This document shows positions 1 through 64,000 of a DNA stretch of 64,000 nt, one piece after another; positions within the stretch are counted from its first letter, which is position 1; each line of letters opens with the position of its first letter. Below the pieces are notes generated by a model that was not told where the DNA came from, made no database searches, and worked only from the letters and a program-made list of their open reading frames with translations. A program made the position numbers and the translations under genes. Where the stretch lies: NCBI RefSeq assembly GCF_039555335.1, contig NC_092628.1:70523706-70587705 (forward strand). Direction: 5' to 3'. This stretch comes from Amphiura filiformis (lineage: Eukaryota > Echinodermata > Ophiuroidea > Amphilepidida > Amphiuridae).

Positions 1-121
1 TAAAAATAAAATAAAGAAAAATTTGAATATTACAAGGTTCTTATTTATTCGCCAAGACATGGAGTATATAATATACCTTTATCGCGTACTGTGTAATTAA
101 CATATCAAAAGACACACTTAC

Positions 122-3100
122 TGAAGTAACAAACAAAACAGGTCCAATAAACGCCCAAATAACGCCTTTTTCTGGTGAAATCCAGCAGCTGGAAAACAAA
201 TCATGTGTAAATATCGATACAACCTATCAAATTGATTACAATCTACAGCCTGTACATAATAGATACGTTGGCAAGTTTCAGTAATAAGAATCTTGTGCGG
301 TTTGCGATATCTTCAAAACCGCACAGACAATTTTTGTATGGTCCTGCTAATGAAAAGCAGGGATTTTCAATTATAAACAGAGAGGGGCTTTTAATTGGCA
401 AGGTTCTGCAATAAGAATAAAGAGGGCGTTGATGCTGCCAACTAAAAAAAGGGATTTTCAAGTAAAATGCCCTTTCTAGTCTATTATGTCAAACCTTACA
501 ATAACGCACATCCCTCCTTTGCAATAGCAGCACCACAAAGCAGGGATTTTCAATTACAAATAGAGAGGGCCTTTTAATTGGAAAGTTTAGGTCATAAGAA
601 AAGAGAGGGCGTTTTGTCTGCACTGGGCCCCAGACAAACGAGAACCTAGACCAATGACTTTGACTCGCGTAGTGAAGCCGACACTGCTTAGCAACGAATT
701 TGACAAGGACGCATACCCGGACGCAAACAAGTAGACATGTTCGCGTCTATGGAACATGTTGCATTTGACGCGGCGATAACGGCGCAGTAATCACGCAAAC
801 GAGCGCGTCAAACATATATGCGATATTTCTTCGCGCCTAGTAACCCCGTCAATCCGTCAATATCACCTTGGATACGGGGCTTCACCTCCCGCTGTGGTAA
901 AGGATGGGCAGTAATAGGTCTAGGTGGTATGTCTATGTACTGGCGCCGCCATCTTGTGCGGTTTGCGATTTCTTCAAAACCGCACAGACAATAAGGCGCT
1001 TCCCAGCAAACACAAAAACGTTTTAAAAACGTTTTAAGTAAGTTGTATTTTGGTTTAGGTAAAAACGTTTTAATAACTTTAAAATGCCGGGTTATATAAA
1101 GTCATGAAAACGTTTTTAAAACGTTATTGCAAATATTTTGGGCAAACATTTTTCGCAAAATATTTTTTCAACCCCATAATAACATTATGTTTAGAATGTT
1201 TTGTATCAGGTGTTCAAGAATGTTTTTGGAATGTTATTAAAACGTTTTTATACCCTTTATATAACCCGACATTTAAACGTTTTCTGTAAAACATTTTTGT
1301 TTGCTGAGCAGTAGATTATCAAAAATGTTTTTAAGGTTATGAAAACGTTTTATACTCTTAATATACCCTTTATATAACCCGACATTTAAACGTTTTCTAA
1401 CAACCTTTTATAACCTTTTGCGAATGATGTCGAAAACGTTTTGTGTTTGCTGGGTTCCAATGAAAAGCAAGGATTGTCAGTTATAAATAGCCTGAAAGGG
1501 CCTTTAAATTGGCAAGTTTCGGTATTAAGAAAAGAGAAGGCGTTTTGTTTGCACTGGGCACCGCCATCTGGTGTGGTTTACGATTTCTTCAAAACAGCAC
1601 AGACGATTACTTTAGGGCCAATGAAAAGCAGAAATTTCCAATCATAGAGAGAGCCTTTTAATTGGCATGTTTTGATAATAAGAATAAAGAGGGCTTGCTG
1701 CTGTCAACCAAAAGAAGGGATTTCAAGTTGTGGCGCTGCTATTGCAAAGGGCGTTGGTGCTGTCAACCAAAAGAAGAGATTTTCAATAATTGTGGCGCTG
1801 TTATTGCAAAGGAGGGATCTACGTTGTAAAGTATGACATAATAGACTAGAGAGGAAAAGAAGGGAATTTCAATTTGTGGCGCTACTACTGCAAAGGAGGG
1901 ATCTACGTTATTGTAAAATTTGACATAATAGACTAGAGAGGGCGTTTTCTTTGTACTGGGCGTCACCATCTTGTACGATTACATGGACGGGGGCTGTGAA
2001 CTCTCAAGACCTTAATATGATTCTGCACTACCAACGTCCAAATTGGGTAGAGGATCAACTAGTCAACATTTAGCTGCCACCCGCTGATAACGGAGAAGGG
2101 TTTCTCCGAAATATACGGAACAATAAAGTGGCTGCTGAAGACTTGTTTATTTCCAATTTTCAAAACCAGCAAATGAACATTGTTATAATTTTATACGCAC
2201 TAAAATATCAAGATCAATTCTATATCGCTTTATATTATTGCATTTATATAATCAAACATCTTTGCCTTTACCTTGTTTCATTATACTGGTCAAAACGAAT
2301 TCCAGCTGTAATAGCCACTATGACAATAGGTACACCTGGGGGTATGGAACAGAGCAGTATTAAATTATTTCGTTACACTTTTTAAACCATTAGCACCCCA
2401 TCACACGGTTGTTTGATGCGATAATTTATCAAATTTTCTAACAAAACATTATAATAATGTTCAATTCTAAACCGGGACAGTACCAACAACTACCATACTT
2501 ATATGTACATATATTTCCAGCTCTTTTTAACATAGATTGTCGTTTCTTTTCCAACTTATTCATCTAAAATGTATATTTGTGTGCACATTGAGGGCGCTAT
2601 TTACATATATTTTAAATTTAATTTAGCCAAATAATATAAGTTATTCCTAACCTTTCATGATAAAAAGTTTTTCGAAAATTTCGTTGTTACTTGTTACTCT
2701 TTTTCTGATGTTTTAATGCCTTTATACCAGTATCTACCCCTTGTAAAGATGAAAACACGATTTAACATGTTTAAGATAGTGCCATCAGTGTTCACCTTTT
2801 CTTAAAAATAACGTAGTTTTACATGCTATCAAACAACCGTGATCACTCATACAAATAACAAATTGATAATTTCTTACTTGGATTCAATTATTCATTTGAC
2901 ACAGAAATCTTACATACCCCATGCAAAGGCAAAGAAAGGGATAAATTTTGGTGTCTTTACGCTCGCTGTTGTTTTTCTGTAGAGTAGATAGCCTTCAACT
3001 AACATCCACATGAAAGCTACCAGGAACAAGTAATGCAAGATCACGGCAAAGGCCTGGCAGAGACTCTGTCAACAGAAAGGTATAAGACATAAGTGCCGGT

Positions 3101-5300
3101 TACCCTCGTACATGATAGATATGTCTAATGACTACCATTTTGATGGTAATTCATAATATATTAGTCCGGTGGCAGAGCAAGGTAGGTTGATTCTGCTAGC
3201 TCAAGTTTTTTTCTTTGTTGATTTTTGTTCTAATATCAAATATGGGTGCTACAATACGAGATTCCGAGGGGTATAAATTGGGCAAATCGAGATATCGAAG
3301 GTAAGGTCAAAGTAATACAGAGGTCCAAATTAAGCTAAATTAAAAACTGGTCCAATTTTGTCCAATTTAGAAAATATATAGTTTAAATACCTACGACTTA
3401 TCGTTGTGGGATTATGAGCAAAAAGGTCGGAGGTTAAAAAGAGGTTAAAAAGTGAACTCCACGGGGTTTGAAACAGAAAAAAAAAACTTTTTTGATCTCA
3501 AATTATTCTTCCTGTGATAATAACTATAATAAAGAATAGTTTGACCCATCCATCTAAAATGACTCATTAGCTAGGTAACACAGCAAAATAGGTTATTTCC
3601 AATAGACTCCTATTGATGACGACATACCGGTATTTCCCCTCAACGATTACCTAGGTAACGAGTCGTTACAGATACTTATAACTATCATAATTAGAATTGA
3701 AATAACAGTACTAGCAATTTGAGACCATGTTTATCAAGATTGGAGCATTTGATCTACAAGTATTTTAGCCCCTGTGACCTTTTGGTTTATAACTCCGGAA
3801 CGATGAGTCGAAGGTAGGTCAAACTATACGTTTTCTGAATCCTTATGATCAGAGGAATATTTTGGTATGGTTTTAAACACAATTCGGCAGTTTTTATAGC
3901 AGTACTATATAAACTTTGACCTTGGAAATCTTGAATTACCTATCCCATAATCTCATTTTATACCACCTAGAATAATAATCAGCAAAGAAAAACACTTCCT
4001 AACTGCCAAACCCATCTGACCTGATAAAACAATAGTTTGCAGCTGGACTACATCAAATCCATTAGGTCGGGGAAGGTCATTGAATTGAAAACCGAATTAA
4101 AAAGAATAGTTTGCGTATGATGTCCTGTCAACCGGACCAAAAATGCGGTACTACGCAGGTCAGCAACCAATCACGTCGCGCCTTTGCCCTGACGTCAGAC
4201 TCAAACTAGTCTTTTTAATTCGGTCTTCAATAATAGATAGCCCAGAGGCTCGATAGAAACAGGCCTAAGATCATACATCCAAGTTTAGGCTATAACCTAT
4301 ATAGAGCCTGCCTATAAACCTTGGACGTCCAAGATTACATGTAATCTTGGACGACAAAAAGTTTAGGCTATAACCTATGTATATTGCCTAAACTTGGACG
4401 TCCAAGATTGCATCTTGTACAATCAAAATTCGACAATCTTCGCCGTCCCATAATCGTATGCATGTGTTGAGCCTTTCGGCAATTCACAAGGGTTATCATT
4501 ACACGTCACGGACTTTAAAGAACAAGAAAATTATTTCTAGGACGCGTATTTTGATTTATACACTGATATGCTTATGTATAAATCGATAATAAAAATATAA
4601 TCGTGGCCTAGAAAGAATTTTCTTGTTCTTTAGAGTCTGTGGCGTGTAATCATGACCCTTATGAATGGTCAAAAGGCTCAACGCACGCATAAGATGAGTG
4701 CTGGAAATGGATAAATGTTTCTTACCTTTTTGGCTACGTTACCAGGTGCAGTAATGAATATGATAAATGCCAATGCCAAAGATGCACACAGATTGGTATG
4801 AACTTTGATGGATAGAGATTTCATCAACCTGTAGCAAGAATAGAAGCACTTTTTAGCATCGGAATATTGAATATTCCTTTAATTATACCACCAATAAAAA
4901 ATCAAAGCTAGGACTCTTTATATGAAACAGCGGTGCTAGCAAATAGTGATTACAATTAGGCATATAAAGGATGATTTAACATTCAAATGGTAGATGCAAA
5001 AATATGTATTTATATCAATTATAGCTGGCGTACACCATTTACACAATTTAGTAACACATGAACTGGTGAAAGATTACTTCGATATAGACATCACGATATT
5101 CCATTGTACTAAAGGGCCGTCTAACGAAGGATTACCGGTCACAGTACTAGAACACTTTAATTCAGATCAATTTCAATTTGTATCTTTCATAGAGCAACTT
5201 ACCTTAAATAAATGTAAACGAAAACAGTAGCACAAAGGCAGACGATGGATAACCCACCAAGTACCTTACCCAGATAATTCAACACATTGCTGTGTTGGTT
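122..5300 (-). CDS. Gene 1 exons 12-16: TM1 to ECL2/TM5 of the 7TM domain
   Basis: Exons 5300-5203 (TM1, GGLSIVCLCATVFVYIYL), 4828-4726 (TM2, SIKVHTNLCASLALAFIIF), 3065-2918 (TM3 and ICL2, with SLCQAF then MWMLVEGYLLYRK), 2335-2272 (TM4, VPIVIVAITAGIRFDQYNET) and 188-122 (ECL2 and TM5 start, CWISPEKGVIWAFIGPVLF). The Cys in SLCQ and the Cys in CWIS are the expected TM3-ECL2 disulfide pair. All junction phases agree with gene 2. The last exon ends at an apparent donor with phase 0, so the next exon should lie to the left of this contig window. Confidence 0.9.
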
Positions 5301-8300
5301 CTGTAGAGACAAGGCAATTTTTGTATGATTTGACATTATTAATATTATAAACTGTGGAATATATGTGATTGCACAGCGAGACTCCCGGGGAAGAGACTTT
5401 ACTTTTCTACAAAAAGCTGAAAATCACTACCAATACGAATGTTTTGATGCCGTGAATGCAGTATACCTCAAAGATGCACTAGTGCACATATTTAGCTACT
5501 ACGCGTGATTAGACGTTTTTTTGTAATTGTTCTTGTCAGATCTCTTTGTATTCAAAAAAGTAATTATACACTCCAGCTAGTTGAATTTTTTTTTTCGAGA
5601 TTTGGACCTATACGACAGAACGGATATTGACAACGCGTAATGCTGTATGTTACCATGTTCAAGACAATGTACGCCTGTGCCATATTGGACATTTTGCTAT
5701 TTATTTATCACATAAAAAAGACGGATTACGATACCATTGGTATCTCCTGAAGTTGCATAAGGATGGCAAAGTTTGTAGTATGATCACAATAACATGAACA
5801 TGATGAAGTCACTTGATCGGCTGCTTCGACTACCAGTACATGGCATCCTTCCTCACTCCAAACACTACGAAAAAAGTACAGATTTCTCACGTTTATCGAA
5901 ATTGTTAGATACCGCTTTACTAGTTTATACATTGTTTCATGTTATAAAGTTATAAAGTTATTTATACTAAGGTCTTGCATACAAATGTCTACAAAGTAAT
6001 TCTGAAGATATTTCAGAAATCCACTTTTTTGAAATACATTAGATCAAAGAGCAGCCAACTTCTCTCATTTCACAATCGTATATAATCATATCAGTTAATT
6101 ACCTTTTATTTAGCAAACAAACCATTTCTCCGCATCTTTACGAATGATCAGGGCGCACATAAAAATAAAATAATGTGGAAATAGGAGTATAAACTGACCA
6201 GTAGATACCAGTTGTAGTCCTACTAATTCATGGCATATTGGATAGCCTAGGTGAAAGTTAGCCCATATTTGCAAGACTATCCTTGCCTTCAAGGTGAAAC
6301 AAACCTACTCATGTTACCCTCTGGCCATGGTCTGACCTGCTGTCAGATCTTTCCCAAGGAAAGATGGCATTCCAATATTCCCCTTTAAAGCTGACCGAGG
6401 TGCAAATTGCGCCGGAAAAAAAAGATTTAAAAAAAGTTTTAACACCATAAATATTCCCTCACGAGTACTTGGTTTAAGGTGGCGCCTCGGTCGCGCCGGA
6501 TCTGGTGACAAATTTCCCTTATTATATTGACCATAGATTGACACATAAAGCATCTACACTCTGTTTACCTTTCATGTGCATTCCAAAACCCACATTGGAC
6601 CTGAGCTTGTTCATTATCACCAACTATGCCAACCTGTAAAAATTAATTCAAATATATATTTTGTCAAGAATGTGTCATTTTTATTCACGTGCGGATATTA
6701 TACACATACACACCTGACTGTAGAAATGTACGCACATAACCCCACCCATCTCCCCTCCCACCTTATACAAAGACTTGGAGATGACCCTCGCTGACACCTT
6801 CCCACCACATCCTAGTAGCTGATGGTCGGGCTGAATGGCTGATGATGGTACACTTGCATTTTTGAAAACACATTTCTATTTTGTTTATTTATACGGAGAC
6901 ATAGATCGGATCCATCGTAATTCGGACTAACGTAGATGACAACCATAGTCAGCATTTAAGAAGTACTGATTGCATTCATGCATGAAGCCGTGACCATTAA
7001 AACTAGAGAGCTTCTATTACTGAATTTGCCTGACTTACTTCTAACTCCAGAAAAATGGAGGACTAATTTTCTTGATTAAAAGATCAAAATAGAGAATGAA
7101 TACATTTGCTTTAGTGTCAAATTGAAATTCTGACTACTAATAGGAGTGCTGAATGCTGATCAATATTGCCAATTAAGTTTGGTGTCGAATATTTCTAAAT
7201 GTGTGTGTGTTTCAAGAGTATTTTACCCAGAATGTACTACATATACATCAATTTACCATGAAGTAGTCATATCTTTCAGCCTAACCGCGTTTAATATACA
7301 CCAACAAACTCGTGTAAAGGTTTCTTGAGGAATAGGATATGAACCCGGGACTTTTACTCTAAGACTATATTACAGACCATCGCTCTTACCAACTGAGCTA
7401 TTGAGGAAACCAGTGGCATACAATAAGCCCATTATTTCATATATTTACCCCCAGCTTCTTTAGCGACCTCACTAAGGCAATGGAACCAAATTTGCTCGAT
7501 ATTTTGATCGACTGACGATGCATGGTTGATTCCTAATTGTAGCAAATATCAATTGAATATAATGTATTGTATTGACCAATAATATGTTACTATTATTTTT
7601 AAGTCAATAGCTCATTAATAACAAGTATAGAATTGCGTCGATGGTCGATCCAAAATCGAACACATTTGCGGTGCATAAGGAGAAATAATATTTTACTTAT
7701 TTCTAACAGTTAATTTGATAACTCAGTTCTTCAGGTAAATTATATCACTGGATATGGTCCAAATTATTATTTCCATTTTGTTGTGATTCATTGTTATTTT
7801 TACCTTCTCAAGTGTACCCTTTACAGGTCAATTGAAATCCATTTGTAAGCTTTTATATATGTATTTCAGGTTCAGAAAACAATTCAGGTAGCAGTGTAAG
7901 TAACTTGCCTTCTAAAAAACTTATGTTGGCATTCATTATTCCATGCCATACTTACGGTATTATAATCCATCTTGAATTCGACCTTAGCCGACTCTTTGTT
8001 GCCATTAACAACGGCTGAAAGCGAGAGAATTCCACTGGCAAGCTGACTACGACTGCTTCATTAAGAGATCGATAAGAATAAAAAACACAAGGATTAATAA
8101 AGTGAAAATTGCCCTGATTAATGTTTTATTGGATATATTTCGTCAATAATTAATGAATATATTTTTAATGGATTGATGTAAAAACCAACACTCAAGCTTG
8201 CGTGGCATTCAGAATTACTCATGGATCAAATTGTATTCACAATATTTAAAATTGTAATATATTACCCATATCTAAGAAATAAGTTGAAAAGAGCTCGGCT

Positions 8301-11300
8301 CGTAACAAATTATGCATAAATAGGTAAACAATAATATCAATAGGCCTAATGTGCCATTTTGTGTTAATAATATTCTGGATATTCTTGCATTTTACCGCCT
8401 ATAGTCAAACGGACCCTAGCAAATATCACTGGCATATACTGAAATATTTTCAATGAAACTGAGCTATGGGCTTCCAGTGGTATTCTATGAATATGCGTCA
8501 AACTACAAATTATCCCTTTGTCATATTTTCTAGACATTTCAACAACATTTGTTATAAAAAACATTTACGTGATAAAGTGCCATCAAACATGTGAAATTGG
8601 TGTTCGCGATTGTTCAATTTAATTTCGAGTCCTACCTTGATTCATCTGTTTCATAAGGGTTTGGGGCCTCCGCCTTGTCAGATTCTCCTTGACTAGAAGA
8701 GGCTAGATAGTATGCAACTATGCCAATAGGCCCTAGCGAGACCAAATTAAACAAAAAACATATTAATAAACCCTATAAATGAATGATTGCACTGTACTCT
8801 TGTTATATTGCATTATCCAACCACCAATAACATTATTATTTTGAAGGAAGGCCACGGTTTGTTGATGGCATGTAAACTGTTGTCATTTTAAAGAAAAGTT
8901 GAACAATGATGGCGCTATTTATCTTAAATCTTGTTTGCATCTTTAGAACATCAGAAAAAAGACTAACAAATGGCATGGACTTTTCAAAAAACTTTTTATC
9001 ATGAACAGTAAGGAATAACTCATATAATTCGGCTAATTTCAATTTAAAATGTATGTAAACAGCGCCCTCAATTTTCACACAAATGTGCAGTTTATAGAAT
9101 AAAAATTACCGCAAAAAACAGAAAAAAATGAATAATATGATATAGAAACGAGAATCTATGTTACAAATAGCTGTAAAATATATGTGTGTATTAGTGTGAT
9201 AAATGTTGATATTGTCTAGAATTGAACATTATATAATGTTTTGTTAGAAAAATTAATAAATGATCACATCAAACAATCTGGCCAGGCTATCGGTAACATT
9301 GACGAATCAACACGCGTCCTGTCCATATCATGGATCAACACGCGTCCTGTCCATATCATGTGGTTTGGGAAATATATCATATTCCTCTTAAACATGTTAA
9401 AGTATACTGAAGAGTAAAAGCTTCCCCTTCACACATGGATAGGTCCGTAAATTAGATCTATGCTTAATCATGTTTATACTACGCCCTCACCAAAAACCAT
9501 GTCATTCGAGAACCAACCTGCCCATGTTGGTTCTCGGGTGTGATATTGGTTTTCAGAGTCCATAGTAAAAGGAACATAGTAGAGTTATACCACACCCAGA
9601 CTAATGAATTTTACAACTTGCCAAATTTGGTTTGCTGCTGACAATCGATGTGAGACAATAATGTTGTGTTGTTGAGACAATACTGCACTGTTGTGTTGTA
9701 GAGACGATACTGCATTGTTGTGTTGTTGTGTTCAGTCTTACCTGCTTCTGTCAATGAGCCACTAGCTATTTTCAGCGTAGTCTGTTGATTCTCGCTACTT
9801 CCACCAGGCATGAATTTATAATTATCTACGGCTGCTGCAGAGTCAAACTTGACAATTTCAATATCTATAAAATATAGGCCGTTAAAAAAACACAATTATT
9901 ATGTGCTTCATACAGCAATTTTGGTACATCGAATTTGGGTGCATTTTGTTCAATTTAAAGTTGAAGCCTTGACAGTGGTTTGTGAATAACTAAAAGAACT
10001 CGTGATCATGGTGATAAGGCTTCAACATGATTGACATTACCTGAAGATATCATTGTTTCCGATAACATAATGACACTGCTAAATGGTCAGTTCCAATTAA
10101 CAATAACTTACCAATATCTCCTTGAGTAAGTTGCAGTGGTTGATTAACTTCAACAGCATCCAAAGCTGCAAAAAGCTGATCATTTAACTCTTCCAACTTT
10201 TGCATTTCTTCCATGGATCCGCGGTTCTAATTCAAGATATGAAAAACATTTTATATGCCAGTGGCGTAGCGTGAGTTTAGGTGTTTGATTCCGGCACTGA
10301 AGCGCTAGTCATTTTTTCTAAGGAATTTCTCACATTTTGACTCTGCTGGGAGGGCAGGGGATTTGCCATTTGGTCTAATACCATTCGGTTTAATATCCAT
10401 TTCGACTACATCCATTTCTTCTAAACCCATTAGGTCTATATCCACTACGTCCAATAATCATTTAGTCCTTTATTCATTTGGTCCGATAACCATTTGGTCC
10501 GATAACCATTTAGTCTAATAACCAATAAGTCTAAAACCATTTAGTCTAACAACCATTTAGTCTAATACTCATTTGGTCTACACACCATTTAGTCTTACAT
10601 GCATTTAGTTTATTAATAAATAGACGAAATGGTATTAGACTAACTGGTTATTAGACCATACGAGTATTAGACCTAACGGTTATTAGACCAAACGGTTATT
10701 AGACCAAATGGTTATTAATGAAATATTAGACCAAATGGTTATTAGACTATATGGTTAGTAGACATACCGGTTATTAGACCAAACAATATTAGACTAAATG
10801 GACATTAGACTATATGATTATTAGACTAACTGGCAATTAGCCTTTCTGGTAATAGACCAATTGAATATAGACTAAACGGGAATTACACGAAATGGTATAA
10901 GACCAAATGGCAATAGACCGGAGGGCACAGGGTCACTATGACACCATGACATTACACACTTAAAACATTTAAAGACCAACGATATTTAACTTATAAACTG
11001 CTTGCAAATGCAACCTCCATTGCTTCCCCAATCCATCTTTTTAAGATCATCAACCACCTCTGCTCTTCTCCCATAGACTCAGCTTCTCCCAACCCATTCA
11101 AGCCTCACTCCAATCTCAATAGCCTTCTCTCTTGATATAACTTTCCGAAAGCTCACGATCTGCCAAAGGTCTTTTTACCCATTAAGTTTTCCCAGCCTGT
11201 GGAACTACCTGCCTGAGGATGTTATTAAATGTACCTCCCTATCAGCCTTTAAATCTGCTGTCTCCACCTCGTGTAACAAGGTTTCCTTTTTTATTTCATC

Positions 11301-14300
11301 CATTTCGTTTGATCTCCTTTTATTTCTCCTGTCCACCTGTCCTTATCCTTGTGTATTTTTTTTATGTTATGGGCATCCCTTTAATTGTTTTCACTATCAT
11401 GACTATTGCGTTTGTCCAGGCTTTGTAGCCTATCGTTATAAATAAATGAATAAATATACATTCAAAACTATACGATATTATTTTCTCGTGTAATTATTTA
11501 GATGGTTGGGTATTAGTTTTTGTTGGTAGCAAGCTGAGCAAAAAATCAACAAAAAAATCAACAAAGTATTATAATGATACTAAACTTACCCCTTTACTTT
11601 GACTGTCTCCAAGGCCCGTATTCTTGAATAAGATTACCGAGAAAAAAAATCGAGTTATGTAAATTGATGAATTTACAAATTATTTATCATATTCAGTAAT
11701 ATTCACATATATTTCCATACAAGACATTTACAAAGAACCGCTAAAGTCAAAGCGAGCATTTTTCAAATGCAAAAAATAAACAAACATTATGGAGCTCGTG
11801 AATTTCTAAAAAAATGAAACTTGCATAATTAAAATGATCAAGAAGTCAAAACCTAAAGCCGAGACAAAAGACGATGTTCGGGGAAATAAGTTTTAATCGC
11901 ATTTAGAGATGTGTTTTCTTTGATAAAGGTCCACCACCTCGACCATATGACATCTTTTCCCACTCATCCATCTGGAAATGTGGGAGGGGACCGGACACTT
12001 TGGTCTGATTTGTCAAAATATTGCTGAAAGAACAAATAATGGGTAATTTTGCCAAAAAGCGCGGAGACACATTCTAGTGCTGCATGTAGGATTGCCGCCC
12101 ATCTACTATTAATTAAGAATATGCCATACATGTTTAGCTTCCCCACATTGTGTGACTTTCCTATCATAAAATACCATACGTAAGTGCCTGAGATGTCAAT
12201 TCAAATTAATATAGGGCCTATGTGTGAAGGCTGCCCCTTGATATATATCAGGCCTCATAAATTATAGACAAGTCATGTTAACGCTACTATAAGTGCCCGA
12301 AAAGAAATAATCTAGCTTACCGTTATCTGGTCCCGTATCTTTTTGCTGCATCCATTTGGTGATGAACAAGCTTTGGACGAACCTGGGTTGCTTGCGACTG
12401 TGGTCGGTTTGGTAGAGGCTTGCTTGTTAGTTGCTGTAGTAGCTGCTGTTGTTTCGACAGTAGTATGTGAACCCACCACAGTGGTCGGGTTGACAGATGT
12501 TTGCTTTGCAGATGTCGTGCCATCAGTTGTTGTTTCGGCAGTAGTGTGTGACCCCACCACAGTGGTTGGGTTGACAGAAGTTGGGTTTGCAGATGTCGTG
12601 GCATCAGTTGCTGTTCCGGCAGTAGTATGTGAACCCAACACAGTGGTCGGGTTGACAGAAGTTGGCTTTGCAGGTGTCGTGGCATCAGTTGTTGTTGCTT
12701 GGTCGGGTGAAATTGTGGTCACTGCTCCTAAATTTATGATATGACAAATTTTGAAAGCAATCAAAAGAATAAGGGATGAACATTCGCACGATTGATGATG
12801 TTCCTGGCTCCTGGATTTGTAGATATTTTCCATTGTTATTCTTGTTAGAAGCCAGCATTTGAGTTAATTAATATTAAAGCATTATGAGTGAATGTTCTTA
12901 GTAGCTCTTAGTGATCCAGTATATAAATTTAAAATGGAAATAAGTCTAATACTGGAACTCGGTTTTTGCAACTTTGCTACGTTGCGTCTGGCCAGGGGCG
13001 TAGCAAGCGGGTGGACAGTCCATTGGCCTCAAGGGTTCAGGGGTTAACATTAGACAATTATTATAATGTGTTTACACGCTTGTGCATGATGAAGAACAAT
13101 GTACAAACTGGCTATTTACGTTACACGTATAATAATATATACAGAGATGCCACTCAGTTTCACTCAAAAAACCTGAAACTTATTTCATAAATTGGTTCTA
13201 TTTTGGAAACATTGCGTTCCTAGCGGCAAGTTTGCGTAAAAGTTGGCAACTATCTTATTTTTGTTAATTTGGGTATGCTCAACTCGAATCTGTGACCCTC
13301 AAAAAGACCCCAAATGACCCCATAGGATCGTATAGAGGGCAAAAATTTATTTCATTTCAATAACATATTCAAATATGTCAAATTATGCGTCTGGCCCCAC
13401 GGATCCCTGAAATGTAATGTTTGTGCGTGTACGACCTATCGTTAAAACTTTATGGGGCACAAAAGGTCACAGGTCGATTTGATTTTTGTCTACAGTAGAA
13501 TTCACCACGACCTTTGCAGGACTTAAACCCCATTAAAAGCTATTAACCAAGATAACACTCATTGAAAACAGCTCAACTATGTTAAATCAGACATTCTCTG
13601 GTTAAATCCACACTCACATGTTTCTGTTTTTAAACAGAAACATGTGCGATATTGCAATAAGCTGGTATTATAGTTTCAGTTTGGTAAACGATTATAAATC
13701 AAACGCAAGGTAACAATACTGTGTGGGTCTTTGTTTTCGAAATGAGACAATAGTCTGCATATTGTTAACCAGCATTCTTGAAAATGAGAAACATAATGGT
13801 TGTAGACTTAACACGGTTTGGATATAATTTCATTTTTTTTTATGTTATCTGTCGTTTACATATCCTTCCTAAAACACCAAAGTGCGAATATTTCCAAACA
13901 CCTAAATTAGCTAAATATTTAGGACATGTTACAAAACTATATTTTCTAGAATTCCAGAGAGTACTTGAAATATTGGCCGGTTATTTTTCACACAGTGACG
14001 TTAACTAGGCAATGCCCTTCACCTATAACATACACTAAAACACCAAAGTGCGAATATTACGTGCAACTATATTTTCTAGAATTCCAGAGAGTACTTTAAA
14101 TATTGGCCGGTTATTTTGCACACAGTGACGTTAACTAGGCAATGCCCATATAATATAACATACACTGTTTGTAGAGGTCACGCGTCAATGGTGTATTGAC
14201 TGTGTATTATGTATAGGAAAATGAACAATAACTGCAGTATGATCACTTCCAATGTCAACTCAACTGCATACTCTTACATCTTTGACAGAGTTGCTCTATT

Positions 14301-17300
14301 TTTAATTCACTGGGGTGTGATCAATCTGATTGGCTGTTCTTCCACCCCCGCTCCTATGACGTTACACCACTAGTTGGCCCCTGTAGTGTAACCTAATGTG
14401 ACCAAATATAATTGTCATCCCTTCTTCGAAATTATTCTTTCTTTCGTATTTTGGTTTCTTTGTTTCTTCCCCCATGCTTGCCTGAATCTCCATACTTTCT
14501 TACTTTTAATTCATATCCAAGTTCAAACCAGGTTAAAAAACAAACAAATACAATATTATTACTTACTAATATCACACCCCATGGTTGAAAACTTCCAAGT
14601 TGCGCCTAAGTGGTGTGTTGGTTTTAAACCTATACTATCGATGTCATCAACTGTAAGATCTCCTGTAGCCGTATCGGTCAAAGTAACCAATGGCGTATCC
14701 ACACCCTTTTTCCCCAAAGAAATCGTGTCGGTGGTATCATCAATGGAGAGCCAAAATGAAGTATGTATCACATTACAGGCATTGTCGGTGACGACCGAGG
14801 TTGGTGATCCGGCTGGAGATGTGATTTCACAGGTGTTTGCAGTTTTTCCGATTGCTATAGAATGCAAAAGTGGTGGAAATGCAAACATAACTAATATATA
14901 AATGTAAATGAACCTGGACGTGACCAGTGTTGAAGGACAAATAACAATAAAAACCTTATAGGGCTCAAGCACTCCCCAGTGCAGTGTAAACATATTAACA
15001 CGGAACGACCAGCTGAAGATCATGGCAACGTTTGTTCGTTTGTTTTTGTCGAGCGAGTTAAATGCTGGCTTCAAGTGCAAGTTGTGTATCATCATAAACA
15101 TCCCCCGATCTCCTAATCAGAGTCTAAACGTCTTCATCATCATCATCAGTCGGCTGCGGAGCAGACAACAAGCTTTCTCCAACTATTGCGATCTTGGGCA
15201 AGCGAACAACTTTTGTTTGGCTGTTTGGCACAGCATCCCTTCAGTATCTCCCAGGAGTTGCTGGATACTGTAAGTACAGTGTGTGCGTAGCCGCCCCGGT
15301 TTCCTCTTCCCATGTGGTGGAATATAAAGGGCATATTCTTTCACATGCTCGTCGTCTTCAAGACGCAGTATATGACCGAGAAATTTGAGTTGATGAATCT
15401 TGACTCTGACAACCAGTGGAGTGGTGTTGGTCAGATTGTAGATGGCTTCATTTGTAATCCGATCCACACGCTTGATGTTTAACATGACTCTGTAGCAAGA
15501 TGTTGCAAGGCATTGATCTTGTTTTCCATGTCCTTGATGATTACCCATGACTCACACCCGTACAGAAAGACGTAACACAAGTTGTCTCAAACAGCTTGAT
15601 TTTTGTTTCGATTGGCAGCGATGGGCTTCTCCAGAGGCGTTAAAGTTTCCAGAAAGCAGCCCAGGCTAGTGCTTTTCTTCTTTTTTGGTCTCCAGCACTA
15701 GAGCCCATCTTGACACCCAAGTACTTGAAGTCTGTGACATGGTTGAGCGTTACAGTTTGCAGTCATATATTCTGTCTTAGGTGCGCTGATGACAAGGCCT
15801 AGATCTGCTGCTGCAGTTGCAGTCCTAGTAAGCTGCGACTGGGCACGGGCTATGGAATATTCCAAGAGGGCAATATCATCAGCAAATTCCAGGTCATTTA
15901 GTATCCTAGCAGGATACCTGCTTGGCCGACTTGGGTGGGTAACTATTCCAGCGTCAATTCCAGAAGTATTTTTATTCAGAAGGTAGGAACAGGAATGGTG
16001 CCAACACCTTACCAGAATAATAAGCAAATGCTCAAATCAAGTGAAGCACGTTTGAATGTTATTTTATAAAAATAAAAACTGTATTCGAAATTACTACAAA
16101 GGTAAGGCCGTTAATCAATAGTGGTAGTATACTCACATATTTGGTACATTCCTTCAATTCTTGTTTGTGTATCATCATTAAGAGCAATGTAGACTCCTTT
16201 ATTATTCGGTGTCTTGACAGAAAATTCCACCACAGTCGGCGTGTCTAATTCTTGCAGACGCCAATCGAATGCGCTTGTGACAGTAGTTTCGATTTCTTGA
16301 CATCCTACAAATAAGGTGAATTGCTACAATCAGGAAACATATGTTCATGTTCTTGTATATTTGTGTTTGTTGCGTAAATAGACCTACCATCAGTGCTAAC
16401 AAGTTATCATAAAATTGATATTTTCGTATTAATATGCCTGATGGTCCTAACGTAAGCCAAACACTCATTCAATTAGATTAGAGACATGTCTTTTTTATAT
16501 AATCTACGTAGCGTAGATGTCTTCAATTTTAATTTCAGATTTGGTTTTCCACCTGTCCAAATACATTTCGGCAATATGCTCCTTCGAAACCAAAATAATG
16601 TAAATTAGAAGAATTTTTTTTTAAATAATGTAAATTTTTAATCCCAGAAAGCTGTCAAATTTAAGACGGTCGGAAAATAGATATTATGTCCTATTAAGGT
16701 GGTACTACACCCCTTGATAAATTTGTGACTATTTTTGCATTTTTCTCAAAAAATAATAACACATTGGTAACAAACGTTATCTATATTATAGGGGCAAGAA
16801 ATCCAGTTACTACACTGGAATTTCAATGACTCAAGACAAGCGGTACGTTATTTGTGATATTAAAAGAAAAGAGGTACAGCTAGAATGTACCTCATTTCAT
16901 AACATACGTATAATGAACCACTTGTCTTGAATCACTGAAATGTCAGTTACGTAATTGGATTCCTTGCTCCTATGTTACCAGCGTGTAGTTATTTTGGAGA
17001 AAAATGCAAAAAAGCCACCTTTAAGACAACCTAAATATTACATATTTAAACTGCCGTCTTACCAGTGGCGTAACTTTGGGACAGGGTGCCCGGGGGCGAA
17101 AGTAGTTCGGGTGCCCCTAACCAAGGGTGTGCATGGTGCAGAGCTAATCAATTTTGGTATTGAAAGGCATACATGTATAGACCTACCGAATAACTTACAA
17201 ATATAGTGTTTCAGATTAAATTTATTTCATGTTTCAATACAAGCTAATGCAGTGCATGTTAATAAAACAAAATGTTTTCATATTCTCCAATGTCTTTACT

Positions 17301-18027
17301 TTTGAAGACTCATCACTAGCAGCTACTAGCTGCAGTGACGTAGCTAGTGATTGTGGCGATCAGGGCAAGAATACAAAATACCCCTCTTCCTAAAACAATT
17401 GCGTGCAGGCGTGCAAAAATACCACTAATTTGGTATTAAATCAAGTTGAATTTAGGTCTTTAAAATGCCAATTTATGTTTCAATGCGCGAAGCGCGCGAA
17501 AAATTTTGTTTTGTTTTTTCATGCTACGGCGACCACCGAAGAGTAATTCTATGCATGGTGGGTAAAGGTTTCCACTTCTTTCCTATAACAAAGTATTATC
17601 GTGTCAAAGGCTATCCAGGCTTGGGTGCCCCTTAGCCCGGGTGCCCGGGGGCGCGGCCCCCCAGAGCCCATAGGAGTTACGCCACTGCGTCTTACCCAAC
17701 GCTTACCAATGCATACAAAATGTATTCGAGTATCGATGGACTATGAAATAGCCCCTTTAAAACGAATATGTGATTCACTTAAATTTAGTGAGCATAACTA
17801 AAGAAATACTTTATTCCATTTGAAATAACGAAGTTTTAACTTTGATACAGCATAATTACATGTACTTTCGTTTTGTATCAAATGAACACAAACGACGGAT
17901 TGTGTTTTTCTCTTTCTAATGCCTATCTTTATTTAACATTATTAAATAGTGTACCTGGAGCAGTTGCAAAGTTGATCGATGAGAAAACACCGAGGCAAAA
18001 ATACACAACACGGTAGTATATCTCCAT
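122..18027 (-). CDS. Adhesion G-protein-coupled receptor with Methyltransf_FA ectodomain (gene 1, 3' end outside window)
   Basis: Predicted surface receptor. Sixteen exons in transcript order: 18027-17955, 16304-16137, 14854-14567, 12727-12321, 11622-11590, 10226-10112, 9864-9742, 8732-8636, 8052-7956, 6633-6569, 5864-5735, 5300-5203, 4828-4726, 3065-2918, 2335-2272 and 188-122. Every junction has GT/AG and compatible phase, giving 2076 nt (692 codons) without a stop. Order: signal peptide, Methyltransf_FA domain (about residues 26-175), Thr-rich repeat stalk (177-312), GAIN (about 323-488), GPS (483-525), TM1 to the ECL2/TM5 region (533-692). The GPS has the Cys/Trp pattern and a DHTTNFAIL strand. 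The TM3 exon carries HYLFLVAFMWMLVEGYLLY, typical of class B2 receptors, and ECL2 begins CWIS. TM5 end, TM6, TM7 and tail lie beyond position 1. The downstream paralogue (25753-37695) shares the exon plan. Family assignment is firm; ligand and pathway are unknown. Confidence 0.9.
285..1980. repeat. Cluster of short dispersed repeat copies in gene 1 intron
   Basis: A unit containing ttgcggtttgcgatttcttc-like sequence, 'aatgaaaagcaggga' and 'agagagggccttttaattgg' recurs about five times (for example 292-420, 530-620, 952-995, 1455-1680, 1690-1975), partly degenerate. It lies in the intron downstream of the TM4 exon and is interrupted by the MITE at 1002-1454. Confidence 0.7.
1002..1454. mobile_element. 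MITE with CCCAGCAAACAC ends and internal aaacgttt arrays
   Basis: Terminal inverted repeats cccagcaaacacaaaaacg and ...gtgtttgctggg. The body is made of many copies of aaacgttt palindromes and 'aacccgacatttaaacg'. A second copy in reverse orientation is at 26800-27485. No coding capacity. Confidence 0.85.
2397..2845. mobile_element. MITE copy 1 (cacggttgtttgat TIR)
   Basis: Ends read atcacacggttgtttgatg and catgctatcaaacaaccgtg as an inverted pair. The body matches 8847-9285 in reverse orientation (shared 'gagggcgcta', 'aaaaagttttt', 'tcagaaaaa' blocks). Located in the intron between TM3 and TM4 exons of gene 1. Confidence 0.75.
3275..3945. mobile_element. Foldback element in the TM2-TM3 intron of gene 1
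   Basis: Left arm 'acctacgacttatcgttg...gagcaaaaaggtc' pairs with right arm 'gaccttttggtttataactc...gtcgaaggtaggt'. Outer arms 'aaggtaaggtcaaagt' and 'actttgaccttggaaat' also pair. A related copy lies in the same intron of gene 2 at about 29650-30095. Confidence 0.7.
4459..4690. mobile_element. Foldback MITE
   Basis: Arms 'atgcatgtgttgagcctttc' and 'aaaaggctcaacgcacgcat', then 'acaagggttatcattacacg' and 'cgtgtaatcatgaccctta', then 'agaacaagaaaattatttct' and 'agaaagaattttcttgttct' form an imperfect palindrome of about 230 bp. Confidence 0.8.
5735..6633 (-). CDS. Gene 1 exons 10-11: GPS autoproteolysis motif
   Basis: Exons 6633-6569 (65 nt) and 5864-5735 (130 nt). The first ends QVQCGFWNAHE; the split Ser codon leads into VWSEEGCHV, and the second continues to SCSCYCDHTTNFAILM. 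Cys-x-Phe-Trp, Trp-Ser, Gly-Cys and Cys-x-Cys followed by the NFA strand define a GPS. The His-Thr-Thr triad (about residues 517-519) keeps the catalytic His and the +1 nucleophile, with Thr in place of the usual Leu between them. There is one more Cys than the four-Cys consensus. Self-cleavage is plausible but not shown by sequence alone. Confidence 0.9.
7330..7412 (-). repeat. tRNA-derived SINE-like fragment
   Basis: The minus strand contains a box-A-like stretch tagctcagttggtaagagc and a box-B-like cgggttcatatcc at tRNA spacing. Acceptor and T stems do not pair well, so it is not a functional tRNA gene. Confidence 0.55.
7956..11622 (-). CDS. Gene 1 exons 5-9: micro-exon and GAIN domain
   Basis: Exons 11622-11590 (33 nt, phase 0), 10226-10112, 9864-9742, 8732-8636 and 8052-7956. 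They encode a helix (MEEMQKLEELNDQLFAALDA), then IEIVKFDSAAAVDNYKF, GPIGIVAYYLASSS, and LASGILSLSAVVNG, ending in the strand AKVEFKMDY. Gene 2 has an equivalent for each exon: LEELQEQLLLVVEGLEI, IELVKFESAAGIESYQF, IVGIVAMYNQPS, and MVSGIISLSVTVGG. This is the usual arrangement of a GAIN domain just before the GPS. Intervening introns carry MITEs and a palindromic minisatellite. Confidence 0.85.
8847..9285. mobile_element. MITE copy 2 (inverted relative to 2397-2845)
   Basis: Starts ccacggtttgttgatggcat and ends near gatcacatcaaacaatctgg; the sequence between is the reverse complement of the 2397-2845 element with scattered differences. It lies in a GAIN-region intron of gene 1. Confidence 0.75.
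10370..10925. repeat. Palindromic degenerate minisatellite (aaccatttggtctaat unit)
   Basis: 10370-10600 consists of degenerate copies of a 16-18 nt unit close to aaccatttggtctaata. From about 10620 to 10925 the units are the reverse complement (attagaccaaatggtta). The whole is a roughly 550-bp inverted array that could form a large cruciform. Located in the intron between the micro-exon and the first GAIN exon of gene 1. Confidence 0.85.
12321..12727 (-). CDS. Gene 1 exon 4: Thr/Ser-rich tandem-repeat stalk
   Basis: A 407-nt exon with phase-matched ends. The translation is dominated by Thr, Ser, Ala and Pro and contains three copies of a 27-residue unit with the core TSVNPTTVVGSHTT, followed by a Cys-containing end (SSPNGCSKK). 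Such sequence is normally heavily O-glycosylated and acts as an extended stalk. The antisense strand is also open (12343-12744), which is a composition artefact. Repeat copies are close to identical, so copy number may vary between alleles. Confidence 0.85.
13615..13658. repeat. Short perfect hairpin
   Basis: cacatgtttctgttt is followed directly by aaacagaaacatgtg, a perfect inverted repeat in a gene 1 intron. Confidence 0.8.
13860..14165. repeat. Tandem duplication of about 130-175 bp
   Basis: The block 'aaaacaccaaagtgcgaata' through 'gttaactaggcaatgccc' occurs at 13870-14010 and again at 14036-14146. The second copy lacks an internal segment. Intronic in gene 1. Confidence 0.8.
14567..16304 (-). 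CDS. Gene 1 exons 2-3: Methyltransf_FA (farnesoic acid O-methyltransferase-like) ectodomain
   Basis: Two exons, 16304-16137 and 14854-14567. The first encodes TPTVVEFSVKTPNNKGVYIALNDD followed by a YQI strand (written here in part); the second contains SFWLSIDDTTDTISLGKKG and ends near ATWKFSTMGCDI. The order fits the Methyltransf_FA fold (PF12248): a strand reading 'V-F-V-K-a-...-h-aL', then 'Y-I-IG', then 'FW-S-d...tIs-Gkg...P'. In animals this domain generally serves as an extracellular binding module rather than a proven methyltransferase. The intron between the two exons holds a non-LTR retrotransposon relic. Assignment rests on motif memory, so a profile search would settle it. Confidence 0.7.
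15130..16030 (-). pseudogene. Non-LTR retrotransposon relic (reverse transcriptase)
   Basis: Minus-strand fragments encode DLEFADDIALLEYSIARAQS (the RT FADD box) and, further 3', KIHQLKFLGHILRLEDDEHV and GKRKPGRLRTHC, the usual C-terminal end of LINE ORF2. Several frameshifts separate them. The 3' end is a short gat/tga repeat. A truncated relative sits at 49330-49490. Inserted in the intron that splits the Methyltransf_FA domain of gene 1. Confidence 0.85.
16694..17024. mobile_element. Foldback element with ttaaggtgg ends
   Basis: Begins ttaaggtggtactacacccc and ends gcaaaaaagccacctttaa. Inner arms 'tgactcaagacaagcggtac' and 'accacttgtcttgaatcact' pair. Possible TTAA target. Intronic in gene 1 and absent from the duplicated copy at 22.8 kb. 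Confidence 0.65.
17063..17687. mobile_element. Non-autonomous hAT element with 8-bp target duplication
   Basis: TIRs cagtggcgtaac and gttacgccactg; flanking 8-bp direct repeats CGTCTTAC at 17055-17062 and 17688-17695. The 8-bp duplication and CAG...CTG ends fit hAT. The internal palindrome gcgcgaagcgcgc is also found at 42648 and 43158. Confidence 0.88.
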
Positions 18028-19800
18028 GGTTGAAATGATAGGGCCTAATAAAAGCGTTCTCGAATTTTCGACTGCACCACCATGTCCATTCACGGCATCA
18101 AATATTAAAACAAATGACAAATAAATTGGTAGCGCAGCACACGACAGAGAAAGTGCGTTTGCCTGGTTGATTTTTAACAAAAGAAAGCTCGTGTTGTCCA
18201 GAGTAAGAGGTTGATTGAGACAATATATACGTGCAATAAATTACTCTCGGAAATTACTTTGGTATTAATAATTTACAAAAATTTATTAAGGAACGTTTTA
18301 AACTTGATGAGACTGTAGATTATAATTGGAAATCGTTGGTTAGCGGTATGAAAATAACCAATCACCATACCAACAAATAACAAACATTATCGTGATAATA
18401 TTATACATGTATTTGCTGTTTTCCAATATGTTACCCCATATTAATTCGTAGGCGCTCTTTAGCAAAGACATAGTTCATTGAATTTACAACCGTATGACAA
18501 AACAGGCGAAAATGGTAACTTTTTGCACGAGATTTGCAATTTAAAGAGAATTGGTCATTGCTCATTCTAGTGACGCTAGTATATGGATAATATAAGTGTG
18601 CTTTTCAATTTAATGACATAAAATTTTAAAAATATTGTAGGTAGTTGTCAACAGATTTTCTACATTCGCCTTGCTATAACATTGAATTGCGTTATCTGTT
18701 GACCTAGTGACGAAAAGTGTTTTTAGGGGAAGTGTTAGCTTTCGTTTTATTTATAAAAAAATTCTGATTGGATGAACAGAACACATGAGGTTTCGACAAA
18801 AACCAATCAAAGAGGCCCATTTTCAGCTAGAAGTTCCACAGGTTTTACATTGCTATGCACTCAACCGTCTAGTGTAATCAAAGACTGTGCGGAGACAATT
18901 CACTGCTTGCTTGAGAGCTCTTGGACGAAAATGTGTGCTCAGGTGTATCGAGGTGGAAACTGTGCGCATGATGGTTTATAATTTTTGTTTAGAAACCTTT
19001 CCATATGAATGCAGTAATAATGGTACTATCATAATTGTTGGAAGGTATGATGCAGAAAGGGAGAATACGCCGTGTGACGTAGTTAATCGGATTAACTACC
19101 ATAGCAATGGATGAATACAATTTTGACTATACCGCCCTGCACTACAACGTTCACGCGGTATCGATGCATTGAACCATAGATGTCAAAGAAAGGCTGATCA
19201 CTCGCACCTGTAAGGTAAGTATCTTTGAAAAGAGCGTTATTGCATACAATCTATGTTTGCTGACATACACATGTGATTAGTACAATCTGCTTAATCCGAT
19301 TATGACGTCTAGTTAATCCGATTATGACGTCACTTCTACGGCGTATAGGTTCTTAAAGAGAGCCGTGGTCCGATTTTTCATGATCTGTTTTCTCTCTTAT
19401 GTTGAAACCTACTATCAAAACAATATGTATGAGTTGTATTACTCCAGCGGTTTTGATAAGAGAGGCAACAAGAACTGTCTTTAAAAAAGATATGGATTGT
19501 TTTTATTTTGTCATTTTAATTACAATAATATTATTGATGTCAGAAGTAAACTGTTACTTAAATTCTAATTACAATTCTAATCTTAAGGGGGCTCCCAATG
19601 AACAAACCTGGCGGATTGGGTCAGCTCGGGTAAACAACCTACTCTTTTTGAAACTGACTGCTATATATATATGACTCCTTACTTTGAATGTCAATACGTC
19701 AGTCTCATGCATAGGCATGCCCCACCGAAGGAGTACTCTCATGATTCACACACCCATAAATGAGCCTTAAGGAGAGTAGAAGTCTGAATTCATTCTACAG
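17705..19800. repeat. Segmental duplication copy A (contains gene 1 signal exon)
   Basis: Blocks match 22830-25460 in the same orientation: 'ctatgaaatagcccct', 'ttattccatttgaaataa', the signal-peptide exon, 'aatttattaaggaacgtttt', 'aatcaccataccaacaaat', and the distal 'cagtctcatgcata...gagtactctcatgatt'. The copies are diverged and carry different insertions. Confidence 0.8.
17955..18027 (-). CDS. Gene 1 exon 1: start codon and signal peptide
   Basis: The ATG (plus-strand CAT at 18025-18027) opens 24 codons plus one base, with a hydrophobic core (VVYFCLGVF) and small residues before the splice site, as in a secretory signal peptide. The donor is CCAG|gtac. The extra G joins the GA of the exon at 16304, restoring frame. 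An upstream in-frame ATG near 18180 would add 51 residues. I prefer the inner ATG because it places the hydrophobic stretch at the very N-terminus. A decayed copy of this exon lies at 23040-23112. Confidence 0.75.
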
Positions 19801-20429
19801 ATGTTGCCATTAAATTCTGAATTTTTTTACAAATCTTTGCTTCCATGGTAATACTGTGCTCTGAAGCGAGTTAAATCGATTTGTTTAAAAGGGTGTTACT
19901 TATATATATAGAACAATGCATTAACAAGGAGACGTTAGCGTGTCTTTATCTCATTACTTTAATTAAAGAACCATCAAAAAGGACAATAATGACAATGGTA
20001 ACCAAGAAGGCGGTTGTGAACCTTTAATTTCGGTCACGCCTCCATGGATCAAGTCTGTTTTATTATATATTTTCTTTCTTGTTTTTAATGGATGAAAATT
20101 GTAATCGATATGTCGAACTGTTTGTTTCATTTCAGAAGAAATGATGAAATCAAATAATGCAATCCCAGTAGAGTTAATCTTTTAGGTGTTATTTTGACTG
20201 GTGCAAACTGATGGATCATGAAAGGTTTTTATCGAATCTTTATTCACAAAGTTTGTAATATTATCATAGAACTGGTCCACCTAGTTAATTGTGATCATGT
20301 CAATTAAACAGTACGATATAAAACTTTCGCAAATGAACATTATTTTAGAACGACAGACCAATTACACAAATATTTGGGTGTATCTGTGTAATCTTATAAT
20401 TGAATAGGGTGATCCTATTATTCACACAT

Positions 20430-20503
20430 AGTATAGTATAGTATAGTATAGTATAGTATAGTATAGTATAGTATAGTATAGTATAGTATAGTATAGTATA
20501 GTA
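20430..20503. repeat. (GTATA)n microsatellite, left part
   Basis: About 14 units of gtata/tatag, interrupted by the element at 20504-21311 and resuming at 21312. Confidence 0.95.
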
Positions 20504-21311
20504 CAGGGTGTAACAATAAAGTTTGTACAATTTTGAAAATAGAATGACACAAGTATGCCGCTTATTTTTTGGTTTGATATTTATGTGTCTATCAAGATAA
20601 TTTCTTTAGCCACCAGATAATCTTTGCTCTAATAAAATTGATGGTATACAGGTGAAGATATGGCCAATTATGTAACCTAGTCTTAAAACAGCTTGGGGCC
20701 ACTTTTGTTGTCTAAGTGTTACAAAAGTGACTGAATAGAGTTGAACCAAGGACCAGTTGGACGACGTTTTTATGATAGGTAGTTTTAAACAATGGGGTAT
20801 TCGAAGTGGTAGAAATGATTACATAATAGAATATCACCTTGAGTGTTTTGTACTTATGGGTGCAAAAAACGTTGTTTTCAGTTTAACCAATGATAACTCA
20901 GGGATATGAGAAATTACTTTATTTATAAGGTTATTTGAAAGAAATTTCATGACTTCATTTATAGATTTTAAAGAAATATCATATTATTATTAAGTTCATG
21001 CTAATTATATGAAGAAACACCAATTATAATTATTTTGTGTCAGTTCTTTGATGTTTAATGCACGATAAACATAACTACGCGGTTCAAACTTGATATGCGC
21101 AAACATGGCAAAAGTGGCCCAACACGTTTTCTGGACCATTTAATTAATCGGACATAACTTTTGAACCCAGGCTAGTAAAGAAACCAACTAAACGTCTTCT
21201 TTTAGCCAAGATATTATTGATTATATTGTATATAACATTTGTGCAATAACTCTTTTAGTTTTTTCCTGAGAAGTTAAAATGCAATTGTATAAATTTTATT
21301 GTTACACCCTG
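20504..21311. mobile_element. Non-autonomous Tc1/mariner-like element inside the (GTATA)n repeat
   Basis: TIRs cagggtgtaacaataaagtt and (reverse) aattttattgttacaccctg, flanked on both sides by TA. The 808-bp body shows no transposase. The outer microsatellite is the same unit on both sides, so the element landed in it. Confidence 0.9.
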
Positions 21312-21372
21312 TATAGTATAGTATAGTATAGTATAGTATAGTATAGTATAGTATAGTATAGTATAGTATAGA
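21312..21372. repeat. (GTATA)n microsatellite, right part
   Basis: Same pentanucleotide as 20430-20503, about 12 units. Confidence 0.95.
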
Positions 21373-21499
21373 CCAAACTCTAGTAGCAATTATTCCAGAT
21401 TTATATAAAAAAGAACTCCATTAATAATGCAGGTTATTAAATGCGTTGTTGAGAGGGAAATTGGATATGTTCATAAGTCCAATGCACGAGCCCCGCAAG

Positions 21500-22470
21500 C
21501 GGAGTTTGTCAATTAAACAAAGAATTACCTGAGGAAGTGCATTGGGAGGATCACACAATTGCAACACTTTTTGGCGGTCTCTTTGTATTACAAAATTAGA
21601 TTGAAGACACTAGCAAACTTTATTGTTTAAACAAAAACTTATACTCTCACTGTGATATGTTCAGGTAAGTCTCTTGCTTGAGAAAACACAACTCAACAGT
21701 AATGTTGGTGTGTCCACTCCTTGCCAGCTCAAGGTCACGTACTCAACGTGATATTCCCTCGACCAGGTTTGCCAAGGTTCCATGTGGAATATCTCGCCAG
21801 CAAGAAATAAGGGCGTGTCTAAGTTCCTGCAGGGTGATTGGTTGTTGTCTATGTTACCTAGCCTGCGGGATTCTTATACCCATAAGTTCGCTATAGGGTA
21901 TATATCCGAGCTCAAAGCCGACCAGTCCAGGTGCTCTACATTCTCACGCGTCGGGCTCTGTGTGCCGTGGTGTTGTCCTTCTAGCATACAGGTGCGATTT
22001 CGACCTTCTGTGAAATTCTCCCCGTACTGTGATTCCACCATCACATCCCTGGACTCTATGTAGGGTGCAATCCTCAAGCAGAGCTCGGCCAACCTGTCTT
22101 CGCACCTTGAATCGGCCATCTAGTCTTTAGAGGAGGAAACGGGCCTCTTCACTGAAGATCACAGTACGCCAGTTGCCTACTGTCAAATTCCTGTGTCTCT
22201 GTGACCAACGTAAGCGCGCATGCCGATGTCTTTGCAGAAGTATCGGCTTTCTTATTGGTCATCTTGGGCGAAAAGCTGCACTAACCAGTCTATTGTTCAC
22301 AATTTTTCTGGGAACAGGCGCGTTTATGGACATCAGCCATTCTGTTCGTAGCCGAGAGTCAGGCAATTGTGGCAAAGTTTCAGGAGAGATCGGTCTTCCC
22401 TGGTGGTTACCTTGGTCTAGGTGTAGTAGTTCCGGTCTCTCAACGTCTTTTCAAATTTTTAGAAAAATAC
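21500..22470 (-). pseudogene. Tc1-like transposase pseudogene, copy 1
   Basis: Minus-strand fragments include ENVEHLDWSALSSDIYPIAN, a decayed form of the Tc1 DDE block 'H-DWPA-SPDLNPIENLW'. Nucleotide blocks (ccactccttgccagctcaag, ctcgccagcaagaaataagg) match copy 2. It is heavily frameshifted and clear TIRs were not found. Confidence 0.75.
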
Positions 22471-23039
22471 CCACAACTTGTAATGACCATGAATGTTGTT
22501 TCAAATTCATGCTAATAAATGTTTCAGAATTCAAAACCAAAATCAAAATTTATATTTTGATAACAATGATTATCATTATTATTGTGATCGGAAAATTGCA
22601 GCCGAAATCCAAAAACCAAAAAGAACAGATAAGGCAACGCCTAACGGAAAATCCCTTGCAACTTCAGACCGTATTAACATGATTAATATGTCTACTGCAA
22701 GTCCTAACGTAAGCCAAATCTCAATTCTCTTAGATTTGAAACATCTCTTTTCTATATTATCTACGTGGTTGTCTTCAATTATGATTGCCGATTTCAACTT
22801 GATTTCGGATTTTGGTTTGGCTCATGTCCAAATACAAAATGCATTCGAGCATCGTTGGACTATGAAATAGCCCCTCTAAACGAGTCTGTGATTCACTTGA
22901 AGTTAATGAACATAACTAACAAAATACCTTATTCCATTTGAAATAATCAAGTTTTAACTTTTTGAGCACCACATAATTTTGTTTTAGATCAAATATACAC
23001 AAACGACGATATATGTTTTTTGTTTGCCTATCTCTGGTC

Positions 23040-23112
23040 CGGGAGAAGTTTCAGAGTTGATCGATTTGAAAACACCCAGGCAAAAATACATAACATAGTA
23101 GTATAACTCCAT
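23040..23112 (-). pseudogene. Decayed copy of the gene 1 signal-peptide exon
   Basis: ATG at plus 23110-23112, then MELYYYVMYFCLGVFKSINS, matching gene 1 MEIYYRVVYFCLGVFSSINF over the same 24 codons. The donor position reads G|GA instead of G|GT, so splicing at that site is lost. No Methyltransf_FA or later exon copy follows. Confidence 0.75.
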
Positions 23113-23424
23113 GGTTGAAATGATAAAAATAATTTCACAATTTCACCGCACAATGTTCATTCACGACATAAAATATTAAAACAAATGACAATAAATTGGT
23201 AGCGTAGCACGTGACACAGAAAGTACATTTGTCTGACTGCTTTCTAATAAAAGAAACCTCACGTTGCCAAGCAGATGTTGATTGGAAAAATATATGTATA
23301 CGTGCAATAAATTACTCCCGGAAATTACTTTTGTATTAATAATTTATATCAATTTATTAAGGAACGTTTTAATCTTGTTGAGACTGTAGATTATGATTGG
23401 TTTTATCTAATAGGTATAAAAATA

Positions 23425-23650
23425 CACTACAAGATTCCTATTGGGACCGCCTGCATATGTACACCGTCGTCAAGGCACCACTTGGCTGGTACTGTGCACT
23501 GTGCAGTATCAGGTGAATACCAGTGTAGCACCAATGCAGTACCACTGCTGGTAGGTCCTGTGCAGTAGCAGCATTGGTACTACGTAGGTACTTTATGTAC
23601 CTTGGCACCGGCGTATCTGTGCAGGCGGTCGCAATAAGAATTTTGTAGTG
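23425..23650. mobile_element. TA-target MITE with cactacaa TIRs
   Basis: Begins cactacaagattcctattg and ends caataagaattttgtagtg, flanked by TA. The homologous empty site near 18350 reads aaataaccaatcacc with a single TA, which documents the insertion. Confidence 0.88.
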
Positions 23651-23767
23651 TAACTAATCACCATACCAACAAATATCAAACATTATCGTGACAATATACC
23701 GTATTTACTGGTTTCCAATATGTTACCCAATGCAATAATAATGGTACTCTCATTTGGATGGTATAAA

Positions 23768-25160
23768 AAAAGTTGGACAAAAGTTTGGAATATTTCTATT
23801 TTTGTATCAAATGCAGTTTTTAATCATATTAGGTTTAATGTGCTGGAGTAGTGCTCAGTTGAATTTACTTCCAAATGTACAAATGTCCTTTGATGTTTAC
23901 ATCACACAGTTTGTCAATTAAACAAACAATTACCTGAGGAAGCGCGTTACAGTAACAATGGAAGGATCGCACAATTGCAACACTTGGCGGTCTCTCTAGA
24001 TTAAAGACACTAGCAAACTGTATTATTTAAATAAAAACTTATATTCTCACTGTGACATGTTCAGAAAGGCCTAAGTCTCTTGCTTCAGAAAACAACTCAA
24101 TACTTGGTGTGTCCACTCCTTGCCAGCTCAAGGTCACATACGCGACGTGGCATTCTCTCGACCAGGTTTGCTAAGGTTCCTTGTGAAGTATCTCGCCAGC
24201 AAGCAATAAGGACGTATCTAAGTTCCTGTAGGGTGATTGATTGCTGTCCATGTTACCTAGCCTGCGGGATACTTCTGCCCATAAGTTCTCTATAGGGTAT
24301 CGGGGCTCAAAGCCGGCCAATCCAGGTGTTCTCCATTCCCATTTTCAAGGAATTCCTTCACGCGTCGGGCTATGAGCGCCGTGGCATTGTCATCTTGGAT
24401 CACAAAATTGTTCCCGACGTCTCTTCTTCCAAACGGAAGGTATTGGTCCTGGTTCATGTGTCCTTCTAGCATGTAGAAGTGTGATTTTACCTACTGTGAA
24501 ATGCCCCCCCATACTGTAATTCCACCACCACCTCCATGGACTCTAGGTATAGGATACAATCTTCAAGCAGGGCTTGACCAACCTGTCTTCTGTGACCCAC
24601 GCAAGCGCGCATGCTGATGTCTTTGCAGAAGTATCGGCTTTCTTATTGGTCATCTTGGGCGAAAATCTGCACTAACCCGTCTATTGTTCACAAATTTCCG
24701 GGTAAGAGGCGCGTTTATGGACCTCAGCCATTTTATAAACTGCGCCTTGTGTAATTCCTAAAGCGACACCAATATCCTTCTGTTTGTAGCCGCGAATACG
24801 TAAGTCAATGAAGCGGGCGTATAAATCTGCGCTCACCTCGCACCCCATGATCAGAAATATCGTATAAAACAGACAGATACAACAAAGTAAAGCTGGTTTC
24901 TTCACACGATAATGCAAAATCCAGTGTGCCCTTATGAATCATATCGCTGAAATTACTGCGAAAAGAATGCCCGATGGATCATTGGTCAGACATAAGAAGC
25001 CATTGTGCTGCATTATATGAAATGATACCTAAGACCTTGCCAGACACTCGTGATCCATTTTGCATGGCTGACGGGTCATTGCTGGTAAGAAACCTGCACT
25101 TAAAAACAGGGATATTAAACAAAACATAACAATATTCCAAACTTTTGTCCATGACTGTAC
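23768..25160 (-). pseudogene. Tc1-like transposon, copy 2, with decayed transposase
   Basis: Ends pair: agttggacaaaagtttggaa on the left and aatattccaaacttttgtcc on the right. The minus strand encodes a helix-turn-helix (RIRGYKQKDIGVALGITQGA, about 24720-24830) and a DDE-type block (NNFVIQDDNATALIARRVKE, then HLDWPALSPD, about 24300-24420). Frameshifts break the gene. About 1.4 kb, normal for Tc1. Confidence 0.82.
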
Positions 25161-25472
25161 TACAAGCCTTAATCTCGACTCATAATGATGTCGGATGTAA
25201 ATTATTACTTTAATTCAATTAGCACTTGCTAATCTAAAGAGCGCTCGATCCCGAATACAAACCGGGCGGATTGAACACAAAAAATTGACTGCGATATAAT
25301 GACTCCCTGGTTTGAGTGTCAATACACGGGACCGACGCGTCAGTCTCATGCATATGCACTCACGTCACCTCCAAAAGACGGAGTACTCTCATGATTTATT
25401 TAGCAATTATAAATGAAAGTAGAAGTCTGAATTCATTCTACAGATGGTGCCAATTAAAAATCTGAGGAAGAC

Positions 25473-25512
25473 CAGCCCCCCCCTACCAAAATATTAATGA
25501 ACACTCCCTAAC
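25473..25512. repeat. Solo end of the 42.5-43.6 kb element
   Basis: 'accagccccccccctaccaa' followed by 'aatattaatgaacactccct' matches the right end of 42487-43602. Confidence 0.75.
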
Positions 25513-25606
25513 TATTGTTGACGGGCCGGCCACATTTCTATGAAGCCTTCAAATGTAAGTTGTGAGTTTGACACCAATCGTCTTCAAAACACACAACTGC
25601 ATTTCG

Positions 25607-25612
25607 TTTATT
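25607..25612 (-). promoter_or_regulatory. Candidate polyadenylation signal of gene 2
   Basis: The plus strand reads tttatt, so the minus strand reads AATAAA, about 140 nt downstream of the gene 2 stop codon. Position and spacing fit a poly(A) signal, but such hexamers are common in AT-rich DNA. Confidence 0.45.
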
Positions 25613-25752
25613 CCTGAAATCTGCGCATGACTGAAAAATACTTTGAACTGCATTTGAATTACATTAGTGTCGATTCTGGTCATCAGACCACTGACTGGTG
25701 TTTTGTTAGCATTTAAACATAAATACCGAAGACCAATCAGTATCAACAAGGT

Positions 25753-28700
25753 TCATGTTCCTTCCATTCTAGTGACCAAAGTACCACTAGCCGATGCAGT
25801 GGATCCTCCGCTATCCGCTGCTCCTATCTTTCCTCGTTTTTTGGCAAAAGCTCTGCGAACCTACAAAAATGATCAGATTGGTTGTTTAATTGATTTCGTT
25901 CGTTATATTCTCCCGGTTCATAATATTCATTTATTCATTTATTCATTTATTCATTTATTCATTTATTCATTATTCATTCATTCATTCATTCATTCATTCA
26001 TTCATTCATTCATTAGTTCGTTCATTCATTCATTCATTAATCATGCGATCGTTCGTGTATTTTTTCATTCGTTCATCCATTTTTTCATTACACAGTTCGT
26101 TCATCTATTTTTTTTGGTTAATTCAACCGTCAAGAAAGTTTCCTTTTACTCCTTACTCTTTATACATTCAGTTATTTACCTCTGTGTTCTTGACACAATA
26201 GCAGACAAATATCATGATACCCTGAAAGACAAAGAAATACCATAAACTGGTAAAAAGTCAATCAAATAATAGAATTTCATATTTGGATGGAAATGGTATT
26301 CAATAATGCTCAAAGCTGTAAAAAGTAATTAAGCTACAAGTCTATGTACCATTATAAAACATTTATTTACCTGTGTTGACAAGGAAATGACAAAAAGATA
26401 CTCAAAAGTGACATGGAAACTGCTGAATAACCCAAAGATCCACGTCAACCCTAAAATAGGCGTCATCATAACAACGGCACGCAATGCCGTCCTGGTGGAA
26501 GAGATAAAATAATAATGAAAGTGTTAAATACATATAACATACACCTTAGCATCCCTTTTGGAACTCCTTGACAAATATTTTAGTATTTCTTTTTTATTAA
26601 ATATCAAATTTAGTTTGCACCTTGGCGAGCATAATTATGTCAAGAAATTCAAATACAGGGTGTCCCAAAAGTCTCAATACAGTTTTTAAACGTTCAAACT
26701 CTAGTATACAACAAGCGACAACAAAGATGAAGGCATTGTTTCACAGAGAAAACTCGTGCAATTATTTTGATACCAAATATGACATAAACCCACTAACATC
26801 CCAGCAAACACAAAACGTTTTCGACATCATTCGCAAAAGGTTATAAAAGGTTGTCAGAAAACGTTTAAATGTCGGGTTATATAAAGGGTACATTAATAGT
26901 ATAAAACGTTTTCATAACATTAAATAACATTTGATGGTAATTTACTGCACAGCAAACACAAATGTTTTACAGAAAACATTTAAATGTCGGGTTATATAAA
27001 GGGTATAAAAACGTTTTAATAACATTCCAAAAACATTTTTGAAAACTTGGTACAAATCATTCTAAACAGAATGTCATTTTTGGGTTGAAAAAATATTTTG
27101 CAAAAAATGTTTGCCCAAAATATTTACAATAACGTTTTTAAAATGTTTTCACGACCTTTATATAACCCGACATTTAAATGTTATTAAAACGTTTTGTAAA
27201 AAACATTTTAAGAACATTTCTGTGATTGCTGGGTGCAAATATTTTAACATAATGTTATTTAAGTGTTGACAAAATATTTGGCCAAAAATGTTTGCAAAAA
27301 TAGTTTACAATGACATTTCGAAAACATTTTAAAAATATTGTTGTAGTGTGTTTTCATACAAAACGTTTTAAAACGATTACATGACCTTTATATAACCCGA
27401 AATTTTAATGTTATTAAAACGTTTTTAACCAAACCAAAACCCAAAATATAACTTATTTAAAACGTTTTAAAAACGTTTTGCTGGGATAATAAATAATATA
27501 CGATGAAACAGTTGGCCATATTACACACAAAACCATACAATAAATTTACAGCAAATATCAGGATCCCTACCTCCTCTCAACTTCTAGACCAATGTCCCCA
27601 TTCAATTCAATTGCAATATCAAACGATTATCGTATTATATTTTTGTCAACTCGGATTAATATACTCTCAACTGTCACAGTAGCTCGGAAAATAAAATTAA
27701 AAGCAGCATGCTTACCTAATTTTCTCTGCTTCCCTTTTTTCAAGATTCACTTTTAGTTTCATAAACGTTTTCATAACAATTAGTACAATGATAATGTTAA
27801 CCTGTTGTAAAAAAGCAAACGGTAAATATTAGGGTAATAAATCGGGTGTTTAAAAAAAGGAAAACTGTTTTATACTATTACTACCTAGATATGACTATTA
27901 CAGAAAGGGTAGCTTACTTTTTTAATGAAATATGATATCTGTACTTAAATTAAGGAAAAGAATTTAAAAAAAGGAAAACTGTTTTATACTATTACTACCT
28001 AGATATGACTATTACAGAAAGGGTAGCTTACTTTTTTAATGAAATATGATATCTGTACTTAAATTAAGCATTAATTGGTTTCGTTTTATCAATTCAAATT
28101 TTAACAATTGTTACATTAATGAGAATATGTGATGATCTGAAACGCGAGGGCGATGTAATATACACTAACTGAAGTTAATTTCCAAGACCTCAGAAATGCG
28201 AATGATGCCCAATTCTCTCTCTTTATTCATCTTCTCTGCTATCACTTACGAGCACAATAAGGAATGCAGGTCCTAAGAACGCCCAAATCAAACCATGTTG
28301 TGTGGAAAGCCAACAGCTAGAAAAATGTAAAGTGGAAAGGACGGTTTATTAGCTTATATTTTGCATGCAAGCCCCAAATATATACTGAGGTAAATGCTGC
28401 TCATACGCTTTACTAAGGGCTGGTATACCCCCTGGATTTCTATACCGAGATAGCTCTAATTCAATACCAAAAGAAGTACTAACATCCTCCATATGACGTC
28501 ACTATGAAATTATACTGTATGCCCACACAAAATTAGGACTATAACTACACACAAACATAAGGCACAGATAGGCAAGCAGGTAACACGGTAGGCTATTTTA
28601 TTTTCGTTAAGAGGCCGGACACAAGATTAGCACAAGTCATTTGGTGGATTATTGCTAGACTGACGCCCTCATTCGTCAGTGCTCTGGGTTGACAAGCATA

Positions 28701-30610
28701 ACACAAATTATATGCATATAAATGTGTCTTGTCTCAAGTTGAGAGTAACACCATGTTGGATTTCGCAGTGGCAGATTCGAATCAGTGCGTTTGCGCGGTT
28801 GCGTCGCCAGCGTACGGACAAATACGCGTGTGTATTATACACACACGTATAATACACGAGTATTAGTAATACTCCTGCGGCATTAAGTTAGCGCGCGCGA
28901 TTCAAATCTGCCAATGCAGAAATCCAACATGGTTGTAACTTGAGATTAGACCACTGAAGTCTATTGAACTTAATATCGATGGACGAGACAGACTTACGAT
29001 AGACGATACAGACGACGAAGGATTCAGCACCGCACACCGGGAGGAAATCTATTACAGAGGTATACACCCCTCTTATAGTGTCATAAGAATAAGATTGCTG
29101 TGACGTACCGACATGACAATTATCGAAATTAAAAGGTTATATTTGCGAGTTGCGGCAGAAAATCATGTAAACTAAATTGGGTCATTGGGTATAATCTGTA
29201 TAAAAAAGTGGGACTTCATTACCTTTGTAAATCACGTGATGCATATTGTTGAAAACGGATACCACCAGACAAAGCAACAATACCAAGTGGAAGTCCTGTA
29301 AATAAAGAGTTCCGAGTTACTCATCTGATTTGAAATGATTTTGTCTGGATTTTAATACAGATGTTCCTAATACAATCGTAAGTTCACTACCAATACCTAC
29401 CCCACGCAAATGCAAACAAAGGAGCAAATTTCTGTGTCTTATTCTGAGACACTGATGTCTTCCGATAGAGGATAACTCCTTCAACCAGCATCCACATGAA
29501 AACAACCAGGTAGAGGTAATGCAATATAAAAGCCACAGTTTTACAGGTTTGCTGAAACAAAAACCAAGAAGATTACGTTTTACGAAGGTATTTCTTTTTT
29601 AGGAGACGAAAAACCCTACTCTACGGGCCAAACTCACTAGCTTTTGCGGTTCCGAAATTATGAGTAAAAATGGCTGAAGGCCAACATTTTAACATTTGGG
29701 CTCCACATGGGTCAAAATAGTCAATTTCCTTTGCTTGTGATGAATATGGTCTCACATTTTTCGTATCGTCTGCTAATAGCAATCAAGAAAAAGAATAGTT
29801 TGCACTATATGTGACATTTGGTTGCCTAGGAAAACGCAGTAAAATAGGTCACAACCAATAGGACTGATTGGCCATTGGCCCATTTCACTGTGTTACGTAG
29901 GTAACAGAATATCTTGGGTATTGCAAACTATTCCTTATTGAAATTGTTAAAATCGGAGGAAAATGTCTGTTTTGAGCCATGTAGAACCCAAATGTTGACC
30001 TTTTACCTTTTTGCTTATAACTTCATAACAATAAGTCGTAGATAGGTCAGGTTGTATAGCCCTGTATAAACGTTGACCTTGGAATTATAGAATTCTATAA
30101 ATGGCTAACTTTAGCTAACGTAATTTTAGGTAACCCGAACTAACACGAATATGTCATAATTACTTATGCAACACTTACTCTGCCATGTGTTCCATTCCCA
30201 GCAATCAAGAATAAAAGATTTGCTGTTGCTAAAGATATGGATAAATTGGCATGGACTTTGATGGATAACGACCCAAGAAGCCTGTCCAGAAAAACAAAAG
30301 CAATACGAAAATTATGAGCAAACTTATTTATTTCCTAGATTCATATCCACGTTCTTCTCTCTCAAATCAGATTAAATGGTTTATCGCTTAAATCTCACTG
30401 ACATAAAAAAAAAAAAATAAGGGCGAATTAACCAAGCTATACTGCGAAAGTACTACCAAGTGACAATAGAATGATATGTTGAAATCTGTTGCAACATGTT
30501 GTCAATACTTACCTGAGAAATAAGTAACTTATTACCGTCAGATATAAACATACAATGGACACACCGCCAACAACTCTGCCAATCATTGATAAAATAACGT
30601 CGTGAATTGT
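25753..30610 (-). CDS. Gene 2 exons 12-20: complete 7TM domain and C-terminal tail
   Basis: TM1 30610-30513 (GGVSIVCLYLTVISYLFL); TM2 30281-30179 (HANLSISLATANLLFLIA); TM3 29551-29401 (LHYLYLVVFMWMLVEGVILY); TM4 29295-29223 (LPLGIVALSGGIRFQQYA); ECL2/TM5 28316-28250 (CWLSTQHGLIWAFLGPAF); TM5 end and ICL3 27801-27716; TM6 26491-26371 (MMTPILGLTWIFGLFSSF); TM7 26221-26180 (GIMIFVCYCVKNTE); tail 25860-25753 (VRRAFAKKRGKIGAADS, ending RMEGT). The TM7-to-tail sequence matches the usual class B2 pattern '...N-x-E-V-R-x-A-F'. The tail is short and lacks an obvious PDZ ligand. Confidence 0.93.
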
Positions 30611-33600
30611 CTGCAAAAAATGTGTTTTTGGCACTCAGGGCAATGTATCTTGAATTCTGTTTATTGTATCACTTTAAATATTTATCATTATTAATTATTA
30701 TAGACAAATACCTGGAGCTTGACGTCTATCCTCAGCATTTTATAGCATACTAGTTAATAGTGATACAAGGGTGTTGACAGGGTTTTTAAGTACAGTATTG
30801 TCATGATTGTGGTAACTTCTGATATTCATATTTCGTAAGCCGAATTAGCTGCAATCGAAAACTCATCTATAAAACCTTCTACAACTCGTATACCGTAACA
30901 TCTTGTCTACAAGCATATATAGTGTTTTTGATGAAAGCTTAATTAATACGAAACAAGCGTAAATATACTAATACAATAGATTGGTCTTACAATAATACTT
31001 GTTTGTATATATGACCGGATCTGTAATTTATTTGCTCAAACTCCATAATGACGCCTGGAATAATTTAGCTTTCATCAGAAGCACTCTATATGCTTGTAGA
31101 CGAGGTTTTACGGTATTGGTATCAAAACATAAATGCAAATTTATCATGATTGGCTTCTATTTTATCAATGGGAATTTGGTAACAAAAATATATAGGCATA
31201 CCAACGGTTTTTCCACAATCTGTGTTAATATGGCAAAGTTGGTAGTGTGGTCACATAAACATTGTACCATTCCTCCTGATGTGCTGAGGAGCTCACAACC
31301 AGTATCACTCCATGAACTAACAAAAGGCAAAATAATTATTGGGATTTATTGTTAACTTAAACACACATTTTTATTACAAAACATAAACCCAGTTATGTGT
31401 GAGTTCAGGTTTGTTGGTTTATGCCTAAGCATTGCACACTATAAATCCCCGTTTTCAGTTTGCAGTGAAAATCTTATTTATTGCACTTTCTTATATTGTT
31501 AGATGACCAAAAGGATTATTATCCTACACTTTGTAAACATCAAGTCGTTAACAATAAAACATATATCTATGGCTAGTAATTATTAATTATCTCAACTACA
31601 TATAGTTCACTCAAAGTCTTGCTAATAAAATATTAATGCAAGTACTTTCACCCTAATGGAATTCTGCAATTAACGCGTTACTAACAAACCAAGTGTGTCG
31701 AACAGCCTCATTATGCACTGAAATAATTAAGTGAAAAGAGTTAAAAGCAATATTATTGTTTGTGAATGCAAAACACACCCCTATATCTATATGTTAGTTT
31801 CGACCTGTTAAATAGCTTTAGATTGTCGACTCCAATATACTCATCTCATAATATAATGATTTTCATATTTCTATATTTCTAGACGCATATTTTGCTGCAT
31901 AATACGCAGGACAATAGTTTGCATCCTTTAATATCAGTACAAATGATACTCACTTTTCGATTGGAATCCAGAAAGCACAATAAATTTGTGTATCCAACTG
32001 GCTGTTCATCTCCTAATATGGAATTAATTGAATTACATCATTGATTATTATGATATTCAAACAATAATTTTATTTATGTGATTCTACTGTTTGCAATTTG
32101 TACTTAAACCTGAAACAAGTACATGAAGACAAAAATACGGCCAACATCATTATAGGAACTTGTGTTTTGCTCGTGATATCTAAAAGTATTTCAACGTTAC
32201 GACTACACTTTTTAGTTTTAGGTAAACAATTCAGCATCCAAAATATAAGCAAAATTACGATATCAATTTAAAGGTATCATAGCGTCCGTAAATTTTGAAC
32301 CTACCTCTTCAACATTCAAACTAAAGTCCACTCCGACAGATTTCTTTGTACCGCCAACAGTCACTGATAATGAAATGATCCCGCTAACCATTTGAGAAGC
32401 AGCAGGATCTCCAGAACTACAGGTAACAAGAACGCCAAATTATTGTTTATTCAGATACATTTAGTTGGTTTGTAACCAAAGTCTCCCTCAAAAACTATGA
32501 TAACCAATTATATACGTAATGGATGATAATATATTCTTAATATACCTGGGAACGTTTGAAGTACGAAACTCAACTGCTCCTAGTTGGCTTGGTTGGTTGT
32601 ACATTGCCACTATTCCAACAATTTCTTCAAAGGTAAACACAAAAACACAATACTTGTGTTACCTATTTTGAATTAGTGTTAATAAATATCGCATGGGAAA
32701 TTTAACTATTGTAATCATTTCAAAGTTTAACTTTTCTGATTATATTATACTAAAAACAATAAATAATGAATATTGAAGCTCAGAAAATAGATGATTAACA
32801 AATTGCTCTACTTGGAAAAACAGAAAACGCTTACGTCATCACCCATAATTTATTGAGATTTTTGTTTTTCTTACCGTTATTTTCAATGGTTCCTGACGCT
32901 ATACGCAAGTTATATGAGTTTGACAGATTTCCGGAACTGAATTGATATGATTCGATTCCAGCTGCCGATTCGAATTTGACCAATTCAATCACTGTATAAT
33001 GTAACAATATATGAAACGGGACAGAATAACAATATTATAACGTAAAGTAAAGTATACAAAAAGTTTATTTGGTACAAAATTTGATGATTGGCATTTGTGG
33101 AGCAACTTCAACAGTACCTTGCGTAGCAATCATAAAAGAACAGTCAGGTATTAGTTTTGATAGATTGTAATATATTCCAACTAAGGAAAACTACATCATC
33201 CTTGCAAAAAGATCCGTGAAATAGCGAATAATTTTTCGTTTTTATTCATTTAGCAAAAACAAACTATTGCCTTGCCAAAACAAAATCGCCAAAGAGAATC
33301 TAAGCATAAGTCAAATATTGCAATTGCAATCTTAACATACCAATATCTTGCCATGCTATTTGTACAGATGAGTTGATTTCCAGACCTTCCACCACTAACA
33401 GCAGTTGTTCTTGAAGTTCCTCCAACTGATTTAAGTAATCAGCAGAACTCTATAAAATAATATCAATGATTTTAGATTACTAGTTGCAGCTTCTATAAAA
33501 ATCGTAGGATTAAGAGATGTTTTTATCACCGAAAATATAAATTTGATAATAGCAAAGACCTTGTAAAATCCTAAACTTTACCAAACCAAAAGAAAGTCCC

Positions 33601-36600
33601 TAACTTTCCAAAACGAATGATATTTTGTTTGCAAAAACAGTTTGCGTGAAAGCGTGTATGGGAATGGAAAGCATATTCTATCTCGGTTCAACATTGATTA
33701 TAATGGTGATGTTTGAGTCCATCTTTATTCCATATATACATGTATTTCGACCTTTTAATCTTTTGCAAGATGATGCACTAATGGGTTTTTTTAAGAAACT
33801 GTTTCAAGAACGTCAATTTTCTTGTCGTTACTCTTTCCATGTTCCATGAAATAAATAAGTGTATTAATTTTTTATAAACACATTTTTATGAAAATAATGA
33901 AATTCATGAGCGTTTTCACTAACCATTGAGTTATTGTTGGAATTTCCTTTCGAAAATAGGTCCTGTGCAAAAACAAAAAATAATGATTACGTGAATAATA
34001 CCACCAATATTGGGTTGCAAAATATGTTAAGAACAAACAAGGGCATTGCCGGGGGCATTGTGTTGCAAACATATGGATGATAAGAGCAGTATTTTTTTAA
34101 CAACACAAAGCAATGTATGATGTATTTTAGTTTAGAATGCAATACGCTTCGGTGTCATAAACCCCGGTCATAAACACTTCAATTTTTCAACGAAAGTACA
34201 TTTTACCTCCAATTACTTTTACAATGATTACCAAAAGTGGTTGCTTCTGAAATAATAGCCTTTAGATATCAGTTATATATTATAATGTCCTTTCACCTGT
34301 AACAGTGTCGTAACAGCGTTATCTAATTCCCCAGCAGCATAGAATGCTGGCCTTGGCTTGGCGTTTCTTGACAACGTGAAATCTGCAGTTGGTGAAACAA
34401 AGGTCGAAAAGTCTCCAGACCCATAACCCGGTCCAGATCCCGATCCATCAGCAAAGTCTGTTTTGGACGTCGTGTTATCATTAGAATAGGACAAAAATTC
34501 GTCTTCAGTTGATTGGTTTGGAAAGGTATAGTTGTCATTTGTGTCAATAGCTGCGGTGTTGTTTTCGGTTGTATACGGCCAATGTGAGTGGTTGTATATT
34601 GTGGACCCAATGTGTTCATTGCTGGTCGAGAGCACCGGATCACTAGATGTTGTCTGCTTGGGATCCATAGTATTGGTAGGTTGTAGATTGTCTTTAGATG
34701 TCTGTGTCAGATCAGTATTGCGATAATAACTTGATTTTACAGTGTTGTCTGTAGTTGTGACTGACTGAGTACTATCTCCAGATGTAAGGATGGCAGATGT
34801 TGCAGATGAAGTCTTTCCAACAGTCTCTTGTACTGGTTTTGGACTTGTGACATCACCAGGTGTAGGTGTTACGTCTTCGAGTGTCTGAGTCGTGCTTTGC
34901 TCGATAGTTGCACTACTTTCAGGTGTGACAGAGAGGTCAACAGATGGATATCCCGTCGTGGTAATGGTTTTCGAATGACCTGATGTAGATAACACACGGT
35001 TTTCGGTTGTAGACACCTGAGTTGTGTAGAAGCTTGGAGTGGTTGGATTTCCAACTGTTTGACTCATAGGTTTTGGACTAGTGTTAGCTGTTTGTGATCG
35101 AAAAAATGTAAAATGTTATTAATAACTTGAGACAGACGATGAAAAAATGATACGCACGCAAAGTTATACGGATTGAGTAACACACAATAATTATATATGC
35201 ATATGCCCGTCCAATCACTTGTACCACAATAGAGTACCGAAGTGTGACGTCATTAAATCTTCTTTTTTGCATTTCAGCATTTTCATGACCATATTTCAGT
35301 AGAACATGATGAAAAACATCCACAGTCAAATTTGGTGGGAATCGGATCATGAGGGCCCGAGATATGGTCGCATGGCCAATTAGCCCCATTGAAATGGTGT
35401 AAATTGGCCTGGTTCATAACTGTTTGGGCCCTCATGATCCGATTCCCACCAAATTTTGACTGTGGATGTTTTTCATCATGCTCCACCGATACATGGTATT
35501 CAAAACGCTGAAATGCAAAAAAGGTTTTCTGTGACGTCATCACTCTATAATTCTATCGTATACATACTTTTGGACTATTTTGCCACTGGTTAACTTCTTC
35601 TAATTGAACAATCTGACTTGATACCCTATTACCCAGCATTGTGTGACGATATTCGTTTCTGGGGCACATGGTTTCATATAGTTGAAATGTATTTTACAAT
35701 GAAAAATGTACGCGGTCATATTTTGTTTTATAAAAATGGTTTAAATTTGAATTTTTGGATAATTTTAACTCGTTGGTGCTCCTAAATGAGCAGGATTAAC
35801 ACAAACAACCCAAATATGCAATGTTAGAAAACAGACGTTATCGAAAAATGATTTGCTAGTATGATTGGCGCTTTGGAACATTATATGACTTGATATGAAA
35901 TAGGAATAGTGTTTAACTTACGTTTACAAGTCCCATCGTTGAGATACCATCCATCACAACATACATAAACAGCCCTATACACTGTCCTGTACACTACACG
36001 ATGGCTTACTTGGTGAGAAATTCTGAAAAAAGAAACATCATGGAAAATTGAATTTGATGAGCAAACGAACATGCCGAGCCGCCGAGAGCGAAACATCCCC
36101 CTATCTCTAAGGAAGGTTATCTTTAAGGTTCGTTATCACTATTTACAATAGGGTGCAACTTGCTAGACTTAAGTCCAGTCCTCGTTTACAGAGTTTGGGG
36201 TTAGGGTTGGGTTAGGGCAGTCTTGAAATAAGACTAGTAGAGTTGCACCCTATTCGGTAATCGCTCCCAAAAAGGTCTTTCATTTCTAAGGATCGATATT
36301 TCTATATAATTACAAATAAGGTTCTCCACTCCTCCCGCACACCGAGCCTGTTTTACCTTCCCAGTACATACCGGTACTCATACACCTGTGTGGAGAGAGC
36401 CAAAAGAGGTCTTGTCTAAGTGCACAAGAAAATGGTACCGCCGGGGTTCGAACCCGCAATCCTCCGATTATGAGTTATGTCAGAGCCCATACCGCTGCGC
36501 CACTTTGCTCTCTAACATGTAACATATCTAAGCTGGGTATAGTAGGCAATATTATGATCAATTTAACAAATAAAATTAATAACGTTGTCTATCGTCTATT

Positions 36601-37695
36601 TGTAAGTGATATTTAACGGACATACCTGTATCTGGTACAAGTAAAGAAACCAGTGATACTCGAACATCTTGCGTAGTACTTCTGTGTATATTCACTGAGG
36701 TAGGATTGAAGAAAGCTCTGGTTCTCTGACATAGTGGTTAAGCATATGCTATAAGAGATGGTCAAAGGTATAGCAGTATAGTGTAAACGTAATCAGCTTT
36801 TTTTTTAATAAAATGGCCGATGATTTCGAATAGGTTCACTTTCATTTTATTGACGTGCTGTGATAGCTTAGAAAATTGTCTTCTGAGTATATACTTTAAG
36901 CAGGGATATCTAACCTTGTTGGAGCACAACCCATACAATTTCCTACTAATAAGACGCTGGCAAAATCTTTTGTTAAAGTAGTATTTCGTGATCCTAGCAT
37001 CTTATTTTTATGACATTTTCCAGTAGATATCCATGAAAAAAGCTTATTCCCAAAATTTCAGTTGATTCCGATTTTGCGTTCGCGAGTTATGCATGATTAT
37101 GTGTATTACACTGCTCCATAGACAATGTATTGTAATTTCATTCTGGTGTAACAAAACGTAATTCAAAATTTCACTAAATTTTTGGTTAACGATTTAATCT
37201 GCAAGAAATTTTTTGTACATAAACATGTAGTCAGAGAAGTGTCCAGTGGCTTTTTTTGAGAAAAGTGGGAGGGGTGAGGCTGTGGATCACGAAATGCCCC
37301 TTTAAAGTAAGTATATGATGAATCTACGTTTAGCTTGAGTCGTTTGGGGGTAGGCCTACACATGCGCATTTTTTAATCTAGTACTTGAAAACACATTTGT
37401 CAAGATTGTCTAATTTTACAGACAAATGAAAGTGATTGTCTTGAATATCTTGGGTTTTCGATTGAATACAAATCATTCGAAACTATCGAAATTATCGTCA
37501 GGTGTTCCAAAATGAATTTTTACAAGTACATTTCACATTGCTTTAGACACCCGTGTTTTATTCAAAATAATGATACATTAATAACCATAAGACAAAAGCG
37601 TCAATTTAATATTGTTTGATTTACCTCTGTTGTGGTCTAGACATAGGAATCAAGGTCGTAGCAATAGCAATAGCAACTAGTACGAATTTATCCAT
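25753..37695 (-). CDS. Adhesion G-protein-coupled receptor with EMI-type N-terminal domain (gene 2, complete)
   Basis: Twenty coding exons: 37695-37625, 36748-36626, 36022-35922, 35087-34297, 33962-33924, 33449-33341, 32991-32875, 32624-32546, 32416-32305, 32012-31954, 31316-31202, 30610-30513, 30281-30179, 29551-29401, 29295-29223, 28316-28250, 27801-27716, 26491-26371, 26221-26180 and 25860-25753. They sum to 2565 nt, 854 codons plus TGA, with all phases consistent. Order: signal peptide (1-23), EMI-like domain (about 24-98), Ser/Thr-rich stalk (98-362), GAIN (about 375-530), GPS (525-565), seven TMs (573-819), 35-residue tail. An AATAAA on the minus strand (25612-25607) lies about 140 nt after the stop. 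Paralogue of the receptor at 122-18027. Class B2 assignment is firm; the ligand is unknown. Confidence 0.92.
25924..26040. repeat. (ATTC)n and (TTCATTTA)n microsatellite
   Basis: Twenty-odd tandem units. It lies in the intron between the TM7 exon and the tail exon of gene 2, and it creates spurious His/Ser/Phe-rich open frames on the plus strand. Confidence 0.95.
26654..26700 (+). repeat. Mariner-type TIR relic
   Basis: tacagggtgtcccaaaagtc is the classical mariner end sequence. No matching second end or transposase was found; a MITE interrupts the region at 26800. Confidence 0.5.
26800..27485. mobile_element. MITE with CCCAGCAAACAC ends, copy 2
   Basis: cccagcaaacacaaaacgtt at the left and aaacgttttgctggg at the right. 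The interior is the reverse complement of 1002-1454 plus extra aaacgttt units. Intronic in gene 2, upstream of the TM6 exon. Confidence 0.85.
27850..28070. repeat. Near-perfect tandem duplication of about 106 bp
   Basis: 'aaaaaaaggaaaactgtttt' through 'atctgtacttaaattaag' occurs twice head to tail with no difference that I could see. Intronic in gene 2. Confidence 0.9.
28728..28948. mobile_element. Foldback MITE
   Basis: Arms 'caagttgagagtaacaccat' and 'atggttgtaacttgagatta', then 'gttggatttcgcagtggcag' and 'ctgccaatgcagaaatccaa' pair. The centre contains a tatacacacacg palindrome. Intronic in gene 2. Confidence 0.8.
29650..30095. mobile_element. Foldback element in the TM2-TM3 intron of gene 2
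   Basis: Shares 'aaagaatagtttgc', 'gcagtaaaataggt', 'ccaataggac' and 'gaccttttacctttttgctt' blocks with 3275-3945, and has self-complementary arms. No coding capacity. Confidence 0.65.
31202..32012 (-). CDS. Gene 2 exons 10-11: GPS autoproteolysis motif
   Basis: Exons 32012-31954 (TQIYCAFWIPIE) and 31316-31202 (SWSDTGCELL through VQCLCDHTTNFAIL). Four GPS cysteines and two tryptophans are in place. The cleavage triad is His557-Thr558-Thr559, so the tethered-agonist peptide after cleavage would start TNFAIL. A plus-strand open frame across the same stretch (30999-31355) is only antisense. Confidence 0.92.
32305..33962 (-). CDS. Gene 2 exons 5-9: micro-exon and GAIN domain
   Basis: Exons 33962-33924 (39 nt, phase 0, DLFSKGNSNNNSM), 33449-33341 (LNQLEELQEQLLLVVEGLEI), 32991-32875 (IELVKFESAAGIESYQF), 32624-32546 (IVGIVAMYNQPSQLGAVEF) and 32416-32305 (MVSGIISLSVTVGGTKKSVG). 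Each matches the gene 1 counterpart in phase and in residues that would form the GAIN core. The micro-exon is the least conserved part and is called because acceptor, donor and phase all fit. Confidence 0.85.
34297..35087 (-). CDS. Gene 2 exon 4: long Ser/Thr-rich stalk
   Basis: A single 791-nt exon. It is rich in Thr, Ser, Pro and Asn, with few hydrophobic residues and several N-glycosylation sequons (for example NHSH, NNTA, NYTF, NQST, NDNTT). Near the C-terminal end there is a Gly/Ser/Asp stretch (DGSGSGPGYGSGD), which resembles a glycosaminoglycan attachment region because SG dipeptides sit next to acidic residues. Unlike the gene 1 stalk it shows no obvious tandem repeat. The likely role is a glycosylated spacer between the EMI module and GAIN. 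Confidence 0.88.
35236..35555. mobile_element. Long palindromic MITE with tgacgtca ends
   Basis: Arms such as 'aaacatccacagtcaaattt' and 'aaattttgactgtggatgtt' pair, with 'cggatcatgagggccc' against 'gggccctcatgatccg'. About 320 bp in the gene 2 intron between EMI and stalk exons. The termini carry CRE-like tgacgtca. Confidence 0.85.
35922..36748 (-). CDS. Gene 2 exons 2-3: EMI-type cysteine domain
   Basis: Exons 36748-36626 and 36022-35922. They encode a Cys-starting segment (ICLTTMSEN), then YYARCSSITGFFTCTRYR, then HRVVYRTVYRAVYVCCDGWY and GTCK. The spacing and flavour (C, C after a Tyr-rich strand, C before T-R-Y/H-R, repeated Y-R-T/A-V-Y, then CC-x-G-W/F-Y and a final C) match the EMI module of MEGF10/EMILIN-type proteins, which mediates protein-protein contact outside the cell. 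The choice of acceptor (ttatag|CATATG) is the one that keeps frame and supplies the first Cys. A profile search would confirm. Confidence 0.7.
36150..36255. mobile_element. Short MITE with aatagggtgcaact ends
   Basis: acaatagggtgcaacttgct and agagttgcaccctattcgg are inverted ends about 100 bp apart. The interior has 'ggggttagggttgggttagg', telomere-like by chance or origin. Confidence 0.75.
36440..36515 (-). repeat. tRNA-like SINE fragment
   Basis: The minus strand reads agagcaaagtggcgcagcgg (box A) and later gcgggttcgaacccc (intact box B) about 30 nt on. Only the T arm pairs well. It lies in the intron between the two EMI exons of gene 2. Most likely a tRNA-related SINE or pseudogene. Confidence 0.6.
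37625..37695 (-). CDS. Gene 2 exon 1: start codon and signal peptide
   Basis: The ATG (plus CAT 37693-37695) begins MDKFVLVAIAIATTLIPMS, a short charged start with a hydrophobic core typical of signal peptides. The donor is AGAG|gtaaat. The two leftover bases join the C opening the exon at 36748, giving Ser. No convincing TATA box was found upstream, so the promoter is not called. Confidence 0.85.
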
Positions 37696-37699
37696 TGCG

Positions 37700-40500
37700 G
37701 TTATTGATAGATAAAGTGCTGGAATATGGCGTACCTATTAGTAAGAAACATCAACATAATTATGAATAATACATTAACAAGCAAAGACATGGAACAACAT
37801 GAACAGTTAATTGAACCCATCTATTATGTTTTAAAACATATATATTGACAAATTGCTATACCGAGCTTGCTGCATACATTGCCTTCATTTGTAGTGTAAT
37901 GGGTAGCTCGTTCACGTAGCGTTTTCGTTGTCCCACTGGCCTACTACAACTAACGTAGATTGCCTGGCGATCGGAGTGTTATCGTCAGAGCACCTCGGAC
38001 TACGTAATGGGTCGTTTAAAGCCTTAATGTATATACGATCTTTTTTCAGAATTTACCTTTATTTTTTCAAACCCGATTTTTGGCATATTTGTAATACTTA
38101 CACATGTTCTAACTTAAATCTATGAGCAAACTGTCAAATTCGCCCTATTTGTAGTAAAACGGGATGATTTTCTGTTGGTCCGACATAAAATCATAATTTT
38201 TTAGATTATGATTTTATGTCGGCCACGTTCGCAAACCGTAGTCTCCTACAAAACTAGTTTGGTTACGCTCCCTCCACATGTGGAGGGAGCGTAACCACAC
38301 TGGCCGCGTAGGAGACTAACTCTGAGGCCGCACTCGCTGTCCTAATCCTAATAGTGCGAAATGTTTCGAGTGATAGAGAGCTATAGAGGTGAAGTTTATG
38401 ATGTTGTTTCTTTGCAAATTCCCAATGTTTTTCGCGTCCAAATGTATTGGGAACTTTCATAATGATTGCATATTATCATTTTGGAAGAAAAAAAGAAAAA
38501 CCTAAAAATTTAAAAAGATCGTACATTAAGGCTTTTTAAAAGACGAATCACATGGTTTTACCTTCTAAAAAGGTACAGCCATGTGCTTTTCGTCCCTAAA
38601 TGTGTTGGAAATTTGAAGGCTGCAGCGGTTTTCTTTTTTAACAAGCCAATAGGGCATAGAAAATCATATTTTGATAGTATTTAGCAAAGAATATAACATC
38701 CGATGGTAATATTTGGATAGATACATTTTCCAGATATATTATGAACATTTTCCAAAAATGGCCGGTAAAATCAATCACTTTAACCAAAAAATGCATCGGC
38801 TTACACCAAAAGAAATTCCCAAAACCCATATCTCATTTTATCCTTCGTCGTCTGAAGCAAAGTATCTTATCTTCCCTCCAATATTGAAAACGTTAAACAC
38901 CTGTTAGATTGATCGATCAAATCAGCTCAGATCAGATCAAGAAATTCAACTACCGTATGTCATTGTCTATCGATATGGTTCACTCGATTGAACAGAAGGA
39001 CCCCCACGTTCATGACGTTTATCTCCTAACCCTTGTTCTTCTGACACACATTTTGTAACACAAACTATGAAGAGGGGTTTGTTGCAACACCCCCTAGTTT
39101 TCTATTATAAAGGTCAGAATGTCATATTCCGTTTATAGAATTGGTATAGCTGATTAGCTGTGTCTCCTTTATCCAGTGATACCAAAATAAGTATAAACAT
39201 ATTTCCGCACACAATGTCACTATGACGTTATAATGTGAGCTCCGGGCCCTCGCAAAATTTGGAAAAGTAAACCTATATCAAAATTCTACCAAAATGCGAC
39301 TTTCAACGAAGTTTTTCTACAATATGAAAGGAAACTAATTAACAGTCGATATATCTTGGAATAATTTAACAAGAGCGAAATGAAAATCGTGGATTTTACT
39401 GTAGAAACCTGGTCATTTCTTACTCAGTGATGGTCGGTCTTAATCCCGGGTAGGATGTTATCACTAAAATGAGCACAAAGGTTGAATCTACGATTAGCTT
39501 GAGTCGTTTGGGCGTACACACGCCGGATAAAGACACTTGGGGAGTATGGTACAGCCTCTCGGTGTATTCTTTAGACTATTATGTTCGATTCTCTCCGCTC
39601 ATTCCGAAACAATATCAAAATAATGAAGATTGAATTGATATTGTATTTCTTGAATTGAGTCTCGTGATTAATATGTTGAAAACAAATGTGAACGTGGAAT
39701 ATAGGCATATTGAATTGGCGCAAAACCTGTCAGGTTTAAATGATACGCAATTGGACAAAGTAGGCGGTTGGTAAACTGATAGTAACTCAATTTTCTTTAT
39801 TCTGTTATGATATAAAAATGCTTATTTACCTTTCAAGTCTTGTCTTATATATCGTCGTATTGGAGTCTTCCCGTGTTGAAAATTTTCAGTGTCCCAAGCT
39901 TGACCAGCTTCGCAGATAGTATTCAAGTTCGCCTGGTAAAAGCAATCATCGTATTAACATACCTGCCAAGTAATAACTACACGTTAAGGCTCTCCGCACG
40001 GCAGCTATATAAACATCCAAGGAGCAGCTATAAATTCATACAAAGTAATGACAACGGCTTTCTTGAAAAATCAGCACAACAATAATTATTGGAAATACTT
40101 AGTCATTCAAATGTAGAAATCATTTTTTTTCACCAACTGAAGTCAATCACCATGGAACTATAATGTTGTGTTGTTCAAGTGTAAATGCCTGTAATGAGCA
40201 AGCGACCTTGGTCTTTGGTGGTTGTGTCGCTTTTTCCATTAACATAATTTACCATTATTGTTCATATATTAATCATTAAAGCCTATATTTTATTGAAATC
40301 CATTAACATAATGACAAGCTATGACAGTAACTTCTTAGTATAGGCTATGGTTCTTCATTTGTAAATCCACTCTGATCGTGTCTTTGTAATTACATTAGCT
40401 GCGCTGGTCTGCCGAAATGTTAATTGAAGTTGGGTAAATTAAAATGGCCAGTGATTAGCATGTCATAATTTTTGGTATAAAATACCATTTGCGGAAATAG
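37700..40500. other. Intergenic, upstream of gene 2
   Basis: No convincing exon. There are two strong hairpins, at 38178-38222 (cataaaatcataatt / aattatgattttatg-like arms) and 38240-38322 (agtctcctac...gtaggagact with inner ctccctccacatgtggaggg). A promoter for gene 2 should lie in the first kilobase but no core element could be called. Confidence 0.6.
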
Positions 40501-40516
40501 TGCATTTGAACGAGTT

Positions 40517-40625
40517 TTATTTTATTTTATTTTATTTTATTTTATTTTATTTTATTTTATTTTATTTTATTTTATTTTATTTTATTTTATTTTATTTTAT
40601 TTTATTTTATTTTATTTTATTTTAT
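40517..40625. repeat. (TTTTA)n microsatellite
   Basis: About 21 uninterrupted tttta units in the spacer between genes 2 and 3. Confidence 0.97.
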
Positions 40626-40909
40626 GGAGACGTCTCAACCTCACCCCACACGCATATAGTTACGTAGGTTATCTATCAAAAATAGTCAGAACTTTCTTGG
40701 AATGTTTTTTCAATGATTATCAAAAATTGTCAGAGTTTTCTTCGCAGTTGGAATGAAAACTGAAGAATAGGTCTATTTCAAACATTGATCTGAGTAGGTT
40801 TTGAATAATTTTATCATTTTTGCACATAAATACGAAGTTTTACAAATTTACACAATGCCTTATTTGGGTAGAGGTGTAATGGACTGATGACTTCAACCAA
40901 CCAACGAAC

Positions 40910-41172
40910 AGTATACTTCGGTTATATTTATAAATACGCTTTTATAAATACGCACGTGACTCATTGGCACGACATACCAAAACCAGCAAGCGTGACCAAA
41001 TCCTCATTTTGAAAGTATTGTTCCGCCTTTGCATTCAAATGTATAGGAAGACCATCCGCTATGTAGAAGGTCAGTTCGAGACTTACTATCTACAAGCTGT
41101 TATGGCAGCGCGGAGGTGGTCACGTGCGTATTTATAAAAGCGCATTTATAAATATAACCGCAGTACACTGAC
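40910..41172. mobile_element. Foldback MITE
   Basis: Arms 'cggttatatttataaatacg' and 'catttataaatataaccgc', plus 'tataaatacgcacgtgac' and 'gtcacgtgcgtatttata', pair across about 260 bp. Confidence 0.85.
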
Positions 41173-41539
41173 CAATATACTATTTACGTTACCTTTAATA
41201 ATACCAGAAGTAAACGAAAGTAATGGTTATAGAAGACCAAACAAACGAACAAACAAATATGTGACGTGTCATGTCTAAAACAGACACTTTTGGGCAGGTT
41301 ATCAATTCTGAGGTTTTTACATTTACAGATATTTTGATTCACAACGCCGTTTTCCCCAATGAACAATGATGAAATCGGACATTCCTAAGCGAAGTTATAG
41401 TATTATAAAATTGGAAATTGAGACATCGGCCTTTAAAAATATTATTGACACTGTTCAGAGTATGAATTAGCTTGAAAAATATCTCAAAAAATACAAGATG
41501 CCAGTTATATTCCGGTCTGAAACTATCAAACAATATTAA

Positions 41540-41690
41540 TAACATCACAAATGCGCAACAAACCCAAATTGTGAAAAAATCGCCAGGAAAATTATTTGAT
41601 ATCAGAAGGACATTCCTCGTATTCAAAATACAATTCGTTCGATATGTCTGATGTGCTCTCATGTCCCACAAAAATACTGTGCAAATCTTG
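41540..41690. repeat. Partial copy of the 49.6-50.3 kb foldback
   Basis: 'gaaggacattcctcgtattc' and 'gatgtgctctcatgtcccac' match the right arm of 49644-50310. Confidence 0.75.
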
Positions 41691-41980
41691 TTACCAGAGC
41701 CCTTAATGTTGTTATAATTGCAAACACAAATCAGACAAATATGTCAAGATATGTTAATGGTTAAAATGCATCAACACTGATCGCTTGATTGAAATTTATG
41801 TGCAATATTACGGTATGCATTTTGCAGATGATCTAGTACAGTAGTACCGCGGGTGAATCGTGATCTTAATCATGAAATAATTTATAGTGTGTATCAAAAT
41901 AAAGTAAAAACATTACAAAATGCCACTAGATTAAAATGTACGAGGTATTAATTTGGTCAGAATGCTTTAGTTGATAGCTG

Positions 41981-42244
41981 CAGGCCCGTACGCAGGGGGG
42001 GTGCGGGGGGTGCGCCCCCGCCCCCCCCCAAATTTGCCAAAGTGTACAAAAGGTCCCAAAATTTAAGAATTTGCGAGCATAGCGAGCAAAAAAAATCGGG
42101 TTTTTTACGGGTTTTTCGTCAAAAAATGTCCAAATTTTGGAAAGAAAGTCCACTTTTAACAAAATTGCCCCCCCCCCCTTGGGAAAAAGGTCCACTTTTT
42201 CAAAATCAGCACCCCCCCCAAACAAAATCCTGCGTACGGGCCTG
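41981..42244. mobile_element. Non-autonomous hAT element with 8-bp target duplication
   Basis: TIRs caggcccgtacgcagg and cctgcgtacgggcctg; flanking direct repeats GATAGCTG at 41973-41980 and 42245-42252. The body has poly-C/G runs and 'aaaatgtccaaattttgg'. A decayed relative is at 60795-61065. Confidence 0.92.
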
Positions 42245-42486
42245 GATAGCTGAATCAACATCTTGTCCTCCCACAACTGTAAAATCAGTTATGTGACCAT
42301 TAATAAGGACTCATACTCATATATAGTGGATATTTTTGTGATCCTTGTAAAATGCAGTTGCGCAAAGTCAATTAAAATAACATGAAAATCACATGTTTCA
42401 CTACTTTCTTTACAGTAATTGAGAGAACGCATTTTTGGCGCCCGTGTGATTGCTTTGGAGCAAGTACAAATAGCTGGAAATAGCCC

Positions 42487-43602
42487 CTAAGGGATCAGTG
42501 TTCAAAAATACTTTGGTGGGGGGGGGGGCTGGTAAAAAGGAAGAGGGGGCCAAAAAAGTTTTGGACCTTAAAAGAGGGGGACCAAAAGTTTTAGGTGGTA
42601 GGAAAGGGGGGTCAAAAAAGTTTTCCCCTTTAAAAACCCAAAATTTTTGCGCGCTTCGCGCGCATTGAGACCCTCTATATCACTTTTAACATGGGCAAGT
42701 TTTGGTTTTCAGTGCTTTTGTTTGAAAAAATGATGGCACTTAGTGTACATATATCTATTAATTAATATAACATTAAAGATGATCAACAACATGCAACATC
42801 TGGGATGGTTTAAGAAATAGTCGCACTTTTTATCATAGAATTTTATATCTCTTCAAAGTAGGCTACAAACATGATTATGTACCAATCTGATCAAAATACA
42901 ACTAAATCAAGAAACTATTGCAAATAAATAGTTTACTATTTCTCATTGCAAAATTATTTTGTACACATACATGTAGGCCCATGGGTAGATTTACCATAAG
43001 ACAGAATGGGCACAGGCCCAGGTGCCACGGTCTTTGGGGCCAAAACTGATACCTGTGTAAATTAATCTCATATTTGACCATTTTAACTTTTTGCATAAAT
43101 TAGTTCCAATTTTAACAATATTTGACCATTCAAGCTTCAATATGGCCAAATTTTTTGCACGCTTCGCGCGCATTTGTACTGTCATAATAGCCACGGATCC
43201 AATTTATATGCTGATGTGCCTATGAACCTCCAAATAAATCCTCTCTTTATCCCTGTAAAATCAGATAAACACCCTGATTTGGGACAAATCTAAATTAAGT
43301 ATAAAACGAAAATTTCATTGTGCTTGTATTTCATGCGCAATTGTCCCACGGGAATGTTTCAAACATTTGCCTCCCTCAATGACATGTGACCCAGATACCA
43401 CACCACTGGAAACAACATTATTAAGTATAATGTTTGTAATATACGATAATGGGGGGGGACAAAAAAGTTTTGTCTGTCAAAAGAGGGGGGCAAAAAAGTT
43501 TAGCGGTCCATCGAGGGGGGGGGGTCAAAAAAGTGTTAGAGTGAAAAATTTGAGTTAGACCAGCCCCCCCCCCTACCAAAGTATTAATGAACACTCCCTA
43601 AG
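42487..43602. mobile_element. G/C-run-bordered repeat element
   Basis: Inverted ends: left 'gtgttcaaaaatactttggt' plus a G run, right 'ctaccaaagtattaatgaac' after a C run. The interior carries 'gggggtcaaaaaagtttt' units at both ends and gcgcgcttcgcgcgca palindromes. No transposase seen. Confidence 0.7.
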
Positions 43603-45379
43603 ATCTCCAGGTCTTATAGCTGAATTCAACATGATCAAAGGTTTTCTTTTAAAAAACCCATTCAGTGATCCCACCGAAAGTGTAACAAATTAAAATTGTT
43701 TATAATTTATACGAGTGGATATTCTGCTGAAGACGCTAGTCGAACTAGTGAAAACGTTCCAGGTGAGCGAAAAATAGTGTAGTGTTGAAGTTAAACGCTT
43801 TAATCTATTTATAAATTGCTTAAGGATAAGTCATTCAAATTGTTATTTGGTATTTTTGAAATGAAAAATGTGGCAAAACACAAATGAGTTTTAACTTCCA
43901 TTTTTACATAATACGTACATTCGTATAGTGCACATAAATTTTGATCAAGGTTCTTCATTTTAAGCCTTATAAACTTTTGAAATAAATAATGAAGATAAAT
44001 AGATCAAAATGAAATAATAATAATTAAGATATAATAAATTATTTTATCTAATAGTATTATCATGATTATGGAGAATAGAGGAGATCCATTTTCTCTGCTG
44101 ACATGGCATTTCAAGATCATGATTATGTTCACTTTCATTCACACAATATGTTGATAAATTAGACTTGTACTTCAAGGTTTCATCACTTTCATTCAAAATA
44201 AGATTTAATCAGTCGTCACATTAAAACGGTTTGTGGTTTGTTTACACGGTCAAAAGCGGATGGGGGATCGGGGACAGGCCCTCCTCTGTATAAAAAGGGA
44301 ACATTACTTGTACGATTTTAACTCCCGTATTTGACAAATTTTCTGAATTTTCCGCCAGAATGGTTAATAGAGTCATATTTGCCGTAATATTTGGGCGAGC
44401 GAAACGAGCCAAAAAATCTCTCTTTCGAGAGTGGCTCTCCTTTCAAAAACCTGGATCCGCCCCTACATGGGCCTACTCACTTAGCAATTTTCTTTTGCTC
44501 CCTTTTTAAATTCTCTTTGCTCTCCATTCCTATTTTATCTTCTTTGACCTCCTTTTTTGTCGCCTTTGTTGTGGAGGGGGACACCCCCTATTTCTGCCCT
44601 GATCTAAGGAAGCGGTTCCGGGCGGTTCATAAACTATTTCTTATTGGGCTCTAGCTATGAAATGATGTTTTCAAGAAAAGGGATGTTAATTGTCAATGAA
44701 GTGTTGCATGCCCTAAAAACCGCGTGAAAATGTTCACATTTTTACCTGAAAGTGAGCGTAAGAAAGGCTCTCCAAGCATCTCTACTGCATATTTTAAGCA
44801 CGGATTATTAATTGTCACTGCACGGATTTTAATCTCACTGCACGAACGTGCCATGCATGAGGCACGTTAAAATGGCCCCTGTTCGAGCACCAAAATGATT
44901 CTAAATATTTTGTTCATGTACAAGAGTGTTAAATTACAACTTTCGATCATATTTTTGACTCCAATGGGAGTGTTTCCTTCCCTGACTATAACAGTACAAG
45001 GTTGCTGAATATTACCGTCGCCAAGAAAGTTTACAAAAACCATGCTATATTACTTTCCAATAAGCAGGAAACGATTCCATATTTCACTTATTTCCCATAA
45101 TCATTGGTGTCTTTTAGGCGAAACCATTAGAACTGGCGGCAAAAAAATGTTACCAAAACATTATGCAGTGAATTTTGGGCATGAAGATGATGACGTCGCA
45201 GAAAGTATAACTTGACTCCCTCGTGGCTTAATTTATTAAGCCCATCATAAGTGTTGTATTTCCAATGACACAATTTAATAACAATCTTTTAACAATTGTG
45301 CCTCAGAATTGAACCTAAAGTTGTGTAACATGTAGTTTTTTTTTAACCCAACACATTTAAAGGTCATTCTGTATAAAGT

Positions 45380-45972
45380 ATTGGAATTACTCCCCTTTCC
45401 AGAAAAATACAGTACTAATTTTTTTGGATTAAAAATTATTAGTTAGTTCTGCCAAATAAAACATAGCTCAATCCTAGTCATTCATTTAGTCCTAAATTGG
45501 AGATAAAAGAACAAAGTTCACTATTTTACTAATTTCTTGAAAAAAGAGTCAAAAACATGCATTTTCGGCATGTTTTCTGATAATCGAGTCCGAGACACAA
45601 AATCATTCAAAATCTTGAGTATATGCTGAAATTTGGCTCTAATTTTCACTTTTTTGTGTGTTACTTTAATAAATGGTTGGTTATAAGAATGAAATATGTC
45701 TTTTCCAAAAATTAGAATGCATAGACTGAAATTAGTCTTAGTACAAGTCTTTTGGCTTGATTGTCACAGCATACGAAAAACACCCTAAAAACGCATGTTT
45801 TTTTTTGGCCCTTATTTCCAAAAATTGGCTAATTATTAAAATGTGACTTTTATCGCAAGTTAAGACTAACTAAAGGATTAGGAATTAGCTATGTTTCATG
45901 TGGCAAAACAGGATAATATTTTTATTATTCAAAAAAATTGGTTTTTCTGGAACAGGGAGTAAAGAACTCAAG
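45380..45972. mobile_element. Foldback element
   Basis: Arms 'actcccctttccagaaaaat' and 'gtttttctggaacagggagt', then 'tgccaaataaaacatagctc' and 'agctatgtttcatgtggcaa', pair across about 590 bp. Intergenic. Confidence 0.8.
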
Positions 45973-47212
45973 ATGGATATCATAGTGTTGCCTCAAATGT
46001 CAAGTAAGGACAAAATGGTATTTAATGTATTTTATTTTATTAACTGTCGCTAATCTTCTTGCTTCAATTCACTTAGTAAACCTCTGTTGTTGTCCTCATA
46101 GAAGCAGCTCTTTCCTAAGATATTTTCAACTTAAGCATGGAAATACATGGGAGTAGATGTAAATCATATCTTTGGGTGTAAATGTAGATGCTTGAATGGG
46201 ATGAGATAAGCGCCATTACATATGAGTAATTATGAATGGGTAAACAAAGCAATCTCATATATTTTTAATAATTTCCTTTAGAAATTATATTAATCTTATT
46301 GTTTGAATTTAATACACGCTGTGTATTTAAATAAAATTTAAAAACTATGCTTTATTTGTGTATGCTATTATTATTAATCACTGTGACATTCTATTGTGCT
46401 TAAAACATAACACGTGAAGTACGATTGTGTTCTGACCAATGCGCTTTCCAATTCTAAATTCAAACAAATACGTCCAAGTTGCGGGGATGTTATCTACGAC
46501 ATACACTGCAACGCCACCTTCTCGTTTAGCAAACCTAGCATGTTTGTGCAAAATTTCTAGTTCAGTAGGGACTATCCTTCATATGTAATTTGTGCAAATG
46601 ACAAAAAAGGTGGTACAAGGGGAACCTGTTCCACACCGTGTGGATGTGGGTGTGTGAGGTCATCTTTCCACACCCCCACAAGTATTTAAAACCATCTTGC
46701 TAAGGTATTTCTTTTTCAATGATTTAATATCACAATAGTTGATCCTGGTTAGCAGATGGAATACAAGCAGTAACACATCACACAAAACATTTTGCACATT
46801 GATCTTATAGGTTTAAAATAATTTAATTATTTTTGCACATAAATAGAATGTTTACAAAATAACACAGCATCTCTATATTTACATTGATCATGATCTTTGT
46901 ATGAAAATATGAAATAGAACCATGAATTATAAAGTCAATGTATAAAGTACATTGGTAATAGAATCCAATCTATTCTAATTTCCAGGTGATTATATGAATT
47001 GTAAAAGAGAATTATTCACTTTTAATTAAATAACACTGGCAAGGCAATTGCTTATTTACCTGCCATGAGGTATTTGTAGAATGCAGTGTCCCCATTACAT
47101 AAAGCACGGTCAATCAACTTTCTTAAGTAGCGGTGACTGACATGTTTGGACCTGCGGGCCATATTGGTAATTTCAGACAGTTTGATGGCCCACATATTAT
47201 AACTAACTTTTA

Positions 47213-47372
47213 TTACAGTTTGTCCACTCTGAAGTACGAAGTGACAACGCGTGCGTATACAGCGCGTTAACAGTGGGTAGTAATGCGTCTCTGCTGCAGG
47301 TATGCGTGCCTTCAAAGTCGGCACAATGTGTGCGTCCGCGTCTGTACTTCAGAGTAGACTGACTGTATATTC
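47213..47372. mobile_element. Small foldback MITE
   Basis: 'cagtttgtccactctgaagt' and 'acttcagagtagactgactg' are inverted ends; a similar half copy is at 51966-51990. Confidence 0.65.
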
Positions 47373-48520
47373 ATTATGCTATTTTTGTAGGAAAAGGTTT
47401 CATGGGACACACTTGACATCGTCGAAGGCCACATACGGCTTGTGGGTCACAGACTGGTCACCCCCTGGTCTAAATATGGATGGATTGTTGTGCCTCTATT
47501 ACAAGACATCAGCATTTAACTGCATAAAGCAATATGGACGGATGGCTTAAGCACTTAACGGTATATGGGAAAATGGACGGAATAAAGCATTGCAATAAAG
47601 CACTTGCCAAAACCAATATGAACAGATTGCAGTGCCTTCAAATTTGCCAGTAAGATGCTCAAATCAGTTTGTCTTGTGGACAGAATAGCCTTCTTGTTGT
47701 TAAATCTATAATATGGAAGCATAAGTTGTATTTGAACACAGATGCCATCAGCTGTACACGATCTGATTGTGATCATATTTCAAAATACAGCACAAACTCA
47801 CAACCTTTGATACTTAATGAAAATACTAACCAATCATGAGTGAGTTGGCATGGTTGGATTCACTACCGGGTTATGCACACACAGGTGTTCGTCACACAGT
47901 ATACGTGGACAATTGTCATGTTGTTGGCAGCCGTGTTCAATCAAATGAAATTTCTACTGTAGTCTACATTGGCATAACTATATCCTCTCACTTTAGAATA
48001 AGCAAAAATTGTCAAGCACACATCAAAGAGGGTAAATGTTGGCCTCCTTTGTACACATTTTATATGTATAATATGTGACACAACCTGATCCAATTAGACC
48101 AAAGTTGGCAACAATGAAATTGTGATATAGGCAAAATTGAGGAGCAACAAACAAAATCAACATTTAAAGTTCATAAATTTGCAACCAAGTGTGCCATGAG
48201 CTTAGGGATTTCAACATCAGTAAGCTTAGGTACTGAGCAAGTTTGAAACTAATTTTACATCATATTTCCTAATTTGGCCTGAGTGGATCAGATCGTGTCA
48301 CATCAATTTTCATTTGATCCTAGTCCTACATGCGTTTTTTGTTGAAATTCAGGTATAAACTGGTTACAATCACAAGTTAGAGTTCATGCTTTCCTGTCAA
48401 GTAGTGATTATATCACCTCCAAACAATTCACTGGGATTGCTTTTCCATAGAGGTGATCTTTAATACTGAGAATTCAGGCTGTGGTGTTATCAGACAGCTC
48501 TCTATATGAATTGAGTTCCT

Positions 48521-48680
48521 TTAACTTGGGAATTCTTCTATAGGGTTTAGACTTGATGGACCTCCATCAAAACTGAATCCATCAAATGAAACCTGATGTC
48601 CCATGTCATCCTCACCAGCAGACTCCATATCATATCTTAAGTTACCTTCTATACGGCGCATCTGACGGTTCTGGACACGT
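48521..48680 (-). CDS. Gene 3 last coding exon
   Basis: A 160-nt exon with acceptor ttttcag, encoding RVQNRQMRRIEGNLRYDMES and an acidic/Gly-Ser tail ending EEFPS, then TAA at plus 48521-48523. The Arg-rich start continues the basic helix of the preceding exon. Confidence 0.85.
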
Positions 48681-51600
48681 CTGAAAAAAAAAAATGAAAA
48701 AAAAAAAACATTTGGAATGATGGGTAATAAATTTGCAACTAAACATATAAGTTCTATACCAAGTGATTTTTTTTTTTATTTCTCTCTACTTCTTTTTTTA
48801 AAAGCATATAGACCATTCCTATAATTTGCACCTTCCTGCTGTTGATGTGGTGAACATTGTCATCACATCCTGTATCATGTTCTAAAAAACAACAAGTGCG
48901 AGGTCAAGAAGGGTATCACATGATTATAAAATAATGAAATAATCACACGATACCCTTCTTAACCTTGCTTTCATTGTTTTATAGTATGTGATATCAATGT
49001 TCAATCCATAAATTATAGGAATGGTCTAAGACTAGAATGAATTATGATCTGTGCATGACCAAGACTATGTGGATTGTCAAAATTGACTCTTTCTTTCACA
49101 CCTTTATTTTACATTTGTAGCTTGACATGAAACCAACATAATTATCGAAGGTTGAGCGCCAGAAAGCCTCAACTCACAATGACCTGCTCCCACAAAATGA
49201 ACATTAATTCGCCAGGCCACAATAAAAGATTATACAGTCCATTAAATATGACAAAAATCAATAAAAAACGAATCTGAAGAAAATGTTAATTTTTGAAGAC
49301 CAAAGCAAGGAGGCATCCTAACATGTTTGGTATGAAGTTCATCATTATCATCATCAGTTGGCTGCGGAGCAGGGGACTGCACGCTTTCTTCCAACTATTG
49401 CGATCTTGGGCAAGCGAAACAATTTTGTTTGGCTGCAACCAGGAGGTGCTGGACATAAAGTTAAGTACAGTGTGCGCAGCCGTCCCATAGGATTTCAATT
49501 CTGAAATACCTCAGAAAGTTATTTTGTAAACTTAATGCTCATTTTGTGAGACTTGGTCATAGTGAGTTAAGGCTTTCTGGCTCTCAGCCCTCAATATTAA
49601 CAATGCTAAATTATGTATAGTTTTATATATATTATTCCAGGTTAAGGGCTGGGGTATGAGCGTTTGGACAGTATTTATTTTGGGACATTAGAGCACATCA
49701 GACATATCAATTGCATTCTGAATACGAAGAATGTCATTCTGATATCAAATAATTTTGGTTTTTGAAATTCGCAATTTAATACACATTTTATGGCAAATCA
49801 TTAAAATTGATATTTTGATATTTAACAGTACTGAAGTAAACTTTATAAATCTGATGATTTATACTTAGCGATATATGTAGGTGGGATGAAATGCCGACGA
49901 TCAATTGAAAATTTTGACCTTTCGTATTGAAGATATGGATTTTTTTTCCCAAAACACCAAAAAAAATTAGGTCTTTTTGGGAAAAAATCTGTATCTTCAA
50001 TATGAAAGGTCAAAATTTTCAATTGACCGTCGGCTTTTCCTCCCTGCTACATACACTTTAAGAATATATCATTAGATTTATATAATTTACCTCGAGGACT
50101 GTTATATATCAAAAATTTGAAAAATATCAAATTTTTATAATTTGTCATAAAATTTGTATTATATTGTGATTTTCAAAAATGAAAATTATTTGATATCAGA
50201 AAGACATGCTTCGTATTCAGAATGCAATCGATAGGTCTGAGGTGCTCTCATGTCCCACAAAAAAATACTGTCGAAACATAATAAACGCTCATTTTAGATC
50301 CCTTAAATTTCTCAAATCATGCTATACATCACTGGTAGTGCATGTGCAGACATGAGCTGTACTAGATATAGAGCTCCTCAAATGATAATAACAAAATTAA
50401 AGGTTACTCCAAATGAATTTGGAAAGAATAGTACAAGTCATTTAATCAATCATTATTAATGTTCACCACTACTCACCTGGCTATGTTTTTAGCTAAATCT
50501 CGTAGCTTTGATGCAGTCACAATATCCTCCTTCTCATCCTTGGTAACAAATTCAGTTGTTGTACTCACTGAAAAAATATTCAAAGTCCAATAAAATGGTG
50601 AAGATGGTGTCGGAAACAGGGACTTTTCAAATAACAAACAACAAGGAAAACTCCGGAAACAGAAATGGTATTAGAAGGTCCCTCATCAAGTTCTAATGGG
50701 GGAATTTTTCAGCTGAAAGTGCCATTATATATTGTGAAATATGATTATCAACTTTTGCAGCTTCACTTGTGGTAATGTTCACACATTTATATGTATTTGA
50801 ACTCTTTGCATACAATTTCCTACCTATAATAAAAAATCTAGAACTTCATGTGAATTTCATGTGATCCTGTTGACTACTTTGTGTTTGTGTTTAACACTTA
50901 CCAGAAACACTGGTGGTTGGACGCAATCGTGTCTCTTCTACCGACTCAGCCATTTCCTCTCTGAGGAGAGGAGCAACTTGATGCAGCATTAGATAGCTAG
51001 CAATCTCTGAATACTATAGAGTTAAGGGAAAAGAATATATTGGTGCACCTAGCATGGTCTCAACACATTCTTTCACTAGCATGAACTTGTAAACACTTTC
51101 CATGGAGTTAGTATAAATGGGTGACCCTTTCTTAGCTAGTTTTAGGCATCCCTACTGGGTTTGCCTGGCTTTGTCCAAATGTTATGAATATTTGTATGAA
51201 AATGGTGACCTTTTCGTAGCTAGTTGCATGAAAGTAGTAACTCTTTAAAGCTAATCATATGAAAGTGGTGACAATTTCTTAGCTATTCATAATTAAATGA
51301 AATCTGTGACCCTGTTCCATGCTATATAAATGGAACTCTTTCAATATGAAATTGGTAACTTTCTCAAGCTCTACATATTACTGACACCTTTTTAAATTAT
51401 CAGTTTGACATTGCTGACCCCTTTTCAGCCATCTTGTTGAAATTGATAAGCCTTTCCTGAAGTGCTTAAAAATCTTGAAAATCAACCCATCATACACTTT
51501 TGTACAGGATAATGAGCACGATTTCCTATATAAAATCAGGAAATTTCCTGAAAATTAGCATCTCTGGCAAATCATAAGGATACGGGATAAGCGTACAACA

Positions 51601-54600
51601 GACACTTTGCCCTCCACATTGTATTGTGCCTCAGCTTGACCAACAAATAAGCTTCTGAGTTCCTCATTGGCCAATGGAGCCAGAGCCTCCACACCTTCTG
51701 CAAACTCCTTGACTGTCATCATACCCATTTCTTTAACAGGTCGCTGGAGCAGCTTGCTTTCAGTCTAAGACATAGCCAGGAAACAAAAACACATAAATGT
51801 ACTGATTAATTACAACCTGTTAGTATGGTCCTCTCATTTATTACCTACTATATCACTTGAGCATTTATTATGGAAATTTCCAACTCAATGAATTAAAAAC
51901 TGCAAATGTTTTAGTATTTTTCATGACATTATAAAATGATTTCAAATCACAATAAACACAAACTACAGTCAGTCTACTCTGAAGTACAAAGTACAGATGC
52001 CATACATCAAAAGAGATTTATTCCACAAGTTAATGAAGAATGCGGCTGGAAATTTGATTAATTATGGGTTCATTACTCAGAAAATCACAATTGCAAATGA
52101 GAAACATGTAAAAATTACTTACGCAATTAGCGAAGCAGGCTGACGATATAGGAAATGGAAATTGCTATTAGGCAAAACTAAAATTACACGGTTCGTAAAT
52201 AATATGAGGCCACATATCATATCATCTACCGTACTAAATATATTATTGCCTTTAAGGTGCTGAGTGGATAAATGAACATTGAGGCAAAATATGCAAATGA
52301 GCTCATTAATATTCAAATATGTGATGCGATCAAGCAAAATGAGTCTGATGTCGATCAAAATCAAAATTTAGTTTTCACATTATATGAGCCATTCGTAGAG
52401 CTTTATTTTGAAAAAAATTCCATCATAATTAGACTTATGGTTCCAGAGATATGCCCATTTTAGGTTTGCTCAGAACAATAAAATACAAAAGAAATTGAAT
52501 ACTATTATTGAATATCTCAAAATCAATATTCCTGACATCCGACTCATTTAGCTTGATTGCATCACATATATGCAAATAACATGACACATAACTCTACAGC
52601 ACATGAGGTCAGCATATCCTATCAGCATAGCAAGTTTGAAGTTGATTGGTTATGGTGTTTAAGATGCAGAGTGGATTAATGATTAGCAAACCAGCAAACG
52701 AGTGAAACAGTACAAAAACCAGATAGTCAACCAACCACCTGCACCATAACATAAGCCCGCCACATTGTGGGTGCAAAAAGATGTAAATAAAGTACAAAAT
52801 TAAATGAAATACTTACATCTTGAAACCGTGGTTCTCTGAATTTCAGAATAATGTACATAAAATACTGGTAGACCAAGTACTTTGATATCTTGTTCTCACT
52901 GAATGATGTGTAGCCAAGGTGTAGCTGGTCTATGTCATCCTCCTTTAAATTCAATACACACAAAAAATGTATTAAAATGATATTGTTGCATGTGTTATGA
53001 TTAAATGATCCACTCTGAGTGAGAGCAGACATACAACTATATTTTTAGTCAAAATTTCTTAGTTTAAGTAGTGACCATATCTTGGGAATCATCATACCAT
53101 ACCATACCAATTTCAATGGTATTTTTAGCATATTGCTACTATTTCTCAAGATATTTAACATAAAAATTATATAGGGTTTGATTAAGAACAAACTCATCTT
53201 GGTTGAATGTCATATTTGATCTTGTCTGACAATTACTTTCCCTTGCAACACACCAACAGCTTTTCCCTACAAGTTATTTATTCATTGTTCATGTTACTAA
53301 TCATTATATCCTTACATTTAAGAATGAGTAGATATTTGAAGCAAATGCTTTGAAGTCATCCACATGTCTCCAGTCAACTCTGTCAATCAGATCACCTATT
53401 AGAAGCAAATAGCGGAAGGTACATGCATCCAGGTTGCCAACAAGAATGTGGGTGAAGATCTCTATTTCCTGTGGAGGGTGGGGTAAAATATATCATGTGG
53501 GGTAGAATATTTAGTAAGTCTGAGGAAAATAAACATTTTAAAGTGATGTTTAATACAATATGAAAGAGTAAATCAATGTCATAATTTCATTTCCTATTAT
53601 TTGCATATCATCCATTATGGTTATAGCATGCCATTGAATGTCAATGTCTTGCAAATTTTTGCACCTTTCTCAAGATGATGCATCCAGACAAGAGTGGCAA
53701 TATTTCATCCACTTCAAAGGTTAACAAACTTTTGCCAACAGAATATCAGTTGGCCTGACAATGCATCCACGATAGGAAGTTGAATATCGCCACTAATAAA
53801 AAGTCCTGTAAATCAGGTTATAATCTCAAATTCATATTCATGACAATAACTAATTTTTTTCCTAAATAAAACTCATTTTAGTTATTAAAATAACATTTAT
53901 CTGAATTAGAATGTGCCAGTATTCACTACAATAAAATATTGGACCTGCCTTTTATCTATCACATGGTAGAGGATGGTAAAACAAAAATTCCTATAGTTTA
54001 TTCTCTAAGTTCAAAGCATTATTTTGGAAATAAATCTAGTATTCGAAAGTGAGTTAAAAAATAATTTCCAGTATCCCAACTTGATTAAATTCTACAATTA
54101 ACATCATAAAGATATGCCTGTGCAAGATTTGTGTCAGTTAAATCAGCTGATAAGCCATATCAGCAGTTGGCCTGTATCCTTCTTTACGCCATTTAGTGGT
54201 ACAATAAAACTCTATCTTACCCTGGAAGCTGAAGCATTGTCAATAACAGCAGTGATAAAATCATGCATACATAAGAACATGACATCTTTCAACAGGTATC
54301 TGTCTTGCAGGAATAGATACAGCTCATCCTATGGAGACAATAAATAACAAGAGAGCAATTTGAAATGTAATAGCAAAATTTTATTCATAAAATTGAAATT
54401 TTGCATTATTGTTGAAATCAATTGTTTCATGCATTTATTTTTTATTTTCACTTTTAGAATGGTTTTTTTTTCCTTCTTTGAATGCAAAAAAACATAAAGT
54501 TCATCCACAGAAATGGAAAACCTGTGTATTTATTCATATGTTAATGTGAATATTGCTTGGCATATGACATGTTGAACATGTTGCCAGACAACATTACAAT

Positions 54601-57600
54601 ATAGATGGAAACGTATAGCCACAAAATATGTATAATGTTAAAATATGGGTTTATAATGGTGTGCAGTCTTATGCCGCCTCATGGTGGGGTGCATGTTAGC
54701 AGTTTTGTATAGGCTGTAGGGTGTTAGTGAACCAAGTCAAAAGCTTAAAGTAGCTGATATGGAACAAAGAAGAGTTCAGATACACTATTTGGTATTACAG
54801 AGGACTTGTGGAACTGATTCAGAAGAAAGTTCCTTTCCTGAAAGTGAGACTAAGAAACAATTACTGAAAACATGATCTTTGGAACTAACATCCAAACAAA
54901 ATCAGAGGTGGCAAGGTTGGAAATCAAAAATTTCCATTTCAAGATGTCCTATCAATATTTTAACTTCCTGGGGTTGGCACCGTCATAACATTTTTGAGTA
55001 GGATCGTTTTCATTAAGTAAATTGTTTAACTTAAAAAATGAGGGTTAATCATGTCTGTAGGTCATAAGGATAAAAATTAGCAAAGTTATATGAGCAAATT
55101 TTGTCTGTCTGAATTACCCCAAATTTTGAACCATCAGTGTCACTGACTTCTTATGTCTTTAAGTTGGGCATACTTTTTCTCCATGAAGGGTCATATTACA
55201 AAAATGCCTGATATTATTGCATGAAATATTACTATCACTACATCATATTACAGGTGTCAAAGATTAAGATATATATTTGCCCATGGTGGTAGTTCCAGTT
55301 TTGAGGAATAAAATTTTCTTCATTTTCTTATTGGTATAAGACAGGGTTTGCAGCCACAAATACTGTAATGAAATGAACCCTCATTATGTCAAAATGTGGT
55401 CATCTCTACCTGGGGTTTTCAAGCAATATATACTCACCCGTATAGAGTGTGGTGTTTGATCTTCAGGGATATGTTCATCCAGCCATAACACATGAGCATA
55501 AAATTGATAGATAAGTGATAAAGCATGTTTCTGAAAACAAACAAACAATGTCATGATTTCAATTATTACAACTTATTCTAGATGCATAAAAACCAACCAC
55601 ATCCATAGAAACCAACCAATTAGGAACCATGATGCATTTCATACTTCCATGCTGCTTGCTGCAGCTTGAGCCGTGTGATGTATCAGCCAATGACAAGCCT
55701 TGATTGTGCCTGTTTGTCTGCAATAAGCGTGCACCACACCCTCAGTCTTTATTATTCTTTATTATATCACTCATACATAAATTCTAGACAGTTCATTGGT
55801 TGATTACCATTTATCATTTTTACCATCACCCTCTCCGTGTAATAGTTTTTACCATCATAGTGCTGCGCCGCACAGTGTCATCATCCCTTTATCTTCGTGT
55901 CAAAAATTGCCGTGATAGTACGGCGAATCCTCTCGTTTTTCAACGCATGGCGATTTTGTTCGAGATAGGCCGAGCGACTCAGGCTAAGCATACCATTTAC
56001 ACGATATGAGATGCCACAGAGCCTGCCGCAGAGTTTCTATTCTACGATTTGCGCATGATCAGTACACCATATGGTGTTGCCATTACAAGAAAATTTGATT
56101 TGTTGTCAGGTAAAACCCAGGTTTTGTTTCCAATACATTAACTCGAAATGCAATACACTAATTAGCGGGGATGCTGTTTGCTGTGGATATATTTTACTGC
56201 ATTTTATCCGTAACAATTTTGAAATCGTTCATCAAAATTGTGATATATTCAACTGTTTGAGAATTACAATTTTATAAAGGAACATGTGTAAGATCCAGGT
56301 GCTGTATCTATACTACAATGTACATGATCGACACACTATGCAACATTCTTTATCTGCGTCAATAATAGAATATTGATTTCAATCGAATTGAATACATCTC
56401 TCCATTTTGAGTTTGTACTCCACCACTGAGCGATCTAGCGATCGATTTCTAGCCAATCAGATACATGTAGGACTCCTTTTCTTGCGCTCGTGAAATACCA
56501 ATCGCCTGTCGTCACCAACGGAGTATTAAGTTTATATTTATAATACTGGGTGTCGACACTGTGCGCCGTAGTGCGCCTGCGCCATCAGGCCGTGCGCTGA
56601 CTCTCAGACTCGCCAATTTAGTTATGGGGTGGACAGCAAATTGTGAACTATGTCACGGCAAAACATAGTGTTATATTGATGAAAAATGAATTCCCTATAA
56701 TGAGTAATAGAATTTATGTACGAGTGATATAAAACAAATATTAACTGTCTTAAATTCGTGTAATGGTCCAAATATAATCACTCGGTGAAAGATGTATTGT
56801 TCCATTCTACGAGCCGTTCTGGCTCATGGAATGGAACAATCCATCTTTCACCTTGTGATTATATTTCGACCATCACACTCATAAACAGTTAATATTTGCA
56901 TAATATTCATTGGTTACCTATCATCATCAGTTTGATATAACTCAATATGTTAAAATTGTCTTACCATCTCTAGTGGTCTAGGTATAGCTCTTGTTACTGT
57001 GCTCCTCTGTTTGTAGTCATCCCATAGCAACTGGAAGGAGTTTGTCTAATTTATGAACAAAATATTAACATCAGATAATCATATTATTACATTTTTCCAT
57101 TCCAAGGGGTATCATCACAGATCCTGGGGATAAATTAGTCCAAAATTAACACATTTTTGGCCTGTTTATTATTAATACTGCAAATTTTCAAGCGCTTCAA
57201 GCATATTTCTCCAATTAAAGTCATTGTGAAATTTCAGCTGGTAAACCAGTGAAAGCTACTGGCAAAGGTGCTGACATCTGCTACTAAAAAAGAAAAGAAC
57301 TGCATGCAATCTGCACAGAGACAACATACGATGGTACTGGTTTGAATTATCACATGCAATCCATCCAATTAATAAAACACAATTATAATGGCCAATTTCT
57401 TACTGTTAACTGGTTGTCTTCTCCTCCTTTAGGCTGATTTGTTCCCTTTTCAGATGGAGAACTTCTGCCTTCAGATGTAATGACATCAACACCTTGCTGG
57501 TGTTTCCCAGATGGCTTTCCCCTAGAAGACCCCTTGGATGTGTCAGATACACCAGACCTTCTAGACTTGCCTGGAGGATGGGGTTTCAGCAAACTGTAAT

Positions 57601-60600
57601 GAAAGTTTGCAACAGAATTGATTCAATTATTGCAAATTCCCTTGGATTAGAGAATGGGTATCAGATGCCACTGTCAATTAGATTATCATGCTGCTATGTG
57701 AAGCTTCAGTTTTGAAGTTTTTGAAATAAATTTGAATGACAATTGAATACACTAAAACATCTTCTGCTCTCTATTTCTTATATTTTCATAATGTGATCTT
57801 CCTTTGTATTTTTGGAAAAGCTCTGATAATTGTTGTCCAGATTACCAATCTTGCATTTACAAAACTAATCAAATAAATATTCTAAACAAATCACATACTT
57901 TTAAAATTCAACCAATGTTGATGCAGGGTTGTGATTACATAACTTGAATTTCCTGTTACTCATAACTTCTTTTTAAAAACTTGCCCAAGTGATTATGGGT
58001 GTGACTTGACCAATATACTTTGATTGTAGACAGACATATAATAGTACTACTGTACCTGTCAGATAGGTTGAGCATACTTACTCTCTCTTCTCTAATGGAA
58101 TCCTGACCTTAGGCCTGGATAACTTGATGTGTGTACAGTGATGTGGTAGTGTTATCACCTTCTCAACACTGACTTTATGTGGACACAGGACAGTCTGTAC
58201 ATACAAGACACAAAGAAAAAAAAAGTTCTTGAAGAGGTTCATTAGGTTTGTAGAAACTCAAATAAAATATTTGATCGTGACAAAACCAATTTGTTTTACT
58301 GACCTGACAGTTTCGACCATCTTGGGCGATGGCCATCTTCAGAGTGATGTTTTATCGTACGTCACATGTGTGATCCATTTCTGGGTGCTGGTGCACCCTC
58401 TGTTGGTGTACAGAAGTTGGATAAAACATCACTCTGAAGATGGCCATTGCCCAAGATGGTCGAAATTGTCAGGTCAGTAAAACAAATTGGTTTTGTCAAG
58501 ATAAAATATTTTATTTGACAAAGAAAAAGGGTATACAAACATAACTAAGCAATACCAGGTGTTACTTTTTATCTTCTAATGAATGTGTGTTGTCAGAAAA
58601 TCAATTATATGTTATGTTGAATGTCTTGTGAAATATATTATTGGTTTTACGTCATCAAACATTAGTTAGAAGTTAAACATTACTGGAAATAGAATGGGAA
58701 TATAGATTAAATAATGAAGACATATTGCATCCACTAAAAAGTATGTAGCAGCCCTTTGCGCTAGGGACAAGATTATTATTGAGGGTAGCTCAAGAATCAG
58801 TTACTGTGAACAATCATACAAGTAACAACTCACCTTTTCACCACAACTAGCACAAAACTTAGCATCTTTGAGCTCATGGTATGTCTTCTTTGAATTAGCT
58901 GATGTATATATCATGACACTGTATTTACTGAGTATCGTCTCATGGGGTACAAATGGATCCACCTCACTGCCCAATAGATCTGTATTCTCAAATGTTTCTC
59001 CAGCTACTGAGGTCTTGTTATCTGTAATATTCAAAAGATTCAAATTTATGAGAACATTTGTTAAATATTTCAGCTGTGTGAGTTGGATGGAAAGGCTTCC
59101 AGGATAAGAGTCATATTCCACTAGGCACATTTGTGTTTGTCTGTTGCCATTTGTGTCATTACATTCAAAAGAGAAGCTTATTAATTAGCTAATCATTTGA
59201 AATATGTGCTTACTACTGTTTTTGCTTTTAAAGGGGCATGGTCCAATCTTTTCATGTTCTGTTTTCTACCTTGCATTGAGTGATTCCATTAAAACAATGT
59301 TTTTGAATTCTGAGTTGTATTGCACCAGTGGTTCTGATATGAGAAGCATATTGGTTATCAAAAATTCACAATGTTTTTGTTTACACATTCCAAACTCAGG
59401 TGTTAAATATACTGGGTAATGAGCTGAGCTTTCTTCTGTTCTGATACCAAAATTTCAGTTTTGATGAAGAAAAATGGTGGATGAGGCTGTCGATTGGGTC
59501 ACTCCCTTTAGTTGACTACACTTTTGACAATCCTGATGATATAGTGATAATATGTGTACCTTTACTAGGAGCTGGTGGTTTTGTTTTAGAAGAGATAGAC
59601 GCACTTTGTCTGTTTTGTTTAGCGGGTTTACTGCCATTGCCTGGCTTCTCTAGCTCATCTAATTGTTGTTCTATGGCATCCTTATGGTTACGAATACAAT
59701 CCAACTCAGTTGACAAGGCCTCAATGGTCTGTTGGAAACTCTCCTGGGCTGTGTTTAGCTGAAAAAATTATTTCAATCCTGGTATGTTAATCTAAAATGT
59801 GACAGGCTCAAACTCACAAGTACCGGGTAATAAAACATTCACTTGACATCACAACCAATAATGAGCTTAACTAAATATTTCTTTTAACTCCATTGTAACT
59901 AAATTTGACACTATAATCTATATATCTACCTTGAGTCACCGGCACTAGCTTTGAAGTTCAGCATATTCTGCATTAGCTTAGCGTTACTTGTATATACATA
60001 CTTTACGTGCGCGATCAATGTGCTGCATATGTACATGCAAGAAACCATGCTAAGCCAACGCAGCACACGCTGAACTTCAAAGCTAGTGCCGGAGACTCGA
60101 GGTAGATATATAGACTATAGACTAGACATTCCTGACACTGAGACATTGATACAAGACAAGAAGCCATGGAAGGCCACTGTAGATCCAGGACACCACTCAA
60201 CACACATAAGCAAATTAGCATGCAACTGTCACATAATGCAACTATTAAAGCCGTAATGTAAGATCTCTGTCAAATTTTAATTTTGAAGAAGTGATGCAAA
60301 CTTGCCTGGCAACAAGTGCCAGTTTGTCAGATCTTCAATTCTTCCCTTATTATATTTCTGAGGTATGTTTCCTTTGTGATCCTTGAATGTATTTGTTTTT
60401 ATTTTTTTATGTCCTGGTTTCACTTACATCCATGTCCATTTGTTCCAGCATAATCTCTTCTGCATCATAAGTCATCATTACTTTACCAGGTTGCGGCTCC
60501 TTCAGGACCTTCCCCTGTAGCTCTTGGCGGTGTTTTTCCAGGGAGGACTCAAACCCTTCAATGGTTTGATTTTGGACCATGAGAAGCTGCTTTTCTAACT

Positions 60601-61244
60601 TCTTGGCAGCTTCAAAATTTGTAAGTAAATGACTCTGTTGTAATTCAAAAGATGCAAGAAAAAATACTTTAGTATAATATATGGTCATGTAGGTACAATT
60701 TACATTACACTACCAAAAAAAGCCCAAACAGTCTTGAAATATACGAAAAAAATCAAAATAAAGGATGCATGCAGAAATATTCACAGTCTATAGTGCGAGG
60801 GCAAGGGGCAGACAATCGCTAAAGGCCAAAAAGGTGGGTGAAAAAAAAAACAGGTTTATTGTGCTTTTTCTTTTTTTTCTAAAAGGTCAAAAATTGCCCA
60901 TTTTGAGGAAAACAAGCAAAAAAATAGGTTCATTATGCTTTCTTGGTCAAAAAAGTCCAAAATTTTGAAAAAGGTCCACTGAGGAATAAAATCCAATTTT
61001 GGGAGGAAAAGCCCACTTTTTCAAAATCAGTCCACCCCCAAAGTAAATCTTGGCTATGGCCCTGATCTTTTCCTCACATATTCTACTGATTTTGTCCAAA
61101 TAATAACAAACCTGATGAATTGCTACAGTGATCTAGCAAAATTTGCACTATTGCTACACAAACTAACCTTTGTATTAGCTACAATGGGCTTTCTTCTCCT
61201 TGAACCAGCACTGAATTTGTCTTCATCCAACTTGAATAAAAATG
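48521..61244 (-). CDS. Unrecognised multi-exon gene: coiled coil, zinc-ribbon-like segment, helical C-terminal half (gene 3, 5' end outside window)
   Basis: Fifteen exons: 61244-61168, 60634-60428, 59758-59560, 59021-58834, 58194-58082, 57593-57404, 57045-56965, 55530-55438, 54328-54221, 53468-53316, 52942-52817, 51764-51597, 51013-50902, 50567-50477 and 48680-48521 (ends TAA). All junctions are GT/AG and in phase, giving 687 residues plus a split first codon. Layout: acidic/basic lead, coiled coil, low-complexity linker, Cys/His cluster, Ser/Lys/Gly-rich linker, then about 400 residues of alpha-helical character, an EF-hand-like loop and an acidic tail. No family was recognised. The domain style resembles axonemal or ciliary scaffold proteins, but that is a guess. 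The 51597 donor (gtacgc) is the weakest junction. The first in-window exon has a duplicate at 63681-63757. Confidence 0.85.
48808..49029. mobile_element. MITE in last intron of gene 3
   Basis: Ends tatagaccattcctataatt and aattataggaatggtctaa. Inner arms 'caagaagggtatcacatgat' and 'atcacacgatacccttctta' also pair. Confidence 0.88.
49330..49490 (-). pseudogene. 3' fragment of the same non-LTR family
   Basis: Shares 'ctattgcgatcttgggcaag' and SLAQDRNSWKK coding with 15160-15250, and the same atcatcatcatcag end. A 5'-truncated insertion is typical of LINEs. It lies in the last intron of gene 3. Confidence 0.75.
49644..50310. mobile_element. Long foldback element in last intron of gene 3
   Basis: Ends ttaagggctggggtatgagc and gctcattttagatcccttaa. 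Inner arms such as 'gaaaattttgacctttcgta' and 'atgaaaggtcaaaattttca' pair, and 'gagcacatcagacatatcaa' pairs with 'gataggtctgaggtgctctc'. About 665 bp without coding capacity. Confidence 0.88.
50477..52942 (-). CDS. Gene 3 distal helical exons with EF-hand-like loop
   Basis: Exons 52942-52817 (KISKYLVYQYFMYIILKFRE), 51764-51597 (MMTVKEFAEGVEALAPLANE, then VGQAEAQYNVEGKVSVY), 51013-50902 (SEIASYLMLHQVAPLLREEM) and 50567-50477 (KLRDLAKNIA). The segment 'AEAQYNVEGKVSVYSEIASYL' resembles a degenerate EF-hand loop plus exiting helix but lacks the acidic ladder needed for strong Ca2+ binding. The function is unknown. Confidence 0.8.
52255..52690. mobile_element. Foldback element in gene 3 intron
   Basis: 'gtgatgcgatcaagcaaaat' with 'gagtctgatgtcga' on the left pairs with 'catccgactcatttagcttg' and 'attgcatcacatat' on the right. 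The outer limits are uncertain. Confidence 0.6.
53316..57045 (-). CDS. Gene 3 central helical exons
   Basis: Four phase-0 exons: 57045-56965 (SFQLLWDDYKQRSTVTRAIP), 55530-55438 (LIYQFYAHVLWLDEHIP), 54328-54221 (LYLFLQDRYLLKDVMFLCMH) and 53468-53316 (FTHILVGNLDACTFRYLLLI, then DRVDWRHVDDFKAFASNIYS). All lengths are multiples of three, so single-exon skipping would keep frame. Aromatic and Leu-rich amphipathic helices suggest a folded protein-interaction domain. Confidence 0.85.
53517..56964. other. Gene 3 introns without recognised elements
   Basis: Outside the exons at 54221-54328 and 55438-55530 and the palindrome at 56735-56900, I see only AT-rich intron sequence and no repeat that I can delimit. 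Confidence 0.5.
56735..56900. mobile_element. Palindromic MITE
   Basis: Ends caaatattaactgt and acagttaatatttg. The centre 'gttccattctacgagccg' pairs with 'tggctcatggaatggaac'. 166 bp, intronic in gene 3. Confidence 0.88.
57404..57593 (-). CDS. Gene 3 basic low-complexity linker exon
   Basis: A 190-nt exon encoding 63 residues rich in Lys, Ser, Gly and Pro (for example PHPPGKSRRSGVSDTSKGSS), ending QLT before a gtaaga donor. Phase fits both sides. It is predicted to be disordered and to separate the Cys/His segment from the helical half. Confidence 0.8.
58082..59021 (-). CDS. Gene 3 zinc-ribbon-like exons
   Basis: Exons 59021-58834 and 58194-58082. The first ends AKFCASCGEK and the second begins TVLCPHKVSVEK and continues to LPHHCTHIKL. 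Across the splice junction this gives C-x2-C, then C-x-H, then H-H-C-x-H, which could bind zinc. The intron contains a foldback MITE (about 58259-58520). The metal-binding reading is an inference from residue spacing; no named zinc-ribbon family was matched. Confidence 0.75.
58259..58520. mobile_element. Palindromic MITE
   Basis: Arms 'gacctgacagtttcgaccat' and 'atggtcgaaattgtcaggtc', then 'gccatcttcagagtgatgtt' and 'aacatcactctgaagatggc', pair almost perfectly. It sits between the two zinc-ribbon-like exons' intron flanks of gene 3. Confidence 0.9.
59560..60634 (-). CDS. Gene 3 coiled-coil exons
   Basis: Exons 60634-60428 (207 nt) and 59758-59560 (199 nt). The first encodes NFEAAKKLEKQLLMVQNQTI and further heptad-like sequence to MLEQMDMD; the second encodes FQQTIEALSTELDCIRNHKD and DAIEQQLDELEKPG followed by a Ser/Lys/Pro linker. 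Heptad spacing of Leu/Ile/Met and high charge indicate coiled coil, hence probable dimerisation or scaffold contact. Both are phase-consistent with neighbours. Confidence 0.85.
59912..60120. mobile_element. Palindromic MITE
   Basis: 'ggcactagctttgaagttca' and 'tgaacttcaaagctagtgcc' pair, with outer 'ctatatatctacct' and 'aggtagatatatag'. Intronic in gene 3. Confidence 0.9.
60795..61065. repeat. Decayed relative of the 41981-42244 hAT MITE
   Basis: Shares 'gtccaaaattttg', 'aaaaggtccact' and 'ccactttttcaaaatcag' with 41981-42244 and ends 'cttggctatggccctg'. No target duplication could be recognised. Confidence 0.6.
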
Positions 61245-61487
61245 CTACAATGGAGAATATATATAAATATTACTGTCAGTGAGGGGTACATGTGTAGCAG
61301 ATGTCTGTACAAAATGGAGTCAGTACCGATTTTTGTTCTTTCTCTGTAACTATTGTATACATCCAACCGAGTTGATGGTCTAAATAGTGTAAATTATAGA
61401 TTTTTATATTGTTATTTCTTATATGGATTAAAGACATTTAGGCATTGTAAAAATCAGCCATGCCAGACATAGACTAACTGACTGACT
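61142..61487. repeat. Direct repeat copy A flanking the amidohydrolase pseudogene
   Basis: This stretch (exon plus flanking intron of gene 3) recurs at 63655-64000. I saw one substitution (gtaact/gtatct) and one 1-bp indel (gttatttct/gttatttcc) over about 345 bp. The second copy runs off the window edge. Confidence 0.9.
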
Positions 61488-61753
61488 GAATGAATGAATG
61501 CATGTTCACCATATAGGCCTAACTAATATTCAGATACATTGGTAATTATAGGAGGCCATCACCATCAGAAAGAAGGCACCACAATGAACCAAGATAAGGG
61601 CCAATATAATCTGAGTCATATCTTTGACAACCTGTTGATGGTGTTATCGTCCGGCAACGCTGTTGCCAAGCAGCAATCAACAACAGCTCTTCAACAATCA
61701 TCACATCAACAGTAGCATTGAGTCGCCGGCTTCAACCATGTGTATGGTACGAA

Positions 61754-63567
61754 GACAACAAAATGGCCGATACATACGCCGATACCAGTTTATACGTAAG
61801 TGACATCATCATGGATGTTAAAAATCTTCACACTGGTAAAGTTGAAGCTATCGCTATTACTAGTAGTATTATCGTAGATGTGGGCAGTATGGAGCGAGTA
61901 TTTAGTCACAAGGGTCCTAAAACTGAGGTGATATTCCTTAATCAACAGACTCTCATGCCGGGATTTATTGAGCCACATCAACATGGTGTACTGACAGGTC
62001 TGATGCAATCTGTGTCTAGGCTTATAAACATAGGTGGTATTAACTACAGAACCTCACGCTGAGGTTCGCAAGGTGATGCTAAAGGCGATTCAGAACCTTA
62101 TCGGTGACCCATCAGGCAAATGGATACTCTTCTTAGGCTGGGATCCTGAACTCATATCTGATCTTCCAACTTGCAGGGCTACGTTCTTGGATGAAAAATT
62201 CTCGACCAAAGTTGCAATCGGTGTTGTTGGACAAAGTACTCATGTGTCGTGGGTTAATAGCCTAGCTCTAAGCAAAGCTGGCATAACTAATAGCACACCT
62301 GACCCTGAGAGGGGAACTTATGTCAAAGATGAAGATGGCAATATAACAGGCCAGATGTATGAGGGTCCTGCCATTCTAGATGTCTTAGGTCATGCGCCAA
62401 TGCCAGATGGACATGAAATAGTTGAATGTGTCCTGGCACGATGGAAATACTATGCATCTGTTGGATTCACTACGGTTACTGAATTGACATATGTGCCAAA
62501 CAACGATTTCAATATAGTACTGGAGGCCATTGCTAGTCGCAAAGATTATCCAATCCGTCTTGGTTTATACCATCGCCAACAACCATGTAAAGACTGTTCT
62601 TCAGGTGAGACTAAGGTGACGCAACCACAAGGTGGAACAGAAGAAGGAAAAGTGCGAAACACTGAAACAGAAGAGAAATGCAAGGCTGAATCTATTGGCT
62701 ACTTCAAGGACAAACTATGGGAATTTGGCATCAAATTTGCTGCCGATGGCTCCCCACAATCATTGTGGCACAGCTGCTGTGTGTGAGCTGTATCTGAACA
62801 CACCCTAACCGAAGCCTTAGGGTTTCCACCATCTCCATGTTATGGCATGTTAAACTTCACCACTGCGGAAATAAATGATTCTGTCAGGAGGCTTTCTAAA
62901 GCAGCAAAGTAGGTTGCGATCCATTGCCATGGAGAAAGAGCGTGCGAGCAGGTTTTGAAGGCGTATGAGCAGGTTCTTGCTGAGGATCCAACCAACACCA
63001 ATCGTCATCGTATGGAGCATGTGGGACTAATGACTGTGATCAGATTGCCCGTGCAGAAAATATCAACATTGCTCTTTCTTTCTTTGTTGATCATTTGCAC
63101 TTTTATGGTAGTGTATATACAAGACTGACATATTTGGGGAAGACCAGGTGAATCGCTGGACGCCACTTTCAGAGGCTATGACGAGTGGAATTACTTGGAC
63201 CATCCACCAGGACCACCCATCATTTCCAGTTGACACTAACCCTTCGCCAACATGAAGACTGCTATTACTCGCACCTGTCGCAACGACCCTAGCCATCCAT
63301 ACGGTCCTGAATACAGGGTGTCTATTCAAGGCTTACACCATTAATGCGGCATGGCAGCTCCATCTTGATGAACACCTCAGCACCATTACGGTGGGTAAGA
63401 AAGCCGACTTGGTGGTACTGTCTGAGAATCCATATCATAAAGATCCCTTTGATCTTGAGGATATCAATGTGGTGAAGACATTCCTCGAAGGTCATCGCAA
63501 CACCCTGGCAAATGTGAAAGCTGTGGCACCAGGAATCAATGTCCTGCCACGTGCCACGGATGCCTAG
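61754..63567 (+). pseudogene. Intronless YtcJ-type amidohydrolase pseudogene
   Basis: The translation starts MADTYADTSLYVSDIIMDVK, reaches the metal-binding motif TLMPGFIEPHQHGVLTGL, continues after a frameshift (about 62040) with GKWILFLGWDPELISDLP, THVSWVNSLALSKAGI and LWEFGIKFAADGSP, shifts again near 62760, carries an in-frame TAG just before VAIHCHGERACEQVL (about 62909), shifts again near 63033 and later, and ends with TITVGKKADLVVLSENPY and a TAG at 63565-63567. Motif order fits the amidohydrolase_3 (YtcJ) family, cytosolic hydrolases of uncertain substrate. At least three frameshifts and one stop make it non-functional. There are no introns, in contrast to its neighbours. An ATG at 61718 is also in frame. 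Flanked by direct repeats at 61142-61487 and 63655-64000. Confidence 0.85.
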
Positions 63568-63654
63568 CATTGTAATAAAACCAGAAGAATTCAACTCCGC
63601 TCTTCAGATCTGGTGAAAGAGGGATACTAAACTGACCTCATTTTCTGGTGTTTA

Positions 63655-64000
63655 TTTGCACTATTGCTACACAAACTAACCTTTGTATTAGCTACAATGG
63701 GCTTTCTTCTCCTTGAACCAGCACTGAATTTGTCTTCATCCAACTTGAATAAAAATGCTACAATGGAGAATATATATAAATATTACTGTCAGTGAGGGGT
63801 ACATGTGTAGCAGATGTCTGTACAAAATGGAGTCAGTACCGATTTTTGTTCTTTCTCTGTATCTATTGTATACATCCAACCGAGTTGATGGTCTAAATAG
63901 TGTAAATTATAGATTTTTATATTGTTATTTCCTTATATGGATTAAAGACATTTAGGCATTGTAAAAATCAGCCATGCCAGACATAGACTAACTGACTGAC
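63655..64000. repeat. Direct repeat copy B flanking the amidohydrolase pseudogene (continues past window)
   Basis: Near-identical to 61142-61487, offset 2513 bp. Together the two copies bracket the amidohydrolase pseudogene and duplicate one exon of gene 3. This could be a tandem segmental duplication, or an assembly or haplotype artefact. Confidence 0.9.
63681..63757 (-). CDS. Duplicate copy of the first in-window exon of gene 3
   Basis: This is identical in the exon to 61168-61244 at an offset of 2513 bp, with the same acceptor (ttgtag) and donor (gttagt). It encodes FLFKLDEDKFSAGSRRRKPI and VANTK. The length, 77 nt, is not a multiple of three, so splicing both copies into one transcript would break frame; only one can be used. 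This copy is the more 5' one. Confidence 0.7.

Follow-up and report, generated by a model that had tools for sequence, protein, structure and literature searches.

Two neighbouring adhesion-GPCR genes of Amphiura filiformis with a common GAIN-7TM chassis and different outer heads

Two adhesion-GPCR genes are arranged head-to-tail on the minus strand of the Amphiura filiformis contig NC_092628.1, within the 64,000-nucleotide stretch of DNA that was analysed here as a whole (the window). These paralogues very probably go back to a stalk-GAIN-7TM unit that was duplicated in tandem long ago, with the chassis kept, FA and EMI heads on the two copies, and a likely working through the GAIN domain and a tethered agonist. 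The sequence comparisons given below lend good support to the tandem duplication of a single GAIN-7TM chassis. The best explanation of the data is that the chassis has been under purifying selection since the duplication and that the outer head differs, being FA (farnesoic-acid O-methyltransferase-like) in gene A and EMI in gene B.

Gene models and domains of the two receptors

The exons of both genes were read off the DNA and then spliced by hand, with exon choice constrained to GT-AG introns with consistent phases; the joins are inferred from sequence. Hand splicing was used because a frame-wise Pfam scan, which covered 14-29 kb in two of the three frames of the minus strand and gave no match above cut-off, had overlooked, among others, the TM6 exon sitting in one of the scanned frames. 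The gene B model (37695-25753, minus strand) has 19 exons and an open frame of 841 residues, from the ATG at 37695 to the stop at 25753, and encodes, in order, a signal peptide, EMI, a Ser/Thr stalk, the GAIN region, the GPS, the 7TM part and a short tail. At 25612, 141 nt past the stop, there is an AATAAA. Gene A starts 9.4 kb beyond the end of gene B. Its model (16304-122, minus strand) joins 14 open exons into 654 residues, with the order Methyltransf_FA, stalk, GAIN region, GPS and TM1-TM5, and runs past the window edge. Because gene A exits the window after the ECL2/TM5 exon, its TM6, TM7 and tail are outside view. The initial annotation had drawn the pair from 122 to 37695, and these end points coincide with the last base of the gene A ECL2/TM5 exon and with the gene B ATG.

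Features of gene B:
37625..37695, minus strand: exon 1, ATG and signal-peptide-like start (MDKFVLVAIAIATTLI...), donor phase 2
36626..36748, minus strand: EMI exon 1, phase 2 to 2
35922..36022, minus strand: EMI exon 2, phase 2 to 1
34297..35087, minus strand: Ser/Thr-rich stalk exon, 34% S+T, 6 NxS/T sites, phase 1 to 0, 264 residues
31954..33449, minus strand: GAIN region, 5 exons (33449-33341, 32991-32875, 32624-32546, 32416-32305, micro-exon 32012-31954)
31202..31316, minus strand: GPS exon, C-x-C-D-H-T-T-N-F-A-I-L, with predicted cleavage H-T/T and tethered agonist
25753..30610, minus strand: 7TM and tail, 9 exons, given in the next two lines
minus strand: TM1 30610-30513, TM2 30281-30179, TM3 29551-29401, TM4 29295-29223, ECL2/TM5 28316-28250
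minus strand: ICL3 27801-27716, TM6 26491-26371, TM7 26221-26180, tail and stop 25860-25753

Features of gene A:
16137..16304, minus strand: FA exon 1 (FA1), phase 1 to 1 with the acceptor at 16304
14567..14854, minus strand: FA exon 2 (FA2), phase 1 to 1
12321..12727, minus strand: Ser/Thr-rich stalk exon, 41% S+T, phase 1 to 0, 135 residues
6569..10226, minus strand: GAIN region, 5 exons (10226-10112, 9864-9742, 8732-8636, 8046-7956, micro-exon 6633-6569)
5735..5864, minus strand: GPS exon, C-Y-C-D-H-T-T-N-F-A-I-L-M, one cysteine more than gene B
122..5300, minus strand: 7TM part (TM1 5300-5203, TM2 4828-4726, TM3 3065-2918, TM4 2335-2272, ECL2/TM5 188-122)

The 5' acceptor of FA1 is uncertain, the alternative being 16323 in phase 0. 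Scans for the signal-peptide exon of gene A gave no convincing candidate. The best hydrophobic start next to FA1 is at 16348 on the minus strand, directly before that exon in a different frame, and is signal-peptide-like (MNICFLIVAIHLI); it may point to a missed upstream exon, reflect an allele or assembly difference, or be a coincidence. The stalk exon of gene A contains an 81-nt repeat in 3.1 copies, so the length of the stalk may vary among alleles.

The initial annotation had proposed a Pfam check of the spliced proteins. When the spliced proteins were searched with Pfam/HMM profiles and judged against curated cut-offs, FA, EMI, GPS and 7tm_2 were all above them. The 7tm_2 match reached 143.5 bits in gene B (positions 4-250 of 250) and 105.1 bits in gene A (positions 6-168 of 250, shortened by the window edge), and the GPS match was above cut-off at 47 bits in gene B and 34.1 bits in gene A, with H-T-T in both. 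EMI in gene B scored 37.7 bits against a cut-off of 25 (positions 4-68 of 69); EMI exon 2 alone gave 24 bits, just below the cut-off, and EMI exon 1 alone gave no match. In the case of Methyltransf_FA (PF12248), the whole gene A protein scored 25.1 bits against a cut-off of 24.2, a margin of less than 1 bit. The placement of Methyltransf_FA on the first gene (A) and of an EMI-type domain on the second (B), already proposed in the initial annotation, agrees with these scores of 25.1 and 37.7 bits.

The joined FA1 and FA2 exons, searched alone, scored 29.0 bits (E 9.7e-7, cut-off 24.2, positions 13-116 of 140). Both exons are required for the match; neither FA1 nor FA2 singly gave a Pfam match at E up to 10. 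Control joins were run because FA1 had been chosen by motif search. FA2 was joined to other candidate exons of the same region (8 of the 37 non-FA1 rows from the motif search), and 0 of the 8 joins reached the cut-off, the best scoring 12.3 bits.

The GAIN domain gave no Pfam match in A or B at E up to 1. The region does align pairwise with ADGRL3, and the alignment covers most of it in both genes, running from GAIN into the 7TM part (gene A against chain 6vhh_B: residues 36-206, E 0.00026); the putative GAIN identity in A and B comes from this pairwise alignment only. In NCBIfam, FA, EMI and the gene B GAIN region had no match above cut-off, and a search of solved structures returned best E values of 0.12 for FA and 0.57 for EMI. 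The HRM (hormone-receptor) domain is absent from A and B by Pfam. A search for relatives in viral contigs gave 30 pattern stretches, 0 of them confirmed.

Several other sequences were observed in the window. Within gene A, a reverse-transcriptase-like LINE fragment lies at 15186-16036 (minus strand) in the FA1-FA2 intron (RVT_1 17.3 bits, cut-off 29.6), and a minisatellite with units of about 16 nt, arranged as two mutually reverse-complement blocks, occupies 10363-10913 in the stalk-GAIN1 intron. An inverted repeat, 92.4% identical over 396 nt and with further partial copies nearby, has one arm at 1062-1454 in the TM4-ECL2 intron of gene A and the other at 26800-27195 in the ICL3-TM6 intron of gene B; it is probably a mobile element. 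Between the genes are two decayed transposon copies (21503-22341 and 23908-24732), 81-97% identical in pieces and probably of Tc1/mariner type; on the minus strand, the first matches HTH_Tnp_Tc3_2 weakly (22.9 bits, below cut-off), and the second gave no match. Amidohydrolase exons lie at 62034-63567 on the plus strand (Amidohydro_3, 43.9 and 42.1 bits), with an upstream exon at 61628-62062 that matches weakly (13.2 bits). They are flanked by a 347-nt direct repeat, 99.4% identical (61141-61486 and 63654-64000), the second copy of which reaches the window end. An Rfam search at gathering thresholds and a tRNA scan under the bacterial code gave no match.

The common chassis

Matching exons pair up colinearly across the two receptor loci, all of them on the minus strand. 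The exon sizes reported in the initial annotation are exact in the spliced models (A/B: TM1 98/98, TM2 103/103, TM3 148/151 and ECL2/TM5 67/67 nt), and the equal phases that it described hold throughout, as all 11 of the chassis exons from GAIN1 to ECL2/TM5 end in the same phase in both genes. The match in fact extends further upstream than had been stated, to GAIN1 (GAIN1 115/109, GAIN2 123/117, GAIN3 97/79 and GAIN4 91/112 nt); the sizes of the other chassis exons are 65/59 nt for the micro-exon, 130/115 nt for the GPS and 64/73 nt for TM4. Boundaries fall in the same alignment column at 8 of the 10 internal positions, with GAIN3 and GAIN4 as the exceptions and the eleventh boundary being the alignment end. 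The stalk exon measures 407/791 nt and runs from phase 1 to 0 in both genes.

Three exons of gene A, GAIN3, the micro-exon and TM4, were found or checked by similarity, and they rank first of 26, 63 and 36 regional candidates, respectively. In a shuffle control with 30 copies, TM4 was clearly above the shuffled sequences (55 vs a best of 28), and GAIN3 (30 vs a best of 34) and the micro-exon (33 vs 32) were about level with them.

From GAIN1 to ECL2/TM5, the A and B chassis are identical at 164 of 355 aligned residues (46%). A against B scores 322 bits; the best solved receptor is ADGRL3 for A (119.1 bits) and ADGRD1 for B, the longer query (181.6 bits). Between the GPS and TM5 the two genes share 110 of 207 residues (53%), compared to 68-79 of 207-209 (33-38%) shared with ADGRD1/ADGRL3. 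A and B group together in 100% of 200 bootstraps of a four-sequence tree that contains only A, B, ADGRD1 and ADGRL3, so that closeness is compared solely with receptors of solved structure. The chassis divergence between A and B (dN 0.55, dS about 2.6, near saturation) indicates an old duplication with a conserved chassis.

In the adhesion GPCR family, 7TM introns may be of ancient origin, and equal intron phases alone are therefore weak evidence. It could be argued that A and B are distant family members that carry ancient intron phases and are adjacent by chance. The near-saturated dS would fit such an origin, as would the restriction of the comparison to solved receptors and the possible age of the 7TM introns. 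However, A and B score 322 bits with each other and no more than 182 with any solved receptor, and both the 53% vs 33-38% identity and the grouping of A with B in the four-sequence tree argue against chance adjacency, which we consider very unlikely.

Origin of the different heads

Outside the chassis, the A and B proteins have no detectable common sequence except in the low-complexity stalk. FA is a two-exon, symmetrical phase 1-1 module located at the phase-1 intron that precedes the stalk, and EMI, which follows a phase-2 signal exon, runs from phase 2 to 1. Gain of a module at this common phase-1 intron, in one direction or the other, accounts best for the head difference, and gain of the symmetrical FA module is the simplest reading. 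The initial annotation had suggested tandem duplication followed by exon shuffling or replacement of the sensing module. The first part stands on the colinear exons, the phases and the 322 bits; shuffling or replacement is compatible with the data, which do not single it out from reciprocal loss or a 5' gene fusion. A search of the whole window for a second FA or a second EMI gave matches at chance level only, the best stray EMI match being at 60173-60030 (E 0.041) and the best stray FA matches having an E of 0.73.

Reciprocal loss would start from a pre-duplication receptor with the order signal peptide-EMI-FA-stalk, from which B lost FA and A lost EMI. Such an arrangement would be in frame, with EMI ending in phase 1, FA running from phase 1 to 1 and both stalks starting in phase 1, and the B leader joined to the exons of A has 0 stops over 753 codons. 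However, the window showed no above-chance remnant of FA by B or of EMI by A, an argument that is softened by the expectation that degraded head copies this old would not survive. If A had lost EMI, the phase-2 signal exon would also come to face the phase-1 FA exon, so a further change would be needed. We regard reciprocal loss as unlikely.

A gene fusion is judged about as unlikely. Here the A chassis would have taken its 5' exons (signal peptide and FA) from an upstream FA-domain gene, with replacement of the original head. The symmetrical phase 1-1 of FA at the phase-1 stalk intron would suit this origin, and no gene A counterpart of the B signal exon was found in the scans; on the other hand, the window contains no second FA above chance and no FA donor was traced.

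The FA or EMI exons could also be part of a separate gene and only appear to be in frame with the receptor, since the joins are read from the DNA, the start of gene A was not found in scans, and the FA2-stalk intron is 1.8 kb long. The phases all agree, however, the strand and order are the same, and gene B has a complete ATG-to-stop frame. A separate gene seems highly improbable.

A and B may form one compound locus in which read-through splicing from B equips the A chassis with a head of EMI-FA or of EMI alone. The scans detected no signal-peptide exon for gene A, and the signal-EMI leader of gene B ends in phase 1, which is the phase required by the acceptors of A at FA1 (16304) and at the stalk; there are 0 stops when this leader is joined to A FA1 or to the A stalk (753 and 601 codons). 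Against this, the intergenic stretch contains 14 AATAAA and 13 ATTAAA, beginning 141 nt past the B stop, and we give a compound locus hardly any credence. If true, a single promoter and leader could be enough for two receptor bodies.

Proposed working and comparison with known adhesion GPCRs

The sequence C-x-C-D-H-T-T-N-F-A-I-L is kept in both GPS exons. In the available part of one source, H-X-S/T is given as the canonical cleavage motif (PMC13062082); H-T-T fits it, and a cleavage site is predicted in A and B. By alignment, the TNFAIL of A and B matches the tethered-agonist segment of ADGRD1 and ADGRL3. In adhesion GPCRs, the tethered agonist is uncovered once the N-terminal fragment comes off at the GPS, as outlined in the portion available of a study on choanoflagellates (PMC12716839).

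The working proposed here builds on domain order, splice frames, chassis homology, cleavage motif and agonist residues, which are read directly from the two genes; cleavage, partners, force dependence and G protein are inferred for the A and B receptors. The head would bind an extracellular or cell-surface partner, held clear of the membrane by the mucin-like stalk. Self-cleavage of the GAIN domain would occur at H-T/T, and a pull on the N-terminal fragment, or its loss, would free the tethered agonist TNFAIL, which in turn would activate the 7TM part and a G protein. The EMI head of B presumably has a matrix or cell-surface protein as its partner, and for the FA head of A we assume a ligand of some kind.

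The pair places two unrelated heads next to each other on a single signalling chassis with its cleavage site and a common phase-1 junction. It represents a compact natural experiment in receptor evolution and would allow testing whether the head alone sets the ligand.

The likeness to ADGRD1 and ADGRL3 lies in the 33-38% identity from the GPS to TM5, the GPS cysteines, H-X-T and the TNFA[IV]L agonist. The difference is in the outer part, as the adhesion GPCRs in the PDB are unmatched by FA or EMI queries at E up to 1, and Pfam calls no HRM in A or B. No report of an EMI or FA head on an adhesion GPCR was found among the literature matches listed, and such a head may well be annotated elsewhere. 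The words farnesoic and EMI occur 0 times in the main texts of PMC2246102, PMC12716839, PMC6408891, PMC6422961 and PMC4302439, and farnesoic and 'EMI domain' occur 0 times in the available part of a 2026 review (PMC13197933). The match for 'adhesion GPCR' with 'EMI domain' was, by its title, a human blood/skin cell transcriptome; those for 'farnesoic acid O-methyl' with 'GPCR' were, again by title, crustacean or insect endocrinology, insect or mollusc transcriptomes or genomes, and similar work.

The following comparisons refer to the available portions of the cited sources. Adhesion GPCRs of amphioxus carry Kringle, Somatomedin B, SRCR and C-type lectin heads, for which domain shuffling has been suggested (PMC2246102); they resemble A and B in having unusual heads on a GPS-7TM chassis and differ in that the head domains are other than EMI or FA. 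Sponge adhesion GPCRs have SRCR repeats together with other domains (PMC4302439). Invertebrate latrophilins have mixed domains, with members often lacking some of the set (PMC6422961), and Pfam matched no member of that domain set in either protein at E up to 1. The octopus has local tandem expansions of adhesion GPCRs and is thus another case of invertebrate tandem duplication, although the extra domain named there is the leucine-rich repeat (PMC6408891). In choanoflagellates, duplication followed by domain shuffling around a conserved GAIN/7TM unit has been argued; that work on choanoflagellate and filasterean adhesion GPCRs is a deep cross-species comparison, in contrast to a single tandem pair (PMC12716839).

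Head mixing and tandem expansion are thus already described for adhesion GPCRs, and the accepted picture of their diversification is unchanged by the A/B pair. The pair is a clear example of this known mode, and it would add EMI and FA, neither pairing being among the literature matches listed, to the known heads of adhesion GPCRs.
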